Positions 1-64,000 of a stretch of DNA of 64,000 nucleotides are shown piece by piece. The first letter of the stretch is position 1. Each line of letters begins with the position of its first letter. The notes beneath the pieces were generated by a model. The model worked only from the letters and a program-made list of their open reading frames with translations. It had not been told where the DNA came from and made no database searches. Position numbers and translations under genes: made by a program. This DNA is from an uncultured Alphaproteobacteria bacterium (GTDB taxonomy: Bacteria > Pseudomonadota > Alphaproteobacteria > Rs-D84): contig CALXMA010000003.1 of NCBI GenBank assembly GCA_944389345.1, positions 53,093-117,092 of the forward strand, written 5' to 3'.

Positions 1-1218
1 TCGCAACAGTTGAATCAAACACTGCACGGCATAAAAACCATCCAGGCGTTTGGTACCGAAGAATTCGAAACCAAAAAATTCGCCCACGTATTAAATTCTT
101 CTATTACCAATTCATACAAAGGAACCCAGGCATTTGCCCTGCAATCACCATTACTGGAATTAATGATATCGATTGGCCTGTGTATGGCACTGATTATCGG
201 TGGTCATTTTATCGTCAGTGGCGCAATAACGACGGGTGATTTCACGGCATTCTTGTTGGCATTAACGGCGGCGTACAAACCCGCGCGCAGTATTACCAGT
301 ACCAGCAACACAATGCAACATGGCTTGCTTGCGGCCGAGGTTTTATTTGATTTCTTGGACAGTCGCCCCGAAATCACCGATACCGCAAACGCACGCGAAT
401 TACAACCCGGCAATATGTCGGTTGAATTTGACAACGTTTCATTTGCATACAATCCGGGCGAATTAGTCTTGCGCGACATTAACCTGACGGTACCCGCCGG
501 CCACGTTTGCGCACTGGTTGGTCCGTCTGGTGGTGGCAAAACCACGTTATTCAATTTAATAGAACGTTTTTACGACCCGACACACGGCCATGTAAAAATA
601 AATAATACAGACATAAAAAAATTCACACTGAAATCTTTGCGCCATAATATTGCAGAAGTATCCCAAGACGTATTTCTGTTCAACGGCACAATCGCCGACA
701 ACATACGATACGGCACACCCGACGCCACGGATGAAATGGTGGAACACGTGGCAAAACTGGCAAATGCGCACGATTTTATTATGGAATTGCCACAAAAATA
801 TCAATCCCAGGTTGGCGAAGACGGCGCATTACTGTCTGGTGGCCAGAAACAGCGAATCGCCATTGCGCGCGCGATATTAAAAGATGCACCCATCTTGTTG
901 CTGGACGAGGCGACATCCGCATTGGACACGCACAGTGAAAAATTAATTCAATCCGCCCTGCGCGATTTGATGCGTGGTCGCACCACTTTTGTTATCGCGC
1001 ATCGCTTGTCAACAATACTGGATGCTGATATAATATGTGTTGTCAAAGACGGTCGTATCATAGAACGTGGAACCGATGCAGAATTGGTGAAATTGAACGG
1101 CGAATATAAAAAATTGCGCGACATTCAATTTCAATCGGACACAACATCGGTAAAACCATCACGAACCGCCAATAAAAAGACTGGTACCAAGAATGCAAAA
1201 AAACACAGTGGAAAATAA
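1..1218 (+). CDS. ABC exporter, permease C-terminal part plus ATPase domain (5' end outside window)
   Basis: The reading frame is open from base 1, so the gene is cut by the window edge. The first ~110 codons hold the last membrane helices of a type-I ABC exporter. The nucleotide-binding domain follows, with Walker A G-P-S-G-G-G-K-T at bases 520-543, signature L-S-G-G-Q, Walker B I-L-L-L-D-E, and the H-loop I-A-H-R-L-S. This fused permease-ATPase layout is that of homodimeric MsbA/LmrA-type exporters; a lipid or lipid A precursor substrate is likely but cannot be read from this part. The tail is basic and Lys/Thr-rich. The next gene starts 26 bases before this stop codon, which suggests translational coupling. 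Confidence 0.93.
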   Translation, partial: SQQLNQTLHGIKTIQAFGTEEFETKKFAHVLNSSITNSYKGTQAFALQSPLLELMISIGLCMALIIGGHFIVSGAITTGDFTAFLLALTAAYKPARSITSTSNTMQHGLLAAEVLFDFLDSRPEITDTANARELQPGNMSVEFDNVSFAYNPGELVLRDINLTVPAGHVCALVGPSGGGKTTLFNLIERFYDPTHGHVKINNTDIKKFTLKSLRHNIAEVSQDVFLFNGTIADNIRYGTPDATDEMVEHVAKLANAHDFIMELPQKYQSQVGEDGALLSGGQKQRIAIARAILKDAPILLLDEATSALDTHSEKLIQSALRDLMRGRTTFVIAHRLSTILDADIICVVKDGRIIERGTDAELVKLNGEYKKLRDIQFQSDTTSVKPSRTANKKTGTKNAKKHSGK

Positions 1219-1984
1219 TTTTGTTCAGACACCAAAACTGGTATGCGTAAAAACGCCACGTGGTCGCTATACATTGAACACGGTGAACGCAAACGGCGAC
1301 ATGCGCCGGGTGAAATCTGTTGGTTTTGGCGCCGAACCGTTCCAAATTGTGTCCCAATTCCCGGGTACGCCATTTGTCGCAATAAAACGCTATGTCGCGA
1401 CAAAAACGGGAAACCAACCATGTTTGTATTTATTAAATACACAAACGGGAAAAATAGATGAACAAACGCGCAACGGCGTTGCGGGCGTTTCATATAATCC
1501 ACAAACACGCACGTTTTATTTTGAAAAAAATTTACAAATGTTCACCGCAAACGATGCTGGTGCGATGAATATATTACTGATGTGGTTGTTATTACAACGC
1601 CAAACAGATTCCGCGATAATTCAGAAAATTATGGAATCCCCATCATCCGTATACGCGGTATGCGCCACAACGCATGGCACGCCAATGATGGTGGTACCAC
1701 ACAAACCACGCACACGGATAAAGCATCGCCGGTTGCGTAAAAACCGCAAACTTCGCGCGCGCAATAAACGACGCATCACATTGAACCAGGTTCGAAAAAA
1801 ACGTAAACCCGTTCGCATGACGCGTCCGGCAATGCACGCAAAATTTGAAATTCCATATGCACTGAAATCCGCCAATCCGATTCGGTATGGCAAACCACGC
1901 ATTAACGCAAATAATATGCCAAACATGGGAATCCCGGTGGATTACGCGCGCATAATAAATCACCAGTTGGCGCACACACGCTGA
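1193..1984 (+). CDS. Hypothetical basic protein, shares a domain with the next gene
   Basis: 263 residues, not recognised. The ATG lies inside the 3' end of the ABC exporter gene (26-base overlap). There is no signal peptide or membrane helix. Residues ~35-115 resemble residues ~230-310 of the following protein: both have an aromatic/hydrophobic-A-I-x-R block, an N-x-x-x-L-x-x-x-x block, a G-V-x-x-x-x-Y turn and F-x-x-x-E-N. The C-terminal ~90 residues are very rich in Arg and Lys (R-R-L-R-K-N-R-K-L-R), which suggests nucleic-acid binding or membrane-surface contact. Codon choice matches the neighbours, so the ORF is probably real. Function unknown. Confidence 0.7.
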   Translation: MQKNTVENNFVQTPKLVCVKTPRGRYTLNTVNANGDMRRVKSVGFGAEPFQIVSQFPGTPFVAIKRYVATKTGNQPCLYLLNTQTGKIDEQTRNGVAGVSYNPQTRTFYFEKNLQMFTANDAGAMNILLMWLLLQRQTDSAIIQKIMESPSSVYAVCATTHGTPMMVVPHKPRTRIKHRRLRKNRKLRARNKRRITLNQVRKKRKPVRMTRPAMHAKFEIPYALKSANPIRYGKPRINANNMPNMGIPVDYARIINHQLAHTR

Positions 1985-2037
1985 CAGAAAACACAATTTG
2001 GGAAAAACAGAGAGGGAAAACACAAAGAGAATAATTT

Positions 2038-3681
2038 ATGTCAAATGCTATCGATTCGAATAACAAACTAATAGAAACCCTTATCTCTGACCCAGAAATT
2101 GCAAAAATCGTTGCCGATTTACGTAATACAATTGTAAACTTGTCAGACGCCCTGACAAAAAAATTAACAGAAATAATCCTGGCGAACACATTGCACAACG
2201 TGCAAATCGCATCGGAACAACGCGTTGATGCAACAATCGGCCAAATCGCACAACCACAAAACGATACTGTGCCCCCAGCCCCAGAAAAAACAATTATCGC
2301 GGAACCCGCGCCGGAACAGAACCAAGAAGCAATCGTGTCCGCCAACGCGACACAACCAAAACAACCCAAACGGCGCAAAACACCGGCATACACCACCATT
2401 AACGACCATGCATTACGCGCCTTGTATTATTACAGAAAAAAGGTCCAACAACCAATTGAACCAGAACTGGATGCGGAACTGACGCGCCGTTTTGCGGGAT
2501 ACGACCCAAAGACCCAGCGTTTCACATCAAAACGCGTGCACACCACGGACAACACAAACACCCGGGAATCTAAATCGGTCGCGACGCATCAACCCCCGAA
2601 AACACCGGCACCGCGCCCCGCCCACAGAATTCCATTATATTCACGCATAACATCTATCAAGGCGGAACGCCCGCGTTATTCGTTATTTTTTAACAACGGC
2701 AACGGCGAGATTTCTGTTTTACGCACGGCACATGCAGAATACGATTTATATTTATACGACGAATTGGCAAATTGGGCAATTATTCGGAAAAAACAAAGTG
2801 TTCTGGCAAACTTGTACCAATTATTCATCATCGATTTGACCGATGGTCGCGTTTTACCGTGCTCTAAGAAAGGGGTCAAGATTATCCGATACGACACGAA
2901 ATCGCACAAGTTATTCATAGACAAAGAAAACGTAAGTTCAAAAATTGTCGTATCACCGAATCGCGCCACGGGCACTGTTTTTCACGCATTGCCAACCGCC
3001 GAAACGTTAAAGGCGCAATCTGAATCTAAATTCACGGTATTCATCGATGCCCAGGGTCGCGAAACATCATATCCATTAATGCAAATCAAACCGATTGAAA
3101 AGTATGATGAAATGAACGCACGTGTGGATTCGATTATGTCGTCCATTGGCAAATCGCCAAACGTTGTACCAACACAAACGGGACAAAAGAATGACGCGAT
3201 TGTGGCGGAACAAACCACCGTGCAACCCGTGCCGACGAAACGCACAACCACACCAACACCGGAAAAAAACGCCGAACAAAATACCAATTATATGATGGTT
3301 GACGTTAAACCTGGTAAAACCACACTGAACGGATTGTATAACGACGTTTACATAAACGGTAAACGTATGTTTCACAATCATGTTAATACCACGGTAAAAT
3401 TATTCTGCGACGATACAATTGTCGCCATTCATGGAATAATCACAGATAACAATAATTATCCCCAGGCACCAATATGGATGGTATACGACACCAACATGAA
3501 ACTGCGTATACCGACCCAACGTCATGCGTTCTCTAAATATTATATCCAGGGCAAACGTGTTGCAGAAACCGATAACGCATTGTGCATAGTATTGTCAAAT
3601 GGTGCGAACGCATACCTGGACACCGAACGCATGAAAAAACTGGCGGGACCGCGCCGATTCAAATTGGAAAAAGAAAGATAA
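2038..3681 (+). CDS. Hypothetical protein with repeated WG/beta-type domain
   Basis: 547 residues, not recognised. Layout: an N-terminal helical part (1-60), a Pro/Gln/Thr-rich linker (~75-110), a short basic segment K-P-K-R-R-K, a predicted beta-rich domain (~200-320), a second Pro/Thr linker (~370-410) and a second beta-rich domain (~415-545). The first beta domain is similar to residues 35-115 of the preceding protein. There is no signal peptide, so it is probably cytoplasmic. It starts 53 bases after the upstream stop and ends at an intrinsic terminator, so the ABC exporter and these two genes look like one operon. The function cannot be inferred from sequence. Confidence 0.72.
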   Translation: MSNAIDSNNKLIETLISDPEIAKIVADLRNTIVNLSDALTKKLTEIILANTLHNVQIASEQRVDATIGQIAQPQNDTVPPAPEKTIIAEPAPEQNQEAIVSANATQPKQPKRRKTPAYTTINDHALRALYYYRKKVQQPIEPELDAELTRRFAGYDPKTQRFTSKRVHTTDNTNTRESKSVATHQPPKTPAPRPAHRIPLYSRITSIKAERPRYSLFFNNGNGEISVLRTAHAEYDLYLYDELANWAIIRKKQSVLANLYQLFIIDLTDGRVLPCSKKGVKIIRYDTKSHKLFIDKENVSSKIVVSPNRATGTVFHALPTAETLKAQSESKFTVFIDAQGRETSYPLMQIKPIEKYDEMNARVDSIMSSIGKSPNVVPTQTGQKNDAIVAEQTTVQPVPTKRTTTPTPEKNAEQNTNYMMVDVKPGKTTLNGLYNDVYINGKRMFHNHVNTTVKLFCDDTIVAIHGIITDNNNYPQAPIWMVYDTNMKLRIPTQRHAFSKYYIQGKRVAETDNALCIVLSNGANAYLDTERMKKLAGPRRFKLEKER

Positions 3682-3683
3682 AA

Positions 3684-3709
3684 AACGCGGGATTCCCCGC
3701 GTTTTTTTA
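3684..3709 (+). terminator. Intrinsic terminator of the ABC exporter operon
   Basis: Stem ACGCGGG / CCCGCGT with a 4-base loop followed by seven T. It begins three bases after the stop of the 547-residue protein. Confidence 0.9.
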
Positions 3710-3726
3710 TTTATCACACAATCGGT

Positions 3727-5784
3727 TTATTGCACCGTCAGTTCTTTGCCATGAACGTCAACATATACGGTACTGCCTTCGCCGACACGCCCCGACAGAA
3801 TCAAATCTGCAACCTTGTCTTCGACCGCGGACGTAATCAAACGCTTTAATGGACGGGCGCCAAACACCGGATCATATCCGTTATTGCCCAACCATTGTAT
3901 GGCTTTGTCAGACACCTCTAAACCGATACGACGTTCGGCCAAACTTTTTTCCAAATTGCGCAGTTGTATCCGCACAATACCGGCCATAACGTCTTTGCCC
4001 AGTGGATTAAAGAACACGATTTCGTCGATACGATTTATAAATTCCGGACGAAAACTTTTCTTTACCGCATCCATATCTGGCAAATTACTGGTCATAATGA
4101 TGATGGTGTTTGTAAAGTTCACCACATGACCCTGGCCATCTGTCAACCGTCCATCATCCAATATTTGCAAGAACACATTGAACACATCAGGATTCGCCTT
4201 TTCGATTTCATCGAACAACAAAACCTGATACGGACGACGACGCACGCTTTCGGTCAACACACCACCTTGTTCGTACCCAACATATCCCGGGGGACTGCCA
4301 ATCAGACGCGACACAGAATGCGGTTCCATATACTCACTCATATCGATACGCGTCATCGCGGTATCGTCGTTAAACAGATATTCTGCCAACGCCTTGGCCA
4401 CTTCGGTTTTTCCGACCCCGGTTGGTCCCAAGAACATAAAACTGCCCGACGGACGATGCGGATCAGACAATCCCGCCCGACTGCGCCGTATTGCACGCGC
4501 AACAACCGTCAACGCATGATCTTGGCCAACGACACGCTTGCGCAGTTCATCTTCGATATTTAATAACTTGGACTGTTCTTCCATACTTAACTTATCTGCC
4601 GGCACCCCGGTCCATTTGCTGACCACGGCGGCGATATGTTCTGGCAACACCGTCTTGTATTCACGCGCATCCGCATTCATTTTACGGATTTGTTCTTCCA
4701 GTTCTGGAATTTTTCCATACTGCAACGCAGACGCTTTTTCGTAATCACCATTACGCATAGCGGTCGCAACCTCGGCCTTGGCCGAATCCAGCGCCGCCAT
4801 CGCATCAGACAACGCGCGCATTTTACCCTGCTCTTCGCGCCACTGGGCGGTTAACGTATCAGATTCAGCCTGGGTTTCTTTTATTACTTTTTCTAATTCC
4901 GCCAAACGTTTTTTAGATTCTTCATCTTTTTCTTTTTTCAACGCCTGTTGTTCTATTTTCAATTGCATTAAATGCCGATCAACCTCGTCCAGTTTTTCTG
5001 GTTTTGATGCAATTTCTATACGAACGCGCGCGGCGGCTTCATCGATTAAATCGATTGCCTTGTCTGGTAAAAATCTGTCTGTTATATAACGACTGGACAA
5101 CCGCACGGCCGACACCAACGCGGCATCAGAAATTCTGACCCCGTGATGCCCTTCGTACTTTTCTTTTAACCCGCGCAAAATTGAAATAGTATCATCAACG
5201 GTCGGTTCATCGACATAAACAGGTTGGAATCTGCGCGCCAACGCAGGGTCTTTTTCAATATATTGCCGATATTCGTCCAACGTCGTTGCCCCCAAACAGT
5301 GCAATTCCCCACGTGCCAACATCGGCTTAATCAAATTACCGGCGTCCATAGAACCTTCGCCCTTGCCGGCCCCAACCAGCGTATGCAATTCATCAATGAA
5401 CAAAATAATTTGTCCATCAGAATCTTTGACCGCCTTTAATATCGCCTTGAAACGTCCTTCGAATTGACCGCGGAACATTGCGCCCGCCATCAACGCGCCC
5501 ATATCCAGCGACAATAACTTTTTCTTTAATAAATTTTCTGGAACATCCCCGGACACGATTCGTTCGGCCAAACCTTCGACAATTGCGGTTTTACCAACCC
5601 CCGGATTACCAATCAGCACGGGATTATTTTTTGTACGCCGTGACAGCACCTGAATAGTGCGACGTATTTCTTCGTCCCGCCCGATTACAGGATCTAACTT
5701 GCCATCGGTCGCCAATTTAGTAAAATCGGTTGTATATTTAGCAATGGCCTGTTCGGGTGTTTCTTGCATTTCTTCTGGATTCAT
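3727..5784 (-). CDS. clpB: ClpB disaggregase lacking the N-terminal domain
   Basis: AAA+ unfoldase that rescues aggregated proteins with DnaK/GrpE. It has 685 residues against about 860 usually. It begins at the equivalent of the internal start that gives the short ClpB form, so the double-helical N-domain is missing. Present are Walker A1 G-N-P-G-V-G-K-T (59-66), Walker B1 L-F-I-D-E (128-132), a complete coiled-coil M domain (~265-375), Walker A2 G-P-T-G-V-G-K-T (453-460), Walker B2 V-L-L-F-D-E (521-526) and the pore loop G-Y-V-G (500-503). A loop in the second AAA domain, between T-S-N-L and F-R-P-E-F, is shorter than in E. coli. Only about 220 bases separate this start from rpmB, so no N-domain gene fits upstream. 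Leader GGAG precedes the ATG. Confidence 0.96.
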
Positions 5785-5814
5785 GTTTTATCAATCTCCT
5801 TGTATTTTCCAACT

Positions 5815-5844
5815 ATATATAGTATCACAACCCCCATTTTCAAG
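5815..5844 (-). promoter_or_regulatory. Heat-shock-like (sigma32) promoter upstream of clpB
   Basis: On the minus strand CTTGAA is followed after 16 bases by CTATATAT, 31 bases before the clpB ATG. This resembles the alphaproteobacterial RpoH pattern (CTTGAA... CYTATNT). ClpB is a classical RpoH target. A sigma70 reading (TTGAAA with TATATA) is also possible. Confidence 0.5.
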
Positions 5845-5879
5845 GTACAGGAAACAAAACATTGATTTTTTATCCCCAA

Positions 5880-5908
5880 TTGAAAAACCAGATTTTTTGT
5901 GATATAAT
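5880..5908 (+). promoter_or_regulatory. Promoter of rpmB
   Basis: TTGAAA, a 17-base spacer and TATAAT, the latter preceded by TGA (extended -10). It lies about 95 bases before the rpmB start. A second, weaker TTGACT is at 5949. Confidence 0.65.
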
Positions 5909-6004
5909 TCCCCGAACACGCGCAAAAAGACAAAGAATAAAAGAATTCTTGACTTTTTGGGATTTTTATTATAAATTATGCGCCAGTTATCAAAGGATTA
6001 TAAT

Positions 6005-6379
6005 ATGCCACGCGTATGTAAGGTTACAGGTAAGAAAACAATGGTGGGAATGAACGTATCCCACTCGGAACGCCATACCAAGCGTACATTCTTGCCGAAT
6101 TTGCAAAAATTAAAGTTTCACAGCGATATTTTGAATCGCGATTTTTCACTGCGTATTTCTACGGCTGGTCTGCGCACATTGACCAAGCATGGCGGTCTGG
6201 ACGCCTATGTAATGTCCAAATCTCCATCGCGTCTGACCCCGGAAATGGTGGCGATTAAGCGTGCAATTAACAAAAAAATTGGTCCGGCGGAAAAACCGGC
6301 CAAGAAACCGGCGCACAAGGCGAATCGCAGTGCACGCCTGGTAAAAAAGGTAGAAGCACGCAAAAACGCGACAAAATAA
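6005..6379 (+). CDS. rpmB: 50S ribosomal protein L28
   Basis: 124 residues. It begins M-P-R-V-C-K-V-T-G-K-K, the conserved L28 start. This start was chosen over an in-frame ATG 27 bases upstream because AAAGGA sits seven bases before it. The conserved H-S-E-R-H-T-K-R and F-L-P-N-L blocks are present. The protein is longer than the ~78-residue E. coli form because of a Lys/Ala-rich tail of the kind common in Alphaproteobacteria. It is a structural protein of the large ribosomal subunit. tRNA-Leu follows 16 bases downstream and may be co-transcribed. Confidence 0.97.
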   Translation: MPRVCKVTGKKTMVGMNVSHSERHTKRTFLPNLQKLKFHSDILNRDFSLRISTAGLRTLTKHGGLDAYVMSKSPSRLTPEMVAIKRAINKKIGPAEKPAKKPAHKANRSARLVKKVEARKNATK

Positions 6380-6395
6380 CACGCGTTTTGGTTTT

Positions 6396-6480
6396 GGCCC
6401 CGTGGCGGAATTGGTAGACGCGCTTGACTCAAAATCAAGTTCTGCAAGGAGTGTCGGTTCGAGTCCGACCAGGGCCACCA
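6396..6480 (+). tRNA. tRNA-Leu (anticodon CAA)
   Basis: Complete 85-base cloverleaf with encoded CCA. Acceptor GGCCCCG pairs with CAGGGCC (one mismatch), the anticodon stem is CTTGA/TCAAG around loop CTCAAAA, and the T stem is GTCGG/CCGAC with loop TTCGAGT. The 13-base variable region fits a class II tRNA. Confidence 0.97.
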
Positions 6481-6790
6481 AAGATATAAACCACCTTTTA
6501 GGTGGTTTTATTTTTGGTCCTGCGTCGGACGAGAAGAGTCCGACCAGTATCGGGCCCCGCAAAAAAATATTTTTGTGGGTGATTTCGCCACCAGAAATAT
6601 AAACCACCTTTTGGGTGGTTTTATTTTTGGTCCTGTGTCGGACGAGAAGAGTCCGACCAGTATCGGGCCCCGCAAAAAAATATTTTTTGTGGGTGATTTC
6701 GCCGCCAAAGATATAAACCACCTTTTGGGTGGTTTTATTTTTGGTCCTGTGTCGGACGAGAAGAGTCCGACCAGTATCGGGCCCCGCAAA
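6481..6790. repeat. Three tandem ~114-bp repeats with terminators and tRNA-like hairpins
   Basis: Two full copies and one partial copy of a 113-114-bp unit start directly after the tRNA-Leu CCA (anchor AAACCACC at 6488, 6601, 6715). Each unit has an intrinsic terminator (ACCACC/GGTGGT then T-rich) and a perfect hairpin GTCGGAC/GTCCGAC. The 12-mer GAGTCCGACCAG, present in the tRNA T-arm at 6461-6472, recurs at 6536-6547, 6649-6660 and 6763-6774. Reading frames run through the repeat on both strands but look non-coding. The array probably arose by repeated duplication of the tRNA 3' end with its terminator. Confidence 0.9.
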
Positions 6791-6808
6791 ACTATGTTCT
6801 ATACGGAC

Positions 6809-6833
6809 AAAAAAAACGGGGCAAACGCCCCGT
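6809..6833 (-). terminator. Intrinsic terminator after clpX
   Basis: On the minus strand CGGGGC-GTTT-GCCCCG is followed by eight T, beginning four bases after the clpX stop. Confidence 0.92.
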
Positions 6834-6835
6834 AA

Positions 6836-8110
6836 TTATGCGACCTTTTTCGTATTACGTAATATTTCCACGGGCGCCTTTTTCCCGGCAACCACATCTT
6901 TATCTATTACAATTTCGGCCAAGTCTTCTTTTTCTGGCGCATCAAACATCGGTTGCAACAAAATCTTTTCCAGTATACTGCGCAACCCACGTGCACCCGT
7001 CTTGCGTTCGACCGCCATTTTTGCGATTGCACGCAACCCGTCATCGGTAATATTCAAATGCACGCCGTCCATTTCCAACATAGCCGAAAACTGTTTTACG
7101 ATTGCATTCTTTGGTTCGGTCAAAATCTTGACCAGCGCACTTTCATCTAAATCTTGCAATGTCGTTATAATCGGCAGGCGTCCAACCAATTCCGGGATGA
7201 TTCCGAATTTAACCAAATCTTCGGGTTGCACATCGCCCAGTCGATTTTTTTGTTCACGTTCTTTTTTGGACAAAACATCTGCGCCAAAACCGATGCCTGC
7301 GCGTTCATTTGTACGCGCCCCGATAATTTTATTCAACCCATCAAACGCCCCACCACAAATAAACAGAATCTTGGATGTATCCAATTGCACGGTGGCCTCG
7401 CCCGGGTGCTTGCGCCCTGCACCACCGGCGGGCACATTGGCGACGGTACCTTCGACCAACTTTAACAAGGCCTGTTGCACACCTTCGCCCGACACGTCGC
7501 GGGTCAACGACGGGTTTTCAGACTTGCGTGCAATTTTATCAATTTCATCGATATAGATTATACCGCGACTGGCACGTTCCACATCAAAATTCGCGTTTTG
7601 CAACAACCGCGTTAAAACACTTTCCACGTCATCACCGACATAACCTGCCTCGGTCAAAGTGGTTGCGTCTGCGATTGCGAATGGCACATCCAATATACGC
7701 GCCAACGTCTGGGCGAACAGTGTTTTTCCCGTCCCCGTCGGACCAATCAGCAACACATTAGACTTTTGTATTTCAACCTTGGTATTTTGGGCGACGCTGT
7801 GTCGTTTATAGTGATTATACACCGCCACCGACAAAGTCCGTTTTGCATCATCTTGTCCGACAATATATTCGTTCAAGAAATTATAAATCTGACGTGGTGT
7901 TGGCAACTTGGACGTATCATGTCCGATTTCACTGCGCTGGTCATCGGCCATAATATCATTGCATAAATTAATGCATTCGTCGCAAATACAAACATTGCGT
8001 CCACTGATTAATTTTTTAACCTCATAGACCGCCTTGCCACAAAAACTGCAAAATTGTGGTGTCGTATTTTCTTGGTTTTCCGCCCCAGATTTTACTTTAT
8101 CGTCGCTCAT
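6836..8110 (-). CDS. clpX: ATP-dependent unfoldase ClpX
   Basis: 424 residues, usual length. It is the AAA+ specificity subunit that unfolds substrates and feeds them to ClpP. The N-terminal zinc-binding domain has C21, C24, C43 and C46 (C-S-F-C ... C-D-E-C). Walker A G-P-T-G-T-G-K-T is at 123-130, pore loop G-Y-V-G at 156-159, Walker B I-I-Y-I-D-E at 184-189, and the C-terminal R-G-L-R-S-I sensor region follows. The ATG at 8110 was chosen over an in-frame TTG at 8140 because it gives the normal ClpX N-terminus. It lies 38 bases after the clpP stop, so the two are co-transcribed. Confidence 0.97.
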
Positions 8111-8148
8111 TCCCGTTTGTCCCCGTCTTGGTAAAATCAACTGTTTTT

Positions 8149-8730
8149 TTATTTACGTTTCAGCACGCCATCAATCAGGCCGAAATCTTTGGCCTCGTCC
8201 GGCGTCATCCAATTATCGCGTTCCATGGCATCGAACAGTTCTTTTTCTTTACGTCCTGTAAATTCAGCCATTTGCTTAATCAACGTCTGTTTATTTTTCT
8301 GATACTGTGCCATACGAATTTCCATATCGGTAATTTGTCCTTCGGCGCCGGCCAACGGCTGGTGTATCATGATTTGCGTATTTGGTAAAACAAAACGTTT
8401 TCCCTTTTCCCCGGCCGCCAACAGAACCGATCCCATGGACGCCACCAGTCCCATACCAATGGTTGACACAGGCGCCTTGATATATTGCATAGTATCCATT
8501 ATCGCCCACCCGGCGGACACATCACCCCCCGGCGTATTAATATACAAAGAAATATCTGCATTTGGATTTTCAGATTCCAAGAACAACAATTGCGCCACAA
8601 TCGTATTGGCCATACCCGGTTCAATTTGTCCATTAATCATAACAATACGATCACGCAACAGTCTGGAATAAATATCAAACGAACGTTCACCACGTGGCGA
8701 TTCTTCGATTACAACTGGTATCAAAGACAT
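8149..8730 (-). CDS. clpP: ClpP serine protease subunit
   Basis: 193 residues, usual size. It forms the tetradecameric proteolytic barrel of ClpXP. The catalytic triad is visible: Ser98 in A-S-M-G-S, His123 in M-I-H-Q-P and Asp172 in M-E-R-D-N-W-M. The substrate-binding strand N-T-P-G-G-D-V is at 65-71. A Shine-Dalgarno AAGGAT lies before the ATG. It is the first gene of a clpP-clpX operon. Caulobacter and relatives use ClpXP to drive the cell cycle, which fits the nearby ccrM, but that link is inference. Confidence 0.97.
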
Positions 8731-8840
8731 TACTAAATCCTTACTTTTTTACACCAAGAACTATATCATACAAAAACCCGATTCGCGAATTTATCATATA
8801 TATAGTCCCCAAACACAAAAATACAACCCACATTTTTATG

Positions 8841-8868
8841 TTGACAAATTTTACTTATAGTATATCTT
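8841..8868 (+). promoter_or_regulatory. Promoter of the 127-residue hypothetical gene
   Basis: TTGACA at 8841-8846 with an AT-rich -10 (TATCTT at 8863, 16-base spacer), about 27 bases before the start codon. Confidence 0.6.
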
Positions 8869-8894
8869 GTTTCTAAAAGGAATTTTTATAAAAA

Positions 8895-9278
8895 ATGACA
8901 CAAGAACACACAACTGGTTTTTATATGCTGGAAATGGCGCGTTTGAAACGGTTAATCGCGACATCTGTTGCCGAACACCAGAAAGTTTACGACGCGAACG
9001 TAAAAAACGTCGCCGAAATCCAAGAACTGCGGAAAAATCCGGCCCAAGATTTCGCGGCCCACATATTCGGTTATGCCGATATTGACCCTGATTCTGGTGA
9101 AACAATCGAATTACGCCAAGAAATTTTGGCCATGAAATCTGATTACGACCTGGCACACACAGAAATGATGACGTCGCCCGCGTACCAGAACATCAGACTG
9201 TCCGAATTACGTTTTCTGCAAAGACAAAGAAAAACAATATCGAACCTGATTAAAAAAATTGCCCGCACGCGTGAATAA
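8895..9278 (+). CDS. Small helical hypothetical protein
   Basis: 127 residues, not recognised. It is charged, almost wholly alpha-helical by composition, with no signal peptide, no membrane helix and no cysteine. Two long amphipathic stretches (1-50 and 75-125) could form a coiled coil. AAAGGA lies upstream of the ATG and a good promoter is present, so expression is credible. It stands alone between divergent clpP and the first cysteine-rich locus. Its role is unknown. Confidence 0.75.
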   Translation: MTQEHTTGFYMLEMARLKRLIATSVAEHQKVYDANVKNVAEIQELRKNPAQDFAAHIFGYADIDPDSGETIELRQEILAMKSDYDLAHTEMMTSPAYQNIRLSELRFLQRQRKTISNLIKKIARTRE

Positions 9279-9301
9279 GACATTCGCATACTTATTTAAT
9301 C

Positions 9302-9330
9302 TTGCAAATATTTATTTTTAACGATAACAT
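9302..9330 (+). promoter_or_regulatory. Promoter of structured leader 1
   Basis: TTGCAA, 17-base spacer, TAACAT. The -10 ends 9 bases before the first hairpin of leader 1, the same spacing as at the other four leader loci. Confidence 0.6.
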
Positions 9331-9339
9331 GATATTTGT

Positions 9340-9549
9340 GAATGGGTGTTCCATTCATGGGGTGTAACGACCTCTGCACACGCGTCGGAATATAATCTCG
9401 TGGCGCATCAATTGCGCTATTTTTACTATTACGACGAAAAACAAACTCCTGATTTTATGGGTCAGGAGGGTCGCGGAATATCAAATACGCGACACAATTC
9501 GTGTGATTGTCGTTAACCTCCTGACCACCAAATTTTGTTGGTGGTTTTT
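9340..9549 (+). promoter_or_regulatory. Structured leader RNA 1 with terminator (attenuator-like)
   Basis: Order of parts: hairpin GAATGG/CCATTC (9340-9356); left arm (9359-9385); A = CTCCTGA (9446-9452); A' = GGTCAGGAGG (9460-9469); hairpin GTCGCG/CGCGAC (9470-9493); hairpin ACAAT/ATTGT (9494-9510); second A = CCTCCTGACC (9517-9526); intrinsic terminator ACCACCAA/TTGGTGGT plus T run (9524-9549). The right arm 9490-9526 is the inverted copy of the left arm. A' can pair with either A copy, and the second A shares ACC with the terminator stem. TCAGGAG recurs as the ribosome-binding site (9564-9570), complementary to A. Ligand or partner unknown. Confidence 0.75.
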
Positions 9550-9578
9550 CATTTCGAAAAACATCAGGAGTCCAGACA

Positions 9579-10115
9579 ATGAAAACAAATTTTATATTAC
9601 ACATTGGGATATTTGCGATACTAACCACAATACCCAACATCGCCAATGCAATTGGCATCGGTGGTACTGGTTGTATTCAAGGCCCCGGCATGACTTGCGA
9701 ATGTTCTGGTGGAAGCAACGCTGGTGCAACATGCACGGTAAATTCACAATGCCCTGGTGGAACATGCGTAAACGTCGGCGGCGGTATAACGCCGCCCACC
9801 CTTTGCACCCCAGAAAACTGCAAACCGACCACAACCGGTTGGGGTTCATGCGGTGTTGGCGCCAATTCGTATGTCGAATGCGAAGCAACCGCCGAATGCG
9901 TGAACAATTTGTGTGTACGTGGCCAAAATTACCGTTGTGTTGCCGGCGCATACGGCAACCCCAGCGCATCAAACGAAACCGCCTGTGCACCATGCCCATC
10001 ACCCGGAACATCGGCCGCGGGTTCGACCAGTCAATCCGATTGTTATATTCCGGCCGGAACCACCGGGTCGGACAGTACGGGCACGTATAAATATACGGCC
10101 AATTGTTATTACTGA
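9579..10115 (+). CDS. Secreted cysteine-rich protein, CYIP...NCYY family
   Basis: 178 residues, not a family I can name. The signal peptide is about 1-25 (N-I-A-N-A cleavage region). The mature part has about 20 cysteines and is rich in Gly, Thr, Pro and Asn. It ends in C-P-S-P-G-T-S ... C-Y-I-P-A-G-T-T-G-S-D ... N-C-Y-Y. The same ending occurs at 21226-21834, 31315-31581 and 42272-42889. AGGAG lies eight bases before the ATG. It is expressed behind leader 1 and ends at its own terminator. It is probably exported and disulfide-bonded; function unknown. Confidence 0.85.
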   Translation: MKTNFILHIGIFAILTTIPNIANAIGIGGTGCIQGPGMTCECSGGSNAGATCTVNSQCPGGTCVNVGGGITPPTLCTPENCKPTTTGWGSCGVGANSYVECEATAECVNNLCVRGQNYRCVAGAYGNPSASNETACAPCPSPGTSAAGSTSQSDCYIPAGTTGSDSTGTYKYTANCYY

Positions 10116-10132
10116 TGCATTTCCCCCAAAAA

Positions 10133-10161
10133 ACATTCCCCCATCTTGGGGGAATGTTTTT
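10133..10161 (+). terminator. Intrinsic terminator of cysteine-rich gene 1
   Basis: ACATTCCCCC/GGGGGAATGT with a short loop and five T. The hairpin and its flanks are nearly identical to the terminator at 21862-21887. Confidence 0.92.
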
Positions 10162-10199
10162 GTTATTACGCGCGCATATATGGGGTACGCCAATTTCAT

Positions 10200-10226
10200 A
10201 AAAAAATCCCCATTTCGGGGATTTTT
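10200..10226 (-). terminator. Terminator of ccrM (bidirectional)
   Basis: ATCCCC/GGGGAT hairpin with T-rich tracts on both strands, ten bases beyond the ccrM stop. Confidence 0.88.
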
Positions 10227-10235
10227 CACAACACC

Positions 10236-11336
10236 TTATGCAACCTTCTTCATATCGCGCTTTACATCACGTATGTATTTACGCAATTCATCAATTGGCA
10301 CCTGGGTCCCATCACGCCGTTCCGCAGACCAATAATCCCATCCGTTAAAACTGACACAATGTTGCAAACGCGCGGCCATAACATGAATAGATGCCTTGCC
10401 CATCAACGGATGCACCAATTGTCCATCACGTGCAATCATGACACGTTCACCACGCGGACTGACCAAAGTCTGACCAACATACAGCAACCCTGCCTCGATT
10501 AATTCCTTGAACGCGACGCGAATTTCGGCGCGTTTTGGTGTGGCCACCTCAATCCCAGACAAATCAATGGGCTTTACCGCATCAACACGCGCACGTGCGG
10601 CGGCAACATAATCTTCTTCCCGTTCAATACCGATAAAATTGCGCCCCAATTCCTTGGCCACGGCGGCGGTTGTACCACTGCCCAAGAACGGGTCCAAAAT
10701 AACATCCCCCTGGCGGGTTGACGCCAAAATCACCCGACGCAATAAATCCATAGGCTTTTGAGTATTGTGCAAACTTTTACCATCAGAATCTTTGACACGT
10801 TCTTCGCCCAAACAAATATTTATATTCCAATCAGACCGCATCTGTTTGCCACCATTTAACTTTTTCATTGTTTCATAGTTAAACGTGTACTTACCGGTCT
10901 TACGTGGTGTTGCCCATATTAATGTTTCGTGCGCATTCGTAAAACGTGTCCCGCGGAAATTCGGCATAGGATTAGTTTTAACCCACACAATATCATTCAA
11001 AATCCAAAATCCCAAGTCCTGTAAAATCGCACCAACGCGGAAAATATTATGATAACTGCCGATGACCCACATTGCCCCATCGGGTTTCAACACGCGCTTG
11101 CATTCTGCCAACCACGCCCGCGTAAATTCATCATATTCGGCCATACTGCCAAAAGAATCCCACGAATCCCGAACGGCACGCGCCGCGGTTTGATCTTCGG
11201 GCCGATACAGTGTCTTGGCCCCCAATTGCAAATTATACGGTGAATCTGCAAATACGGCATCCACAGATGCATCTGGTATTCCGCGCATCAGTTCCACGCA
11301 ATCACCGGTCAAAATCTGATTCAGGTATTTTTCCAT
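10236..11336 (-). CDS. ccrM: CcrM-type adenine-N6 DNA methyltransferase (GANTC)
   Basis: 366 residues, the length of alphaproteobacterial CcrM. The enzyme methylates adenine in GANTC after replication and controls the cell cycle. Motif IV is D-S-P-Y at 31-34 (usually D-P-P-Y), and the SAM-binding motif D-P-F-L-G-S-G-T-T is at 215-223. Highly conserved family blocks W-V-I-G-S-Y-H-N-I-F-R-V-G and N-P-M-P-N-F-R-G-T-R-F are present. The C-terminal ~95 residues form the RAMA-like DNA-recognition domain typical of CcrM rather than of orphan Dam enzymes. Divergent from nrdR across 169 bases. The D-S-P-Y change is unusual, but the fold is intact. Methylation of GANTC is inferred from family membership. 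Confidence 0.95.
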   Translation of the reverse strand: MEKYLNQILTGDCVELMRGIPDASVDAVFADSPYNLQLGAKTLYRPEDQTAARAVRDSWDSFGSMAEYDEFTRAWLAECKRVLKPDGAMWVIGSYHNIFRVGAILQDLGFWILNDIVWVKTNPMPNFRGTRFTNAHETLIWATPRKTGKYTFNYETMKKLNGGKQMRSDWNINICLGEERVKDSDGKSLHNTQKPMDLLRRVILASTRQGDVILDPFLGSGTTAAVAKELGRNFIGIEREEDYVAAARARVDAVKPIDLSGIEVATPKRAEIRVAFKELIEAGLLYVGQTLVSPRGERVMIARDGQLVHPLMGKASIHVMAARLQHCVSFNGWDYWSAERRDGTQVPIDELRKYIRDVKRDMKKVA

Positions 11337-11505
11337 CTCTCTCTGGTCTCAACCAACATTTTACCACAAAACGCCCCTATTAAAAATTGACCGGCACCCC
11401 GCGGGAACAAATAAAGTTCTTGATTTTTATAAAAAACGCATTTTTTTGGATTTTGCGCCCACATTAAATTCTGCTTTACAGTTTGCATTTTGACTGCTAC
11501 CGTAT

Positions 11506-12012
11506 ATGGATATGAGATGTCCATATTGTAATTCTACTGACAGTCGCGTGACTGATTCCAGACCCGATACCGAAGACGCCATTATTCGGCGTCGCCGTGT
11601 TTGCAATCAGTGTGGCGCCAAATTTACGACCGTAGAACGTGTACAAATGCGCGATCTGATGGTCCGTAAAAACAGCGGAAAGTTAGAGGCATTTGACCGC
11701 GAAAAACTGCGTCGCAGTATAAAATTGGCGTGTCGTAATCGTGATGTCGGTGATGAACAGATTGAAAAACTGGTAACATCCATCCATCGCCGTCTGGAAA
11801 CAGAAACGGCCGACGACACGGTAACCAGTGCCTTGGTTGGCCAAATGGTATCAGATTCATTATTGAACCTGGACCCGATTGCATTTGTACGCTTTGTATC
11901 CGTATACCGCAAATTTTCGCGGATTTCGGATTTCAAGAAAATCATCGACCAAATACCCGAGGCTGATGATGATGCATCGGTATGCAAATTGCCCAAGACA
12001 TCACTATTCTGA
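11506..12012 (+). CDS. nrdR: Transcriptional repressor NrdR
   Basis: 168 residues. It represses ribonucleotide reductase genes in response to ATP/dATP. The N-terminal zinc ribbon has C5, C8, C33 and C36 (C-P-Y-C ... C-N-Q-C), followed by an ATP-cone (~48-138). The canonical family start M-R-C-P corresponds to the ATG at 11512; the ATG at 11506 adds two residues and neither has a strong ribosome site. The lytic transglycosylase starts six bases after its stop, so they are probably co-transcribed. Confidence 0.96.
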   Translation: MDMRCPYCNSTDSRVTDSRPDTEDAIIRRRRVCNQCGAKFTTVERVQMRDLMVRKNSGKLEAFDREKLRRSIKLACRNRDVGDEQIEKLVTSIHRRLETETADDTVTSALVGQMVSDSLLNLDPIAFVRFVSVYRKFSRISDFKKIIDQIPEADDDASVCKLPKTSLF

Positions 12013-12018
12013 TAATCT

Positions 12019-13749
12019 ATGAAAAAACTTTTCACATTTTTAATAGCACTGTTTTTGCCAATGGCCGCCATTGGGGCGGACCTGCCTAACATAGACGTAC
12101 TGTCTGATGCCGACGCCAGTTTATATACACAAATATTCCTGTTACAATCCCAAGAAGAAATCAGCGCGGCACAAAAACTGGAAGAACAACTGACCGATCC
12201 CCTGTTAATGAATGAAGTTTTGTATCAGCGCTATATTTCTGATACATACCGCACACGCGGTCGCGAAATAACCGCATGGATGGAAAAATACTATGATATG
12301 CCGGGGGCGGAACGCATGGTAAAACTGGCCAAAATTAAACAGGCCACCGTGCGCAAGGCGTCTGTTCCCCGTTCTATCAGTGGCGGTGCATCAATTGAAA
12401 CGGCCCAATCAGAAACATGGACGGCGAAAAAATACACTGGTGAAACAAATACCAAGATTAACAAGTTCAAACGCGCCATACGCAGTGGCGCAACAAAAAC
12501 CGCCCGTTTGATTCTAGAAGACGCGTCTTTACGCAAAAAATTAACAGAATCTGACTATGGTCGTCTGGCCGGACGATTGTCATTTATATATTACACAAAC
12601 GGTGAAACAGAACTGGCCAAGAAATGGGGTTTTGTGGCGGCCGATGCAAAATCAGAATACGGCCTGTGGGCGATGGGATTGCTGTATTTCCAAGAAGAAA
12701 AATTCGACGAAAGTGAAAAATATTTCAGTGCTATATTAGACCTGGAACAGATAAACAACGCCCGCAAGACCGAGGCCGCATTTTGGGCTGGTCGTGCCGC
12801 ATACGAAAACGGCGAACGTTCCCAGGCAAAAAAGTATTGGAAAATCGCAGCCACATATCCAATGGCGTTTTATGGCGCATTGGCGTCCGTAATGCTGGGG
12901 CACACACCACGATATGAATTCTTTGAACAAGACTGTACCGACGAAGACATAGACACACTGCGCGAAAGCAAATATGGAAAACGCGCGTTGGCACTGTTAC
13001 AGGTCGGCCAAAAAGATCGCGCCGAATTATACTTGAAATATATGATAACCGCGCGCGTATCAGATAAAACATTGCACGCAATAAATTCTGTGGCGACGGC
13101 GTACGGCCTGCCCCGTGTGTCTATCCAGGCATCCAGTCTGGTCCAAGACCGTGGCATTTTGGAAATTGATGACAATATTATATATTCCGCACAATATCCC
13201 CTGCCAGATTGGGAACCGATGGGCGGTTGGTCAATCGATCGCGCATTACTGTTGGCCATCACAAAACAAGAAAGTGGTTTCCACGCAAACGCAAAATCTG
13301 GCGCGGGCGCGAACGGTCTGATGCAAATTATGCCCAGTACCGCCAAGCGTGTTGCCCGTGAAAACCAGGTTGATATGTCTGAAATAGATATGTCTAAACC
13401 CGAACACAATATGTTCTTGGGTCAACAATATATCGTGGATTTACTGGCGCACCCGAACATCAACAATAATATTATAAAAATGTTGGCGGCATATAATGCG
13501 GGCATGGGCACCATGGTTGAATTTGAAAAAAACTTTGAAACATACGACCCATTACTGTACATAGAAAGTTTCCCAACATACGAAACCCGCAGTTATATAA
13601 AGCGCGTTATGTCTAACCTGTGGTTGTATCGCGCCCGTTTGAACCAACCGTTAACCACTATGAAAGATTTGGCAGACGGTGAATGGCCATTGTATAACAG
13701 CGAAGACGAATACGTGCAAAAGCAAATCGCCGACCGCATGTCAATTTAA
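12019..13749 (+). CDS. Soluble lytic murein transglycosylase
   Basis: 576 residues. It cleaves the MurNAc-GlcNAc bond of peptidoglycan in the periplasm, forming 1,6-anhydroMurNAc. A signal peptide is at 1-20 (A-A-I-G-A). An alpha-helical superhelical part with TPR-like repeats (~40-390) is followed by the SLT domain. The catalytic acid is Glu418 in K-Q-E-S-G-F, then G-L-M-Q-I-M-P-S-T-A and A-A-Y-N-A-G. The layout matches E. coli Slt70-type enzymes (family 1A). Linked to nrdR by a six-base gap. Confidence 0.94.
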   Translation: MKKLFTFLIALFLPMAAIGADLPNIDVLSDADASLYTQIFLLQSQEEISAAQKLEEQLTDPLLMNEVLYQRYISDTYRTRGREITAWMEKYYDMPGAERMVKLAKIKQATVRKASVPRSISGGASIETAQSETWTAKKYTGETNTKINKFKRAIRSGATKTARLILEDASLRKKLTESDYGRLAGRLSFIYYTNGETELAKKWGFVAADAKSEYGLWAMGLLYFQEEKFDESEKYFSAILDLEQINNARKTEAAFWAGRAAYENGERSQAKKYWKIAATYPMAFYGALASVMLGHTPRYEFFEQDCTDEDIDTLRESKYGKRALALLQVGQKDRAELYLKYMITARVSDKTLHAINSVATAYGLPRVSIQASSLVQDRGILEIDDNIIYSAQYPLPDWEPMGGWSIDRALLLAITKQESGFHANAKSGAGANGLMQIMPSTAKRVARENQVDMSEIDMSKPEHNMFLGQQYIVDLLAHPNINNNIIKMLAAYNAGMGTMVEFEKNFETYDPLLYIESFPTYETRSYIKRVMSNLWLYRARLNQPLTTMKDLADGEWPLYNSEDEYVQKQIADRMSI

Positions 13750-13798
13750 TAAAAATTGTATTTTATTCCGCCGATAATCGTGATACTGTGTGGTGGAT

Positions 13799-14425
13799 AT
13801 GAAAACAACCCCGACATTTGATATAGAAAACGAAACCGGATTTGAATTGGTTGCCGGCGTGGACGAAGCCGGCCGTGGTCCCCTGTGCGGTCCGGTTGTC
13901 GCGGCGGCGGTTATATTTCCAAAACGCAACATTGAAATCCCGGTTGTAATTCGTGATTCAAAACAAATGACCGCACACATGCGCGCCACCGCATACGAAT
14001 GGATAACACATAATACAATATGGGCAACAGCACAATGCAGTGCATCTGAGATAGACGAAATGAATATTTTACGTGCATCACTGACCGCCATGACACGTGC
14101 GGTTCAAAATTTGGGTTGTGCGCCCCAGTTTTGCTTAATAGACGGGAACAAATTGCCCCCTGAATTAAATGCCACACCAATTATTCATGGCGACGCAAAA
14201 TCATTATCCATCGCCGCCGCGTCCATTATCGCCAAAGAAACACGCGACAAAATCATGCATGAATTGGCGCAAATATACCCTATGTATGGCTGGGACAAAA
14301 ATTCGGGATATCCGACCGCGGAACATTTGCACGCCATTGATAAATATGGTATAAACGAACATTATCGAAAAACATATAAACCCGTAAAGGAAAGGATAAA
14401 CAAAAATGAAACTACGCACGATTGA
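13799..14425 (+). CDS. rnhB: Ribonuclease HII
   Basis: 208 residues from the ATG at 13799; an in-frame GTG lies nine bases upstream. It removes ribonucleotides and RNA primers from RNA-DNA hybrids. The catalytic acids are visible: D22 and E23 in G-V-D-E-A-G-R-G-P, D115 in L-I-D-G, and D150 in A-K-E-T-R-D. The 3' end overlaps pgk by 20 bases in another frame, so the two genes form a translationally coupled pair. Confidence 0.95.
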   Translation: MKTTPTFDIENETGFELVAGVDEAGRGPLCGPVVAAAVIFPKRNIEIPVVIRDSKQMTAHMRATAYEWITHNTIWATAQCSASEIDEMNILRASLTAMTRAVQNLGCAPQFCLIDGNKLPPELNATPIIHGDAKSLSIAAASIIAKETRDKIMHELAQIYPMYGWDKNSGYPTAEHLHAIDKYGINEHYRKTYKPVKERINKNETTHD

Positions 14426-15575
14426 AAATCTGGACGTTCGCGGAAAATATATTTTATTACGCGACGACTTTAACGTTCAAATTGTGGACGGAAAAATTAC
14501 CGACGCATTCAGAATTGAACAAAGTATGCCAACGATTAACGCACTGCGCGCCGGCGGTGCCCGTATTGCGATTTGCGCACACCTGGGCCGACCAAAGGGT
14601 ACCCGCAACATGGAATTTACTTTGGCGCCCATCGCCGAATACATGGGCGTGAAATTAATCCCAGATTGCCTGGACAAAGATTTCTTGGCTCAAATGAAAG
14701 ACGGCGACGTTGTACTGCTGGAAAATGTGCGCTTTTACCCGGGCGAAGAAAAAAATGACCCAGAATTTTCCGCCCAGTTGGCAAACGGATTCGACATTTT
14801 TGTAAACGACGCATTTGCCGTATCGCACCGTGCCCACGCCAGTACTGTTGGTGTTGCGGAAATATTGCCATCATACGCGGGGAAATTGTTGGCGTCTGAA
14901 ATCGAACACCTAACCGCGGTAATGGAAAATCCACGACGTCCATTGCTGTCCATTGTCGCAGGCAGTAAAGTTTCCACCAAAATCGGTGTATTAAAGGCCC
15001 TGGCAAAATTATCAGACAAATTGATAATCGGTGGTGCACTGGGGACAACATTTAATTACGCACTGGGCGGGCGCGTTGGCAATTCACTGTACGAAGCCGA
15101 CCAAAAAGACACCGCCTTGGAAATTCTGGAATACGCCAAAGAAAATAATTGCGATGTTTTGTTGCCACTGGACAAAGGTGTTGCCAAAGAATTCACACCA
15201 ACCGCCACACGCACAAATAAAAACTTTGATGAAATCCAAGACGACGACATAATAATTGACGCGGGCACAGAAACAACAGAACGCGATGTCGCGGCAATTA
15301 AATCGGCGGCCACGGTCATCTGGAACGGCACGGTCGGCATGGCAGAATGGCAACCCACATGGTCATACGGCTCATTTGCAATCGCACACGCCATCGCGGA
15401 ACAAACACGCGCCGGCAAACTGGAAAGTATTGTTGGCGGTGGTGATACGGTCGCCGCACTGGAAGCATGTGGTGTCAAAGACGACATAACATACGTATCC
15501 ACCGGCGGTGGTGCATTCCTGGAATTTATCGAAGGTCGCACCCTGCCCGGAATTGCGATACTGGAATCCAAATAA
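14406..15575 (+). CDS. pgk: Phosphoglycerate kinase
   Basis: 389 residues, normal length. It transfers phosphate from 1,3-bisphosphoglycerate to ADP in glycolysis. Seen are the N-terminal R-D-D-F-N-V block (usually V-D-F-N-V), H-L-G-R-P-K-G, the hinge region G-S-K-V-S-T-K, and the nucleotide-site loop G-G-G-D-T near the C-terminus. AAGGAAAGGA lies before the ATG, inside the rnhB coding region. The gene is followed by a strong terminator. Confidence 0.97.
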   Translation: MKLRTIENLDVRGKYILLRDDFNVQIVDGKITDAFRIEQSMPTINALRAGGARIAICAHLGRPKGTRNMEFTLAPIAEYMGVKLIPDCLDKDFLAQMKDGDVVLLENVRFYPGEEKNDPEFSAQLANGFDIFVNDAFAVSHRAHASTVGVAEILPSYAGKLLASEIEHLTAVMENPRRPLLSIVAGSKVSTKIGVLKALAKLSDKLIIGGALGTTFNYALGGRVGNSLYEADQKDTALEILEYAKENNCDVLLPLDKGVAKEFTPTATRTNKNFDEIQDDDIIIDAGTETTERDVAAIKSAATVIWNGTVGMAEWQPTWSYGSFAIAHAIAEQTRAGKLESIVGGGDTVAALEACGVKDDITYVSTGGGAFLEFIEGRTLPGIAILESK

Positions 15576-15595
15576 ACGATTTGTTATGAATATAA

Positions 15596-15624
15596 AACGC
15601 CCCCACAAACGGGGGTGTTTTTAT
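15596..15624 (+). terminator. Intrinsic terminator after pgk
   Basis: CCCCC/GGGGG-centred hairpin followed by five T, 20 bases after the pgk stop. Confidence 0.9.
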
Positions 15625-15716
15625 ATCGTACATCCAACAAAAGAACATCAAAAAACAAATAACGCAACAAGGGACAAAAACATAAACACAACAAACCCGG
15701 GGCACAATATCACAAC

Positions 15717-15743
15717 AAAAAATCCCCGCAATTGCGGGGATTT
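15717..15743 (-). terminator. Intrinsic terminator of the DsbA-like gene
   Basis: Minus-strand ATCCCCGC-AATT-GCGGGGAT followed by a T run, about 20 bases after the stop. The 90 bases between this and the pgk terminator hold nothing I recognise. Confidence 0.9.
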
Positions 15744-15761
15744 CAAACTATTACGCGAATA

Positions 15762-16595
15762 TTATTCTGCGTCCAATGCCGATTCGATTTGGTCGGCTGG
15801 GATTGCACCCGGGAACGCCTGTTCACCGATGATCAAGAACGGTGTACCGGTGATTTCGAAACGCTGTGCCAAATCACGAACATTTCTCAATTCACGTGCA
15901 ACGACTTCGCCTTCCATATCTTCTTTCAGTTTTTTGGTATCCAAACCAACTTCTTCGGCGAACTTCATAACACTCGCTTCGACTTTTTCAGCAATCTTGG
16001 ATTGATCTGACAAATCTTCCTGGCTGTAATAATCACGTGTCATCAACATATCTGTCAATTTAGCCGCTTTTTCAGGATCCTGGATATTTGCCGCGATAAC
16101 AGCCTTGGCCGGTGCATCAGACAAATCGCCATGGATAGAGAAGTTTTTGATAACAACGCGAACATCGTCACGGTCTGCCAATACGCGGTCTATTTCACCG
16201 TGTACACGACGGCAGAACGGGCAAGAGAAGTCTGTCCAAACATAAATCGTTTTCTTTGCGTCTTTGCGATTACCCATAATTGGCGCATCACGCATCATTC
16301 TGTCGCCTTCCGAGCGAACAAACTTACGAATCTGTTTGTTTTTTTCGGCGTTCTGCTGTTCCTGCATACCGGTAATCATTTCCTGAACGATAATCGGGTT
16401 AACCGCGGTCAGATAGTACGGCATATACAGACGGCAAACACTGCCCGCAATCAAGATGATTGCAATCAAAGTAATGGATTTTTTTACAACGATCTTCCCA
16501 GCGGATGGTTTCTTTTCATCGCCCTTTGGCAACAGCATGCCACCAAACAAGAACAACAAGATACCAATCACCAGAACCAAGATTGTCCAAGTCAT
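15762..16595 (-). CDS. Membrane-anchored DsbA-like thiol oxidoreductase
   Basis: 277 residues. Two N-terminal hydrophobic helices (~2-22 and 40-63) anchor a thioredoxin-fold domain. The active site is C125-P-F-C128, and the cis-proline loop T-G-T-P-F-L is near residue 256. These are marks of DsbA/BdbD-type disulfide oxidases. It likely forms or isomerises disulfides outside the inner membrane. The window encodes many cysteine-rich exported proteins, which are plausible substrates (inference). AAGGAG precedes the ATG; it is a single-gene unit with its own terminator. Confidence 0.9.
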   Translation of the reverse strand: MTWTILVLVIGILLFLFGGMLLPKGDEKKPSAGKIVVKKSITLIAIILIAGSVCRLYMPYYLTAVNPIIVQEMITGMQEQQNAEKNKQIRKFVRSEGDRMMRDAPIMGNRKDAKKTIYVWTDFSCPFCRRVHGEIDRVLADRDDVRVVIKNFSIHGDLSDAPAKAVIAANIQDPEKAAKLTDMLMTRDYYSQEDLSDQSKIAEKVEASVMKFAEEVGLDTKKLKEDMEGEVVARELRNVRDLAQRFEITGTPFLIIGEQAFPGAIPADQIESALDAE

Positions 16596-16675
16596 AGTTT
16601 TTCTCCTTTATTTGTTGAACTGTGTACAGATTAATCAAATTTTTTTTTGTATGCAAGAACTAATTAAACATAAAT

Positions 16676-17317
16676 TCATAAAACACGACGCGCATTTGGC
16701 AATTCAATGCCCTGGGCGAAACAAGCCCGTTCCAAGAACCGACGCGTTATATTCAAATCAACCGGCAATCGATATAATTTATCCCTGTACGGTGTTGCAC
16801 AATCGACACACACCGCGCGCCCCGTACGTGGCGACAGGTATTCCAAACCCACACGCGCCCCACATCCCGAACACGCAGACAAATTCAACGCATACCCCAA
16901 TTCACGCAACAATCCTATTTCCCATTTCAGATATGCATCAACCGGCGCGACCGGTAAATTTTTTAATAAATCCAACGTCTGCACATACAACGCACCATAT
17001 TTTTCCCGTTCCGGCACCAGCGCAGAAATCAACGCGAATGCACTGTTCATAAATTGTAACGGTTGGGCCAAGAACATAATTTCTGTGGCCAGATTTTTTT
17101 CCGCATCCCAATGAAACGCGCCCAATTGGGAATCCAATCGCGCAACCCAAGACACGGCCCCGACCTGTCCAACCAGCGGTTTATTTTTGCGTGCAATCTG
17201 TGCCCCCCGCATCATTCCGCACATTATACCGAAATCACTGGTAAACACCCGTGCAACACAATCACGTTCCCCAAACGGTCGCAAAGATATTAAAATTCCA
17301 TCTGATTCCAATTTCAT
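16676..17317 (-). CDS. recO: DNA repair protein RecO
   Basis: 213 residues from the ATG at 17317; a longer in-frame start 39 bases upstream would add a hydrophobic extension not seen in RecO. RecO helps load RecA in the RecFOR pathway. It has an N-terminal OB-fold beginning with D-G-I-L-I-S-L-R-P-F-G-E, a helical middle, and a zinc-binding C4 site C-S-G-C-G ... C-V-D-C. No clear terminator separates it from the DsbA-like gene 80 bases downstream. Confidence 0.93.
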   Translation of the reverse strand: MKLESDGILISLRPFGERDCVARVFTSDFGIMCGMMRGAQIARKNKPLVGQVGAVSWVARLDSQLGAFHWDAEKNLATEIMFLAQPLQFMNSAFALISALVPEREKYGALYVQTLDLLKNLPVAPVDAYLKWEIGLLRELGYALNLSACSGCGARVGLEYLSPRTGRAVCVDCATPYRDKLYRLPVDLNITRRFLERACFAQGIELPNARRVL

Positions 17318-17356
17318 TTCGCACGCATTATATACATATACATATAAAAAGTTCAC

Positions 17357-17388
17357 AAAAAAAAGAAACCCCGCAAACGCGGGATTTC
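17357..17388 (-). terminator. Intrinsic terminator after rplI
   Basis: Minus-strand hairpin ATCCCGC-GTTT-GCGGGGT followed by a T run, 20 bases after the rplI stop. It ends the rpsF-rpsR-rplI operon. Confidence 0.9.
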
Positions 17389-17406
17389 GTAAAATACTGG
17401 TAAAGG

Positions 17407-18018
17407 TTATTCTGCCTTTGCTTCTTCCACAACTGTGGTTTCGGCTTCGGACTTAACCTCTTCTGCCTTTTCTTCGGCCTGTGGTTTTTCTTCTGCCTTT
17501 TCTTCGGCTTCGTCAACCTTTTTAGAACCGAATGTCAAAACCTTGCCTGCGACCAATGCGTCAATTTCATCCTGACTCTGGGCGACATAGATTTTAACCG
17601 GCACAATAACATCCGGATGCAATGCGATTTTTGTATCAAACACACCCACAGATTTAATTGGTGCACCCAACATAACCTGTGCCGATTCGACACTGACGCC
17701 CGCCAATTCTTTCAACGCACGTGCAATATCACGCGTGGACACAGAACCATACAATTGACCTGTATCACCCGCCTGGCGAATCATATACAGTTTCGCATTC
17801 TTAACGGCATCAACAAAAGATTCTGCCGTCTTTTTAGCCTGTTCTTGGCGCGCCTGTAATTCGGCCTTTTTGGCTTCGAACAACGCGATGTTTTCGCGCG
17901 ACCAACGCATCGCCTTGCCCATCGGCAACAGGTAATTACGCGCGAACCCTGTCTTTACTTCTACGGTATCGCCGATATTGCCCAGTTTAGTAATTTTTTC
18001 TGTCAAAATAACTTTCAT
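17407..18018 (-). CDS. rplI: 50S ribosomal protein L9
   Basis: 203 residues. The N-terminal domain M-K-V-I-L-T-E-K-I-T-K-L-G with G-F-A-R-N-Y-L-L-P is the L9 signature, followed by the long connecting helix (~45-80) and the C-terminal domain to ~150. About 50 extra residues of Glu/Ala/Lys repeats form an acidic tail, longer than E. coli L9 (149). It is the last gene of the rpsF-rpsR-rplI operon, with an unusually long structured gap before it. Confidence 0.97.
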   Translation of the reverse strand: MKVILTEKITKLGNIGDTVEVKTGFARNYLLPMGKAMRWSRENIALFEAKKAELQARQEQAKKTAESFVDAVKNAKLYMIRQAGDTGQLYGSVSTRDIARALKELAGVSVESAQVMLGAPIKSVGVFDTKIALHPDVIVPVKIYVAQSQDEIDALVAGKVLTFGSKKVDEAEEKAEEKPQAEEKAEEVKSEAETTVVEEAKAE

Positions 18019-18185
18019 TTTATCTGTCCTTTGTTCAAGTTAGGGATAAAACCCAAATTAAAATTTATACACAACACCCACGCATATGGATTGGTGAATT
18101 ATGTGCGTGGGTGGGCAGTGTTCACCCCGGTCCCGACGTGTATCAGACACACACAAGGAACTGTGAACACGCCCCACACACATAA
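18019..18185 (-). other. Structured intergenic region between rpsR and rplI
   Basis: The 167 bases between these co-transcribed genes are long for this operon. On the minus strand TGTTCAC pairs with GTGAACA around ~45 bases, and CCCACGCA pairs with TGCGTGGG around ~18 bases. No T run follows, so these are not terminators. It may be an RNA control site or processing site for L9 expression. I do not recognise a known motif. Confidence 0.5.
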
Positions 18186-18413
18186 TTAACCAAGATTATT
18201 GCGAACGAACGGCATCAGTCCCAAATGACGTGCACGTTTAATGGCAGTTGCCAATTCGCGTTGATCTTTTTGGGAAACGCCACTGATACGCGACGGCACG
18301 ATTTTACCGCGTTCGGTTATATAGTGGGACAATGTTTTAATATCTTTATAATCAATAACCTTGCCCTTTAACGGGTTAGATTTTTTACGATAAATTGCTG
18401 CACGGACTGCCAT
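18186..18413 (-). CDS. rpsR: 30S ribosomal protein S18
   Basis: 75 residues, normal length. It contains the conserved core [21 protein letters not shown] and ends [10 protein letters not shown]. The start codon overlaps the rpsF stop by one base (TAATG), so translation is coupled. S18 sits beside S6 in the 30S platform. Confidence 0.98.
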
Positions 18414-18751
18414 TATTCAACCTCTTCATTATTTTTTTTCATCATGATTGACGGTTGCATCGCCAATTGTTCGACACGCACATTCAAGAAACGAATAACG
18501 TCTTCGTCAATACGTGCACGACGTTCCAATTCCGCAATTTTATCGCCCGGCAATTCAATGTTCAACATGACATAGTGTGCCTTGCGATTTTTACGAATGA
18601 CATAGGCCAAATTTTTCAATCCCCAGAATTCTGTGGATTTAACATCACCGCCCAGTTCTTTGATAATATCAGTATATTTACCCGCTTTTTCTTTGACCTG
18701 CGGTTCGGTCAGGTCCTGGCGAAATACCAGTACACTTTCATAGTAAGCCAT
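18413..18751 (-). CDS. rpsF: 30S ribosomal protein S6
   Basis: 112 residues from the ATG at 18751, preceded by AAGGAA. Longer in-frame starts add residues foreign to S6. Typical core: [11 protein letters not shown], the W-G-L-K-N-L-A-Y block and Y-V-M-L-N-I-E-L. It is the first gene of the operon and binds S18 on the 30S subunit. Confidence 0.98.
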
Positions 18752-18883
18752 TTTATTTCCTTTGGTCTTAACAGCCGACGACACCATATCGCCAGCAGGA
18801 ACAACCCCAATTATGCCCAAAAGCGCAATAAAATCAAGTAAAATCTTTCATTTTGTTTTAATGCAAAAATATCATAATCCCTA

Positions 18884-18913
18884 TTGACTTAAATCCATAA
18901 AATTTACTAATAT
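18884..18913 (+). promoter_or_regulatory. Promoter of the MotA/MotB-like pair
   Basis: TTGACT, an 18-base spacer and TAATAT, about 28 bases before the start codon. Confidence 0.65.
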
Positions 18914-18941
18914 CATTATAAAAGAAACAGAAGAGAGATAC

Positions 18942-19721
18942 ATGACCAATCAATTTCATCGCGCACTGAACAGAATGGCATTTTTCACAGCACTGTTGCT
19001 AGCGGGACTGATACTGTTTTACGAACCGTTTTTGCGCGTTGCATCGGCGAATATATTGCTGAACGGAATAATCATTGGCACAACGATATTCGGCATTGGC
19101 CTGTGCTTTGTCGAAATGTTCAAATTATTACCAGAATACAAATGGGCGCGTGCATATTTTTCTGGTCGGAAAAATGCACCATTGCCACCGCGCCTGTTGC
19201 GTCCGGTTGCACTGATATTGCGTGCCCGCCCGGTCCGTATATCTGCGACAACGCTGAACGGCATGCTGGACATGATTTTGTTGCGCTTCGAAGATTCACG
19301 TGAATCCGTGCGCTATATAACAAACACATTGATATTTTTGGGATTGCTGGGGACATTTTGGGGATTAATTCTGACCGTGGGCGGATTTGCGGAATTAATC
19401 GGCAACTTGGACTTTGCGGATGACGCGGTATTGGAAACAATGCGCAACGGGTTAACTGGCCCATTATCTGGGATGGCAACGGCATTCACATCATCATTGA
19501 TGGGTCTGGCGGGCAGTTTGATGGTCGGTTTCCTGGGGTTACAGGTACAATTGGCCCAGAACGGCATATTCCGCGAACTGGAAGATTATTTGTCCGCCCA
19601 TACCAGTGTTGCCACAACAGACACTGTTGCAACGGTATTACCCCAGATAAGCAATGCCACAAATGAATTAAACAAAAGTGTCCAAGAATTAAAACAAACG
19701 TTTTCTGAATTGGCCCAATAA
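18942..19721 (+). CDS. MotA/TolQ/ExbB-family proton channel protein
   Basis: 259 residues. Four membrane helices are apparent (~12-30, 38-58, ~125-148, ~175-205). The paired region G-L-L-G-T-F-W-G-L ... G-P-L-S-G-M-A-T-A-F-T-S-S-L-M-G-L is typical of the MotA/TolQ/ExbB superfamily, which forms the pentameric stator of ion-driven motors. The C-terminal ~45 residues look like a coiled coil. The next gene encodes the matching one-helix OmpA/MotB-like partner. No flagellar genes are present, so a role in envelope energy transfer is more likely than motility. Confidence 0.85.
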   Translation: MTNQFHRALNRMAFFTALLLAGLILFYEPFLRVASANILLNGIIIGTTIFGIGLCFVEMFKLLPEYKWARAYFSGRKNAPLPPRLLRPVALILRARPVRISATTLNGMLDMILLRFEDSRESVRYITNTLIFLGLLGTFWGLILTVGGFAELIGNLDFADDAVLETMRNGLTGPLSGMATAFTSSLMGLAGSLMVGFLGLQVQLAQNGIFRELEDYLSAHTSVATTDTVATVLPQISNATNELNKSVQELKQTFSELAQ

Positions 19722-19758
19722 AACAAAACTGTCGCACGATTAAAGAGAGAGAAAAACA

Positions 19759-20871
19759 ATGCTGAACATAAGATTTCGTGAAAAGACAAACACATGGCCG
19801 GCGTTCGTGGATTTATTTTCGAACCTGGTGATTATACTTATCTTTTTACTGATTGTGTTTGTATTTCTGTGGACCACGACCAGTGTGTTTAACAAAAACA
19901 CGGGGGCAAAAACCGTGGCTGATTTGAAACAGGCGAACCAAGAACAGGCCGAAAAAATCCTGCAAATGACCGCCGACGAAGAAGAAGCGAAACGCCTGCT
20001 GATACTGGCGCGCACAGAATTGGAAAATTTACAAGCAAACAATACAGAATTGGCCAATGAATTGAAAAACGTTGATATCAGTATGGACGAACTGATTTCT
20101 GATTACGAGGCCAAGGTTGCCGAACTGCAATCCCAGGGCACAGATTTACAGGCCCAGGTTGCTGAATTAACCCAACAATTAAACCAGGCAACGTTGGACA
20201 AAGAACGCACCGCCGAACTGGAACAAGAACGTCGTGCATTACAGGCGCAAATGGAACAACAACGCGCCGATTTGGCCAGCCAATTAAATAAATTACAAAC
20301 GGCATTGGACGCGGCCGAAGAAGCATCGCACCAAAAAGACATTCAATATGTTGAAATGTCAACCCGCCTGAACAAGGCATTGGCCGATAAAGTCGCGGAA
20401 TTAAACAATGTTGCCCAATACCAGTCTGAATTTTACAAGGCGATAAAAGACGCCCTGGGGGATGACAATTTTATCCAGGCCCAAGGCGACCGTTTCGTAA
20501 TATCCAGCGATATTTTATTCAGCAGTGGTTCATACACCCTGTCGCCGGAGGGTAAAAATCAACTGCGTCTGATTGCGAATGTAATCAAAGATTTAGAAAA
20601 CAAAATCCCGTCTGACATAGATTGGATTATTCGTGTTGATGGCCACACCGACCGGAAACAGGTGGTACCCGGCACACGCGGATATTCGAACAACATGGAA
20701 TTATCACTGTTGCGTGCGAATGCGGTCGCATCAGAATTGGCCCGCGATGGTGTATCGCGCCGTCGTCTGGTCCCCAGTGGTTTCGGCGATTTGCACCCCG
20801 TGGCATTGGGCACGGACCGCGACAGCCTGCAACAAAATCGTCGCATAGAATTACAGTTAACGAATCGGTAA
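19759..20871 (+). CDS. MotB/OmpA-like peptidoglycan-binding stator partner with long coiled coil
   Basis: 370 residues. There is a single membrane helix (~22-42), then about 180 residues of heptad-rich coiled coil (~55-235). The C-terminal OmpA domain (~245-368) has V-D-G-H-T-D and L-S-L-L-R-A-N-A-V, which carry the Asp and Arg that bind diaminopimelate. This layout is MotB/PomB-like, but the coiled coil is much longer than in flagellar MotB and would span much of the periplasm. The start is 37 bases after the MotA-like stop, with AGAGAGA upstream. A terminator follows. Confidence 0.88.
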   Translation: MLNIRFREKTNTWPAFVDLFSNLVIILIFLLIVFVFLWTTTSVFNKNTGAKTVADLKQANQEQAEKILQMTADEEEAKRLLILARTELENLQANNTELANELKNVDISMDELISDYEAKVAELQSQGTDLQAQVAELTQQLNQATLDKERTAELEQERRALQAQMEQQRADLASQLNKLQTALDAAEEASHQKDIQYVEMSTRLNKALADKVAELNNVAQYQSEFYKAIKDALGDDNFIQAQGDRFVISSDILFSSGSYTLSPEGKNQLRLIANVIKDLENKIPSDIDWIIRVDGHTDRKQVVPGTRGYSNNMELSLLRANAVASELARDGVSRRRLVPSGFGDLHPVALGTDRDSLQQNRRIELQLTNR

Positions 20872-20889
20872 AACTGATCGTTAATGTCC

Positions 20890-20919
20890 GAACCGCCAAA
20901 TTGGCGGTTCGTTTTTTTC
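20890..20919 (+). terminator. Intrinsic terminator of the MotA/MotB-like pair
   Basis: GAACCGCC-AAATT-GGCGGTTC followed by a T run, 18 bases after the stop. Confidence 0.93.
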
Positions 20920-20944
20920 CGCGCATACAACAAACTAAATTATC

Positions 20945-20973
20945 TTGTATTTACCAGGCCACTAAACTATAAT
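20945..20973 (+). promoter_or_regulatory. Promoter of structured leader 2
   Basis: TTGTAT, 17-base spacer, TATAAT. The -10 ends seven bases before the first hairpin of leader 2, so transcription should start at that hairpin. Confidence 0.75.
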
Positions 20974-20980
20974 CTACACT

Positions 20981-21197
20981 GAACCTGAACGGATATCGGG
21001 TTCGGGACTTCGAAAATCCCTTACAATGTCGGCGTTATGCGTCGTTAATCCAAAATGGCTTACTTATGCCATTTATCCCGACTTTGGTCGGGTTGCCACA
21101 GACATACAACAGAACACACGTGCGTTCAAAATCTGTGGGGTCATTACATTGTATGATTTTTCGAACTTCCCGACCACCAGGTTTTTGGTGGTTTTTG
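20981..21197 (+). promoter_or_regulatory. Structured leader RNA 2 with terminator (attenuator-like)
   Basis: Parts: hairpin GAACC/GGTTC (20981-21003); left arm (21004-21028); hairpin AATGGC/GCCATT; A = CCCGAC (21077-21082); A' = GGTCGGG (21086-21092); P2 CCACAGA/TCTGTGG (21096-21138) whose loop holds ATACAACAG; P4 TCAT/ATGA (21141-21156); second A = CCCGACC (21169-21175); terminator ACCACCA/TGGTGGT and T run (21173-21197). Right arm 21147-21171 is an inverted copy of the left arm. GGGAA of the ribosome-binding site is complementary to TTCCC of the right arm. Same order as leader 1 with different paired sequences. Confidence 0.8.
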
Positions 21198-21225
21198 TTT
21201 ACACACAAACAAAGGGAAACGAAAA

Positions 21226-21834
21226 ATGAAAAAATCATCACTGCTAATCATACCATCGATAATGATGGGAATATTAACAATCCCCAACACGGCATTTGGA
21301 TTAATTACAACCTGTAATCGGGTAGGATGTATGCCATCGGATCCCAGCATCCAAGTCCGGGGCATAAATTGTGCAATGTCAACCGCCACATGTTGGAGCA
21401 ATGGCACCCACAAAACGGGTGTTGAATCATGCACAATCTGCGAAAGTGGATATACCAAGGTATCCAAATCAACGATCCTAAGCTGTGGGAGTGGTACGGT
21501 AACCGCGACATATAATACATGTTTACCCACCTGTACCACTTCAAATTGTAAAAGCGACACGTCATGGTCGGCCGCGGGCACGGGATATCAAAAAAAGGCG
21601 AACCGTTCATGTTCCGACAGCACCACATGCAAAACCACATATTCATATCGTTGTGCGGCGGGATATTATGGTTCTTCGTCAAACGGAACATCCGGGTGCA
21701 ATCCATGCCCCAGTGGCGGCACATCATCCGCGGGTACAACATCTGCAACGGGTTGCTATATTCCATCGGGGACCACGGGTTCTGATTCCACGGGTACGTA
21801 CAAATATACATCCAATTGCTATTGGAAGAATTAA
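21226..21834 (+). CDS. Secreted cysteine-rich protein, CYIP...NCYY family
   Basis: 202 residues, family unnamed. A signal peptide of about 22-25 residues is followed by a mature part with about 20 cysteines and many Ser, Thr and Gly. It ends C-P-S-G-G-T-S-S-A-G ... C-Y-I-P-S-G-T-T-G-S-D-S-T-G-T-Y-K-Y-T ... N-C-Y-W-K-N, close to the protein at 9579-10115. Ribosome site AAGGGAAA, ten bases upstream. Expressed behind leader 2. Presumed exported and disulfide-bonded; role unknown. Confidence 0.85.
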   Translation: MKKSSLLIIPSIMMGILTIPNTAFGLITTCNRVGCMPSDPSIQVRGINCAMSTATCWSNGTHKTGVESCTICESGYTKVSKSTILSCGSGTVTATYNTCLPTCTTSNCKSDTSWSAAGTGYQKKANRSCSDSTTCKTTYSYRCAAGYYGSSSNGTSGCNPCPSGGTSSAGTTSATGCYIPSGTTGSDSTGTYKYTSNCYWKN

Positions 21835-21861
21835 AACCCCAACTTGCTTTTCCCCCAAAAA

Positions 21862-21887
21862 ACATTCCCCCATTTTGGGGGAATGTT
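21862..21887 (+). terminator. Intrinsic terminator of cysteine-rich gene 2
   Basis: ACATTCCCCC/GGGGGAATGT hairpin plus T run, with flanks nearly identical to 10133-10161. Confidence 0.92.
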
Positions 21888-21973
21888 TTGTTATTGCAAA
21901 ATACATATGACGTATCGATTACAAAAACAGACGACACCCACGGCCCAACGCCCGGGGTGTCACGTCGGAACAA

Positions 21974-21996
21974 TAAAAACGCCCCATTTGGGGCGC
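21974..21996 (-). terminator. Intrinsic terminator of the BOF-domain gene
   Basis: Minus-strand GCGCCCC-AAAT-GGGGCG followed by TTTTT, just after the stop. Confidence 0.9.
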
Positions 21997-22002
21997 CCAT
22001 TA

Positions 22003-22380
22003 TTATTTAATTTTTTCTACATAGTCAACGTCGATTTCGGTTTTGAAAATACCCGCATCAACTTCGCCATATAATTTAACGGTGTCGTTTGGTGTAACGG
22101 TCTGGCCACGCCAATCTTCGTCATCAATTTCAACCGTCACAGAATCTGTTGCATCTTCGAACAGGTATTTATCACCACCCATACGTTGCAAGATTTTACC
22201 CTGCAAAATGACGGGCACATCATCGCGCATTTCTTTGGCCTGTTTTACTGTGGAAATTGTTTCGTTACCACCAACAAAACCGCCACCCATTGGTGCCTGT
22301 GGCTTATTCGGCTGAAAATCGGCCAATGCCGGTCCACATACCAACGCGCACAACGCGGTCATAATTGTAAATTTTTTCAT
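22003..22380 (-). CDS. Periplasmic BOF/OB-fold protein (YgiW/YdeI-like)
   Basis: 125 residues. Signal peptide ~1-20 (A-L-A cleavage). The rest matches the bacterial OB-fold (BOF) family: V-P-V-I-L-Q-G-K-I ... D-K-Y-L-F-E-D-A-T-D-S-V-T-V-E-I-D ... L-Y-G-E-V-D. E. coli relatives are periplasmic stress-tolerance proteins; the ligand is not established. Single gene with its own terminator, adjacent to the large cysteine-rich genes. Confidence 0.87.
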   Translation of the reverse strand: MKKFTIMTALCALVCGPALADFQPNKPQAPMGGGFVGGNETISTVKQAKEMRDDVPVILQGKILQRMGGDKYLFEDATDSVTVEIDDEDWRGQTVTPNDTVKLYGEVDAGIFKTEIDVDYVEKIK

Positions 22381-22463
22381 GTATCACCCCTTTTGTTCGT
22401 TTACGCATACATAATATCACATTTATCATAAAAAAAGTCTAGGAATTTATTTTTTGTTTCATA

Positions 22464-22493
22464 CAAAAAAACCGCCCCGACATTGGGGCGGTT
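22464..22493 (-). terminator. Terminator of the two-gene cysteine-rich operon
   Basis: Minus-strand ACCGCCCC-AATGTC-GGGGCGGT followed by seven T. Confidence 0.93.
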
Positions 22494-22496
22494 TAA

Positions 22497-25061
22497 TTAC
22501 ATTTCGATATCTTCGCACTTTTCCACAGGCGCAGATTCTTCGCATTTCAATTCATTCTTGGCGCCAATTCCCAAGAATCCTTTTTTAACAATAGACTGGC
22601 ACGATTTTGTAACCGTTGACGTACAGTAATGACACGTACGTGTTTCGCGATTAAACAACGACCACATTTCGCGCGTACCACTGGGCAATTCAACCTTGAC
22701 ACGATTAGAACCCAACCCGGTAAAAGAATTGACAAGTTCTGCCGCCTTGGACGTCCCCGCGGTGGTATCTTGGACCGCGACGCCCGATGTTGCCCCAGAC
22801 GAACGCCCCGCCCCCTGGACCAGCAAACTGTTATCCAGTCCGGCGCCAACCTCGTAACTGATGGCATACGGCGCGGTCAGTGGCGTATCCACGTCGGTTG
22901 CCCCACCCAACACAGAACCATTTGTTGTCGGCAACATCTGACACATATATTGCGCCAAATCGGTCGATGCGTTTCGCGTTGCTTCGGCCACCGCCGTGTT
23001 CAGTTTTGCGTTATAGTTATCCTGTGCCTGGCGCAATGCCGCCATCGCGATTTGCATTTTCACCTGGTTCAACAGGTTCGGGAACCGCCCCGTTGTTCTT
23101 TCACCCGCATCCCCGGTAATCTGGGACAAATCACGTCCGCTGATACAGAATTGAATTTCCGGATCCTGTTCAATCATTTCGATTGTACGGTTAATGGTAC
23201 CCGCAATATTATTCAGTTCTTCTTCGATGGTATCAATAATCGCATCGGCATTCGGGACATCTGCATTTCTTTCACGAATCTGCGCCAGATATTCAGACAC
23301 ACCAATTTCGCCCGGTCCCAGATACACGGTATTACCGTCTTCGTCTTCGATTGTGGTACCGGTTGCCCCACCCATTTTAATACTGCCAAAAGAAATCATA
23401 CCTGTGACACGATATATATTGCCATCTTTCTGTGAACGCAAAGAACCCGCACCCATTGTATCGTCTGCGGCGAAACGATTACAATCTGTGGTACTGCCAC
23501 AAACTTCGGACATTTTTTGTTCCGTCAACATCTGGCACTGTTCCATCATAGAATTATCGATGTTCAGATACAGCCCCATCAACATTTCATCCAAATCGTC
23601 CATTGAAAAGTTCGGATTATTCGCCTTGCAAACGACCAAACTGTCAATCGGACAAATTTCATGGATATAGTCATAATCCATACCGATACAGTTTTCAAAA
23701 TTAGCACCACAACGTGTTTCATCGGTAAAGCAATCTTTCACTTCTTGGGTACACGCATCGACCCGCATAGCGGCCAACTTGTCTTCCACATACCCCCAAA
23801 TCAACGGTTCCATACGTTCACACGGATCAATTTCAACCTTGCAGAAACTGCGCGCCATTTCTGGTCTTGACAAACACGCATCCATTGTTGCGATTCCTTT
23901 GCCGGCGATATCATCGCGACACGCGGTTGTTATACAGTCTGAAATTTCTGACAAACAAGACTGACGGAATTTTGATTCCGCCTGGTTTTCAGCAAACCGA
24001 ATGGCGGGCGCGGCTTCGCGCAGGAAATTCGGCCAAACCATATCCCGCACGGCCACACATTGATCCAAAACATTTTCACAAATCGGCCGTTTTGCCTCTA
24101 ACATTTCCAACGTAGACGCCGTTATATCATACACATCAACGGTTTCGACGGTGGTCCCGGCGGTACTGACGGCTTCATTATTCTGCATATTTTCAGATGC
24201 AATAGTCGCGACACAGTTTTCCCAACCTTCACCGCACGCATCAACACCCTGCATACACGTTCTGAATTCAACCATGCACTGCCCCAGGTCATATTTATTT
24301 GCGGCATTAAAACTTTCCTGGTATGCGGCACGCACGGCGGCCTCGGCCGATGCCAATTGATTTTCCGCCTCGCCCCGCTTAGACGCCAAAGAATTTTTAT
24401 ATCCCAAACAATCAGATGTAATTTGTCGTGAATATAATTGACGCAAGAATTCTATATCACCCGCACAAGAATCCGGGACCTGGGCCACGCACATATTATC
24501 GGCGGCCACATATAAATCATCGCCGACCAAATCACCCATATTCGATACAGAATTTTCGCCAAAAACATCATCTTCCATATCGTATATGCTGGTATTAAAT
24601 ATTTCCAACAAACTGGCGCGACGCTGTTCTCGTTCCTCTTCTGGGGTCAGTTCATCCACATCAATAATATTTCCATCTTCGTCATATCGACGTTGACCGG
24701 TAAAGACAATATCTGCATCGGCACCGGCCTGGACGCGTTCCACACCTTCGGTCATCAATTTATTCGCATTGTCCAATATTTCTTGGATTTCGGCCAGTTC
24801 TTTATCATATTCAATACTGTCATCACTGCACGTGCATGCGCCGCCACTGGTATTATCAGTTATACAGAATTGATCCATACATCCAAAATACGCGTCATAG
24901 CACGCCTGGTCATACAACCCCGTTGCCTGGATACGTGTTCGTACGGTGGTTCCCTGTTGAATTGCCGACTGTCGCCCGGACGTGGTCAGCCCATAAGAAT
25001 CCAGCGCGCACACAACCGCCCCCAGTGCCACCGTACAACCAAGAACCGTTTTAAGTTTCAT
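22497..25061 (-). CDS. Large secreted cysteine-rich protein, CMDxFC family
   Basis: 854 residues, unnamed family. The start at 25061 gives a signal peptide (~1-24) and has GGGGGA before it. Family motif C-M-D-Q-F-C is at 61-66, followed by G-G-A-C-T-C-S. Further shared blocks are N-K-Y-D-L-G-Q-C ... C-G ... C and an I-C-E-N-V-L-D-Q-C block. The C-terminus is C-H-Y-C ... C-E-D-I-E-M. It resembles the proteins at 25088-27268 and 57580-60561 over most of its length. More than 40 cysteines suggest a heavily disulfide-bonded envelope protein. It lies 26 bases downstream of its paralogue, in one operon. Function unknown. Confidence 0.85.
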   Translation of the reverse strand: MKLKTVLGCTVALGAVVCALDSYGLTTSGRQSAIQQGTTVRTRIQATGLYDQACYDAYFGCMDQFCITDNTSGGACTCSDDSIEYDKELAEIQEILDNANKLMTEGVERVQAGADADIVFTGQRRYDEDGNIIDVDELTPEEEREQRRASLLEIFNTSIYDMEDDVFGENSVSNMGDLVGDDLYVAADNMCVAQVPDSCAGDIEFLRQLYSRQITSDCLGYKNSLASKRGEAENQLASAEAAVRAAYQESFNAANKYDLGQCMVEFRTCMQGVDACGEGWENCVATIASENMQNNEAVSTAGTTVETVDVYDITASTLEMLEAKRPICENVLDQCVAVRDMVWPNFLREAAPAIRFAENQAESKFRQSCLSEISDCITTACRDDIAGKGIATMDACLSRPEMARSFCKVEIDPCERMEPLIWGYVEDKLAAMRVDACTQEVKDCFTDETRCGANFENCIGMDYDYIHEICPIDSLVVCKANNPNFSMDDLDEMLMGLYLNIDNSMMEQCQMLTEQKMSEVCGSTTDCNRFAADDTMGAGSLRSQKDGNIYRVTGMISFGSIKMGGATGTTIEDEDGNTVYLGPGEIGVSEYLAQIRERNADVPNADAIIDTIEEELNNIAGTINRTIEMIEQDPEIQFCISGRDLSQITGDAGERTTGRFPNLLNQVKMQIAMAALRQAQDNYNAKLNTAVAEATRNASTDLAQYMCQMLPTTNGSVLGGATDVDTPLTAPYAISYEVGAGLDNSLLVQGAGRSSGATSGVAVQDTTAGTSKAAELVNSFTGLGSNRVKVELPSGTREMWSLFNRETRTCHYCTSTVTKSCQSIVKKGFLGIGAKNELKCEESAPVEKCEDIEM

Positions 25062-25087
25062 ACCATTCCCCCGCGTAATCACACACA

Positions 25088-27268
25088 TTACATATTAATG
25101 TCTTCGCAACTTTCAATTTCCTGACAGAATTCCTGTTCGCCACCGGCACTGCGTCCTGCAAAGAATCCGCCAACCGCACCAACGACGGCACCAATTGCGG
25201 TTCCCCAACCCGGCGACACCATTGTCCCCGCAGACGCACCGGCCGCCAAACCACCTGCGGCACCCTGGGCCCCGGCGGCACCCTTAGACTGCCCACCGAC
25301 TTCGCACACCTGTTGCATACGACAAACGTGGCAATTACGCAACGCCGGTTCAAAGGATACACTGCGTATATAACTATAATTTTTACTGGACTTATCCGGT
25401 GTTTCAACCTGATACATGTTATAGCAGTTTTCTTCCGCTTCTTCCAAACTTTGCTGGCGCGACAGTTCCGCAATCTTAGATTCTAATTCACGCATAGCAC
25501 GATTTTCGGCATTAATTTGCGCAATCATTTTGGCACTGTTAAACACGCTGTCCCCCAGACTGCGTCTGTCCGCGGGCTTTTGCGTATCCATACACGCGGC
25601 CACGGTTTTATCCTGTTCAAATTGTTCAAAGAATTCATCAACTGTACTTTCCATATTGGAACGCACGGTTTCACGCAACAGCGCCAGTTCTTCTTGTGTA
25701 TCGGGCACTTCGACCAGCGATGCAATCTGGGTATCTGTCGGCAGACAAGACATATCTGTCCCACAAACCGCACCCAATTGTTCACTAAAATAATTCAAAC
25801 AGCCCTGCAACATCTGATAATCCATCTGCAACAACACGGCTTGGACAATGATATCGAATTGCGGTTCGTTTTTGCACGATGGGAACATGCTCTGTGGGCA
25901 CAGTTCCGCGATTTCGACCGCGCTTTTTCCAACACATTCTGGCGCGGTAAAGTTATCACCGCATCTACTGCGCATACATTGGTCAATATCATTCTGACAG
26001 AATTGTGTTTGCAAATATCCCAATTTGTCATTAACCGCCGTTTTAATTCCCGGTATCATTTCTTCGCATTCGTCGATAACTGGACAAACACCCGCCGCAA
26101 CATTAACGTCGGTCAAACACGCAGAATTGGTTTCTGGCGAACAACTGTCTTCCAGACACAACTGAATCCGCGCCAAACATGTCGCACGTGCATTTCTGTC
26201 GGCATATTTGGCCGCATCGACCAAGATAGATTCGGCCTCGGCCTCCCAGTCTTGCAACACATATTCACGCACGGCCATACATTGATCCAAAACATTTTCG
26301 CACGCATTCGCACGACGATTTAACAAATCCGCATCCAAACAGTTTTCAAAATTCACACCACAACCGCCCTTGTCTGCGATACAAGACCGATACGCCAACA
26401 AACATTCACCGCGATTATATTTGTTTGTCGTATCTAACATTTCCAAACGCGCCTGACGAACGGCGGCCTCGGCCGTGCGCTTGTTTTGTTCCGCAATGGA
26501 TTTCTGATCTGCCAAATACGTTTCAAATGTTTTACAGTCTTGAACAATCTGGCGCGCATACAGCATTTCTTCCATTTCGGCATCATCACCACAAGATTTC
26601 AATCTGTCGGCACAATATTCCGCCGCCATTGCGTACAGGTTATCGCCAATATCATAATCCGCCCCCAAACCATCGGACACATCGTTGCCACTGTTAATCC
26701 ATTCGGTAAAACTTATACCCGACACACGTGAACTTTTCTGTGCTTCTTCACTTTCGCCAAAGACCAAACGCGCCTGTGCCCCCAGTTGTTCACGTTCAAC
26801 ACCCTCGGTATACAACAGGTCTGCCTCGTTTTGAATTTTCTGAATTTCTTGAATTAATGATTTTGCCTGATTTATATTAGACGAACACGCACAGCGTCCA
26901 CCCTCGGTTTCATCCAGCAAACAGAATTCATCCATACACGCCCGATACGCATCGCGACAAGACTGTGAAACAATCGCACCGGTTTCACCATCACCACCGT
27001 CATCTTTGACATCGTCATCATCCGCATTATCCGGCGTCGTTGTTGTTCCGCCACCCGACACAGATGTCGACCCACCACCCGGTTTTATCGACAATGTCGG
27101 CATAGACGCAGTATTACTGTCTGACAAATCCACCGACATATTCCCGGAATGCAACCCGGCCTGGGCCACACGATTCACCCCCACGCGCACGGTTCCCGAC
27201 GTTCTGTCCACACCGAACGCGACACCTGGGCAAACGGCCAACAATGCAAAAAAGAATCCTAGTTTCAT
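25088..27268 (-). CDS. Large secreted cysteine-rich protein, CMDxFC family
   Basis: 726 residues. Signal peptide ~1-19 (V-A-F-G). Low-complexity Gly/Thr then Asp-rich linker (~65-95). C-M-D-E-F-C at 111-116 followed by G-G-R-C-A-C-S. Then N-K-Y-N-R-G-E-C and A-C-E-N-V-L-D-Q-C-M-A-V-R blocks. Near the end is a glycine-zipper hydrophobic segment (A-I-G-A-V-V-G-A-V-G-G-F-F-A-G) and the tail C-Q-E-I-E-S-C-E-D-I-N-M. The glycine zipper could insert into a membrane or drive oligomers. First gene of a two-gene operon. Function unknown. Confidence 0.85.
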   Translation of the reverse strand: MKLGFFFALLAVCPGVAFGVDRTSGTVRVGVNRVAQAGLHSGNMSVDLSDSNTASMPTLSIKPGGGSTSVSGGGTTTTPDNADDDDVKDDGGDGETGAIVSQSCRDAYRACMDEFCLLDETEGGRCACSSNINQAKSLIQEIQKIQNEADLLYTEGVEREQLGAQARLVFGESEEAQKSSRVSGISFTEWINSGNDVSDGLGADYDIGDNLYAMAAEYCADRLKSCGDDAEMEEMLYARQIVQDCKTFETYLADQKSIAEQNKRTAEAAVRQARLEMLDTTNKYNRGECLLAYRSCIADKGGCGVNFENCLDADLLNRRANACENVLDQCMAVREYVLQDWEAEAESILVDAAKYADRNARATCLARIQLCLEDSCSPETNSACLTDVNVAAGVCPVIDECEEMIPGIKTAVNDKLGYLQTQFCQNDIDQCMRSRCGDNFTAPECVGKSAVEIAELCPQSMFPSCKNEPQFDIIVQAVLLQMDYQMLQGCLNYFSEQLGAVCGTDMSCLPTDTQIASLVEVPDTQEELALLRETVRSNMESTVDEFFEQFEQDKTVAACMDTQKPADRRSLGDSVFNSAKMIAQINAENRAMRELESKIAELSRQQSLEEAEENCYNMYQVETPDKSSKNYSYIRSVSFEPALRNCHVCRMQQVCEVGGQSKGAAGAQGAAGGLAAGASAGTMVSPGWGTAIGAVVGAVGGFFAGRSAGGEQEFCQEIESCEDINM

Positions 27269-27342
27269 GAAACCCACCCTACATAATTTATATATAATTT
27301 TATCAAATGCGCCCCATCGGTGCAAGCAGATATAAAAATATC

Positions 27343-27371
27343 TTGCAATTTTTTTGATAACGCCATATTAT
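27343..27371 (+). promoter_or_regulatory. Promoter of infA
   Basis: TTGCAA, 17-base spacer, TATTAT, about 45 bases before the infA start. Confidence 0.65.
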
Positions 27372-27415
27372 TACACCTGAATTTTTTTCAGTTAATACAA
27401 CAACGGAATATATGT

Positions 27416-27661
27416 ATGGCAAAAGATGATGTAATCGTTTTTTCTGGCACGGTCGAAGATAAATTACCGAACACTATGTTTCGGGTACGCTTGGAAAACG
27501 GCCACGAAATTTTGGCGACTGTTTGTGGCAAAATGCGCAAGGCACGCATTTGGGTAAACGTCGGCGAACGCGTACGCGTTGAAATGACCCCATATGATTT
27601 GGACAAGGGACGCATAACATTCGTTGAACGCAACCGCCCATCCACGGAACAGCAACAGTAA
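27416..27661 (+). CDS. infA: Translation initiation factor IF-1
   Basis: 81 residues from [13 protein letters not shown]; upstream in-frame codons are not family-like. The core [14 protein letters not shown] and G-K-M-R-K-A-R-I is the S1-like OB fold that occupies the ribosomal A site during initiation. It has a short Gln/Thr-rich tail. Single-gene unit with promoter and terminator. Confidence 0.97.
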
Positions 27662-27666
27662 TCAAA

Positions 27667-27690
27667 AAAATCCGCCAACGGCGGATTTTT
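27667..27690 (+). terminator. Intrinsic terminator after infA
   Basis: ATCCGCC-AAC-GGCGGAT followed by TTTT. Confidence 0.88.
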
Positions 27691-27776
27691 ATCAATATAT
27701 TTTTGCCCCAATATGGATAAATAACACTTTCCAATACGGCATATTTTTGTTATCATTTACCTGTATAAAACGGGAA

Positions 27777-30377
27777 ATGAGGAATTTTTTTATTTTCATC
27801 ATTGCGTGTTTAATCGGCATCGCAAATGCCGATGGTGCCGTACGTGATTCAGACGCCGTTTCCCGTGGCGGGAAATCTGCCACCGACACAAATACAATCA
27901 TTGCCCGCACGACAACGGTTGTCCCAACCACCCGAACATCCGAACGCGCACTGGGTTCGCGCGAAGCGACAACGTCCGGTGGACGTGGAACAAACATTGT
28001 ATCGCGTGGCGACAATATATCACGTGGTGCGAACCGCACCGCAACAGACACCACCGTTGCCCGTTCGGCGCGCACCACAACAACCCCACAAACGACCACA
28101 TCTGGGCGCAGTGCGACAAAAACCGTTTCCCGAACATCAAATATGTCGCGCGCATCGGCAACAAATACGGTTGCACGTTCTGCCCGCGCGACCAGTGTTG
28201 CCCCCGTATCTGTAACGAATACATTTGGCACAGATTATAATACATGCCGTAATGCGTACTTTACATGCATGGACCAATTTTGCGCCACCGCGAACGACCA
28301 ATATCGCAGATGTGTGTGCTCGTCGCGCCTGACAGATATCCAAGAACGCGAACGCGCCCTGTCACAAACGGCGGGCCAAATCCAAGATTTCAAAGATTTG
28401 AATATAGAGGTTATACCAAAAACCGCCGAAGAAGTGCACGCCATGCTGAACGCAACCGAAGGTGAATTGGCCATCATCGAAGATAAATCTGCATCGGCCC
28501 AACAATTGGCAGGCATCAGCGAGGTTTTATCATCCGCCAAGCACCAGGCGTTAAACACACTGGGGACACTGGACATTGCAGGCGACATCAATCAAATATG
28601 GGCAACAACAGATTTGGCATCTGGGGCAAATATATCAAACCTGACTGGCGAAGCGTTATATAACGCCGTCCACGCCCAATGCGTTGAATTAATTTCCGCC
28701 CAATGTCCATCCAGTGCGACACTGAACATGGTCGTATCTGCGTACGGCATGTACATAGAAAATGATTGCACAACATTGTACAATGCCCTGGATACCCAGT
28801 TGAACCAGGCGAACAGCACAATACGCGAAACAGAACGTGAAATGAATACGGCGCGTCTGGACAACTATAACGCCCACAATTCAACATCTATCAACGATTG
28901 TATTGCCCAGGTACGCGCCGACATCACCGCGGACACTGCATGCGGTACAGATTATGTTCATTGCCTGGACGTAACGGGCCAGTACTTAAATCGTGATACT
29001 GGCGAACCCATATATACACCTAATTTCTATCAATTGGCGAACCAGGTTTCACTCGAAGGCGACGTCCTGACCAATCCAACAAACCGAATGATTGTTGCGG
29101 AATTAAACAGCAAGCGTATCTATGCAGAACGCGGTTTGGAAACATGTCGCGACATTGCGAACGACGTCTGGGACGAATTCCTGCGCCAGGCGATTGCCGA
29201 AATATACCAAGGCCAACAGGAAAAAATCCGTACCGTCAAGAACGAATGCCTGGACGTGGTCAACGCCTGCTATGATGAGCAGAGTGAATCGTTAAAAGAT
29301 TTTAGCAATATCAAAGAAGAATTATTGGCGGGTTCACGTCTGGAATTATCCGAAGAATTATGCGAAGAAAAACTGTACGCGTGCAGTAATTTATACGGCG
29401 ACCCCAATGGCGAAGGTCTGGAATTATTAATAACCGCAATGCACGACATCACAGATCAAAAGATTGCCAAAGAATGCAAGGCATTATTAGAGGCCTTTGC
29501 GGTTGACACCTGCTCTACGCCCAGCAACGACAGTTTACACGCATATCCGTACGCGTGCCGTGTTTACGCGCCTGGTGAACAAAAGTATGCAACCAATTGG
29601 TTCTGTAATCAATTGCAATGGGAAAACACATCCGGTGGTGCGGGTTCCGGGATTATTCCGGGTGGCGGTGGTGGTGGCGGTTCATCCACCAACGGATACG
29701 TATGCCCAGAATCAATTATGTACACATCATGCCGTGCGGGATACTTTATGGCGATATACGATTCAAACCGTGGCGGTTACGCATACAACGGCACACCAAC
29801 GGCGGGCAATTCGTGTCAACCATGTCCCGCGGGTTCCAAATGTCCTGGTGGCACCGAAGCCCCCGAAGGTGGCGATTTCTCGCCAACGGATACAAATTGT
29901 GGTCCCGACTATGCGGGCAGTCTGTATCAGCGTATGGTTAAATACGCGACCCAGGTCTGTGTACGTCCATCTTATTACGATGCGATTATGACGGGTGAAA
30001 TGGATATTCCGATGACGGTATTGCAAGACGTCAACGTGGTAATGGATTCCATACGTGTTGACATGGCCAAGGCCCTGTCTGCGGAATGCGACAGATTGGG
30101 TGGCCAATGGGTTGACACCCAATGGTTGGACGTTATGGAAAACACCGACACGAACGGCAACGGGACACTGGACAATATATCCGATAATGTACACGACAAA
30201 ACAGATCACGTATTGTTCAAATATTTCTATGATGAAACTGGTGCAAATACCAAATGGGGATTCTGTGCGGAAATCCCGACCGACGAAGAAGAAGCAACAG
30301 AAAAAGAGGAAGAAGAAGGCGAAGGCGAAAGCGAAGGCGAAAATTCCGGCGAAGAATCTGGTGGTGAAACGACGTGA
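27777..30377 (+). CDS. Large secreted cysteine-rich protein, CMDxFC family, acidic tail
   Basis: 866 residues. The ATG at 27777 gives a signal peptide (~1-19, A-N-A-D). A long Thr/Arg/Ser/Ala low-complexity basic linker (~40-145) is followed by C-M-D-Q-F-C at 164-169 and a C-V-C-S pair. It is more diverged than its paralogues: the N-K-Y block is lost but C-G-T-D-Y-V-H-C is kept. Near residue 630 a poly-Gly segment leads to a TNFR/EGF-like cysteine cluster (C-Q-P-C-P-A-G-S-K-C-P-G-G). The last 30 residues are Glu/Gly-rich. It does not end in C-E-D-I. Function unknown. Confidence 0.83.
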   Translation: MRNFFIFIIACLIGIANADGAVRDSDAVSRGGKSATDTNTIIARTTTVVPTTRTSERALGSREATTSGGRGTNIVSRGDNISRGANRTATDTTVARSARTTTTPQTTTSGRSATKTVSRTSNMSRASATNTVARSARATSVAPVSVTNTFGTDYNTCRNAYFTCMDQFCATANDQYRRCVCSSRLTDIQERERALSQTAGQIQDFKDLNIEVIPKTAEEVHAMLNATEGELAIIEDKSASAQQLAGISEVLSSAKHQALNTLGTLDIAGDINQIWATTDLASGANISNLTGEALYNAVHAQCVELISAQCPSSATLNMVVSAYGMYIENDCTTLYNALDTQLNQANSTIRETEREMNTARLDNYNAHNSTSINDCIAQVRADITADTACGTDYVHCLDVTGQYLNRDTGEPIYTPNFYQLANQVSLEGDVLTNPTNRMIVAELNSKRIYAERGLETCRDIANDVWDEFLRQAIAEIYQGQQEKIRTVKNECLDVVNACYDEQSESLKDFSNIKEELLAGSRLELSEELCEEKLYACSNLYGDPNGEGLELLITAMHDITDQKIAKECKALLEAFAVDTCSTPSNDSLHAYPYACRVYAPGEQKYATNWFCNQLQWENTSGGAGSGIIPGGGGGGGSSTNGYVCPESIMYTSCRAGYFMAIYDSNRGGYAYNGTPTAGNSCQPCPAGSKCPGGTEAPEGGDFSPTDTNCGPDYAGSLYQRMVKYATQVCVRPSYYDAIMTGEMDIPMTVLQDVNVVMDSIRVDMAKALSAECDRLGGQWVDTQWLDVMENTDTNGNGTLDNISDNVHDKTDHVLFKYFYDETGANTKWGFCAEIPTDEEEATEKEEEEGEGESEGENSGEESGGETT

Positions 30378-30456
30378 TATCTGGCGCCAAATAATGAATA
30401 TGTTATCTTGCCTTGGATAAAAATTTTTGTTAAAATTAAGAAAACGAGAGAAGAAA

Positions 30457-31176
30457 ATGAAAAAAATATTCGCTGTTTCTGTTATGTGTTTAATGTTTGC
30501 GCCATCGGCGTTTTCTGCGGTTCCATGGTGGGAACAACCGACGATATGTAAATTGGATCCAACGGATTGTTATTCGACAATGGGCGCCGGCTATGATGGC
30601 GAGGCATGGGATTCCGAAACTGGATGTTGGGGCATGAAATACATCTGTCCTGAGGCGTTAAAGACCCCTGGTTCATATCAACCCGTGCTGATGGGACGCC
30701 AAGAAATTGCCAGTGGTAACAAGATTAACATAGACTATGACACAAACATTTTGAACGGCGATTGTTTTGGTGTTCGCAAGACGACCGATAATGGCGCGAT
30801 GGCATCTGTTAACGGCGAATATGTGCGTGTATGGTGCAACGGCGTTCTGGACAATCCGGACCCGGACAATTATCTGCCAAATGGCGAATTGCCAGAAAAC
30901 GGTCGCGAACCAACATGTTCGGAATTGGCACGCAACGGATTTATGGCGACCCAGGCGGGTAAATGCTTTGGTAAATATTACGATCCTATGAAATATAAGA
31001 TTGAATGTGGCGACCCGAATTCTATTTTTGCAACAAACATATTGGAATTGAATGGCGCGGATCCATCGTATACGTACGCGAATGCCCCCACAACGGCGGA
31101 TGACGCGGACGACATATTCGACCGGATGCAGGAAAAATCCGCGTCCCAGCGCAAGATATATTTCCAAGACGATTAA
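30457..31176 (+). CDS. Secreted hypothetical protein
   Basis: 239 residues from the ATG at 30457 (GAGAGAAG upstream), giving a signal peptide ~1-19 (A-F-S-A). The mature part has about 11 cysteines and several Trp and Tyr (V-P-W-W-E-Q-P). No family recognised. It follows the 866-residue protein by 79 bases with no terminator between, so the two are probably co-transcribed and may work together. Confidence 0.75.
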   Translation: MKKIFAVSVMCLMFAPSAFSAVPWWEQPTICKLDPTDCYSTMGAGYDGEAWDSETGCWGMKYICPEALKTPGSYQPVLMGRQEIASGNKINIDYDTNILNGDCFGVRKTTDNGAMASVNGEYVRVWCNGVLDNPDPDNYLPNGELPENGREPTCSELARNGFMATQAGKCFGKYYDPMKYKIECGDPNSIFATNILELNGADPSYTYANAPTTADDADDIFDRMQEKSASQRKIYFQDD

Positions 31177-31189
31177 CACGATATAACAA

Positions 31190-31218
31190 ACATCCCGCGT
31201 AATGCGGGATGTTTTTTT
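31190..31218 (+). terminator. Intrinsic terminator
   Basis: CATCCCGC-GTAAT-GCGGGATG followed by seven T, after the 239-residue secreted protein. Confidence 0.92.
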
Positions 31219-31314
31219 CCTGTATTGTAAAAACACGGAAATGTGCACATGCACACGTTCATTACATGTACCTGTGTCGGGTGTGAAAAACCGTAAATAC
31301 AAATTGTTATCGCA

Positions 31315-31581
31315 TCAGTAATAGCAATTACCAGAATACGTGTACGACCCGGATCCATCGGACCCAGATGTCCCGGACGGTATATAGCAACCACTGATGC
31401 CGGACGTACCGCCATCGGACGCACTGCCGGGCGACGGACACGTCGCGCAATCGCCACTTGCCAGGTAATATCCCGAATTACATGATGAATACGTTTTTGT
31501 TGTTGCCGTACATGCACCGTACGCAACATTTGCCACGCCACACATTGCAACGATGGCAGAAAACAAGAATAACTTTCTCAT
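31315..31581 (-). CDS. Small secreted cysteine-rich protein, CYIP...NCYY family
   Basis: 88 residues from the ATG at 31581. Signal peptide ~1-21 (V-A-Y-G-A). The mature part is little more than the family ending: C-P-S-P-G-S-A ... C-Y-I-P-S-G-T-S-G-S-D-G-S-G-S-Y-T-Y ... N-C-Y-Y. It is thus the minimal form of the family. Its start overlaps the stop of the upstream gene (ATGA), so the pair is translationally coupled behind leader 3. Confidence 0.85.
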   Translation of the reverse strand: MRKLFLFSAIVAMCGVANVAYGACTATTKTYSSCNSGYYLASGDCATCPSPGSASDGGTSGISGCYIPSGTSGSDGSGSYTYSGNCYY

Positions 31582-31955
31582 GATATGCCCCCTGTACACG
31601 CCAAGCACGATATTGGTGACGGCGGATTTGATGTTACTCCGTAACATGCATACGTGGTGGTGGTTGGTGCACACGTACCGTAATTTTGCGTATACGATCC
31701 CTTGGAATCAGAACCACTGGTGGCGTCGCGACGACATTCGTCATACAAAACGTTATACGACCACCCTGTTGGACAAGTATAACTTGTTCCCTGTTTACCA
31801 TTCGGACAACAATATGACCCCGATCGGCAACTCGGAGAGCGCACACAAGTTTGCACGCTCATACATAACGTTGGCATTACCGCCCCAGCGGGCATTATGG
31901 GAACAGTCAGTGTTGCGAACACAACGGCCGTCCCGGCGATTAGATATTTTTTCAT
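31578..31955 (-). CDS. Small secreted cysteine-rich protein behind leader 3
   Basis: 125 residues. Signal peptide ~1-25 (P-A-G-A). About ten cysteines. A segment S-G-S-D-S-K-G-S-Y-T-Q-N-Y-G-T-C resembles the G-S-D ... N-C-Y-Y ending of the family, but here it is internal. The ribosome site is an unusual GGGGGA four bases before the ATG, complementary to ATCCCC of leader 3. First gene of a two-gene operon. Confidence 0.83.
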   Translation of the reverse strand: MKKYLIAGTAVVFATLTVPIMPAGAVMPTLCMSVQTCVRSPSCRSGSYCCPNGKQGTSYTCPTGWSYNVLYDECRRDATSGSDSKGSYTQNYGTCAPTTTTYACYGVTSNPPSPISCLACTGGIS

Positions 31956-32009
31956 TTTATCCCCCATTGTTTTAATAACCCGTCCGTCCAGACACCCAGA
32001 CGAACGAAA

Positions 32010-32243
32010 CAAAAAACCGCCCATGAATTGGCGGTCGGGGATTTGAAAAATCATAAAAGAAAATGACCCCGCGATTTTTAGGGATTGCCCCCTGTTATAT
32101 AGTCGCAGATCCCCGACACTCATGTCGGGTGATAAAACACACGGCGCACACGCGCCGACGTTTTCTTGTCGGATTCAGTACTGAATTAATCAGCACAGTT
32201 CTTTTACAGGATTTTCAAGTCCCTGAGCCGGCGTCCCCGCCAG
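32010..32243 (-). promoter_or_regulatory. Structured leader RNA 3 with terminator (attenuator-like)
   Basis: Minus strand, 5' to 3': hairpin CTGGCG/CGCCGG (32243-32228); left arm (32223-32194); A = CCCGACA (32129-32123); A' = TGTCGGGGAT (32118-32109); P2 CTGCGA/TCGCGG (32108-32069) with ATATAACAG and a GGG/CCC hairpin in its loop; P4 TCAT/ATGA (32066-32051); second A = ATCCCCGACC (32042-32033); terminator ACCGCC/GGCGGT plus T run (32035-32010). The right arm (32065-32037) is the inverted copy of the left arm. P2 pairs remain complementary to leader 2 and 4 counterparts by covariation. Confidence 0.8.
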
Positions 32244-32253
32244 TTCAATACAA

Positions 32254-32282
32254 AGTATATCGTATCATTGACACAAAAACAA
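32254..32282 (-). promoter_or_regulatory. Promoter of structured leader 3
   Basis: Minus-strand TTGTTT, 17-base spacer, TATACT; the -10 ends about ten bases before the leader's first hairpin. Confidence 0.6.
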
Positions 32283-32283
32283 T

Positions 32284-32311
32284 AAAAAATCCCCCCGAAA
32301 TCGGGGGGACT
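32284..32311 (-). terminator. Intrinsic terminator of the PMP-type autotransporter
   Basis: Minus-strand CCCCCCG-ATTT-CGGGGGG followed by a T run, 28 bases after the stop. Confidence 0.9.
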
Positions 32312-32338
32312 GTTAAATTTCAGTTATATAATTTTTGA

Positions 32339-35300
32339 TTAAAAATCATATCTGAATTTCAACATACCTGTGTGCGACGTATAATCTTGGTGCAGATCCA
32401 GGTCATAGTTGACCGATATTTCCCACCCGTTATACAGCGCGGCCAATCCGATACCGAATTCGCCACCGAACCGCGACAGACGTTCACCCGGCATTACGTA
32501 TGAACCAATACCTGGGATATCAACTGTTGCGATTGATTCGTCTGACATAAAGTCATACGTTGCGGCCGCACGCAGTTCTGGACGGAACAACCAATCCGAA
32601 CCCGATTCGATTGTGAACGCATACTTTGCGCCAATCACACCGGTCAGATAATCATAGCTGGCATCAGATACCGCGCCCAACACGGAATTATAACCGTCTT
32701 GTGCGATATGCAGGTAACGGACACCGACCTCTGGCGTCAGACCGAACGCCATATCATAACCGCCCATCAATTGACCACCGAACGAATCGACATCATATTC
32801 TTCGTCATGTACGATACCAAACGCGGCCACTTTGTTGGTATAGTTGGACATTGTATAGTTCAACGTACCATTAACGTACCACTGATTTGGTTTATACTGG
32901 CCATACACGAACAAACTGTTGCTGGTGATATCAACATCGTTCTTGGCTTCGACATCAGATTCGTTATACGCGTATCCGATACCGATTGTGTATTTATCCG
33001 CGATTAACGCATCTGCACCGACGGCAATACCCATTGTGTCGCCTGTAAATTCATCCGCATATTTAGAATGATTATACAGACCCTGGGCCCACACGCCGTA
33101 TTCAGCATTTGCGAAATCACCACCGTTGCGTCCTGCGACCATTGCGCCACTCATACGGTTTGTTGCGACGGACAGAACCTGGTTCTGGACAGATGTCGCA
33201 ACAGATTGCGCCACGGGCTTATCCTGGGGCAACAATTTGGCCGTACCAGTTTCGACGTATTCGGTATCACCACGCGCCAACGCTTCTTGTACGTTCAGCG
33301 CCGCGATATTCAACGTGTCGTCTTGGCTGGACATCAATCCGGTCAACACAGCTGCCGCATTGGACGAAACACCGTTGTTTTCGGCAATTTCCGCCACCGA
33401 TTTCAACGATACAACCATGTTGTTATCTTCATTGAATTTAACATTGTAAACGGAATCGTTATATGCGATTTTGGCCTCTGGCACCGTAACACCAATGTTA
33501 TACGTACCGACCGAACCCAACATCAGATCCAACACACCGTTTTCACCAACGACAATGTTTTCTGTCTGAATCTTTGCGAACGATTTTTCATTTACAATTT
33601 GCGCGGCCAACGTACCATTCAATGCAATCTCAGATTGCTGGATAGATGTTGTACCAATGCTTAACGTTGCGCCATCTTTAATGGTCAGATTACCGGTTCC
33701 GGTAATACCGCCACCCAACTTGGTCACACCACCACTGATAACCAGCGAACCTTCATTATGGATGTCGTTTGCAACGCCCGCGGCCGTATTGCCACTGAAC
33801 AAGTTTTCACCGTCCAGAACAATGTTACCACGTCCGTTATTGTAAATGGCACCCCCCTGTTCACCGGCCTTGTTTCCGGTAAAATCGGTGTTTTTTAACG
33901 TAATGGTCGCAATGGCGGTGCCATCTGTATCCTGTGGCGCAACGTTTGCAATTGCACCGCCAATCTTATCTGCGCGATTGCTATTAAATTCAGAATCATC
34001 AATCAACACAATATTACCGGCGTTAACAATTGCACCGGCCAACTTACCTTCATTTTTTTGGAACGACACGTGCGATATCTTGTCAATCACGCCCGCGTTG
34101 TAAATGGCACCACCGGCATTGCCCGCAACATTGTGCTTAAACTCAACCAGTTTCGTATTTGCAAAAGATAATGTTGCACCCTGTTCATTCCAGATTGCGC
34201 CACCAAAATTTGCATTGTTGTCTTCAAACAACATACCATCGGCAATCGTGGTTTTCACAGTATTGAAAATCGCACCACCGTTTGCCTTGGCAATGTTGGT
34301 TTTGAATTCAGAATCAGACAATGTCAACGAAGACACCTCGGAATCTGCCCCCATACGTGTTGATATTGCACCACCGTATGTGCCAGATTCATTACCCGTG
34401 AATGTGGAACCACTGATGGTTGTGTTGGATTCGTCGTACAAGAATATTGCACCGCCACCACCATTGGCATCCAACACGGGTTTGCCTGTTTCTACAACCT
34501 TTGTACCGGTTGTTTTATTTCCGGTAAATGTTGAATTTTTTACAACCAACGTTGCATCAGAAACAACCGCACCCCCTTCGGCACCGGTCTGGTTCTGGGC
34601 AAATGTGGAACCATCGATAGTCATTGTTGCGGTTGAACCGTTCTCCTGCAAAATGGCACCACCGGCAACTGTCGAATCATTCTTTTCAAACGTAGAATTC
34701 TTGATATCTACCGTACCCGTGACACCACTGCTTATAAACAGGGCACCACCACCAGCTGTTTTATTTGTACTACCAATAGCGTGGTTTGTATCAAAAGTAA
34801 AGTTATCTAAACTTAACACCGCATCCGCATTTTTACCATTATATGCCAATGCACCACCCTGTGCGCCCGTATTGTTTTCAAACGTATACCCTGTACCCAA
34901 CGTAGCGTCATTATTAGCAATATACAGCGCACCACCTACTTGCGTGGATGTGTTTTCAGAAAACTTTGCATTGTTCCCCATCACAAACTTATCCGCACCA
35001 ACATTGATATTAATCGCGGCGCCACCTTTCTTGGAATTGTTCTTTGTAAATACAGCATTATCACCAATTTCCAAAGAACCGTTATTAAATGCCGATAAAG
35101 CAATTCCACCTGCATTTCCTGTAAATTCTGCACCATCGCCTATTTTAATTTCACCACCACCATAGACGGCCGCCCCGGTTAAATTACCAGAAAATTTAAC
35201 ATTATCACCAATCGTTAACTTACCTGCTTTATAGTCATTATAAATGGCTGAACCGTTCGCATTTGAATTTTCACTGAACACAGAACCATCTGCAATATTC

Positions 35301-36130
35301 AATGTACCAGAATTCCAAACTGCACCACCTTGTTTTGTTGCTTTGTTTCCTGTAAATGTTCCACCAACGTTCATGGTGCCAACATTATAAATCGCGCCAC
35401 CGTTTTTCGCACTGTTGTTTTCGAATGTCGATGTCGCGATATTAACTGTATTATTAAATTCCGTCGGATTGTTATCACTGTTCAAATTTGCAATTGCACC
35501 ACCACGATCCGCCGCCGTATTTCCGGTGAATTCTGATGTGCCCAACGTCAACGTACTGGGCGTTTTAACGCCATTTGTCGAATCCGTCCAAATCGCAATC
35601 GCACCACCATCCGCATCGGTTGAATTGCTTGTAAACTTTGCATTATCGCCAATGGTTACATTACGTGCGGTTTCTATACCCAATGCACCACCCAACCAAG
35701 TGGAACTGTTGCCTGTAAACGTGGTATTTTTACCGAATACAACATCGCGGTTAATATTTTCCGGGTCAACACCAGTATATGATTCTGGAATCTTGACATA
35801 CAAACCACCAGACATTTTATCTGAATGATTGCCTTCGAATGTCCAACCATCGCCCGCCACAAATCCATTCAGTGCCTTCATCGCACCACCAGAATTCACA
35901 GACGAATTATTTTTGAACACAACGTTGTTCGCACCATCGGCCGATAATTTATCGCCATACGACAACGTTAACCCCGCCGCGTTCTGATTGGTTGAAACTG
36001 AATTTGTTTGATCTTCGATAACAGTATTACTGCTAATGTCTACCGTTGTCGCCATTGCGGGCATAATCGCCAACGCTGGCAACACCGAACACAATTTCAG
36101 CAAATCTGCCAAGTGTTTGTATGTTGACAT
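32339..36130 (-). CDS. Autotransporter adhesin with PMP-type GGAI/FxxN repeats
   Basis: 1263 residues. Signal peptide ~1-27 (M-P-A-M-A). The passenger (~30-900) repeats G-G-A-I/L and F-x-x-N at ~20-30-residue spacing more than 20 times, the pattern of chlamydial polymorphic membrane proteins, folding as a right-handed beta helix. The last ~270 residues form the autotransporter beta-barrel, ending in aromatic F (L-K-F-R-Y-D-F). The protein is exported by Sec, inserted in the outer membrane and displays an adhesin-like passenger. AAGGAG precedes the ATG. It is expressed behind leader 4, the only non-cysteine-rich gene in that set. No cleavage motif is obvious. Confidence 0.93.
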   Translation of the reverse strand: MSTYKHLADLLKLCSVLPALAIMPAMATTVDISSNTVIEDQTNSVSTNQNAAGLTLSYGDKLSADGANNVVFKNNSSVNSGGAMKALNGFVAGDGWTFEGNHSDKMSGGLYVKIPESYTGVDPENINRDVVFGKNTTFTGNSSTWLGGALGIETARNVTIGDNAKFTSNSTDADGGAIAIWTDSTNGVKTPSTLTLGTSEFTGNTAADRGGAIANLNSDNNPTEFNNTVNIATSTFENNSAKNGGAIYNVGTMNVGGTFTGNKATKQGGAVWNSGTLNIADGSVFSENSNANGSAIYNDYKAGKLTIGDNVKFSGNLTGAAVYGGGEIKIGDGAEFTGNAGGIALSAFNNGSLEIGDNAVFTKNNSKKGGAAININVGADKFVMGNNAKFSENTSTQVGGALYIANNDATLGTGYTFENNTGAQGGALAYNGKNADAVLSLDNFTFDTNHAIGSTNKTAGGGALFISSGVTGTVDIKNSTFEKNDSTVAGGAILQENGSTATMTIDGSTFAQNQTGAEGGAVVSDATLVVKNSTFTGNKTTGTKVVETGKPVLDANGGGGAIFLYDESNTTISGSTFTGNESGTYGGAISTRMGADSEVSSLTLSDSEFKTNIAKANGGAIFNTVKTTIADGMLFEDNNANFGGAIWNEQGATLSFANTKLVEFKHNVAGNAGGAIYNAGVIDKISHVSFQKNEGKLAGAIVNAGNIVLIDDSEFNSNRADKIGGAIANVAPQDTDGTAIATITLKNTDFTGNKAGEQGGAIYNNGRGNIVLDGENLFSGNTAAGVANDIHNEGSLVISGGVTKLGGGITGTGNLTIKDGATLSIGTTSIQQSEIALNGTLAAQIVNEKSFAKIQTENIVVGENGVLDLMLGSVGTYNIGVTVPEAKIAYNDSVYNVKFNEDNNMVVSLKSVAEIAENNGVSSNAAAVLTGLMSSQDDTLNIAALNVQEALARGDTEYVETGTAKLLPQDKPVAQSVATSVQNQVLSVATNRMSGAMVAGRNGGDFANAEYGVWAQGLYNHSKYADEFTGDTMGIAVGADALIADKYTIGIGYAYNESDVEAKNDVDITSNSLFVYGQYKPNQWYVNGTLNYTMSNYTNKVAAFGIVHDEEYDVDSFGGQLMGGYDMAFGLTPEVGVRYLHIAQDGYNSVLGAVSDASYDYLTGVIGAKYAFTIESGSDWLFRPELRAAATYDFMSDESIATVDIPGIGSYVMPGERLSRFGGEFGIGLAALYNGWEISVNYDLDLHQDYTSHTGMLKFRYDF

Positions 36131-36240
36131 ACGTTCTCCTTTTTTCTATTTCGGTTAAACATACCCCTCTGTCCAATAACGGTATCATAGTTAGGCGAAC
36201 TTGCAACAAAAATATTGTGGACAAGAATCAAAAAACTAAA

Positions 36241-36527
36241 AAATAATACCGCCATTATCAAAATATGGCGGTCGGGTGGGTTCAAAAATCACATAACAGC
36301 ATGACTCCGCCGATCTTTGGGAAACCTGAAAACATCAGGTCCGTTGCGTCCCTGTTGTATAACCGACGGCCCCCCGACCTGTACAGGCGGGGAATCAGCA
36401 CAATAAAAAACGCGCAACCGGCGCCCTAAAAAATATTGTGCCCGGATATACCAACATGCATATACAGGATATGCATATCGCTGTTATGTAGGGTTTTGAA
36501 ATCCCCGAATGCCACATTCCGATGTGG
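36241..36527 (-). promoter_or_regulatory. Structured leader RNA 4 with terminator (attenuator-like)
   Basis: Minus strand, 5' to 3': hairpin CCACAT/ATGTGG (36527-36512); left arm (36507-36479); hairpin region with GCGC/GCGC; A-A' hairpin CCCCGC-CTG/CAG-GTCGGGG (36392-36372); P2 CCGTCG/CGGCGG with ATACAACAG and an ACCTGA/TCAGGT hairpin inside; P4 near TCAT (36304-36286); second A = CCACCCGACC (36279-36270); terminator ACCGCCAT/ATGGCGGT with T-rich tail (36272-36241). The right arm (36304-36274) is the inverted copy of the left arm, sharing ACATAACAGC. The longest of the five leaders, upstream of the autotransporter. Confidence 0.75.
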
Positions 36528-36537
36528 ATTCAGATAA

Positions 36538-36566
36538 ATTCTACATTGCACACCGGAATAAATCAA
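36538..36566 (-). promoter_or_regulatory. Promoter of structured leader 4
   Basis: Minus-strand TTGATT, 17-base spacer, TAGAAT, 11 bases before the first hairpin. Divergent from the tRNA-Gln promoter 15 bases away. Confidence 0.6.
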
Positions 36567-36580
36567 ATAAAAAAAATAGA

Positions 36581-36609
36581 TTGCAAACCCATATAATACA
36601 ATATATAAT
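36581..36609 (+). promoter_or_regulatory. Promoter of tRNA-Gln
   Basis: TTGCAA, 17-base spacer, TATAAT, ending 11 bases before the mature tRNA. Confidence 0.8.
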
Positions 36610-36620
36610 AGCCCGCACAT

Positions 36621-36694
36621 TGGGGCATAGTTTAACGGTAGAACTCCGGACTCTGACTCCGTCAGTGTTGGTTCGAATCCAGCTGCCCCAACCA
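36621..36694 (+). tRNA. tRNA-Gln (anticodon CUG)
   Basis: 74 bases with encoded CCA. Acceptor TGGGGCA/TGCCCCA, anticodon loop CTCTGAC (anticodon CTG), T stem GTTGG/CCAGC. The first anticodon-stem pair is mismatched (C-T). A terminator follows. Confidence 0.95.
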
Positions 36695-36701
36695 AAAATT
36701 A

Positions 36702-36728
36702 AAACGCCCTTGTGGCGTTTTTATTTTT
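36702..36728 (+). terminator. Intrinsic terminator after tRNA-Gln
   Basis: AACGCC-CTTGT-GGCGTT followed by T-rich sequence. About 150 bases of apparently empty DNA follow before the hydrolase gene. Confidence 0.88.
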
Positions 36729-36879
36729 GGTTCGTGGGACGCGCAGTTCGACCACGCAACAATTTGTTGCTTGGTTAGACAATGAGTAGATTTGACAAGT
36801 ATTTACGCAGTCAAATCGTCACGGTTCACCCGCATTCTTTCCTGTGGAAAAAGATTTCAAACAGTGCCACAATCCAATC

Positions 36880-37968
36880 ATGGGAAAACGAGAGATTATT
36901 TATGCGCTGGCCACGTTAATCGGCATAATTGGCGCAAACGGGGCCGATGCCTGTACGGGTATCACCCTGAAATCCAATGATGACGGCGTCGTTGTTGCAC
37001 GCACAATCGAATGGGGCGAATCGGAAATGGACAACATGTACACGATTGTCCCACGTGGCTATATCCAGCAATCTATGTTGCCCGGTGGTGATATTGGTGG
37101 CATGACTTTTTCCAGCATGTATGGATATGTCGGCCTGGCGGTGGTGCGTCCCGAATGGGTTGTGGACGGAATAAACGAAGCGGGCCTGTCCGCTGGTTTG
37201 TTCTATTTCCCGGGCTATGGCGAATATCCCGAATACAACCCAGACTATGCATCGACCACAATTTCTGACTTTCAACTGGTGTCTTGGATATTGTCGCGTT
37301 TTTCCACCGTGGACCAGGTACGCGATGCAATCAAACGCGTCCGCGTGACCAGTATCGACCCACGCGCGTCAACCGCGCACTGGCGCGTCACCGAACCATC
37401 AGGCAAACAAATCATCATCGAAATTGTTGACGGCAATGTGAACGTATATGACAGTGAACTGGGCGTATTGGCAAATTCCCCAGAATATCCGTGGCACTTA
37501 AAGAATTTGAACAACTATGTAAATTTAATTCCTGGTACGGCGGGTCCGGTAAAGATTGGTCCAATTACCCTGCGCGCATTTGGGTCTGGGTCTGGATTTT
37601 TGGGATTACCGGGTGATTTCACCCCACCATCGCGTTTCGTGCGCGCAACATTTTTACAGACCTATTCTATTCCCCAAGAAACGACATTCGATTCCGCGAT
37701 GCAGGCGTTTCACATACTGAATAACTTTGACGTACCACTGGGCACAGAATTTCCCGTCGGCCAGGCACCTGTGAACATGCCGTCTGCGACGCAATGGACA
37801 ATTGCAAACGACACAAAAAATCGCATTGTGTATTATCACACTATGTACAATCGCACGATTCGTTCTATTGACCTGGGCCAGATAGATTTTGCAAACGTAA
37901 AATTCCAATCGTACCCACTGGACACGACCAAGGAACAAACAATCATCCCAATCCAGATTCAAAAATAA
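36880..37968 (+). CDS. Secreted choloylglycine hydrolase-like Ntn amidase
   Basis: 362 residues from the ATG at 36880; a GTG 36 bases upstream is possible but gives no better signal. Signal peptide ~1-24 ends A-D-A, exposing Cys25 (C-T-G-I) as N-terminal nucleophile. Arg41 in A-R-T-I-E-W, Asn199 in A-N-S-P-E-Y and Arg in S-R-F-V-R-A-T-F match the catalytic set of bile salt hydrolases and penicillin V acylases. The usual Asp of R-T-x-D-W is Glu44 here. Such enzymes hydrolyse linear amides such as conjugated bile salts or acyl homoserine lactones; the substrate cannot be decided. Likely periplasmic. No strong ribosome site seen. Confidence 0.88.
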   Translation: MGKREIIYALATLIGIIGANGADACTGITLKSNDDGVVVARTIEWGESEMDNMYTIVPRGYIQQSMLPGGDIGGMTFSSMYGYVGLAVVRPEWVVDGINEAGLSAGLFYFPGYGEYPEYNPDYASTTISDFQLVSWILSRFSTVDQVRDAIKRVRVTSIDPRASTAHWRVTEPSGKQIIIEIVDGNVNVYDSELGVLANSPEYPWHLKNLNNYVNLIPGTAGPVKIGPITLRAFGSGSGFLGLPGDFTPPSRFVRATFLQTYSIPQETTFDSAMQAFHILNNFDVPLGTEFPVGQAPVNMPSATQWTIANDTKNRIVYYHTMYNRTIRSIDLGQIDFANVKFQSYPLDTTKEQTIIPIQIQK

Positions 37969-38065
37969 TATCGGCAAATTACCGGATGATACGCACTGCG
38001 AATGGTTAGTTATTTTCTGACACCAAAAACAAAACAAACTTGTAATCCCAATTTACAAGAAACAG

Positions 38066-38074
38066 TGATATAAT
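38066..38074 (+). promoter_or_regulatory. Extended -10 promoter element of the DUF1015 gene
   Basis: TGA directly before TATAAT (38069-38074), 35 bases before the start codon. No good -35 is seen at the proper spacing. Confidence 0.5.
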
Positions 38075-38109
38075 TTGTTTTGTCTGACAAAATGTAAAAA
38101 GGAGTCATC

Positions 38110-39348
38110 ATGAAAATAAAACCATTTGCAGGCATACGTCCACCGCGCGACATCGCGTCCCAGGTTGCATCCCGCCCGTACGACGTTCTGAATTCTGCCG
38201 AGGCTAAATCCGAAGCCACCGAAAAATCGCTGTTGCATATCATTAAACCAGAAATCGATTTTGACCCGATTGCCGACGAACATTCCCAGGCGGTATATGA
38301 CAAAGCGGTCGAAAATTTCAAACTGTGGCAAGAACGCGGTTGGTTGGTTCCCGACGACAAAGAAATGTACTATATCTATGCCCAAACGATGGACGGTCGC
38401 ACACAATACGGTCTGGTTGCGGTGGCGAACGTAGACGATTATATGACGGGAAAAATAAAGAAACATGAACTGACCCGTCGCGACAAAGAAGACGACCGTA
38501 TGATTCATGTCCGCATCCAGAACGCAAACATTGAACCCGTATTCTTTGCATACCCAGACGTTGATGAAATGAACAAAATCATTTCGGACTATGTTGCGTC
38601 ACACGAACCAGAATATGACTTTGTTGCCCCAGATGGCTTTGGCCACACATTTTGGAAAATCGATGATGATGACATAATCAACCGAATAACGGACATATTC
38701 CGTGATATACCCGCAATGTACGTTGCGGACGGCCATCACAGAACCGCCGCTGCCGCACGTGTTGGCGCGGAAAAACGTGAACAAAATCCGAATCACACGG
38801 GCAACGAAGAATATAATTATTTCTTGGCGGTAATTTTCCCATCCAGCCAATTGCACGTTATCGACTATAACCGTGTTGTTCGCGATTTGAACGGTTTGAC
38901 CCCGGACCAGTTTTTGGAAAAACTGGGCGAATCGTTTGACGTGGTTGAAATGGGCCCAGAAATTTATAAACCAAACAAATTGCATAACTTTGGTATGTAC
39001 CTGAACGGGAAATGGTATTCATTAACCGCCCGCACCGGCACATACAACGACAACGACCCAATCGGCGTATTGGACGTAACGGTTTTATCGAACCAAGTAT
39101 TTGATAAAATATTAAACTTGGGCGACCTGCGCACCAGCCAACGCATAGATTTCGTCGGCGGCATCCGTGGTCTGGGCGAATTACAGCGCCGTGTTGATTC
39201 TGGCGAAATGGCGGTCGCATTTGCCCTGTACCCCGTCAGCATGCAACAAATCATAGACATTGCGGACACAGGCAACATAATGCCACCAAAAACAACATGG
39301 TTTGAACCCAAACTGCGCAGTGGTTTGGTAATTCACAAACTGGACTAA
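38110..39348 (+). CDS. DUF1015 family protein
   Basis: 412 residues, normal for the family. It begins M-K-I-K-P-F-A-G-I-R-P with A-S-R-P-Y-D-V-L, the conserved N-terminus of DUF1015. Other family blocks: H-E-L-T-R-R-D-K-E-D-D-R, V-A-D-G-H-H-R-T-A-A-A, and a C-terminal F-V-G-G-I-R-G. The many invariant charged residues suggest an enzyme, but no activity is established to my knowledge. AAGGAG lies eight bases before the ATG. Single-gene unit. Confidence 0.92.
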   Translation: MKIKPFAGIRPPRDIASQVASRPYDVLNSAEAKSEATEKSLLHIIKPEIDFDPIADEHSQAVYDKAVENFKLWQERGWLVPDDKEMYYIYAQTMDGRTQYGLVAVANVDDYMTGKIKKHELTRRDKEDDRMIHVRIQNANIEPVFFAYPDVDEMNKIISDYVASHEPEYDFVAPDGFGHTFWKIDDDDIINRITDIFRDIPAMYVADGHHRTAAAARVGAEKREQNPNHTGNEEYNYFLAVIFPSSQLHVIDYNRVVRDLNGLTPDQFLEKLGESFDVVEMGPEIYKPNKLHNFGMYLNGKWYSLTARTGTYNDNDPIGVLDVTVLSNQVFDKILNLGDLRTSQRIDFVGGIRGLGELQRRVDSGEMAVAFALYPVSMQQIIDIADTGNIMPPKTTWFEPKLRSGLVIHKLD

Positions 39349-39352
39349 AAAA

Positions 39353-39376
39353 AATCCCCCGTTTGGGGATTTTTAT
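39353..39376. terminator. Bidirectional terminator between convergent DUF1015 and ppiD genes
   Basis: ATCCCC/GGGGAT hairpin with A and T runs on both sides, so it can act for both strands. Confidence 0.88.
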
Positions 39377-40785
39377 TTTGCAAAAAACCGATTAAACAGT
39401 TTTTCGTTAACCTTTACCGGATATTCGCGAATCAAGAATGCATTATAATCATCCATCAACAATGGATTAATTGATTTTTCCAATTCTTTGCGAATATCTG
39501 CCATCTTTTTTTCATCTGTATCCGGCATTATTTCCCGTTCCACATGCAACACATAGAACGCATCACTGCCATCAACAATAGTGTTCGTTCCAACTTCGCT
39601 GTTGAACGCGGTTGACAACACATCCAACGGTGCCCCCGACGCACGTTTTGCAACAACTGTTTTTTTACCGTCCAATTTACCGGTTTCGTTCAAATCAACC
39701 AATAATTCGTTGGCGCGCACATATGCCTGCTTGCGCTGTTCGGCGCGGGTCCACCCATCAACCAATTCAGATCGCACCGAATCGAATTCTGCATTATGCG
39801 CCGGAACAACCTGATCAACACGAATGATTACAAAGCCTTTTTTGGTTTCAATCAATTCGCTTTCCAGTCCTTCTTCCATATCGAAAATACGCGCCATCAT
39901 ATTATCAGTCAATAAATCATCCACGGGCCGATGATCAACATCGAACGTCCCCAGCGCAACATATTTTGCATTATGCTTTTTCGCGCTGTCGGCCATAGAT
40001 TCACCGGCGATAATATCATCTTCGACCAAGATTGCGTTTTCATATGCCTCGTCATACTTATCAGGTTCGTCCATATCGGCCGGAATCAACACATACGACA
40101 CAGTACGCTGTTCTGGGACAACATGCGGATTTTGTTCATAGAACACACGCAATTGTTCTTCGGTGGGCGCCCCCACATCAAATTCATCATATTCAACGGT
40201 GGCATAGTCAATCTGGCGTTCGCTGTACCGTGCGTCATACGTGGCCGCGACGGCGAAATCTGGCACCGGCATCGGCACAGACGTCGCACCCAAAACATAC
40301 CCACGCAACACATCTTTTCTTAAAACATCTGCGAACATAGCCTCGCTGTACCCACTGCTGGCCAGCACATTATCAAACATCAATGTTGAAAATTCGCCAT
40401 TAGATTGAAATTCTGGGTACGCGCGAATTTCGCGTGCAATCTGGGCATCAGATACAACGAACCCCAAATCCATGGCGCGATTATCGGCCATTGCCTGTGT
40501 TGTTAATTTGGACAACACATCATTGTTCAACTGTTCCATCATCCCAGGATCGGCATAAACCGCCCGTTGTTCATCTTTGGACATCTGTGCCAATTGACTT
40601 GATTTTTCGGTACTAAAATCCTGGATACTGATTTCCACATCGCCGACGCGAACCAGTGTATCATCACCCGCGACGGACCCAAAAATCCATTCTGCGACAC
40701 CCCACCCAACGAACGAAAACGCCAAAATTCCGATTAAAACCTTGGCCAGCGGTTTATCCGCCGCATTACGTAAATATTCTAGCAT
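39373..40785 (-). CDS. ppiD: PpiD-like membrane-anchored periplasmic chaperone/isomerase
   Basis: 470 residues, shorter than E. coli PpiD (623). One N-terminal membrane helix (~14-36), a SurA-like chaperone region (~45-180), a diverged parvulin domain (~230-340) and a C-terminal helical part. PpiD assists folding of newly exported proteins at the Sec translocon. It is divergent from tpiA, an arrangement common in Alphaproteobacteria. It may help fold the many exported proteins of this window (inference). Confidence 0.87.
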   Translation of the reverse strand: MLEYLRNAADKPLAKVLIGILAFSFVGWGVAEWIFGSVAGDDTLVRVGDVEISIQDFSTEKSSQLAQMSKDEQRAVYADPGMMEQLNNDVLSKLTTQAMADNRAMDLGFVVSDAQIAREIRAYPEFQSNGEFSTLMFDNVLASSGYSEAMFADVLRKDVLRGYVLGATSVPMPVPDFAVAATYDARYSERQIDYATVEYDEFDVGAPTEEQLRVFYEQNPHVVPEQRTVSYVLIPADMDEPDKYDEAYENAILVEDDIIAGESMADSAKKHNAKYVALGTFDVDHRPVDDLLTDNMMARIFDMEEGLESELIETKKGFVIIRVDQVVPAHNAEFDSVRSELVDGWTRAEQRKQAYVRANELLVDLNETGKLDGKKTVVAKRASGAPLDVLSTAFNSEVGTNTIVDGSDAFYVLHVEREIMPDTDEKKMADIRKELEKSINPLLMDDYNAFLIREYPVKVNEKLFNRFFAK

Positions 40786-40853
40786 TTAATCCCCTTTTGC
40801 GATACCATAGCAAAACGATATCAAAAAAATCAACGAAAAAAAGGGGAAAATCA

Positions 40854-41558
40854 ATGAAAATTATCGCAGGTAATTGGAAAATGAATGGTTCACGCGACGC
40901 ACTGTCAAATATGATAACGGCACTGCGCGACGTGGACACAGAAAACACGATTATACTGTGCGTACCATACACAATGTTGGGCGTGGAATCTGATCGCGTC
41001 CACATGGGCGCCCAAGACGTCAGCGCCCACGACCATGGCGCATTTACTGGTGAAATTTCTGCCAATATGATTTCGGACACGGGCGCCAAATACGTCATCG
41101 TCGGGCACAGTGAACGCCGTGCATACCACAACGAAACAAACGACATCGTCCGTCAAAAGGCAACAATGGCATTATCAAATGGCCTGACACCCATTATTTG
41201 TGTTGGCGAAACGATGGACGAAAAACAGGCCGGGAAAACAATGGAAATCATTGAATCTGGGGTGCGTGAATCGGTTCCAACGGACGCGACGGGCAACATC
41301 ATCATTGCATACGAACCACGATGGGCGATTGGTGCGGGCCTGACCCCAACGGACACAGAAATTGCCACGGCACACAAATTAATCGCAGACACATTAACAT
41401 CAATGGGGCTGGGTGGAACACCCGTTTTATACGGCGCCAGTGTCAAGGGTTCAAACGCCGCCCAAATAATGTCGATACCGAACGTAGACGGTGTTTTGGT
41501 TGGTGGCGCATCCTTGAAACCGGACGACTTCATACCTATAATAACCAGTGTTAAATAA
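40854..41558 (+). CDS. tpiA: Triosephosphate isomerase
   Basis: 234 residues, slightly shorter than usual (~250). It interconverts dihydroxyacetone phosphate and glyceraldehyde 3-phosphate. Catalytic Lys9 in G-N-W-K-M-N, His85 in G-H-S-E-R-R and Glu154 in A-Y-E-P-R-W-A-I-G are present, as are the phosphate loop G-A-S-V-K-G and G-V-L-V-G-G-A-S-L. AAGGGG lies before the ATG. Confidence 0.97.
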   Translation: MKIIAGNWKMNGSRDALSNMITALRDVDTENTIILCVPYTMLGVESDRVHMGAQDVSAHDHGAFTGEISANMISDTGAKYVIVGHSERRAYHNETNDIVRQKATMALSNGLTPIICVGETMDEKQAGKTMEIIESGVRESVPTDATGNIIIAYEPRWAIGAGLTPTDTEIATAHKLIADTLTSMGLGGTPVLYGASVKGSNAAQIMSIPNVDGVLVGGASLKPDDFIPIITSVK

Positions 41559-41576
41559 TTGCTAAACTGTTTTTAC

Positions 41577-41601
41577 GGGGACGCTGGACGGATGCGTCCC
41601 C
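41577..41601 (+). other. Strong hairpin between tpiA and grpE
   Basis: GGGGACGC-n9-GCGTCCCC, a perfect 8-bp stem without a T run. It could stabilise the tpiA 3' end or control grpE translation. No CIRCE element is present. Confidence 0.5.
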
Positions 41602-41632
41602 ACAAGACACTGGAAAACAATGGGTATAAAAA

Positions 41633-42190
41633 ATGAATGACGATAAAAAAGTAAAAATAGACGCGGTTTCTGTAAACGACCCAACCCCGGCGGCCAACAC
41701 CGACCCGGACACAGACGCATCCACCCCAGATTCTGAAATCGACGACGCGGAACGCGTTGAAAAACTTAGTGCCCAGTTAACTGAATTAACCGACAAATAC
41801 CTGCGTCTGGCGGCGGAATTGGAAAACACACGCCGTCGCGCCGCACTGGACATGGAAACGGCCACACGCAACCGCGCAATGGCAATTGCAAAGAAATTCT
41901 TGCCCGTTATGGATGCCATAGATTCCGCAACATCACATAATCCCGATGACGAAGGAATTAAATCCATGCGCCTGGCGATGGAATCGGCGTTCGCCCAAAT
42001 CGGAATAACAAAAATAGAATCCCTGGGTCATGTTTTGAACCCCCAGTTTCATAACGCGATTCAGGTCATAGACGCACCCGCCGATGCGGATACCCGCCCC
42101 GCCCCGAACACAATTGTCCAAGAATTACAACCCGGATACATGTTTGGCGACACGGTATTACGTACGGCAATGGTCGTTGTCTGTAAATAA
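41633..42190 (+). CDS. grpE: Nucleotide exchange factor GrpE
   Basis: 185 residues. It releases ADP from DnaK and works with ClpB. Acidic disordered N-terminus (~1-38), long dimer coiled coil (~40-95) with Y-L-R-L-A-A-E-L-E-N-T-R-R-R, then the beta-wing domain with L-N-P-Q-F-H-N-A-I and P-N-T-I-V-Q-E-L-Q-P-G-Y. No dnaK or dnaJ lies beside it. A hairpin at 41577-41601 precedes it. Confidence 0.96.
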   Translation: MNDDKKVKIDAVSVNDPTPAANTDPDTDASTPDSEIDDAERVEKLSAQLTELTDKYLRLAAELENTRRRAALDMETATRNRAMAIAKKFLPVMDAIDSATSHNPDDEGIKSMRLAMESAFAQIGITKIESLGHVLNPQFHNAIQVIDAPADADTRPAPNTIVQELQPGYMFGDTVLRTAMVVVCK

Positions 42191-42206
42191 AAAATCATAA
42201 TAAAAA

Positions 42207-42235
42207 CAACGCGCGAATTTGCGCGTTGTTTTTTT
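42207..42235 (+). terminator. Intrinsic terminator after grpE
   Basis: CAACGCGC-GAATT-TGCGCGTTG followed by seven T. Confidence 0.93.
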
Positions 42236-42271
42236 GGGACGTGTGAGAAAACCCTGTAAAATCCGTTTTTG

Positions 42272-42889
42272 TTATTTGTAATAACAGTTCGCCGCATACT
42301 CGTACGAACCACTGGTATCAGACCCGGTATACCCCGACGGAATATAGCAAGATGTTATGCCGGATGCATTACGCGAACTGGTCCCCGGTGACGGACAAGC
42401 TTTGCATTCTCCATCTTCCCCCCGGTACTGACCTGGCAGACAAATACGCGCCATTTTCGTACAACCGGTACCATCCGCATTTTTTACGTACCCACGGTTA
42501 CATGTAAATGTGGTGCCACCCGGACATGTTGCATTTTCTGGACACCGCGTACATGGTCCCGACGCGCTGGTCGGACTGCCATACCACCCATATCCACACT
42601 CGTAACGTGTACCTGTCACGACACAGGTTGCCGTATTAACACAATTGTTACATGTCCACTGTCTGCTACGCGTTACATACTCGGTAACACCCGTGGAAAA
42701 ATCTGTTATCCCGTAACCATCTTTACAAGAATTACACCAAATCTCGCTGTTGCAATTACCCGAATACGAAACAGAATCGCACGTGATGGGACACATATTT
42801 GCACAACAAGAATATGCACCGTATGCATCATCTGACATGGGTAAAATTGCGATTCCCACGCCAAACATTCCAATTATCAGTTTTTTCAT
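42272..42889 (-). CDS. Secreted cysteine-rich protein, CYIP...NCYY family, TNFR-like repeats
   Basis: 205 residues from the ATG at 42889, preceded by AAGGAGG. Signal peptide ~1-22 (D-A-Y-G). About 25 cysteines. The middle contains TNFR/ephrin-receptor-like repeats: C-T-R-C-P-E-N-A-T-C-P-G-G, C-N-R-G-Y-V-K-N, C-L-P-G-Q-Y. The ending is C-P-S-P-G-T-S ... C-Y-I-P-S-G-Y-T-G-S-D-T-S-G-S-Y-E-Y ... N-C-Y-Y-K. Expressed behind leader 5. Presumed surface or secreted protein; role unknown. Confidence 0.86.
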   Translation of the reverse strand: MKKLIIGMFGVGIAILPMSDDAYGAYSCCANMCPITCDSVSYSGNCNSEIWCNSCKDGYGITDFSTGVTEYVTRSRQWTCNNCVNTATCVVTGTRYECGYGWYGSPTSASGPCTRCPENATCPGGTTFTCNRGYVKNADGTGCTKMARICLPGQYRGEDGECKACPSPGTSSRNASGITSCYIPSGYTGSDTSGSYEYAANCYYK

Positions 42890-42921
42890 TGCAAAACCTC
42901 CTTTTTTCATTTGCGCGAATG

Positions 42922-43101
42922 AAAAAACCGCCAAGATTTCAAAAGGCGGTTGGAGGCTTCAAACTATCATAGAAAAATAGCGGGCTTATTCAATATATTC
43001 GCCACCCTCCAACCCATATGGCTTGGAGTATCCGGACACGTTCACGCACGGCCCCTGCGTTCTATGCGAGGTTTGAAGTCCTCGTCCGGGGAATTCCCCC
43101 G
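42922..43101 (-). promoter_or_regulatory. Structured leader RNA 5 with terminator (attenuator-like)
   Basis: Minus strand, 5' to 3': hairpin GGGGAATTCCCC (43099-43088); left arm (43084-43053); outer pairing CCGGAC/GTCCGG; A = CTCCAA (43028-43023); A' = GGTTGGAGG (43014-43006); AT-rich core; P4 CTAT/ATAG; second A = CCTCCAACC (42956-42948); terminator AACCGCC/GGCGGTT plus T run (42951-42922). The right arm (42984-42953) is the inverted copy of the left arm, sharing CTTCAAAC and CATAGAA. CCTCC of the second A is complementary to the GGAGG ribosome site. Confidence 0.77.
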
Positions 43102-43110
43102 AACACATTA

Positions 43111-43139
43111 ATTTTAATATAAATTTTATTTTTAGTAAA
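43111..43139 (-). promoter_or_regulatory. Promoter of structured leader 5
   Basis: Minus-strand TTTACT, 17-base spacer, TAAAAT, about ten bases before the leader's first hairpin. Confidence 0.55.
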
Positions 43140-43144
43140 GACAT

Positions 43145-43169
43145 AAAAAATCCGCCATTCGGCGGATAT
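43145..43169 (-). terminator. Intrinsic terminator of the 136-residue gene
   Basis: Minus-strand ATCCGCC-GAAT-GGCGGAT followed by TTTTT. Confidence 0.88.
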
Positions 43170-43192
43170 TGATTACGTATTTATATAAAAAA

Positions 43193-43603
43193 CTATCTGA
43201 CCTGTTTTCCCATCATCTGGGCACGCACCAATTTCAACATTGCCCCGATGTCATAATCGGCCCCGGGCTTTTTATATACATAAATACTTTCAACAAAATT
43301 CTTGGTTTCTGGTCGCTTTTCAATTTCCCGACGCAGTGCACGTAAAACTGTTTCTGGGGGACAATAATATCTGCTGAAATGCCGTGACGCGCGCACCCCG
43401 TTGCGACGCAACAAATATTGTGCGACATCCATATTTCTGGCGTCATATGGCGCATAGTAAAAATAAGATTTACCATTTCTGGCACAAATAAATTCACCTT
43501 CGCTACCGATGGCGGACAACAGTTTCGCATCTTCGATTGGATTGGCATATTTATTACTGTACGCCGGCGCAAAATAATCCCTAATATATTCAATAATTTT
43601 CAT
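43193..43603 (-). CDS. Hypothetical cytoplasmic protein
   Basis: 136 residues, not recognised. No signal peptide or membrane helix. Basic, rich in Tyr and Arg (R-R-N-G-V-R-A-S-R-H-F-S-R-Y-Y). Codon use matches neighbours and it is a self-contained unit with its own terminator. It lies upstream of and on the same strand as leader 5, separated from it by that terminator. Confidence 0.72.
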   Translation of the reverse strand: MKIIEYIRDYFAPAYSNKYANPIEDAKLLSAIGSEGEFICARNGKSYFYYAPYDARNMDVAQYLLRRNGVRASRHFSRYYCPPETVLRALRREIEKRPETKNFVESIYVYKKPGADYDIGAMLKLVRAQMMGKQVR

Positions 43604-43671
43604 TTATCTGCCCTTTGATTGTTAATTGGGAACAAACATAGTACATGAAAAAATATTTTTATCAAGACCAT

Positions 43672-43704
43672 AAAAACGCCCCACATAATAAATCACATGG
43701 GGCG
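43672..43704 (-). terminator. Intrinsic terminator of the ankyrin autotransporter
   Basis: Minus-strand CGCCCCA/TGGGGCG long hairpin followed by TTTTT, 24 bases after the stop. Confidence 0.85.
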
Positions 43705-43728
43705 CCCGCCGGACAAAAAACTGTACAC

Positions 43729-46700
43729 CTATATACCCAATCTGTGTGTCATTTTCATCATAAACACAGATTCATTACCAAACGCATCTGTATTATTCGG
43801 ATTCACACGATATATAAACCCAATCGCACCATCGGTAAATTCACCAAAGTTGTGACGATATGCGCCTGTAAAGCGAACCTCGCGATGATGTGGTGCCAAA
43901 TCTAAATCTTCGATATGTGTATCAACAATATTCAAATCATAATCGCCATTACCATTATTTACGATTTCATATTCTGCATACGGATATGTCAGTACACCGC
44001 GCGACACCGCCAACGGTTGTGCAACACTGAAACTGAAATTACCGGCATCAATACCAAAACCAAACGCATTTGAATCTATATCAGACATTCCCATAATAAA
44101 TTGTCCCGTGGCATCGGTTGTCGTGCGCGCAAACGTAGACCGCAATTTGAACGACAAATAATCCGTCGGCGAATATGTAAATTCAGAATCCACATACATT
44201 GTATCGCCATTACCCATATCCAACAATCCATCAGACATTGCGCCCAACACGGTATTGTTTTCATGCATAACGCCCACCGCGGTCGAAAAACCAAAATGCT
44301 TTCCGCGCCATGCAACATCAGATTGCGCCCCCTGGACCAGGCCCAAACGCGCGGGCATATATTGCGCAGAAATTGTCGGGTCTGTATCCAACATGGTTTC
44401 ATCTGTAATCGCCCCAGAATACGCACGCGCACCAAACGTCCACGCCCCCATACGATACGCCACATCAGACGTTAACACATTTGACGCCAACCCCAAAATT
44501 GGATTGGACATTCCATCAAACCGCGATGCCCCATCTGTAAAGTGCCGTTGAAATCCCGTTGCGAACGTCCAATCACCACTGGTGTAATCCAGACGCATAT
44601 CGTCCAAACCACCCAGGTAATCAGAATACAATTTTTCAGACGTATTCAGCGAAAATCCAAAGTTTCCGAACTGGATACGATTTGTTGTATCACGCCGTGT
44701 TTTGAATTCGCCCAATACATCACCCATATATAACGCACGACGCGAATCCGCCCCCAACGAAAACTCGTTTTCCCAAACGCGTGGCAAAGAAATCTCGCCA
44801 TCTAAACTTTCCACCACATCAAAGAACGGCGCACTGACAGATTTCGTACCACCAAATACCGACGATGCCCGGAACATCGTCCCCGACGCCATGCGCCAAT
44901 ACGCGTTGCCATTTGCACCCTTTATCGTATTACCATCATAGTAATAGATTTTATTACCCGGTGTCATTGCACGTTCCAGGTTAATCATACCATACCCATA
45001 CACATCCGCAAACGCGTCCAGATAATCTTGTCCCGTCAACGCATCGGCATGGTAATCGGGTGGCAATTTATACATAGTTTGCAGATACGCCACCAACGAA
45101 TCCTTGGTAAACGCATTACCCGCATCATCGGTTCCCAAATACGGGCCATCCGCGGTCAGTGCCATCAAAATAAATATATCTTCGTTGGACATATACGGGA
45201 ACGCACCCTTTAACGCGGTAACGGCCCCGGCCGCGGACGCAACCGCCATTTCGGCCGTTGGACCGGCGGCGGAAAAGCACCACGGATCCATCCCGTTTAA
45301 CCCCATTCCCGCAATACCGCATTTACGCGACATATACCTAACATCATCAGACTTATCCCACGCAGACAAATACAACGGCCCAAAATCTTCATCTGTCCCA
45401 TTGCCATAGTCTGCTATGCTGTCCGCGGCGGATGTCCCCGTCGCATGTTGAACCGCAACAACCGTCATAAAATGATGCTCTAAATTTTCGTATATTAATG
45501 GCGCATAGTTTTCAAACGTCGCATCCAATACGGTTGTTGTTTTTCCTTCACCAATTCCATATTCAAATTCACCCGCCGGCATAACCAAAATCGGCAACAT
45601 TCCGGATACAGTGTTACCATAGGGTTTATACGTAGAAAAAAACTCATTTGCATAAAATCCTTGCGAATCTGTTGTACTGCTGGAATCTTTTTCGTAATAA
45701 TTATTCACCAAATTAATAAATGCATTATACTTATTCCCAACTAATGATATATATGATTCCACCCCATCGGTGTTCATATAATCAATATCGCGCGATTTTG
45801 GATTTAATGTCGCCACCGCAATAGACGCCAACCCATTTATACGATTACCACTGGTTCCAATTTCATAATTTCTAGGCATTGTATACAATGTTTCAAATGT
45901 TTTTATATCAACATCTTTTAATTCTTTCTGCACATATAACTTATTTCCACTTAAAACATATACCGCATCAACAGTATCACCACCCGTTGTATTAAAGTAG
46001 TAAAAACCATCTGTTCCCTTGTATATAGCAATATCAGATACACCTTCACAATCCTCCGGCGTATCACTAGTGCATGTTCCCTTCAATAAACTACTGCCCG
46101 CCCCCAATTTATATGTTGTACCATTTATGGTAATTGTTGGATTGGTAACGCCTGCGTTATCCAATGCCGATGAAATAGTATACGTTTTTCCGTTAAACGT
46201 AATTGTATCACCCGAATCTATGGAATTCACAGTCCCCGCAACACTGTCATCAGACACAGTTCCAACAACCGCACCATCGGTTGGATTTTTAACATCAACC
46301 CATCCCTTGCCATTACCCGTACGATAGATTTCCAACTGACTGTTTGGTGCGAAACCGTACAAATCACCGTATGCGCGTTCATCAGCCTCCCATCCGGCGA
46401 CAATCTTGGCCAGCGCATTATCCATAACATTTGCAAACGGATTCATCGCCGTACCACTGCCCGACAAATCAAATCCAGCGATTTCAGCTCCTAAATTTCC
46501 ACCCGATGGATTATTATAATTTGCATACTTATCCACCGAACTGGGGTCAGCACTTACAGATGTTGATGTTGCCCACAAAATACCATCTGCTGTACGCCCT
46601 GCTGATCCCGACGGATTTACCCCATTTGCGGTAATCAGCGCCGTACGAATCGGCTGACCGCCCCCAGTTAAATTTTCAACCTTTACAGGATTCCTAGAAC

Positions 46701-47523
46701 TATCACGAAATGTATATTGTCCCATATACCCATTAGCAAACGAAGAATACCCGTGCATTATCAACAAATAATTCTGCAACGGAACCAAAATACCATCTGT
46801 CAAATAATTAGTCTGGGTAATCTGTGGCGCGTCTTCTTCGTCATCTGCCGGCTCTGTTTTAACACCGGGACGAAAATAGTTAAAATCGGCCGCGCGAATA
46901 CCACCAACCGACGGGTCCCACTGGGCCAAATTATTTTGGTATGCGCCTGTGCTGTATGCAATCGCACCACTGGCATCGAAATACGCGGGCCCAACCGGAA
47001 TTTCATCTGATTCCGTTGTTGGGGTTTCCTGGCCACTGTCACCACCACCACCCGGTCTTTCGTCATTACTGCCCCCGGCACCGTTTTCATTACCCGGATC
47101 CAACCAATCCGTCAATAAAAACAGCCCCCCTACAACAACGGCGGCACCCGCCGCCGCCAAAGAAATAGTCTGGGCGGACGATAATCCGCTGAACAATCCA
47201 CCACTGTCTTCGGGTTTTGTTTGCGATTCATATCGCTTAATCTGTCGGTCGCAATCAGACGCATCGGCACCATACATTTGCAAAATCTGGGCCGCACGAA
47301 TATCGTTATTCATTAATGCCGTACAAACCAAAGACAACCCCGTGCTGTCCACATAGTTAACATCGGCACCCGCATTAATTAAATTTTGCACCTGTTGAAT
47401 ATCGGCATTCTTTGCCGCGGACAACAACTGTGCGGCAACCATAAAGTCATTCCCACCCGTTTCTGCATACGCACCAAACGGCACCAGAAACAACACAAAT
47501 AACAATAACCGAATAAACTTCAT
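43729..47523 (-). CDS. Autotransporter with ankyrin-like N-terminus and degenerate subtilase-like passenger
   Basis: 1264 residues. Signal peptide ~1-20. Residues ~28-105 look like two or three ankyrin repeats (A-D-V-N-Y-V-D-S-T-G-L-S ... A-A-Q-I-L-Q-M-Y-G-A-D-A). A hydrophobic segment (~118-142) and a Gly-rich linker follow. Near residues 740-790, G-P-T-A-E-M-A-V-A-S-A-A-G-A-V-T-A-L-K resembles the subtilase S-M-A-A-P region, but the catalytic Ser is not there, nor is a clear Asp or His motif. The C-terminal ~300 residues form the beta-barrel (ends R-L-G-I). It is probably a non-proteolytic surface protein derived from S8 autotransporters. Confidence 0.82.
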   Translation of the reverse strand: MKFIRLLLFVLFLVPFGAYAETGGNDFMVAAQLLSAAKNADIQQVQNLINAGADVNYVDSTGLSLVCTALMNNDIRAAQILQMYGADASDCDRQIKRYESQTKPEDSGGLFSGLSSAQTISLAAAGAAVVVGGLFLLTDWLDPGNENGAGGSNDERPGGGGDSGQETPTTESDEIPVGPAYFDASGAIAYSTGAYQNNLAQWDPSVGGIRAADFNYFRPGVKTEPADDEEDAPQITQTNYLTDGILVPLQNYLLIMHGYSSFANGYMGQYTFRDSSRNPVKVENLTGGGQPIRTALITANGVNPSGSAGRTADGILWATSTSVSADPSSVDKYANYNNPSGGNLGAEIAGFDLSGSGTAMNPFANVMDNALAKIVAGWEADERAYGDLYGFAPNSQLEIYRTGNGKGWVDVKNPTDGAVVGTVSDDSVAGTVNSIDSGDTITFNGKTYTISSALDNAGVTNPTITINGTTYKLGAGSSLLKGTCTSDTPEDCEGVSDIAIYKGTDGFYYFNTTGGDTVDAVYVLSGNKLYVQKELKDVDIKTFETLYTMPRNYEIGTSGNRINGLASIAVATLNPKSRDIDYMNTDGVESYISLVGNKYNAFINLVNNYYEKDSSSTTDSQGFYANEFFSTYKPYGNTVSGMLPILVMPAGEFEYGIGEGKTTTVLDATFENYAPLIYENLEHHFMTVVAVQHATGTSAADSIADYGNGTDEDFGPLYLSAWDKSDDVRYMSRKCGIAGMGLNGMDPWCFSAAGPTAEMAVASAAGAVTALKGAFPYMSNEDIFILMALTADGPYLGTDDAGNAFTKDSLVAYLQTMYKLPPDYHADALTGQDYLDAFADVYGYGMINLERAMTPGNKIYYYDGNTIKGANGNAYWRMASGTMFRASSVFGGTKSVSAPFFDVVESLDGEISLPRVWENEFSLGADSRRALYMGDVLGEFKTRRDTTNRIQFGNFGFSLNTSEKLYSDYLGGLDDMRLDYTSGDWTFATGFQRHFTDGASRFDGMSNPILGLASNVLTSDVAYRMGAWTFGARAYSGAITDETMLDTDPTISAQYMPARLGLVQGAQSDVAWRGKHFGFSTAVGVMHENNTVLGAMSDGLLDMGNGDTMYVDSEFTYSPTDYLSFKLRSTFARTTTDATGQFIMGMSDIDSNAFGFGIDAGNFSFSVAQPLAVSRGVLTYPYAEYEIVNNGNGDYDLNIVDTHIEDLDLAPHHREVRFTGAYRHNFGEFTDGAIGFIYRVNPNNTDAFGNESVFMMKMTHRLGI

Positions 47524-47601
47524 TAAAAATTCTCTCTGTACGGGTTATTCTAACACACATACGAATTATATGTCCAGAAAAATTATACTATAAAAAAACG
47601 A

Positions 47602-47623
47602 AACGGGGGTGCGAACACCCCCG
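47602..47623 (-). terminator. Intrinsic terminator of the 225-residue gene
   Basis: Minus-strand CGGGGGTG-TTCG-CACCCCCG, with a T run a few bases later. Confidence 0.8.
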
Positions 47624-47654
47624 GGGCTAAAAAAAATGAAAAAACTAAATTTTA

Positions 47655-48332
47655 TTATCTTGTACGCACATAACGTTTAACAACAACCTTGCGCACCTGT
47701 ACACAGGCAGAACTGGACGTACGCGGTTGTTCTTTTAACGCCTGAATTGCGGCCGCCAAAGAATCAACACGAGCGCTGTTATCGCCATTAATGGTCACAT
47801 CGCCACCATTATTAACAACGATATTACCATCATTTACCGCGCCATTACCCAACGTAATATTTGTTACGCCCGCGCAATCATTAGAATTTCCAACAATGAT
47901 ATTTTTGTTGTTTCTGGATTGCGGTTGCAAATTAATCGTTGTGTTGTTGCGATTGTTGCCTTCTTCGCACACGACAAAAACTGTATCGCGTGGTGCGCGC
48001 TTAACAGCCGGCGCCACATTGCGTTTTTTCGACTTCACAGGCTGTTTTTTCTTGCTGTTTTCGCAATCTTCCAAGCCCTGTTTGTAAAACGCGGTTGAAT
48101 CACGATAGGTCGCCAAAGAATCACGATACATACCCAAAGAATCGCGCAGATTCTTGTTTTCAACCTTGACACTGTCTATCACGTTTCTGACACCAACCAA
48201 AGTGTTGTGCACTTCGTTCAAATCAATGTCTTGATTACCGCCGTTGCCATTGCAAGATCTAGCCAAACAAATTACGGCTATAACCCCAACAACAGAGGTG
48301 CCACCAACGGCCAAAATTCTTTTCCAGTTCAT
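47655..48332 (-). CDS. Membrane-anchored hypothetical protein with coiled coil and Asn-rich domain
   Basis: 225 residues, not recognised. One N-terminal membrane helix (~6-24) followed by a coiled coil (~38-90, repeated R-D-S-L), a basic stretch (K-S-K-K-R-N), an Asn-rich segment (~125-185) that may fold as short beta-helix rungs, and a basic C-terminus. It probably faces the periplasm from the inner membrane. Single gene beside the ankyrin autotransporter, same strand. Confidence 0.75.
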   Translation of the reverse strand: MNWKRILAVGGTSVVGVIAVICLARSCNGNGGNQDIDLNEVHNTLVGVRNVIDSVKVENKNLRDSLGMYRDSLATYRDSTAFYKQGLEDCENSKKKQPVKSKKRNVAPAVKRAPRDTVFVVCEEGNNRNNTTINLQPQSRNNKNIIVGNSNDCAGVTNITLGNGAVNDGNIVVNNGGDVTINGDNSARVDSLAAAIQALKEQPRTSSSACVQVRKVVVKRYVRTR

Positions 48333-48437
48333 ATTAAATCCCTTTGTTTACAACCATAATATAGGACAAACTTTTACTTTTGTCAACCACAAACAAATAA
48401 ATCAATATCGACACGTAATATAAACGGTATTTTCACT

Positions 48438-48466
48438 TTGCAGACATCTTGATTTTTTGATATACT
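48438..48466 (+). promoter_or_regulatory. Promoter of the 48.5-53.6 kb envelope operon
   Basis: TTGCAG, 17-base spacer, TATACT, 16 bases before the ATG. Confidence 0.65.
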
Positions 48467-48482
48467 TTTATGAAAGAGAGAA

Positions 48483-49352
48483 ATGAACAAAAATATCCTG
48501 ATTTTTATTTTATGTTTAATGGTGTGCCCTGGCCTGGCATGGTCTGCGACCTGTTCCCAGATTAACCTGACCCGATGCCTGGATTCCGTATGCGCGATAA
48601 ACATATCGTCCAATCCGGCCGCGCGGTGCCAGTATTGTGGAACATCGAACGCGGGTACACCCCCTGCTAATTCCGGCATGCGCAGTTTGTCTTTGGGTGC
48701 ATCCGCCCGCTATACCATCAGTGAAGACGAACTGGAAGACGCCCCGACCGACCCGGGTCAACGTTATGTTTGGGCGACACGCAAATGTATTGAAAAAATA
48801 GACGGCTGTACCCCGGACGACGTGTCTGATGTATACGACGAATTAATCGAACAGTCATGTCGCAGTGCGGGCATTTCGGCCAAGATGAACGAAACAATTT
48901 CCACCGCAAACCGCCAAACGGCGACGGCGTCTTCGTGTTTGACACAAATCCGCGCGTGTATGGTGGACGAAAAGCGTTGCACCGCGAATTACAGTGCATG
49001 CGAAAATGATGCGGATTTTGACAGGAACTTTTCAGAATGTGGGGTTTCGGCAACTGATTGCGACGAATACTTGTCTGAAATCAGGACATCCATAATGTCT
49101 TCACGCGATACGGCGATTGCGAACGCGGACGCGTTATTAGACGCAATTGTTCACAATTACCGACTGGCCCGCGAACAACAATTGGCCAGTGCACAAAACG
49201 CGTGTCGCGATAATTCTGCGCTGGAATCATGTATCGAAACGATTTGTGAACGCAGTATGCCGAACAAGTGTGGCGTCGGATATGATTCTGAACGTGCCAC
49301 GGCCAGATTACTGTGCGGATTTTACGAAACGGCATGCGAAACATTGAATTAA
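48483..49352 (+). CDS. Secreted cysteine-rich hypothetical protein
   Basis: 289 residues. Signal peptide ~1-22 (L-A-W-S-A). About 22 cysteines spaced in C-x6-11-C pairs such as C-L-T-Q-I-R-A-C-M and C-T-A-N-Y-S-A-C-E, similar in style to the CMDxFC family but without its motif. GAGAGA precedes the ATG. It is first in a three-gene run (48483-53584) with gaps of 20 and six bases, so the three proteins probably act together in the envelope. Function unknown. Confidence 0.8.
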   Translation: MNKNILIFILCLMVCPGLAWSATCSQINLTRCLDSVCAINISSNPAARCQYCGTSNAGTPPANSGMRSLSLGASARYTISEDELEDAPTDPGQRYVWATRKCIEKIDGCTPDDVSDVYDELIEQSCRSAGISAKMNETISTANRQTATASSCLTQIRACMVDEKRCTANYSACENDADFDRNFSECGVSATDCDEYLSEIRTSIMSSRDTAIANADALLDAIVHNYRLAREQQLASAQNACRDNSALESCIETICERSMPNKCGVGYDSERATARLLCGFYETACETLN

Positions 49353-49372
49353 CGGGAACGGCAAAAAAATAT

Positions 49373-51079
49373 ATGAAAAACACAAACAAAAACATTTGCC
49401 AATCGAAACATATTTTATACGGTACGGTATGCACGGCCGTGATTGCCCTGTACGCCTCTGTGTCGGTGGGTGCATCCGTGGTCCAGCGCAGTACGGCAAA
49501 CGCAACGACAACGACATCATCTGGGACGTCACGCCCAACGGTTGCGACACGCACAAATATAACGGGCCGTATGCCGTTCACAACAATCAGCCAATCAACC
49601 ACATCGACATCAGAATCTGAATCGGACACCGAACCGGAACCAGAACCTGAACCGACGCCTGATGCAGAACCCACAGAAGTTATTGAAAATAAATCATTAC
49701 AATTTGACGCAATCTTGTCTGGCGCATCAACATCTGACACAGATACGTCTTCGGACGCATTGGCGGAAATGATACGACAACAGCGTGCGGAACTGGATGC
49801 CCGTGATGCAATTGACACGGCCACATCCGCGGCCCAGAACGCCACTGCGCGTGGCCAGAACGCATGCGACATGGGTCTGCGCCAATGTATGCAAAACGAA
49901 TGTGGCACGGACTTTACAGAATGCCGTGGTGACACTGACACCACGTGGGGCAACAAAATGGACAAATGTCGTATGAAAGTTGAATGTACGGGTGAAGAAT
50001 ACCGTATGTTTGCGGCCGAAATCAAGGCCGACCGCGACATGAATGCGCGCCTGATGGATTATAATGCGATTATAGATTGCGGAAATCAGTACAATGATTG
50101 CATTATGACGGAATGCGGTGTCGATTTTGGAAAATGCCTGGGCAAAACCGCGGGCGATTACGCAATTGCGCGTTGCAAAACAATTGCGGACAACTGTACC
50201 GAACAGGACAGTGGCCTGGCATCACGCGCGATGCAGGTTATGGCCAACCTGCGTGTTGACGCCGAAGAACAAGTATATAGCGACGAAGAACGCCTGTACG
50301 AATTACGCGACAAAATGGAAAACACATGCACATCGTTGGGCGCAATGTTTGACGAACGCACATTCAGTTGCGTCTATACCATCAGTTTTTATGCCGGCGA
50401 AGATTCCACACTGTACGCATCGAAAAAGGCATACGCCGGCGATGTGTTCGATTGCACACCAAATTGGTTTGGCATAGACATCACAACATTTATGGAAAAT
50501 GCGTACCGCCTGACCCGGTCCCAGACATCTGCATCATCTGCGTTAATGGGTTCTGGTTTGGGTGTTGGTGTCGGCGCATTAACATCTGGTGCAATTGACC
50601 GCGCCCTGGACCGCAGTCGTGCCGAAAACGCACTGCAAGACGCGAAAAAAGAACACCAAGAAAATTATGGCACCGCCCCGACCGGCGCAACGAACCCGGG
50701 CACAACAAACACCAATAACGAAAACAAGACTGGTGAACCGGACGCATTACCGTCCCAGGCGCCCAAGGACACACCCACATCAACCACACCACAAGCATCG
50801 AACCCGGGCACAACAAACACCAATAACGAAAACAAGACTGGTGAACCGGACGCATTACCGTCCCAGGCGCCCAAGGACACACCCACATCAACCACACCAC
50901 AAGCATCGAACCCGGCATCAACCCAAACCCCCAGCGGTACGGGCGAAAATACTGGTGGCGGTTCTGGTGGTAATGCGGGCGGAAATTCTGGCGATAACAC
51001 TGGCGGAAACACGGGTGGCGCCAGTGGTGGCGAACAGCGCAACGTGACATCGCGTTCTACAACGACAATAAACGAATAA
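49373..51079 (+). CDS. Secreted cysteine-rich protein with glycine zipper and tandem Pro/Thr repeats
   Basis: 568 residues from the ATG at 49373, which gives a long signal peptide (~1-35, V-S-V-G-A); earlier in-frame starts lie inside the upstream gene. Order: Thr/Ser/Arg low complexity, E-P-E-P-E-P repeat (~85-100), cysteine-rich helical part with C-x6-C pairs (C-G-N-Q-Y-N-D-C), a glycine-zipper segment (G-S-G-L-G-V-G-V-G-A-L-T-S-G) near residue 400, two identical 36-residue Pro/Thr/Asn repeats, and a Gly/Asn-rich tail. Likely a surface or envelope protein; function unknown. Confidence 0.8.
   Translation: MKNTNKNICQSKHILYGTVCTAVIALYASVSVGASVVQRSTANATTTTSSGTSRPTVATRTNITGRMPFTTISQSTTSTSESESDTEPEPEPEPTPDAEPTEVIENKSLQFDAILSGASTSDTDTSSDALAEMIRQQRAELDARDAIDTATSAAQNATARGQNACDMGLRQCMQNECGTDFTECRGDTDTTWGNKMDKCRMKVECTGEEYRMFAAEIKADRDMNARLMDYNAIIDCGNQYNDCIMTECGVDFGKCLGKTAGDYAIARCKTIADNCTEQDSGLASRAMQVMANLRVDAEEQVYSDEERLYELRDKMENTCTSLGAMFDERTFSCVYTISFYAGEDSTLYASKKAYAGDVFDCTPNWFGIDITTFMENAYRLTRSQTSASSALMGSGLGVGVGALTSGAIDRALDRSRAENALQDAKKEHQENYGTAPTGATNPGTTNTNNENKTGEPDALPSQAPKDTPTSTTPQASNPGTTNTNNENKTGEPDALPSQAPKDTPTSTTPQASNPASTQTPSGTGENTGGGSGGNAGGNSGDNTGGNTGGASGGEQRNVTSRSTTTINE
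50693..50908 (+). repeat. Exact 108-bp tandem duplication inside a coding region
   Basis: Two identical copies (50693-50800 and 50801-50908), each coding for 36 residues in frame. A third copy starts at 50909 and soon diverges. The lack of differences points to recent duplication or ongoing copy-number change. Confidence 0.93.
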
Positions 51080-51085
51080 AAGCAA

Positions 51086-53584
51086 ATGAATAAATATCTG
51101 ATTGGATTTTTGGCATTATTCTTTACGGCACCTGCAATGGCGACGACTTTTTCTGGCACGGTGTACGACCCAACGACCAAAGAATCTGTTATTGGCGCCA
51201 ACGTCCGTATTACACGTGATGGCAAGACCACTGATCTGGGCGGTACTATAACAGACCTGGACGGGAAATTTACATTAAACATTGACGCGGACCTGGTATT
51301 ACCAACAGATAAATTGACCATATCTTATATAGGATACGAAACCCAAAATCTGGACCCATATAACCTGCCAGATGTTATATATTTGAAAGAATCCAGTACA
51401 GTTCTGGACGAAATTAGCATAATCGCATGCGCGTCCAAACCCGACGACAATATCCAGCGTCTGGTATGGGACGTATCATTACACAAATGTATTCCGACCG
51501 CATGCACATCTGAACGATATGAATTATCAAACCCGCGCACCGTCAGTGTGAACACCGTTGGTACCCCATACATTTGCACGGATACATCCGAAGAAGACGG
51601 CCCATGTGAAGATTTTTGCCAAGAATCCGACGACAAATGTACCAGCATCACTATTGGTGATGCATGCGTTGACCGTGTTGGTACCGACTGTAAAGACACA
51701 CTGTCCGATCCAAATGTGTCCAAGGCGAAATATAAATGGGCAAACGGGACACTGATATGCGAAATAAAAAAATGTACAGACGGATACCTGCCTAATGACG
51801 ATGGCACGGCATGCATCCCCAGCGAGGGCCCATGTACAGACGCCCAAATTGCGGAAATAGAACACGCGACCCAGGGTGAATTAAAGAACGGTGTATGCCA
51901 GGCCACAGCATGCGATGCGGGCTTTGAAGTGTCCGATGGTAAATGCGTCGCCATATCTGGCAATTGCGATCCTATGCCCGAAAACGCCGTATCGGCACAT
52001 CGCGAATGGAATGCCACCGCCGGGGCCGAGGTTTGCATAATCGACAAATGCGCCGATGGTTATACACGCAGTCCGGACAAACTGTCATGTGCCAAACCAA
52101 AACTTAGCGAAGAAGATTCCCAAAAGCAAATCGCGGAATTACAGAAAAACGCCGACGAAATGCGTAAACGCGAACAATCCACCGCCAACAAATTACTGGG
52201 CGCGGCGGGCATTGGCGCCGTTGGTATTGGCGGTATGCAATTGGCATCGGCCGCCGCCGAACAAAACGCGGACGCCGACGCGGTGGCAGATATGTCTGCA
52301 TACCTGGCAACATTCCGTTGCGATTACGGCGCGGGTCGCAATATTGCGGGTGGCGAATATAATATAACACTGCCTGGGGCAAATGTTCTGTTGCCATTAT
52401 ACAACGAATACACAACATTGGCGGCCAGTTTGAAAACCCGCAAAGAATCCCTGGGGATGGCACCGGGCATAGAATCCGTTGAAATTCTGGATGCGGCGAC
52501 ATCGGGTCTGTACGATAACGAAGCATTGGGAATCACGGACGGCGCGTACACATCATTATCGCGTGCATTAATGAACCCCACCGGTGCGGACGCCGTCGCC
52601 TGGGCCCAGCAAGAGGCCGACACCGCCCAACAATTGCAAACGGGCGCAATTACCGCCGGGGCTGGTGCATTGGTTGGCATATTGGGTAACGCCGCAATAA
52701 ACGAAATTGGCAAAAATCGCCCCCAAGAAAACAGTGCAAACATCTTGGCTAAATACCAAGGGTTAAAGAAACTGGAATTTGACATTCAACAATTACCTGC
52801 CACTGCCCTGCAATGCCCATCTGGTTCAACCGGCACATACCCAGATTGCAAATGCACGGATGAAAAACAGGCGTACAATATGAATAACAACGAATGCGCC
52901 CCGTGCCCTGGTGACAAGGTTGCGACCGGCGACGGAAAAACCTGTGGCTGTCCAGACGGCAAAATTCCGGGCGATAACGACACGTGTATCGACGCCACGC
53001 CAAGCGTTGTTATCCAATGCGACGCAAACGACGAAAATATGCGCGTTGACGCAACAACCGGCGAATGCACATGCCAAAACGGATACCAAGAAACACCTGA
53101 TGGCAAAAATTGCGAATGTCCATCGGGCACCCACCAGATAAAAGATGGTCTGTGCGTTAAAATCACAGTCCAGGTAACGGTTGCACCCGAACGCGCGGTA
53201 TTACAATCGTCCAACTTGTTCGATTTGAACAAATCCGACCTGAAAACCGCGGCATATTTGGCAATTGGTGAATTCGCGGGCCAGGTAAAAAGTTCCCAGG
53301 GAACGAATACCAACTATTGCATACATGTTGCCGGCCACACGGATAAAACGGGAACCGATGCAATAAACGACCCATTATCGGTCAAACGTGCCGACGCGGT
53401 CAAAAACGCACTGATATCTGCGGGCATTCCATCAGAAAACATCAAATCTGGTGGTTTTGGTTCCAAGTATTGCCAAAAATCTGGCAACCAACAGAATTGT
53501 CGTGTGGTTATAATCGACCTGGACAGCACGAAAAAATGTGACACCACACCATTGGAATGGACCGAAACGATTGCATGTCCATAA
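51086..53584 (+). CDS. OmpA-domain envelope protein with carboxypeptidase-regulatory-like N-terminal domain
   Basis: 832 residues. Signal peptide ~1-19 (A-M-A). Residues ~20-105 match the carboxypeptidase-regulatory-like beta-sandwich common at the N-terminus of Bacteroidetes outer-membrane proteins (V-I-G-A-N-V ... D-L-D-G-K-F-T-L ... I-S-Y-I-G-Y-E-T). Cysteine-rich EGF-like modules (~110-340), a coiled coil, two glycine-zipper segments, more cysteine modules (~575-690) and a C-terminal OmpA domain with G-H-T-D and K-R-A-D-A-V follow. It should bind peptidoglycan from the outer side. Last gene of the three-gene run; terminator follows. Confidence 0.87.
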   Translation: MNKYLIGFLALFFTAPAMATTFSGTVYDPTTKESVIGANVRITRDGKTTDLGGTITDLDGKFTLNIDADLVLPTDKLTISYIGYETQNLDPYNLPDVIYLKESSTVLDEISIIACASKPDDNIQRLVWDVSLHKCIPTACTSERYELSNPRTVSVNTVGTPYICTDTSEEDGPCEDFCQESDDKCTSITIGDACVDRVGTDCKDTLSDPNVSKAKYKWANGTLICEIKKCTDGYLPNDDGTACIPSEGPCTDAQIAEIEHATQGELKNGVCQATACDAGFEVSDGKCVAISGNCDPMPENAVSAHREWNATAGAEVCIIDKCADGYTRSPDKLSCAKPKLSEEDSQKQIAELQKNADEMRKREQSTANKLLGAAGIGAVGIGGMQLASAAAEQNADADAVADMSAYLATFRCDYGAGRNIAGGEYNITLPGANVLLPLYNEYTTLAASLKTRKESLGMAPGIESVEILDAATSGLYDNEALGITDGAYTSLSRALMNPTGADAVAWAQQEADTAQQLQTGAITAGAGALVGILGNAAINEIGKNRPQENSANILAKYQGLKKLEFDIQQLPATALQCPSGSTGTYPDCKCTDEKQAYNMNNNECAPCPGDKVATGDGKTCGCPDGKIPGDNDTCIDATPSVVIQCDANDENMRVDATTGECTCQNGYQETPDGKNCECPSGTHQIKDGLCVKITVQVTVAPERAVLQSSNLFDLNKSDLKTAAYLAIGEFAGQVKSSQGTNTNYCIHVAGHTDKTGTDAINDPLSVKRADAVKNALISAGIPSENIKSGGFGSKYCQKSGNQQNCRVVIIDLDSTKKCDTTPLEWTETIACP

Positions 53585-53654
53585 TAAAAACATTCAACAA
53601 ATACATATCTATGATAAAGAACGTTGAATCAGAATACCCCCGCGTTTATCGCGC

Positions 53655-53678
53655 ATCCCCGCCACGGCGGGGATTTTT
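53655..53678 (+). terminator. Intrinsic terminator of the envelope operon
   Basis: ATCCCCGCC/GGCGGGGAT hairpin with a T run. Confidence 0.9.
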
Positions 53679-53689
53679 ATATCGTACGT

Positions 53690-54107
53690 CCGCCCCAATA
53701 TGATAGTATGATACATACACAACCACATAATCTACACCGTCTGCTGTACGACGCACGTCGCAAAATTGTGCGGGTGCGGTTGTTGTCATTTACCCCCATC
53801 CGCGTTATCATTATAAGGCGCATACATTACGGCAATTTATTAAATGAACTGCACCCAAAACAACCCGCGCATCCATTACGAACACATAAATCAATTCAAC
53901 GCGTGGCGATTGCATCAATTTTGTTGCGCAACACCATAAATAAAACAACAGATTTTGGTTGCCTGCATTTCTCACTTGCGCCGGGGGATTTATTGCACCG
54001 TTGCCGTATTCCACACACCAAAATCCCCACAATTTTTTTCATGTTCTTTCAATAATGGCAACATAACAACCAATGGGTAATCAGCCGGAATCAATAACAT
54101 CAGCCAA
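53690..54107. other. Unassigned stretch of about 420 bases
   Basis: Between the convergent terminators at 53678 and 54108. Short open frames exist on both strands, but their composition does not look coding and none has a good ribosome site. No tRNA, terminator or repeat was recognised. A degraded gene or an unrecognised RNA is possible. Confidence 0.4.
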
Positions 54108-54134
54108 TAAAAAACCGCCCAAATGGACGGTTTT
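54108..54134 (-). terminator. Intrinsic terminator of the 707-residue gene
   Basis: Minus-strand ACCGTCC-ATTT-GGGCGGT followed by six T. Confidence 0.88.
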
Positions 54135-54137
54135 ATT

Positions 54138-56261
54138 TTACTCGCATGCGCCATACGATTTGGCCACAGGATAATTTTCGATACACACACTGCCCGATAC
54201 CGTGCACGCCCCCGGCACCAGCGTTGTTGTCACGGCATCAACCGGCTTGTAATTAATCTGTGCATTCTTGCAAGCCTCTAAATTCGTCAGCGTATTGCAC
54301 GCACGTTTCCAAGAATCACAATCCACCGCGGTCCCTGTTGGCGAAACCGTATCTGGTAAATTCAGGTTCCATTTCACATAAAAATCTTTCAACGAACCAA
54401 TCGAATAAGATTTACCAAACCCGACCTGGGCCAGACCATCACCAACCCGGCAATTAATATTACTGCGTTCCACAAATGCGGTTATCGCGGTTGCCAACCC
54501 ACCGGCACCGGCACCGATTCCGGCGCCAATTCCGACACTGCGCCACATATTAGAATCTTCGCCATTCTGCAACAAATCCGCGATTGTACCCGTGAATATA
54601 TCGTCCAAACGTTCAACATCAACCGATATACGTATGGCACCCACACACCCGGCATCACCACTGTTACAGTAAATCCCAGCCCCCGACGCCCGCGCCAAAT
54701 TCAATGGCTGGAACGAACAGAATTCATTATCGGCCACACTACCCGTGTCATCACCAACGAACTTCGACAATTCTTCTGCGGTCAAAACATCACTCAAATA
54801 ATCCGCACATTCGCGCAGTGTCAAGAACCCCTGTCCGGCACACTTACGTACAACGCTGTCTGTTGCAACATTGGTAAAGCATTCTTCGATATCGGTATAT
54901 CCGCGACATTCCAGATTAACGCGCGCGCCAACAGTTGTTATACTGACCGTTTCCACGTCGACCGTTCCGCATTTTTTCAATGCCTCTTTGACCTGGATAT
55001 ATCTGTTGTATAAATCCACAACTTCGCGACATTGATTTTCGGTCATTGCATCAACAGACGTCGGGATTAAATCCACCATATATTCCCCGATGGCCCCGAT
55101 ATTTCCATCTGCACGTAATTCTTCGGTCAACATTTCGCGATGCGAACGCAACGAACAATTAAACGCCCGTGCCCCATGTCCGGCCAACGCACCGACACCG
55201 GCACCAACGACGGTTCCGCCACCGATACCAACGACCGCAACCGTACTGGTATCATTCATCAACGAAAATCCGAACAAGTCACGATTACACGTAAATGTAT
55301 CACCCGTTTGGCGCCATACTTCGGCCGGCTGATCATCACCCGCCGCACCAAACAGCCAACTGTTTTTAATAGGATTGTCTTTGTTATACGCCCCGACACG
55401 AATCCAACATTCGGCCGTTGTCGGATCCCACCGTGCATAGTGTCCGCGTTCACCGTCAACACCGGGATTGCCATAATTCAACTGGGCCCCTTGGGGATTG
55501 TTTTTAATCAGTCGTCCCCCGCCCTGGCTGTTATATGCCCCGACACCAATATTATATTCTGCGGTAACCGTGCCACTGTTGGCGACAGCATCAAACGAAG
55601 AACCATACGTATTCACATCCAACAACAGACACGTATTTTCGGCCTGATTAGGTGTTAAACCCGTTTTCCGCAACACGAAATTATAGTACGCCGGTTGCAC
55701 CTTGCGCGAATTAAAGTCAATCCAAACATCGGCGGCCGAACGATAGACAAAATTACAATTTTTGCGTACCTGGGCGATACATTTTTCGACCTGTGTCGCG
55801 CACAAATTCATTCCATTTACAATAGAATTCCGCAAATCTTCGTTAAACAAATCATTGATTCCACCCGGCAACGCCCCCGTATTCACACACAGCAACACGT
55901 CATCCATACACATATCCACGGTGTATTCAGAATCCTTGACACCACCGTCTGGACATTCCGGGGTCGGTTCTGGTTCCGGCTCTGGTTCCGGTTCTGGCTC
56001 AGGTTCTGGGTCTGGGTTTGGATTTGGGGTTGGACTGGTGTCCGGCAAATCCTGTGAAACATTCCCAACGGTAAAGTTCGGCAATGTTGGCATGGTTGGC
56101 ATACGCTGGGATGACATAGATTGCGTTGCCCCGCGGTTCATTTGGGTAACATTGCTGTACGCACCCCGTCCAACGGCATCGGCACCAATTGCGCCCGTCG
56201 CCCCGACGCACATTCCTAAACATACCACAGATGTGCTAAACATTTTCAGCCAAGATTGCAT
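54138..56261 (-). CDS. Secreted cysteine-rich protein with Pro-Glu repeat and glycine zippers
   Basis: 707 residues from the ATG at 56261 (GGGGGAG upstream). Signal peptide ~1-28 (I-G-A). Asn-Pro-Asp-Pro then (E-P) repeats (~80-105) form a stiff linker. Then helical cysteine-rich regions, a central glycine zipper (V-V-G-A-G-V-G-A-L-A-G-H-G-A) near residue 365 and a second (G-I-G-A-G-I-G-A-G-A-G-G-L-A-T) near 590. It lacks the C-M-D-x-F-C motif but shares linker and zipper style with the protein at 49373-51079. Probably in the envelope; function unknown. Confidence 0.8.
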   Translation of the reverse strand: MQSWLKMFSTSVVCLGMCVGATGAIGADAVGRGAYSNVTQMNRGATQSMSSQRMPTMPTLPNFTVGNVSQDLPDTSPTPNPNPDPEPEPEPEPEPEPEPTPECPDGGVKDSEYTVDMCMDDVLLCVNTGALPGGINDLFNEDLRNSIVNGMNLCATQVEKCIAQVRKNCNFVYRSAADVWIDFNSRKVQPAYYNFVLRKTGLTPNQAENTCLLLDVNTYGSSFDAVANSGTVTAEYNIGVGAYNSQGGGRLIKNNPQGAQLNYGNPGVDGERGHYARWDPTTAECWIRVGAYNKDNPIKNSWLFGAAGDDQPAEVWRQTGDTFTCNRDLFGFSLMNDTSTVAVVGIGGGTVVGAGVGALAGHGARAFNCSLRSHREMLTEELRADGNIGAIGEYMVDLIPTSVDAMTENQCREVVDLYNRYIQVKEALKKCGTVDVETVSITTVGARVNLECRGYTDIEECFTNVATDSVVRKCAGQGFLTLRECADYLSDVLTAEELSKFVGDDTGSVADNEFCSFQPLNLARASGAGIYCNSGDAGCVGAIRISVDVERLDDIFTGTIADLLQNGEDSNMWRSVGIGAGIGAGAGGLATAITAFVERSNINCRVGDGLAQVGFGKSYSIGSLKDFYVKWNLNLPDTVSPTGTAVDCDSWKRACNTLTNLEACKNAQINYKPVDAVTTTLVPGACTVSGSVCIENYPVAKSYGACE

Positions 56262-56362
56262 AAAAACTCCCCCTTGAATGTTATCCCTGTAATTATACCG
56301 TAAAAACACCGGAAAAAAAAGCACTTTTTAGTCAAAAACAATACACAAATTCATAACACAGA

Positions 56363-56390
56363 TTGACAAATAAATTTAATTGTCTATAAT
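56363..56390 (+). promoter_or_regulatory. Strong promoter giving a probably leaderless mRNA
   Basis: TTGACA, 16-base spacer, TATAAT. The -10 ends six bases before the ATG at 56397, so the expected start of transcription falls on or next to the start codon. Confidence 0.75.
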
Positions 56391-56396
56391 CAAAAC

Positions 56397-57464
56397 ATGA
56401 TTAGTAAAATCCGCGATTTTATTACACAAAACCGTTATGCCCTGATATGGACCATTTGCTATATTTTGGTCGTGTGGGCAATTTTGCGTTGGCTGTTTAA
56501 CTTTGATATGTTTTCTGCATCGAATTGGCATACATTAATCCACGCAGAATTACGTGGTTTTCCCGGATTCGTGTTCGGGATACTGGTTTTGTCGGCTTTA
56601 CCGTTATATATTGCCACAACATCCATCATTTTGCGCACAAAAAAACCACTGTTTACGATACCATTGCCAAAGATTTTAACACCGGTCCCGGCCGACAAAC
56701 CGACCACACCAGACACCCCGACCACCACACCACCGGAATCACAACCAGACATCGCCACCACCCAACAACCCAATCCAGAAAAATCATACCCAGCCGAACT
56801 GCGCGACGCTTTTTTACGTGTGCGTAATAATATGAGTCCAATTCAACGGTCAAATTTTGACCTGGGCAACATAACAACCAATAACACAAACGCGCCGACA
56901 ATACCCACGGCCACCCCGCCCCAGCCAATACCTGTTGCAAACACACAACCCAAAACAACCACCCCGCCCCCTGGGACACTGCCATTGCCAACAGACTTTG
57001 ACACACCATCTGACGACGACGGCATGGGCATGTACGGCGATATAGATTTTCCGATTGATACGCCAACATTTTCAGAAATAAATTTTGACGACACACCCAC
57101 ATCGGCCGACGATGCCACACCACAACCAACAAACGCAACAGATAATAATACAAACCCTGTCATCAAATACATGGAATCGCATGGAATAAAATGCGAAACC
57201 CAAGACAACATCATACTGACCCCGACAATGGCGATTGCAACACACGACGACCCAGATTTTTGGATTGCGGACATAGACACATGGTTTGCCGCCGGGAAAC
57301 AAAAACCATCCCCGATAACCGCACTGACAAAAATCGCCCAGGCCCAGAATTTACAACCCGTATTATACCTGGGGCAAACAAATATTCTGGACCTGGACAC
57401 GCGTCGTGCCGAATGGGAATCTGCCGGCATAACGGTAATTACCAACCTGGACGAATTAAAATAA
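56397..57464 (+). CDS. Two-helix membrane protein with Pro/Thr linker and C-terminal domain
   Basis: 355 residues, not recognised. Two membrane helices (~14-34 and ~55-78), a long disordered Pro/Thr/Asn linker (~90-255), then a folded C-terminal domain (~258-355) with a D-F-W-I-A-D-I-D-T-W-F-A core. That domain is reminiscent of restriction-endonuclease-like folds in topology, but no catalytic motif is clear. The linker and tail are probably cytoplasmic. There is no ribosome-binding site; see the promoter entry. Confidence 0.75.
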   Translation: MISKIRDFITQNRYALIWTICYILVVWAILRWLFNFDMFSASNWHTLIHAELRGFPGFVFGILVLSALPLYIATTSIILRTKKPLFTIPLPKILTPVPADKPTTPDTPTTTPPESQPDIATTQQPNPEKSYPAELRDAFLRVRNNMSPIQRSNFDLGNITTNNTNAPTIPTATPPQPIPVANTQPKTTTPPPGTLPLPTDFDTPSDDDGMGMYGDIDFPIDTPTFSEINFDDTPTSADDATPQPTNATDNNTNPVIKYMESHGIKCETQDNIILTPTMAIATHDDPDFWIADIDTWFAAGKQKPSPITALTKIAQAQNLQPVLYLGQTNILDLDTRRAEWESAGITVITNLDELK

Positions 57465-57551
57465 CCCGCACCCAATAATTACGGATGAAATAACCATTCG
57501 CCCACATTGTCATTACGAAACGAACATATTAACACAACAAGAACAAAAGAA

Positions 57552-57577
57552 ACAAAAACGCCCCAAACGGGGCGTTT
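57552..57577 (-). terminator. Intrinsic terminator of the 993-residue gene
   Basis: Minus-strand AACGCCCC-GTTT-GGGGCGTT followed by a short T run. Confidence 0.88.
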
Positions 57578-57579
57578 TA

Positions 57580-60561
57580 TCAGAACTGGATATCTTCACA
57601 GGTTTCAACCGGATCATTCCACCGTTTACAGTACTTACTGCCAAACAATGGATTCTTGGTTTTTCCGCATTGCTGTGAACGCACACACTTATGACATACC
57701 AGTGTTTCCCATTCAAACGTTGCGGTTACGACCTCTTTATAATTCCATTGGTTCAACTGCTTAGACCCAATCAATTCACGTTGCATTGACGCATCTTCAC
57801 CGTTTGCAGACGAACTTTTTAGTCCTTCTGCCGCCATTAATCCACCGGCTGCGGCTATTCCAGCACCTGCAACGGCTGCCCCAACTGTTCCTGCAACAGT
57901 CGCAGCACCAACCGCCGCCATGGCCGCCCCACCAGTAAACACTGTTGCCACCGCCAACGCACCAATTCCCAGTACTTTACCGAACCAATTTCCAGGTGGG
58001 TTTGGTGATTTTGGCAAACTGGCCATTTCTGCAAAGTTTACACACGCCTCACGTGCCATTTCACGACGAACGTCCAATGCATTTTCGCCCTGGATTTCCG
58101 CCATACGTTCACCGATGGTCGCATAATCTTGCATCATACGTTCCGTCAATTCGTCGTACTTTTTATAGTAATTATCCTTGGCCTGTTTTAATGCCGCCGT
58201 GGCAATAATCGTACGCATCTGTTTGGTCAGCGCCGGGAAACGTCCCGTAATTCCACTGCGGTCGACAACATTACCCGCCCGATCAACGTTTTGTATTCCT
58301 TGGACTTCACGCCCTGTCATACAATACTGAACCTTGGGGTCTGCCTCTATCGCGGCGATTGCGGTATCAATATTTTTCTGTAACACCGCCAATTCAGACG
58401 ACAGTTTATCCTTATCTTCTTCGCTTATATCTGTTTCGCCAATTTTTTCCAGATAATCATCAACACTGGTCAAACGTCCATTTTCATCAATTTCAACGTT
58501 TTCCCAATATATTAAACCATCAATAACACCAGCAAAAGGTGTAACTGGGCCCAATTGCGTGCTCGTAGACATCTCAACACGCCCCAGTTCTGTATCCAAA
58601 ATTTGCGACACATCCGTTCTGCACCTGCCGTAATCTATTTGTAAGCTGTTGTCATAATTTGTATACTCACAAATCTTGTATTCCAACGAACGCGCGCCGA
58701 TATTTTCATCCACGGTCAAATTAGAACACGTCTGATCATCACCACACACGGTAATCATTGCTTCATCCGCGGCATTTTGGCATTCTGTTAACATATTATT
58801 ATCTATGTTCAAGAACACACCCTGGGCGATACTGTACAATTGTTCATACACATCGTCATCACGGATTTCGGTATCACCATAAATTTCTTGGCATCCAACC
58901 AACGTATCGTATGGACACATACGCACGATGGTATCGGTATCTAAACCAATACACTGCGTGTAATCTTCGCCACATCTGTCTTCGGATTGCAGACATTCTT
59001 TGAATTGCGAAGAACACGAATTCACACGCATAGATCCCAAACGCGCCAAAACAAAGTCCCAAATATCAGAACCTTCGGCGGCGGTTTCAGAAACGGTCGA
59101 AACCCCACATGCATTCAACGGCACCTGGCACAGGTTCAACATAGTCCCAGGCCGGGTCAAACATAAATCATACGAACCTTCGGGGTCATTGGGATCCATT
59201 GTATCCAAACACGCCTGTTGAAAACACGATGAAATATTCCCGATACAGTTCTGACGAACATTATCTTCTGCAATCAGTTCTGCGGACTTAACCTGGGGTG
59301 CAATATCACGCAGAAACGTATCCCACACCTGGTCTGCAACGGCCTGGCACTGGCGCGTTACGGTATCGCACAGCGGTTTCTTAGACAGCAAAATATCATA
59401 CGTAGACGCCTTGATTTCTATACTGGTAACGGCACCTTGAATTTCATACGTATCGGCATCCGCCCCACGACCACGTGTATTGGTCGAATCGAATGCGGCA
59501 ACAGACGCGCACCCAGAAAAGTCTTCACCACACCCACCGGTCGTTATCATACAATTTCTGAATTCAACCGTGCATTGACCCAAATCATATTTGTTTGCGG
59601 TCTGATACTGTTCCAACGCGGCATCACGCAACGCCTGTTCTGCGACATACAATTTTTGCGCGCTTGCATTTTTCTGTTGCTTCAAACTGTTTTCATACGC
59701 GGAACAATCAGAACGAATTTGCTGGGCATACATCAATTGCAACATAGACAATTCATCGGCACATTCTGGCATCTGTTCCACACAAATACTGTGCGATGCC
59801 TGATATAATGCATCACCCTCTTTACCTTCAATCGGACTGGCCATTATTCCGGTATCGGCAAATATATCTTCGGCACTAAAATCCACGGGCGCCATCCAAG
59901 ACGTCAAATCCAACGGCGTTTGATTTTGTTCTTCGGCTTCTTCCAATATAGACTGTGCAACCGCATTTGCGTTTGCGATTGCAATATCGGCGGCATCGCC
60001 CATTTCAATTCTTTCGACGCCATACGTCGCCATTTGATAACTTTGTTGGTCTAATTCTTCTATTTGCGCCAATATATCATCCAATTCGGCATTTCTGTCG
60101 CTACAAATACAGCGCCCACCGCTGTCATTATCCAACATACAGAAAGAATCCATACAACCATAATACTTATCACGACACGCCTGGCTGACCACTACGTTTT
60201 CATTTGCGGCCGCAATGGTGGTTCCCGTATTAATTACCCGCTGTGTTGCGCCGGCACGTGCAGACACGCGTGTTGCCGCCGTTCCCGTATTTGTCGTGGT
60301 GGCCCCACGATTAACCGTCGTACGTCCCGCGGTTGCGGCACGCGCCGTAACATTTTGTGCCGGTTGCGCCGTACGTGTTGTTGCACTGCGTGCAGATGTC
60401 GCACTGCGCGCGGTTACGGCCCCTGTGCGCGACGTCGCCGTTGTTGTTGCCGTTGCACCCGTATTGTTCCCAGACTGACCACGTCTTTGCTGGGGCACGG
60501 CGGATTCCGCACCAGATACAACCCCCATCAACAACGCACAAAAAATCGCAAGTTTTTTCAT
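57580..60561 (-). CDS. Large secreted cysteine-rich protein, CMDxFC family
   Basis: 993 residues, the largest of the family. Signal peptide ~1-20 (A-E-S-A). Low-complexity Thr/Ala/Arg linker (~35-110). C129 and C-M-D-S-F-C at 136-141, then G-G-R-C-I-C-S. Shared blocks: N-K-Y-D-L-G-Q-C-T-V-E-F-R-N-C-M, Q-A-V-A-D-Q-V-W, and R-C-G-E-D-Y-T-Q-C-I-G-L-D. Near the C-terminus is a long Ala/Gly zipper, then C-H-K-C ... C-E-D-I-Q-F. Closest in the window to the protein at 22497-25061, 33 kb away. AAGGAAAGG precedes the ATG. Function unknown. Confidence 0.86.
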   Translation of the reverse strand: MKKLAIFCALLMGVVSGAESAVPQQRRGQSGNNTGATATTTATSRTGAVTARSATSARSATTRTAQPAQNVTARAATAGRTTVNRGATTTNTGTAATRVSARAGATQRVINTGTTIAAANENVVVSQACRDKYYGCMDSFCMLDNDSGGRCICSDRNAELDDILAQIEELDQQSYQMATYGVERIEMGDAADIAIANANAVAQSILEEAEEQNQTPLDLTSWMAPVDFSAEDIFADTGIMASPIEGKEGDALYQASHSICVEQMPECADELSMLQLMYAQQIRSDCSAYENSLKQQKNASAQKLYVAEQALRDAALEQYQTANKYDLGQCTVEFRNCMITTGGCGEDFSGCASVAAFDSTNTRGRGADADTYEIQGAVTSIEIKASTYDILLSKKPLCDTVTRQCQAVADQVWDTFLRDIAPQVKSAELIAEDNVRQNCIGNISSCFQQACLDTMDPNDPEGSYDLCLTRPGTMLNLCQVPLNACGVSTVSETAAEGSDIWDFVLARLGSMRVNSCSSQFKECLQSEDRCGEDYTQCIGLDTDTIVRMCPYDTLVGCQEIYGDTEIRDDDVYEQLYSIAQGVFLNIDNNMLTECQNAADEAMITVCGDDQTCSNLTVDENIGARSLEYKICEYTNYDNSLQIDYGRCRTDVSQILDTELGRVEMSTSTQLGPVTPFAGVIDGLIYWENVEIDENGRLTSVDDYLEKIGETDISEEDKDKLSSELAVLQKNIDTAIAAIEADPKVQYCMTGREVQGIQNVDRAGNVVDRSGITGRFPALTKQMRTIIATAALKQAKDNYYKKYDELTERMMQDYATIGERMAEIQGENALDVRREMAREACVNFAEMASLPKSPNPPGNWFGKVLGIGALAVATVFTGGAAMAAVGAATVAGTVGAAVAGAGIAAAGGLMAAEGLKSSSANGEDASMQRELIGSKQLNQWNYKEVVTATFEWETLVCHKCVRSQQCGKTKNPLFGSKYCKRWNDPVETCEDIQF

Positions 60562-60666
60562 AGACCTTTCCTTATAGACTCATACAATTTTATCATATTT
60601 GCTAAACTTGTGAAAACTGTTTTTTTCACAAATCCCTAACTTTTTTCCATGAAACACGACCGTACA

Positions 60667-60694
60667 TTGACAACATATCTTTTTGTACTATAAT
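60667..60694 (+). promoter_or_regulatory. Promoter of the DUF3419 gene
   Basis: TTGACA, 16-base spacer, TATAAT, 32 bases before the ATG. Confidence 0.75.
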
Positions 60695-60726
60695 TACAGG
60701 GGTAAAGGAAAAACACAGGAATTACA

Positions 60727-61587
60727 ATGAAACAAAACATACATACACCAAATATCAAAGATGCGCGCGCAGAATTTATGACATTACGCAACGGCGTCGC
60801 CGTACACAAACAAACAGATATGTTTTCACCGTATTCTCCGGCGTGGTTGATTACCAACGAAGATATCCGCTGGGTATCGGGCACAACCAGCGACGAAGCA
60901 AAACGCGTTCTGACCGTATGTGGCAGTGGCGACCATCCTATTTTCTATGCCATGAACGGCGCACAAAATGTCGACACATTCGACTTGTCATTTTGCGCCA
61001 AGGCATTGATGGATATAAAAACGACCGCCATACAAAAAATGTCATATGAAGAATACGTCCCATTTTTGTATGACTTGTATTATAAAACACCAGACGAATT
61101 ACCAACATTACAACGCATGTTGGGCGACATGCCACGCGACACCGCATACTTCATCAAGAATATGGGCAACTGTATGATGTTTTCGCACGCATGCAACCCA
61201 GATTCATACAAAGAACATCTGCCCACGGCGCGCGAATATGCCCAAATCCAGCGCAAAATTCACAAACCGTTTAACTTTATATGGTCAGACCTGTGCCAGG
61301 TAAACACAAAACTGACGGGCGAATACGACGTTATAAACCTGTCCAACATTCTGGACTATATACAAAAACCCGAAACGGTACACAATATTTTGGAAACGAT
61401 GGGCAAACGCCTGCGTCCAGGCGGTTGGATGATTGCGCAAAATGGCTATTTTGGAATTTCAAAACACCACAACACATATTACACCGCATCCAAAAAATTT
61501 GAATCTTGGGCCCGTATTGGAACACTGCCCAAAGAAAAGAACAAGGCTAACACTGAACTGATTGCCGTTCTGCAACGCGTTCGTTAA
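60727..61587 (+). CDS. DUF3419 (BtaA-like) SAM-dependent protein
   Basis: 286 residues. A Rossmann-like SAM site V-L-T-V-C-G-S-G-D-H-P, then V-D-T-F-D-L-S and S-Y-E-E-Y, match DUF3419 proteins. Characterised relatives such as BtaA transfer the 3-amino-3-carboxypropyl group of S-adenosylmethionine to diacylglycerol for betaine lipid synthesis. This protein is shorter than BtaA (~400) and no BtaB partner is near, so its substrate is open. The later L-R-P-G-G-W-M-I block is methyltransferase-like. Confidence 0.75.
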   Translation: MKQNIHTPNIKDARAEFMTLRNGVAVHKQTDMFSPYSPAWLITNEDIRWVSGTTSDEAKRVLTVCGSGDHPIFYAMNGAQNVDTFDLSFCAKALMDIKTTAIQKMSYEEYVPFLYDLYYKTPDELPTLQRMLGDMPRDTAYFIKNMGNCMMFSHACNPDSYKEHLPTAREYAQIQRKIHKPFNFIWSDLCQVNTKLTGEYDVINLSNILDYIQKPETVHNILETMGKRLRPGGWMIAQNGYFGISKHHNTYYTASKKFESWARIGTLPKEKNKANTELIAVLQRVR

Positions 61588-61601
61588 CCAGCAACAAAAA
61601 C

Positions 61602-61630
61602 ACCCCGGAACAAAATCCGGGGTTTGTTTT
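61602..61630 (+). terminator. Intrinsic terminator of the DUF3419 gene
   Basis: ACCCCGG/CCGGGGT hairpin followed by T-rich sequence. Confidence 0.88.
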
Positions 61631-61647
61631 ATATAATCAGATAAAAC

Positions 61648-61674
61648 AAAAAACGCCCCGATTGGGGCGCTTTT
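61648..61674 (-). terminator. Intrinsic terminator after rplQ
   Basis: Minus-strand GCGCCCC-AATC-GGGGCG followed by six T, directly after the stop. Confidence 0.92.
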
Positions 61675-61675
61675 A

Positions 61676-62236
61676 TTATTTACCCGTTGCACGACGTTTC
61701 ACGGCAACCGATTTCTTGGCACCTTTGGCCTTGGCCGAATTCGGCGCATCTGTATCGATTTTTTCCGCCGGCGCCTTGACAGATTTTTCTTTCTTTTCTG
61801 CCTTGGCTTCGTCTTTGGCCACCGCCTTGTCTTCGGACGCGACCGCTGGCTTTACAGACTTTTTCGCATTCACATCGCGATCAACCAATTCAATAATCGC
61901 CATAGGGGCGGCATCGCCATAACGGAACCCGGCCTTTAACACGCGGGTATAGCCACCTGGACGTTTGGCATAGCGCGGTCCCAACACGGTGAACAATTTT
62001 TTAACCGTTGCATCAGAACCATTGCCCAATTCACTGGCCACCAAACGACGATTAGCAACACTGTCGACCTTGGCGCGGGTAATCAACTTTTCGACAACAC
62101 CACGCAAATCTTTGGCCTTTGGCAAAGTTGTTTTAATCTGTTCTTTTTCAATCAAGTTTTTCGCCAGACCAATAAACAAGGCCTTGCGTGCATTAGTATC
62201 GCGATTAAAAGTGCGACCTGCTTTCATATGTCTCAT
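61676..62236 (-). CDS. rplQ: 50S ribosomal protein L17
   Basis: 186 residues. It begins [12 protein letters not shown] with A-R-K-A-L-F, the L17 core, to ~120. The last ~65 residues form a Lys/Ala/Glu-rich tail, longer than E. coli L17 (127) but of a kind seen in Alphaproteobacteria. AAGGAG precedes the ATG. Second gene after rpoA, with the usual rpoA-rplQ order. Confidence 0.97.
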
Positions 62237-62331
62237 TGATTACTCCTTTTGTTGTTTCCGCCCGGTTTTACCCGGGATTGGTACGAGACACGCGCCCTGA
62301 CCCACCCGTGGGCCAGCAACGCGGATTTAAT

Positions 62332-63360
62332 TTACTTATATGGGTCTTCGTATTTCTTGGCCAATTCTGCGATATTTTCTGGTGGCCAACCCGGTACTTC
62401 CATCCCCAGGCTTAAACCCATTGCTTCCAATTGGACTTTGATTTCGTTCAAAGACTTGCGGCCAAAGTTTGGTGTTTTCAACATATCGGCTTCGGTCTTT
62501 TGCACCAATTCGCCCAACCAGTTAATCTTGTCATTTTTCAGACAATTGTTTGCACGAACCGACAATTCCAGTTCGTCAACGTGCTTTAACAATTTCGGAT
62601 CAAACGGCAGAGTGTCCTTGGCCTTTTCTTCTTCGGTCGGCGCGTTGATTTGTGCCGGATCTTCAAAGTTAATAAAGACCACCAACTGATCCGTCAGAAT
62701 ACGTGCCGCCAACGCGATTGCATCTTCTGGCGACACAGACCCGTTTGTTTTCACGGTCATTTCCAATTTGTCGTAATCGGTGCTTTGTCCCACGCGGGTT
62801 TCAGACACCGCCGTCGCGACATTCAAAATCGGTGAAAAGATTGAATCAACCGGGATAACACCCAAAGGCAAACCATCTGCATGCGCGGACGCCGGCACAT
62901 AACCACGTCCCGTCGACAGTGTAATTTCCATATCCAGATTTGCCCCATCATCCAGTGTGCAAATTTCGGCATCTTTGTTCATAACCTCTACCCCGCCGGA
63001 CGTTTCAATCATACCCGCGGTAACGACGGCCGGACCTTTGACCTTTAATGTGGCCTTGTGCTGACCTTCGTTCAGTGCCTTGAAATACACACCTTTCAGG
63101 TTTAATACAATATCTGTTACATCTTCACGAACACCCTGGATGCTGGAAAATTCGTGCTGGACCCCATCAATTTTAATATAAATCGGTGCACAACCCTGTA
63201 ACGAAGACAACAACACGCGACGCAGTGCCGTCCCCAATGTCAGACCGAAACCCTTTTCCAACGGTTCCGCAATCAAAGTCGCCTGATTAGGGTTATGTTC
63301 ATCAACCTTGATATTCAGTTTTTTGGGTTTAATCAAAGTGACCCAGTTTTTTTCAATCAT
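62332..63360 (-). CDS. rpoA: RNA polymerase alpha subunit
   Basis: 342 residues from the ATG at 63360, chosen because GGAGG lies six bases upstream. The N-terminal dimer domain has [17 protein letters not shown], and the C-terminal domain has N-C-L-K and [12 protein letters not shown] for UP-element and activator contact. The usual upstream neighbours rpsM and rpsK are absent; a divergent unrelated gene lies there instead and a promoter is present, so rpoA-rplQ is an independent unit here. Confidence 0.97.
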
Positions 63361-63436
63361 TAAATCCTCCATTCGGCTTAGTTTATCATTTTCGCCAATC
63401 GGCCACGTATGGGAACTGACCCCAACGCGCCCGCGC

Positions 63437-63465
63437 ATTTTATACCACAAATCCGCAAAAGTCAA
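63437..63465 (-). promoter_or_regulatory. Promoter of rpoA-rplQ
   Basis: Minus-strand TTGACT, 17-base spacer, TAAAAT (also readable as an extended -10 TGG-TATAAA), about 77 bases before the rpoA start. Confidence 0.65.
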
Positions 63466-63522
63466 ACAATTATTGATTTTTTCCGCATAACCCATAACCC
63501 AAAAATTATTTTGTCTAAAATA

Positions 63523-63551
63523 TTGACAATCAATAAAAATTGTACTAATGT
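63523..63551 (+). promoter_or_regulatory. Promoter of the small secreted protein gene
   Basis: TTGACA, 17-base spacer, TAATGT, 29 bases before the ATG. Confidence 0.65.
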
Positions 63552-63580
63552 CTAAATAAACAGAACAAAAGGGTCTTCTG

Positions 63581-63982
63581 ATGAAAAAAATTGCTTTATT
63601 TGGTATCTTTGCCGGGATTATGACATTGGCCGGTGGCGCCTATGCAGACGGCTATGTTGAAACAGAAACGGTAAACGCATACGAAACGATAACAATTGAT
63701 ACAGTTACGTATGTCAACGATGGGTACGTTGCCCCGGCGCGTGTACGCGTTGCCACACCGACGCCATGTCGTTCGGCATCATCTTTGCACGTTGCGCGCG
63801 ATTGCGGGTGCAATAAACCGGTCCAAAAAAAACTGGCCCCGGTCAGTGTTAAAAAGTATACCGAGGTTATAGATCATTACCAAGTATACGAACCAGTTGT
63901 TTCATATCGTCCGGCCGGCGAATACACAACCCGCCGTTATATCGATGCCCCAAATCCACATTGTGGCACATGCGCACGATAA
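63581..63982 (+). CDS. Small secreted hypothetical protein
   Basis: 133 residues, not recognised. Signal peptide ~1-22 (A-Y-A-D). The mature part is rich in Tyr, Val and Thr with a central C-R-S ... D-C-G-C-N cluster and a C-terminal H-C-G-T-C-A-R, six cysteines in all, so intramolecular disulfides are likely. AAAAGGG lies upstream of the ATG. The stop is 18 bases from the window end, so its terminator is not visible. Confidence 0.78.
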
Positions 63983-64000
63983 AAAACACAACAACTAAAA

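Follow-up and report, generated by a model that had tools for sequence, protein, structure and literature searches.

Pseudoknotted, attenuator-like leader RNAs with an sRNA-Xcc1-like 3′ half upstream of exported-protein genes in an uncultured alphaproteobacterium

Within a single 64,000-nucleotide stretch of DNA from an uncultured alphaproteobacterium, here called the window, five genes for predicted exported proteins are each preceded by an array of the same structured parts. What kind of RNA is this, and what might it do to the genes that follow? An earlier sequence-only reading took the arrays for a family of covarying, attenuator-like leaders 5′ of exported-protein genes, and this view is now strongly supported by covariation, by matches across the genus, and by the signal-like starts of the downstream proteins. 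The five window leaders do belong to a single RNA family. We think it probable that they are diverged copies of an element with an sRNA-Xcc1-like 3′ half, which would act as a C4-type antisense attenuator by combining early termination with covering of the ribosome site.

Anatomy and spread of the leaders

All five sites carry the same series (Table 1): a 5′ hairpin (P1), an arm, the segments A and A′, a core, an inverted copy of the arm, a second A (A2), a terminator-like hairpin, a Shine–Dalgarno (SD) sequence and an ATG, much as first described. The arm is present, but it turned out to form a short stem-loop, H2, with a loop (x1) that pairs with x′ near A2. The loop of the last hairpin, H6, is paired with a strand of its own, y1; because of these two pairings the fold of the leader is a double loop-strand pseudoknot. 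A sigma70-like promoter had been proposed for all five leaders, and consensus scans place an upstream site on the right strand at W4 and W5 but none at W1–W3; the scans found three sites, compared with 2.1 (s.d. 1.4) and 0.9 (s.d. 1.1) in shuffled sequences. In the type I alignment, a TATAAT-like box precedes P1. The proposed intrinsic terminators were detected by the terminator scan at W1, W2 and W3, where they adjoin A2, but those of W4 (a broken T run) and W5 (a 12-nt loop) fall outside the scan settings, their hairpins being visible nonetheless. The downstream proteins had been described as exported, and all five pass a simple signal-peptide rule.

Table 1. Coordinates of the leaders, their parts and the genes that follow them, numbered from the first letter of the window
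Feature	Position	Strand	Basis or description
Leader W1, type I	9338..9549	+	P1 hairpin through terminator end; R1 match E 5.2e-50
W1 5′ half	9359..9382	+	H2 9359-9374, loop x1 9365-9371, y1 9377-9382; x1:x′ and y1:y′ covary (70 aligned leaders)
W1 segment A	9445..9452	+	Pairs with A′; A:A′ 99.0% of type I cells paired
W1 sRNA-Xcc1-like module	9460..9526	+	A′ 9460-9469, P5 core 9470-9493, H6 with loop y′ 9494-9510, x′ 9509-9516, A2 9517-9526
W1 intrinsic terminator	9523..9549	+	Terminator scan; first four stem bases GACC double as A2 end
W1 SD-to-start region, x2 candidate	9563..9581	+	Complementary to A2
Gene after W1	9579..10115	+	178-aa predicted exported Cys-rich protein; no Pfam match
Leader W2, type II	20981..21196	+	R2 match E 2.3e-33; terminator scan
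W2 5′ parts	P1 20981-21003, H2 21004-21020, y1 21023-21028, A 21077-21082	+	
W2 3′ parts	A′ 21086-21092, P5 21096-21138, H6 21141-21156, x′ 21157-21165, A2 21167-21175, terminator 21172-21196	+	
W2 SD-to-start region (GGGAAACGAAAAATG)	21212..21228	+	Complementary to A2 and x′
Gene after W2	21226..21834	+	202-aa predicted exported protein; no Pfam match
Leader W3, type II	32011..32246	-	R2 match E 1.2e-37; RF02221 38.2 bits, E 1.4e-5; terminator scan
W3 5′ parts	P1 32225-32246, H2 32208-32223, y1 32199-32206, A 32123-32129	-	
W3 3′ parts	A′ 32109-32118, P5 32069-32110, H6 32051-32066, x′ 32043-32050, A2 32033-32042, terminator 32011-32036	-	
W3 SD-to-start region (ATGGGGGATAAAATG)	31953..31968	-	6 nt complementary to A2
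Gene after W3	31578..31955	-	125-aa predicted exported Cys-rich protein; no Pfam match
Leader W4, type II	36238..36532	-	R2 match E 7.2e-26; RF02221 34.4 bits, E 1.1e-4
W4 5′ parts	P1 36507-36532, H2 36490-36506, y1 36481-36488, A 36384-36392	-	
W4 3′ parts	A′ 36371-36381, P5 36307-36370, H6 36289-36304, x′ 36279-36288, A2 36270-36278, terminator-like 36238-36273	-	
Gene after W4	32339..36130	-	1263-aa autotransporter, polymorphic-membrane-protein repeats; PF03797 E 1.6e-34, PF02415 E 1.4e-32
Leader W5, A = CTCCAA variant	42922..43104	-	Scores with type I model; R1 match E 1.4e-12
W5 5′ parts	P1 43084-43104, H2 43068-43083, y1 43060-43066, A 43020-43028	-	
W5 3′ parts	A′ 43006-43014, P5 42980-43005, H6 42964-42980, x′ 42957-42964, A2 42948-42956, terminator-like 42922-42951	-	
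Gene after W5	42272..42889	-	205-aa predicted exported Cys-rich protein; no Pfam match

The family is far larger than the five members first counted. Covariance models find 31 strong copies in the 0.9-Mb source genome, and detect the family in 55 of 59 genomes of its genus, Candidatus Enterousia, and in 85 of 96 of its order, nearly all of the sequences being metagenome-assembled genomes (MAGs). Genome-wide, W2, W3 and W4 were found by model R2 and W1 and W5 by R1 (E values in Table 1); W1–W3 were among the model-building sequences, and W4 and W5 were outside them. The 194 HMM matches were reduced to 160 by score, end and duplicate filters, and three of the 160 remained unparsed. The type I alignment comprises 70 of 111 non-redundant fragments and the type II alignment 39 of 41, with W4 and L210 omitted; W5 is absent from both. 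An R1-class match in genome G191 lies in coding DNA with no leader anatomy and was taken as chance, as were L080, L084, L092 and L138 (among the pattern-scan matches listed), which come from non-alphaproteobacterial or unplaced records and have no HMM match. A 3.1-kb contig of a Prevotella MAG (L175) does bear a leader, and may be misbinned.

Covariation and competing pairings

The alignment and covariance search over relatives and Rfam, which had been suggested as a check, recovered the family with covarying pairings and with no Rfam match to a leader above cut-off. Covariation of the stems had been noted by eye, and the two long-range helices x:x′ and y:y′ covary. In the 70 aligned type I leaders 96.6% of 2818 cells are paired, compared with 36–46% in slid controls, with both sides changed in 25 of 41 pairs and x:x′ paired throughout (100%). 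The corresponding values for type II are 89.4% of 1245 cells, 40–56% in slid controls, and 19 of 33 pairs. The compensatory changes in the type I alignment preserve RNA-style pairing, G-U included; the count of further pair types in type I is not above that of shuffles (92 of 500 as high), unlike the other four measures. When each leader was compared with its own 5′ DNA, the y′ loop was an exact complement in 132 of 157 leaders (94 of 3074 in other-copy controls) and x′ in 139 of 157 (28 of 2800). Exact matching was used here because a free complementarity search with G-U pairs was saturated in the controls.

Segment A′ has two possible partners. The A:A′ helix is nearly invariably paired in type I (Table 1), and in 110 of 143 type I leaders A′ has a GG within the A:A′ loop, with which A2 can pair. 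The A′:A2 helix, of 10 bp in type I, can be formed in 98.1% of type I and 97.8% of type II cells. Its covariation within a type is almost nil (39 of 500 shuffles as high in type I, 500 of 500 in type II), and support for this predicted helix is conservation together with change between types. The pairings A:A′, A′:A2 and A2-terminator are mutually exclusive. At the level of predicted structure, the comparative evidence shows a double pseudoknot, an A:A′ hairpin and an alternative A′:A2 helix that uses the GACC of the terminator stem base.

Relation to sRNA-Xcc1 and predicted pairing at the ribosome site

An Rfam 15 scan of the window returned two tRNAs and no leader match above the gathering score. 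Below that level, the sRNA-Xcc1 model (RF02221) aligns over its full length, 1–87, and with its consensus fold to W2 (29.8 bits), W3 and W4; its cut-off of 53 bits is reached by none of the five. The own-genome matches at E 0.01, from 10 scored candidates, include neither W1 nor W5, and the W1 module, with no RF02221 match of its own, corresponds to the part of W2 that the model aligns. Distant alphaproteobacterial homologues score up to 44.1 bits. RF02221 was retained since W2, L282, L312, L318 and L319 all match it in one and the same part of the element; the weak Rfam matches to GcvB, isrK, STnc370, Phe_leader, ryfA, BSnc120, Leu_leader and anti-hemB lay outside the leaders and were set aside. 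The view that the leaders belong to no known riboswitch class is true at Rfam cut-offs, but RF02221 and the leader 3′ half are diverged relatives.

The resemblance extends to the surroundings of sRNA-Xcc1 itself. Upstream copies complementary to the 3′ module, the a1b1 and a′b′ segments of C4-type RNAs, are present in the leaders as x1:x′ and y1:y′, and in 27 of the 30 sRNA-Xcc1 loci the upstream DNA of the locus itself matches 11 or more of the 26 probe bases (swapped, 101 of 870). A second copy at the start of the next gene, corresponding to a2b2 at the ribosome site, is found by the same measure at 15 of the 30 (swapped, 34 of 870), half of the loci being without a strict copy. A 6-nt threshold gave 29/30 and 24/30, but swapped controls then reached 511/870 and 287/870, so the 11-base count is reported. 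Seven of eight downstream proteins at RF02221 loci compared with Pfam are Bro-N, P22_AR_N, KilA-N, Rha or SymE, and in phage records the element lies at or just 5′ of annotated antirepressor genes. An RF02221-related 3′ half in this a1b1/a′b′/a2b2 layout points to antisense-RNA control rather than to a riboswitch.

A pairing absent from the earlier reading would join the leader to its gene. In every window leader but W4 the SD is complementary to A2, and the predicted pairing of A2/x′ with the SD-to-start region amounts to -14.0 kcal/mol in W1, -12.7 in W2, -11.4 in W3 and -14.2 in W5, but only -2.2 in W4. Across the family, x′+A2 prefers its own SD-to-start region over swapped ones (z -7.3 in type I and -4.1 in type II, 0 of 200 as low in each); when each distinct x′ was represented by a single leader, values as low arose in 27 of 1000 swaps for type I and 9 of 1000 for type II. 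Part of this signal may reflect relatedness or composition, since type I also gives z -3.7 for the stretch just 5′ of the SD, and type II gives z -2.1 for a reversed probe. A probe of A2 only gave little signal in type I (z 1.7, 14 of 300 as high), and the longer x′+A2 probe was the one that gave it. Within Enterousia, a second partner at the SD (x2) is supported for x′ alone; for y′ the own SD region was no better than swapped ones. For these pairing tests and for the count of signal-like starts below, a rule picked the start codons and erred at some loci, including W4, L047 and L194; W4 was then reworked manually. Its SD lies about 93 nt beyond the terminator-like hairpin and does not pair with its own x′-A2, so the autotransporter gene may have its own promoter.

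Proposed mode of control, its alternatives and known systems

Our reading is that a C4-type antisense module has, in the window leaders, been turned into a cis attenuator, acting through terminator and SD masking, and amplified onto exported-protein genes. In the OFF state x1:x′, y1:y′ and A:A′ would be formed, leaving A2 free for the terminator, and transcription would stop. In the ON state A′ would capture A2, break the base of the terminator and allow read-through. In the read-through mRNA, a free x′-A2 would base-pair to the SD-to-start region and shut off translation, in the way that a′/b′ of C4 RNA act at their target. The balance might be shifted by a cognate trans RNA, by RNase P-like processing at A′, or by a protein or ligand. 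In the source genome and its relatives, the RNA would likely keep a predicted exported-protein gene off until the fold changes.

The main rival, which we consider unlikely, is a riboswitch for a metabolite or messenger, whose pseudoknotted core would bind the ligand while the A/A′/A2/terminator/SD platform served some 30 mostly surface-protein genes. It would accord with the compact pseudoknot, with the classic 1-2-3-terminator anatomy in front of many exported targets, and with core nucleotides conserved among the type I leaders (AAUAU..AAUA) and among those of type II (AUACAACAG). The core sequences differ between the types, however, while the pairing segments persist, and the second pairing-segment copies at the gene start, seen in some relatives that precede antirepressors or SymE toxins, would be superfluous for a ligand switch. 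Chances are poorer still that the leader is a mere precursor of a trans-acting, sRNA-Xcc1-like small RNA, with the terminated transcripts as product and the downstream gene as passenger. PMC2996969 does report that sRNA-Xcc1 of Xanthomonas, followed by Northern blot and end mapping, is 88 nt long, and every window leader has its own terminator-like hairpin. A passenger gene sits poorly with the signal-like start found directly after the terminator in 178 of 184 cases, compared with 141 of 358 background ORFs (12 of 196 proteins, shorter than 40 aa, being omitted), and with the pairing of the SD region with its own leader's x′-A2, which argues that leader and gene co-evolve. Integron attC sites have R and L boxes and an extrahelical base and lie 3′ of the cassette ORF; the leader elements, compared with attC by anatomy alone, lie 5′ of genes. 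An attC- or MITE-like mobile repeat, with hairpins for recombination and brought near genes through insertion, is highly improbable in spite of up to 46 R1 matches per genome and the sRNA-Xcc1 copies that PMC12444791 reports in Xanthomonas integron cassettes, since the compensatory changes hold RNA-style pairing, the leaders read all keep one place with respect to terminator, SD and ATG, and the copies are diverged, not identical.

The antisense-attenuator reading invites a bolder, speculative extension that we consider rather doubtful: a domesticated phage immunity RNA, in which each of some 30 copies has its own x/y address, as in P1/P7 heteroimmunity, and would silence its own gene, a shared address would cross-silence, and the whole would form an RNA code for the surface proteins displayed by a gut bacterium with a reduced genome. 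Both x and y are shared by 0 of 330 pairs within genomes, compared with 43 of 11760 between genomes, with one assembly, present under both a G handle and an accession, left unmerged. Without collapsing identical copies the count is 0 of 236 where a within-genome shuffle expects 0.32, and is therefore not significant. More striking is that each of the 32 within-genome pairs whose cores share 90% identity or more has a different x or a different y, an identical pair (L017/L031, in the 70% complete genome G005) having been collapsed beforehand. The account as a whole joins three things described apart, namely sRNA-Xcc1, the C4-type control of phage antirepressors and a leader family of reduced-genome gut Alphaproteobacteria. 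If it is true, sRNA-Xcc1 annotations should be understood as marking the 3′ halves of cis leaders whose targets can be predicted, and in Enterousia one phage-type RNA module would have come to control a large exported-protein repertoire.

Among known RNAs, sRNA-Xcc1 resembles the leaders from A′ to A2, with the closing A′:A2 helix, a P5 core with AUACAA, the H6 hairpin and the x′ strand. The 87-position Rfam model, however, covers a stand-alone sRNA equal to the 3′ half only, without H2/x1, y1, A or the SD-side copies, whereas the window leaders score below its cut-off and have a terminator directly after A2 and exported-protein genes downstream.

The leaders resemble C4 of phages P1 and P7 in how complementary segments are ordered on either side of the RNA, those at the gene start being candidates, and in the ribosome-binding site as putative target; antirepressor genes are among the targets of sRNA-Xcc1 relatives. 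A c4-a1b1 motif is listed in PMC2864571, and a GGW processing site of the C4 antisense RNA is described in PMC5320573. In similar fashion A′ mostly begins with GGU (GGT in the DNA of 115 of 155 type I and 24 of 43 type II leaders), and A2 is followed by ACCA in 72 of 156 type I leaders and by ACCA or GCCA in 31 of 43 of type II. Unlike C4, the Enterousia leaders lack a second b-type copy (y2), have a built-in terminator and mostly target predicted exported proteins; the C4 model RF01695 had no match in the window, nor at any of the 20 sRNA-Xcc1 loci, out of the 30, that were scanned with it.

IsrK of the Salmonella prophage Gifsy-1, as outlined in PMC4825925, likewise has a promoter, a short RNA with its own terminator, an antirepressor gene downstream, and a read-through mRNA made translationally inactive by alternative folds; unlike the scheme proposed here, the short RNA there activates translation in trans. 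In the Rfam scans of window and leaders, no RF01394 (isrK) match fell inside any leader.

Transcription attenuators work through competing 1:2, 2:3 and 3:4 pairings, and the mutually exclusive A:A′, A′:A2 and A2-terminator pairings follow the same logic. The leaders depart from the classic form in that no leader peptide was noticed, and in carrying a pseudoknotted antisense module between segments 2 and 3.

The leader family and the genes behind it

All five leader RNAs that the sequence-only reading had proposed for the window (W1 to W5, see the table) were recovered, but the family turned out to be larger than five members. By BLAST, W1 matched seven further copies in its own genome (0.89 Mb, 23 contigs, 98.8% complete), each followed by terminator-like sequence, a ribosome site (SD) and an ATG. 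The leaders share one anatomy and fall into two sequence types: type I (W1, with W5 scoring alongside it) and type II (W2, W3 and W4). Covariance models were built from 70 type I leaders (R1, with W1 in the alignment) and 39 type II leaders (R2, with W2 and W3), leaving W4 and W5 outside. In the same genome they returned 18 (R1) and 13 (R2) distinct strong places, 31 model matches in all, inspected by eye in part, and one weak extra (E 0.005).

Positions of the five leaders in the window
Leader	Position	Strand
W1	9338-9549	+
W2	20981-21196	+
W3	32246-32011	-
W4	36532-36238	-
W5	43104-42922	-

Within the genus R1 has matches in 55 of 59 genomes, with a maximum of 46 per genome, and within the class in 10 of 289. 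Across the order, R2 has matches in 85 of 96 genomes, which belong to 11 of 17 genera; across the class it has them in 30 of 385, from 23 of 276 genera. Elsewhere the same pattern (80 stretches listed of at least 116) comes mostly from Alphaproteobacteria MAGs of animal guts, several named Candidatus Enterousia, a genus that PMC12306168 places in the order Rs-D84 with reduced genomes. One type I leader lies on an IMG/VR viral contig (L188, about 10407-10570, minus strand) and may be an element still phage-borne, or a prophage or host stretch counted as viral. Another (L175, 2981-3095, minus strand) lies on a 3.1-kb contig binned as Prevotella, which is probably misbinned.

The proposal that exported-protein genes follow the leaders was confirmed at the level of prediction. 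By a simple hydrophobicity rule, a signal-like N-terminus is present in all five window proteins and in 178 of 184 downstream proteins tested, compared with 141 of 358 background ORFs, a set that still contains leader genes. The gene behind W4 encodes an autotransporter with PMP repeats (Pfam); the proteins behind W1, W2, W3 and W5 have no match in Pfam. Near W5 there is a 1264-aa ORF (43729-47523, minus strand) of the same size as the W4 autotransporter, with no leader upstream by R1 or R2. The tRNA-Arg placed by ARAGORN inside it (44828-44904, minus strand) is probably false, because Rfam has no match there. In Enterousia relatives, two type II leaders (L140, 7676-7918; L087, 3715-3968) precede genes without signal peptides; the start of the L140 gene, a 19-aa stub, resembles by eye a cytosine-C5 DNA methyltransferase. 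The genes behind the leader in other alphaproteobacterial families include two DNA methyltransferases, an HTH regulator, an outer-membrane barrel and a Bro-N protein (Pfam), as well as pilin-like proteins and glycosyltransferases as judged from sequence only.

Fold, covariation and alternative pairings

From 5' to 3' the leader consists of the P1 hairpin, H2 with loop x1, the y1 strand, a variable domain, the A:A' hairpin, the core hairpin P5, hairpin H6 with loop y', the x' strand, A2, the terminator and the SD. The H2 stems are GGGG/CCC or GAGG/CCUC in type I and GGGA/UCCC or GGGC/GCCC in type II. Since x' is the partner of x1 and y' that of y1, each hairpin's loop pairs with the strand 3' of the other hairpin.

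The stem covariation seen earlier by eye stands in both alignments. Across 41 type I pairs, 96.6% of 2818 cells are paired (slid partners, 36-46%), x:x' is 100% paired and 25 pairs show both-side changes; four of five measures lie above all 500 shuffles, the exception being the count of further pair types (92 of 500 as high). The 33 type II pairs have 89.4% of 1245 cells paired (slid, 40-56%), 19 with both-side changes. It should be kept in mind that these counts come from related, not independent, sequences; single positions with four pair types nevertheless require more than one ancestral change. In 132 of 157 leaders the own 5' DNA contains an exact complement of y'; loops of other copies gave one in 94 of 3074 trials. 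For x' the figures are 139 of 157 and 28 of 2800. Several of the misses come from truncated leaders, longer loops or G-U pairing; a few are true mismatches (for example L149).

Once one identical pair from a 70%-complete genome had been collapsed, 0 of 330 within-genome type I pairs shared both x and y, a count that is not significant alone; all 32 within-genome pairs with near-identical cores differ in x, y or both. These counts are the basis for the more speculative reading that each copy would bear its own address.

A and A2 are near-copies, and A' is complementary to both. Most type I leaders have GGUCAGGAGG as A'. Its leading GG, although located in the loop of the A:A' hairpin, is conserved (110 of 143 type I) and pairs with the CC at the end of A2. 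Pairing of the A':A2 helix reaches 98.1% in type I and 97.8% in type II. Within a type it is almost invariant and lends no support by covariation, but between types it changes as one set (CCUCCUGACC, CCCCGACC, CCUCCAACC). In W1 to W3, GACC is at once the end of A2 and the base of the terminator stem, so A':A2 and the full terminator are mutually exclusive.

One copy elsewhere in the genome (L002, contig C14) is 90% identical to W1 over the 3' part. Its 5' half (P1, H2/x1 and y1) is gone, while A through terminator and a W1-like gene are kept. This natural deletion could reveal the role of the 5' half.

Complementarity to the ribosome site and a possible switch

The SD, mostly (U)CAGGAG in type I and mostly GGGA or GGGG in type II, is complementary to the leader's own A2. 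For A2 alone, own beats shuffled in 300 of 300 for type II, with only z 1.7 for type I. The x'+A2 probe binds its own SD-to-start region better than swapped ones in both types (z -7.3 and -4.1; 0 of 200 shuffles each); when each distinct x' was represented by a single leader, 27 of 1000 (23 type I leaders) and 9 of 1000 (18 type II leaders) were as low. Controls were weaker, both in the coding region (z -0.1 and -1.5) and with a reversed probe (z -1.1 and -2.1). The stretch 5' of the SD also scores in type I (z -3.7). The duplex reaches -11.4 to -14.2 kcal/mol in W1, W2, W3 and W5; W4, with only -2.2 kcal/mol, is the exception to SD-side pairing. For y', own against swapped gave no partner in the SD-to-start region of Enterousia leaders.

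Given the folds, alternative pairings, positions and SD complementarity, which these comparisons establish, a leader with its 5' half locked and its terminator formed would be OFF, formation of A':A2 would allow read-through, and x'-A2 on the SD would block translation.

sRNA-Xcc1 relatives and a proposed likeness to C4 antisense RNA

The 87-position Rfam model of sRNA-Xcc1 (RF02221) aligns to the A'-to-A2 half of the leader. Leader loci score 44.1 (L318), 43.8 (L319), 36.6 (L312), 33.8 (L282) and 29.8 bits (W2) against a cut-off of 53; in the window's own genome W3 (E 1.4e-5) and W4 (E 1.1e-4) are matched. Across the phylum the model matches 62 of 398 genomes (39 with scores above cut-off), and among control genomes 0 of 14. 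At the 30 places returned as loci, the flanks were inspected. Of the 26 probe bases, 15.6 on average are covered in own upstream DNA (4.7 swapped), with at least 11 covered at 27 of 30 loci versus 101 of 870 swapped; in the 75 bases downstream the mean is 9.5 (2.4 swapped), with at least 11 at 15 of 30 versus 34 of 870. Thus nearly all loci have the 5' half, and about half carry a second copy where the gene begins.

A Pfam search with eight of the downstream proteins gave Bro-N and SymE_toxin (two each), P22_AR_N, Phage_pRha, KilA-N and one unmatched. Judged by eye, some 12 of the 30 genes belong to the kinds just named, and the others encode short proteins with no known function or are unclear. 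The matching stretch in Pasteurella phage Pmp1 extends into the start of the gene annotated as anti-repressor Ant; in Escherichia phage Rac-SA53 it stops 71 bases before ant. In the literature, sRNA-Xcc1 is described upstream of symE in Xanthomonas cassettes, with a divergent regulatory mechanism suggested (PMC12444791), and is treated as an sRNA with predicted targets (PMC2996969, PMC12189769). A full-text search, with most subscription papers outside its reach, found no paper joining sRNA-Xcc1 and an antirepressor. These relatives would explain the leaders of the window.

At L344, some 1.4 kb away from an sRNA-Xcc1 locus, there is a c4-2 RNA (RF02944) match below cut-off (34.8 bits against 41; 2890-2958, minus strand); the two may be related antisense systems that adjoin. 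PMC2864571 lists a c4-a1b1 motif. The C4 model itself (RF01695) has no match in the window or at the sRNA-Xcc1 loci scanned, and we therefore claim that the system would work like C4, not that it is a member. In segment layout the sRNA-Xcc1 loci, about half of them with the second copy at the gene start, resemble the C4 antisense RNA of phages P1 and P7, which is described as being cut by RNase P from a longer transcript at a GGW motif, with loops a' and b' binding upstream of and at the ribosome site and a 4-nt difference sufficient for P1 versus P7 specificity (PMC5320573).
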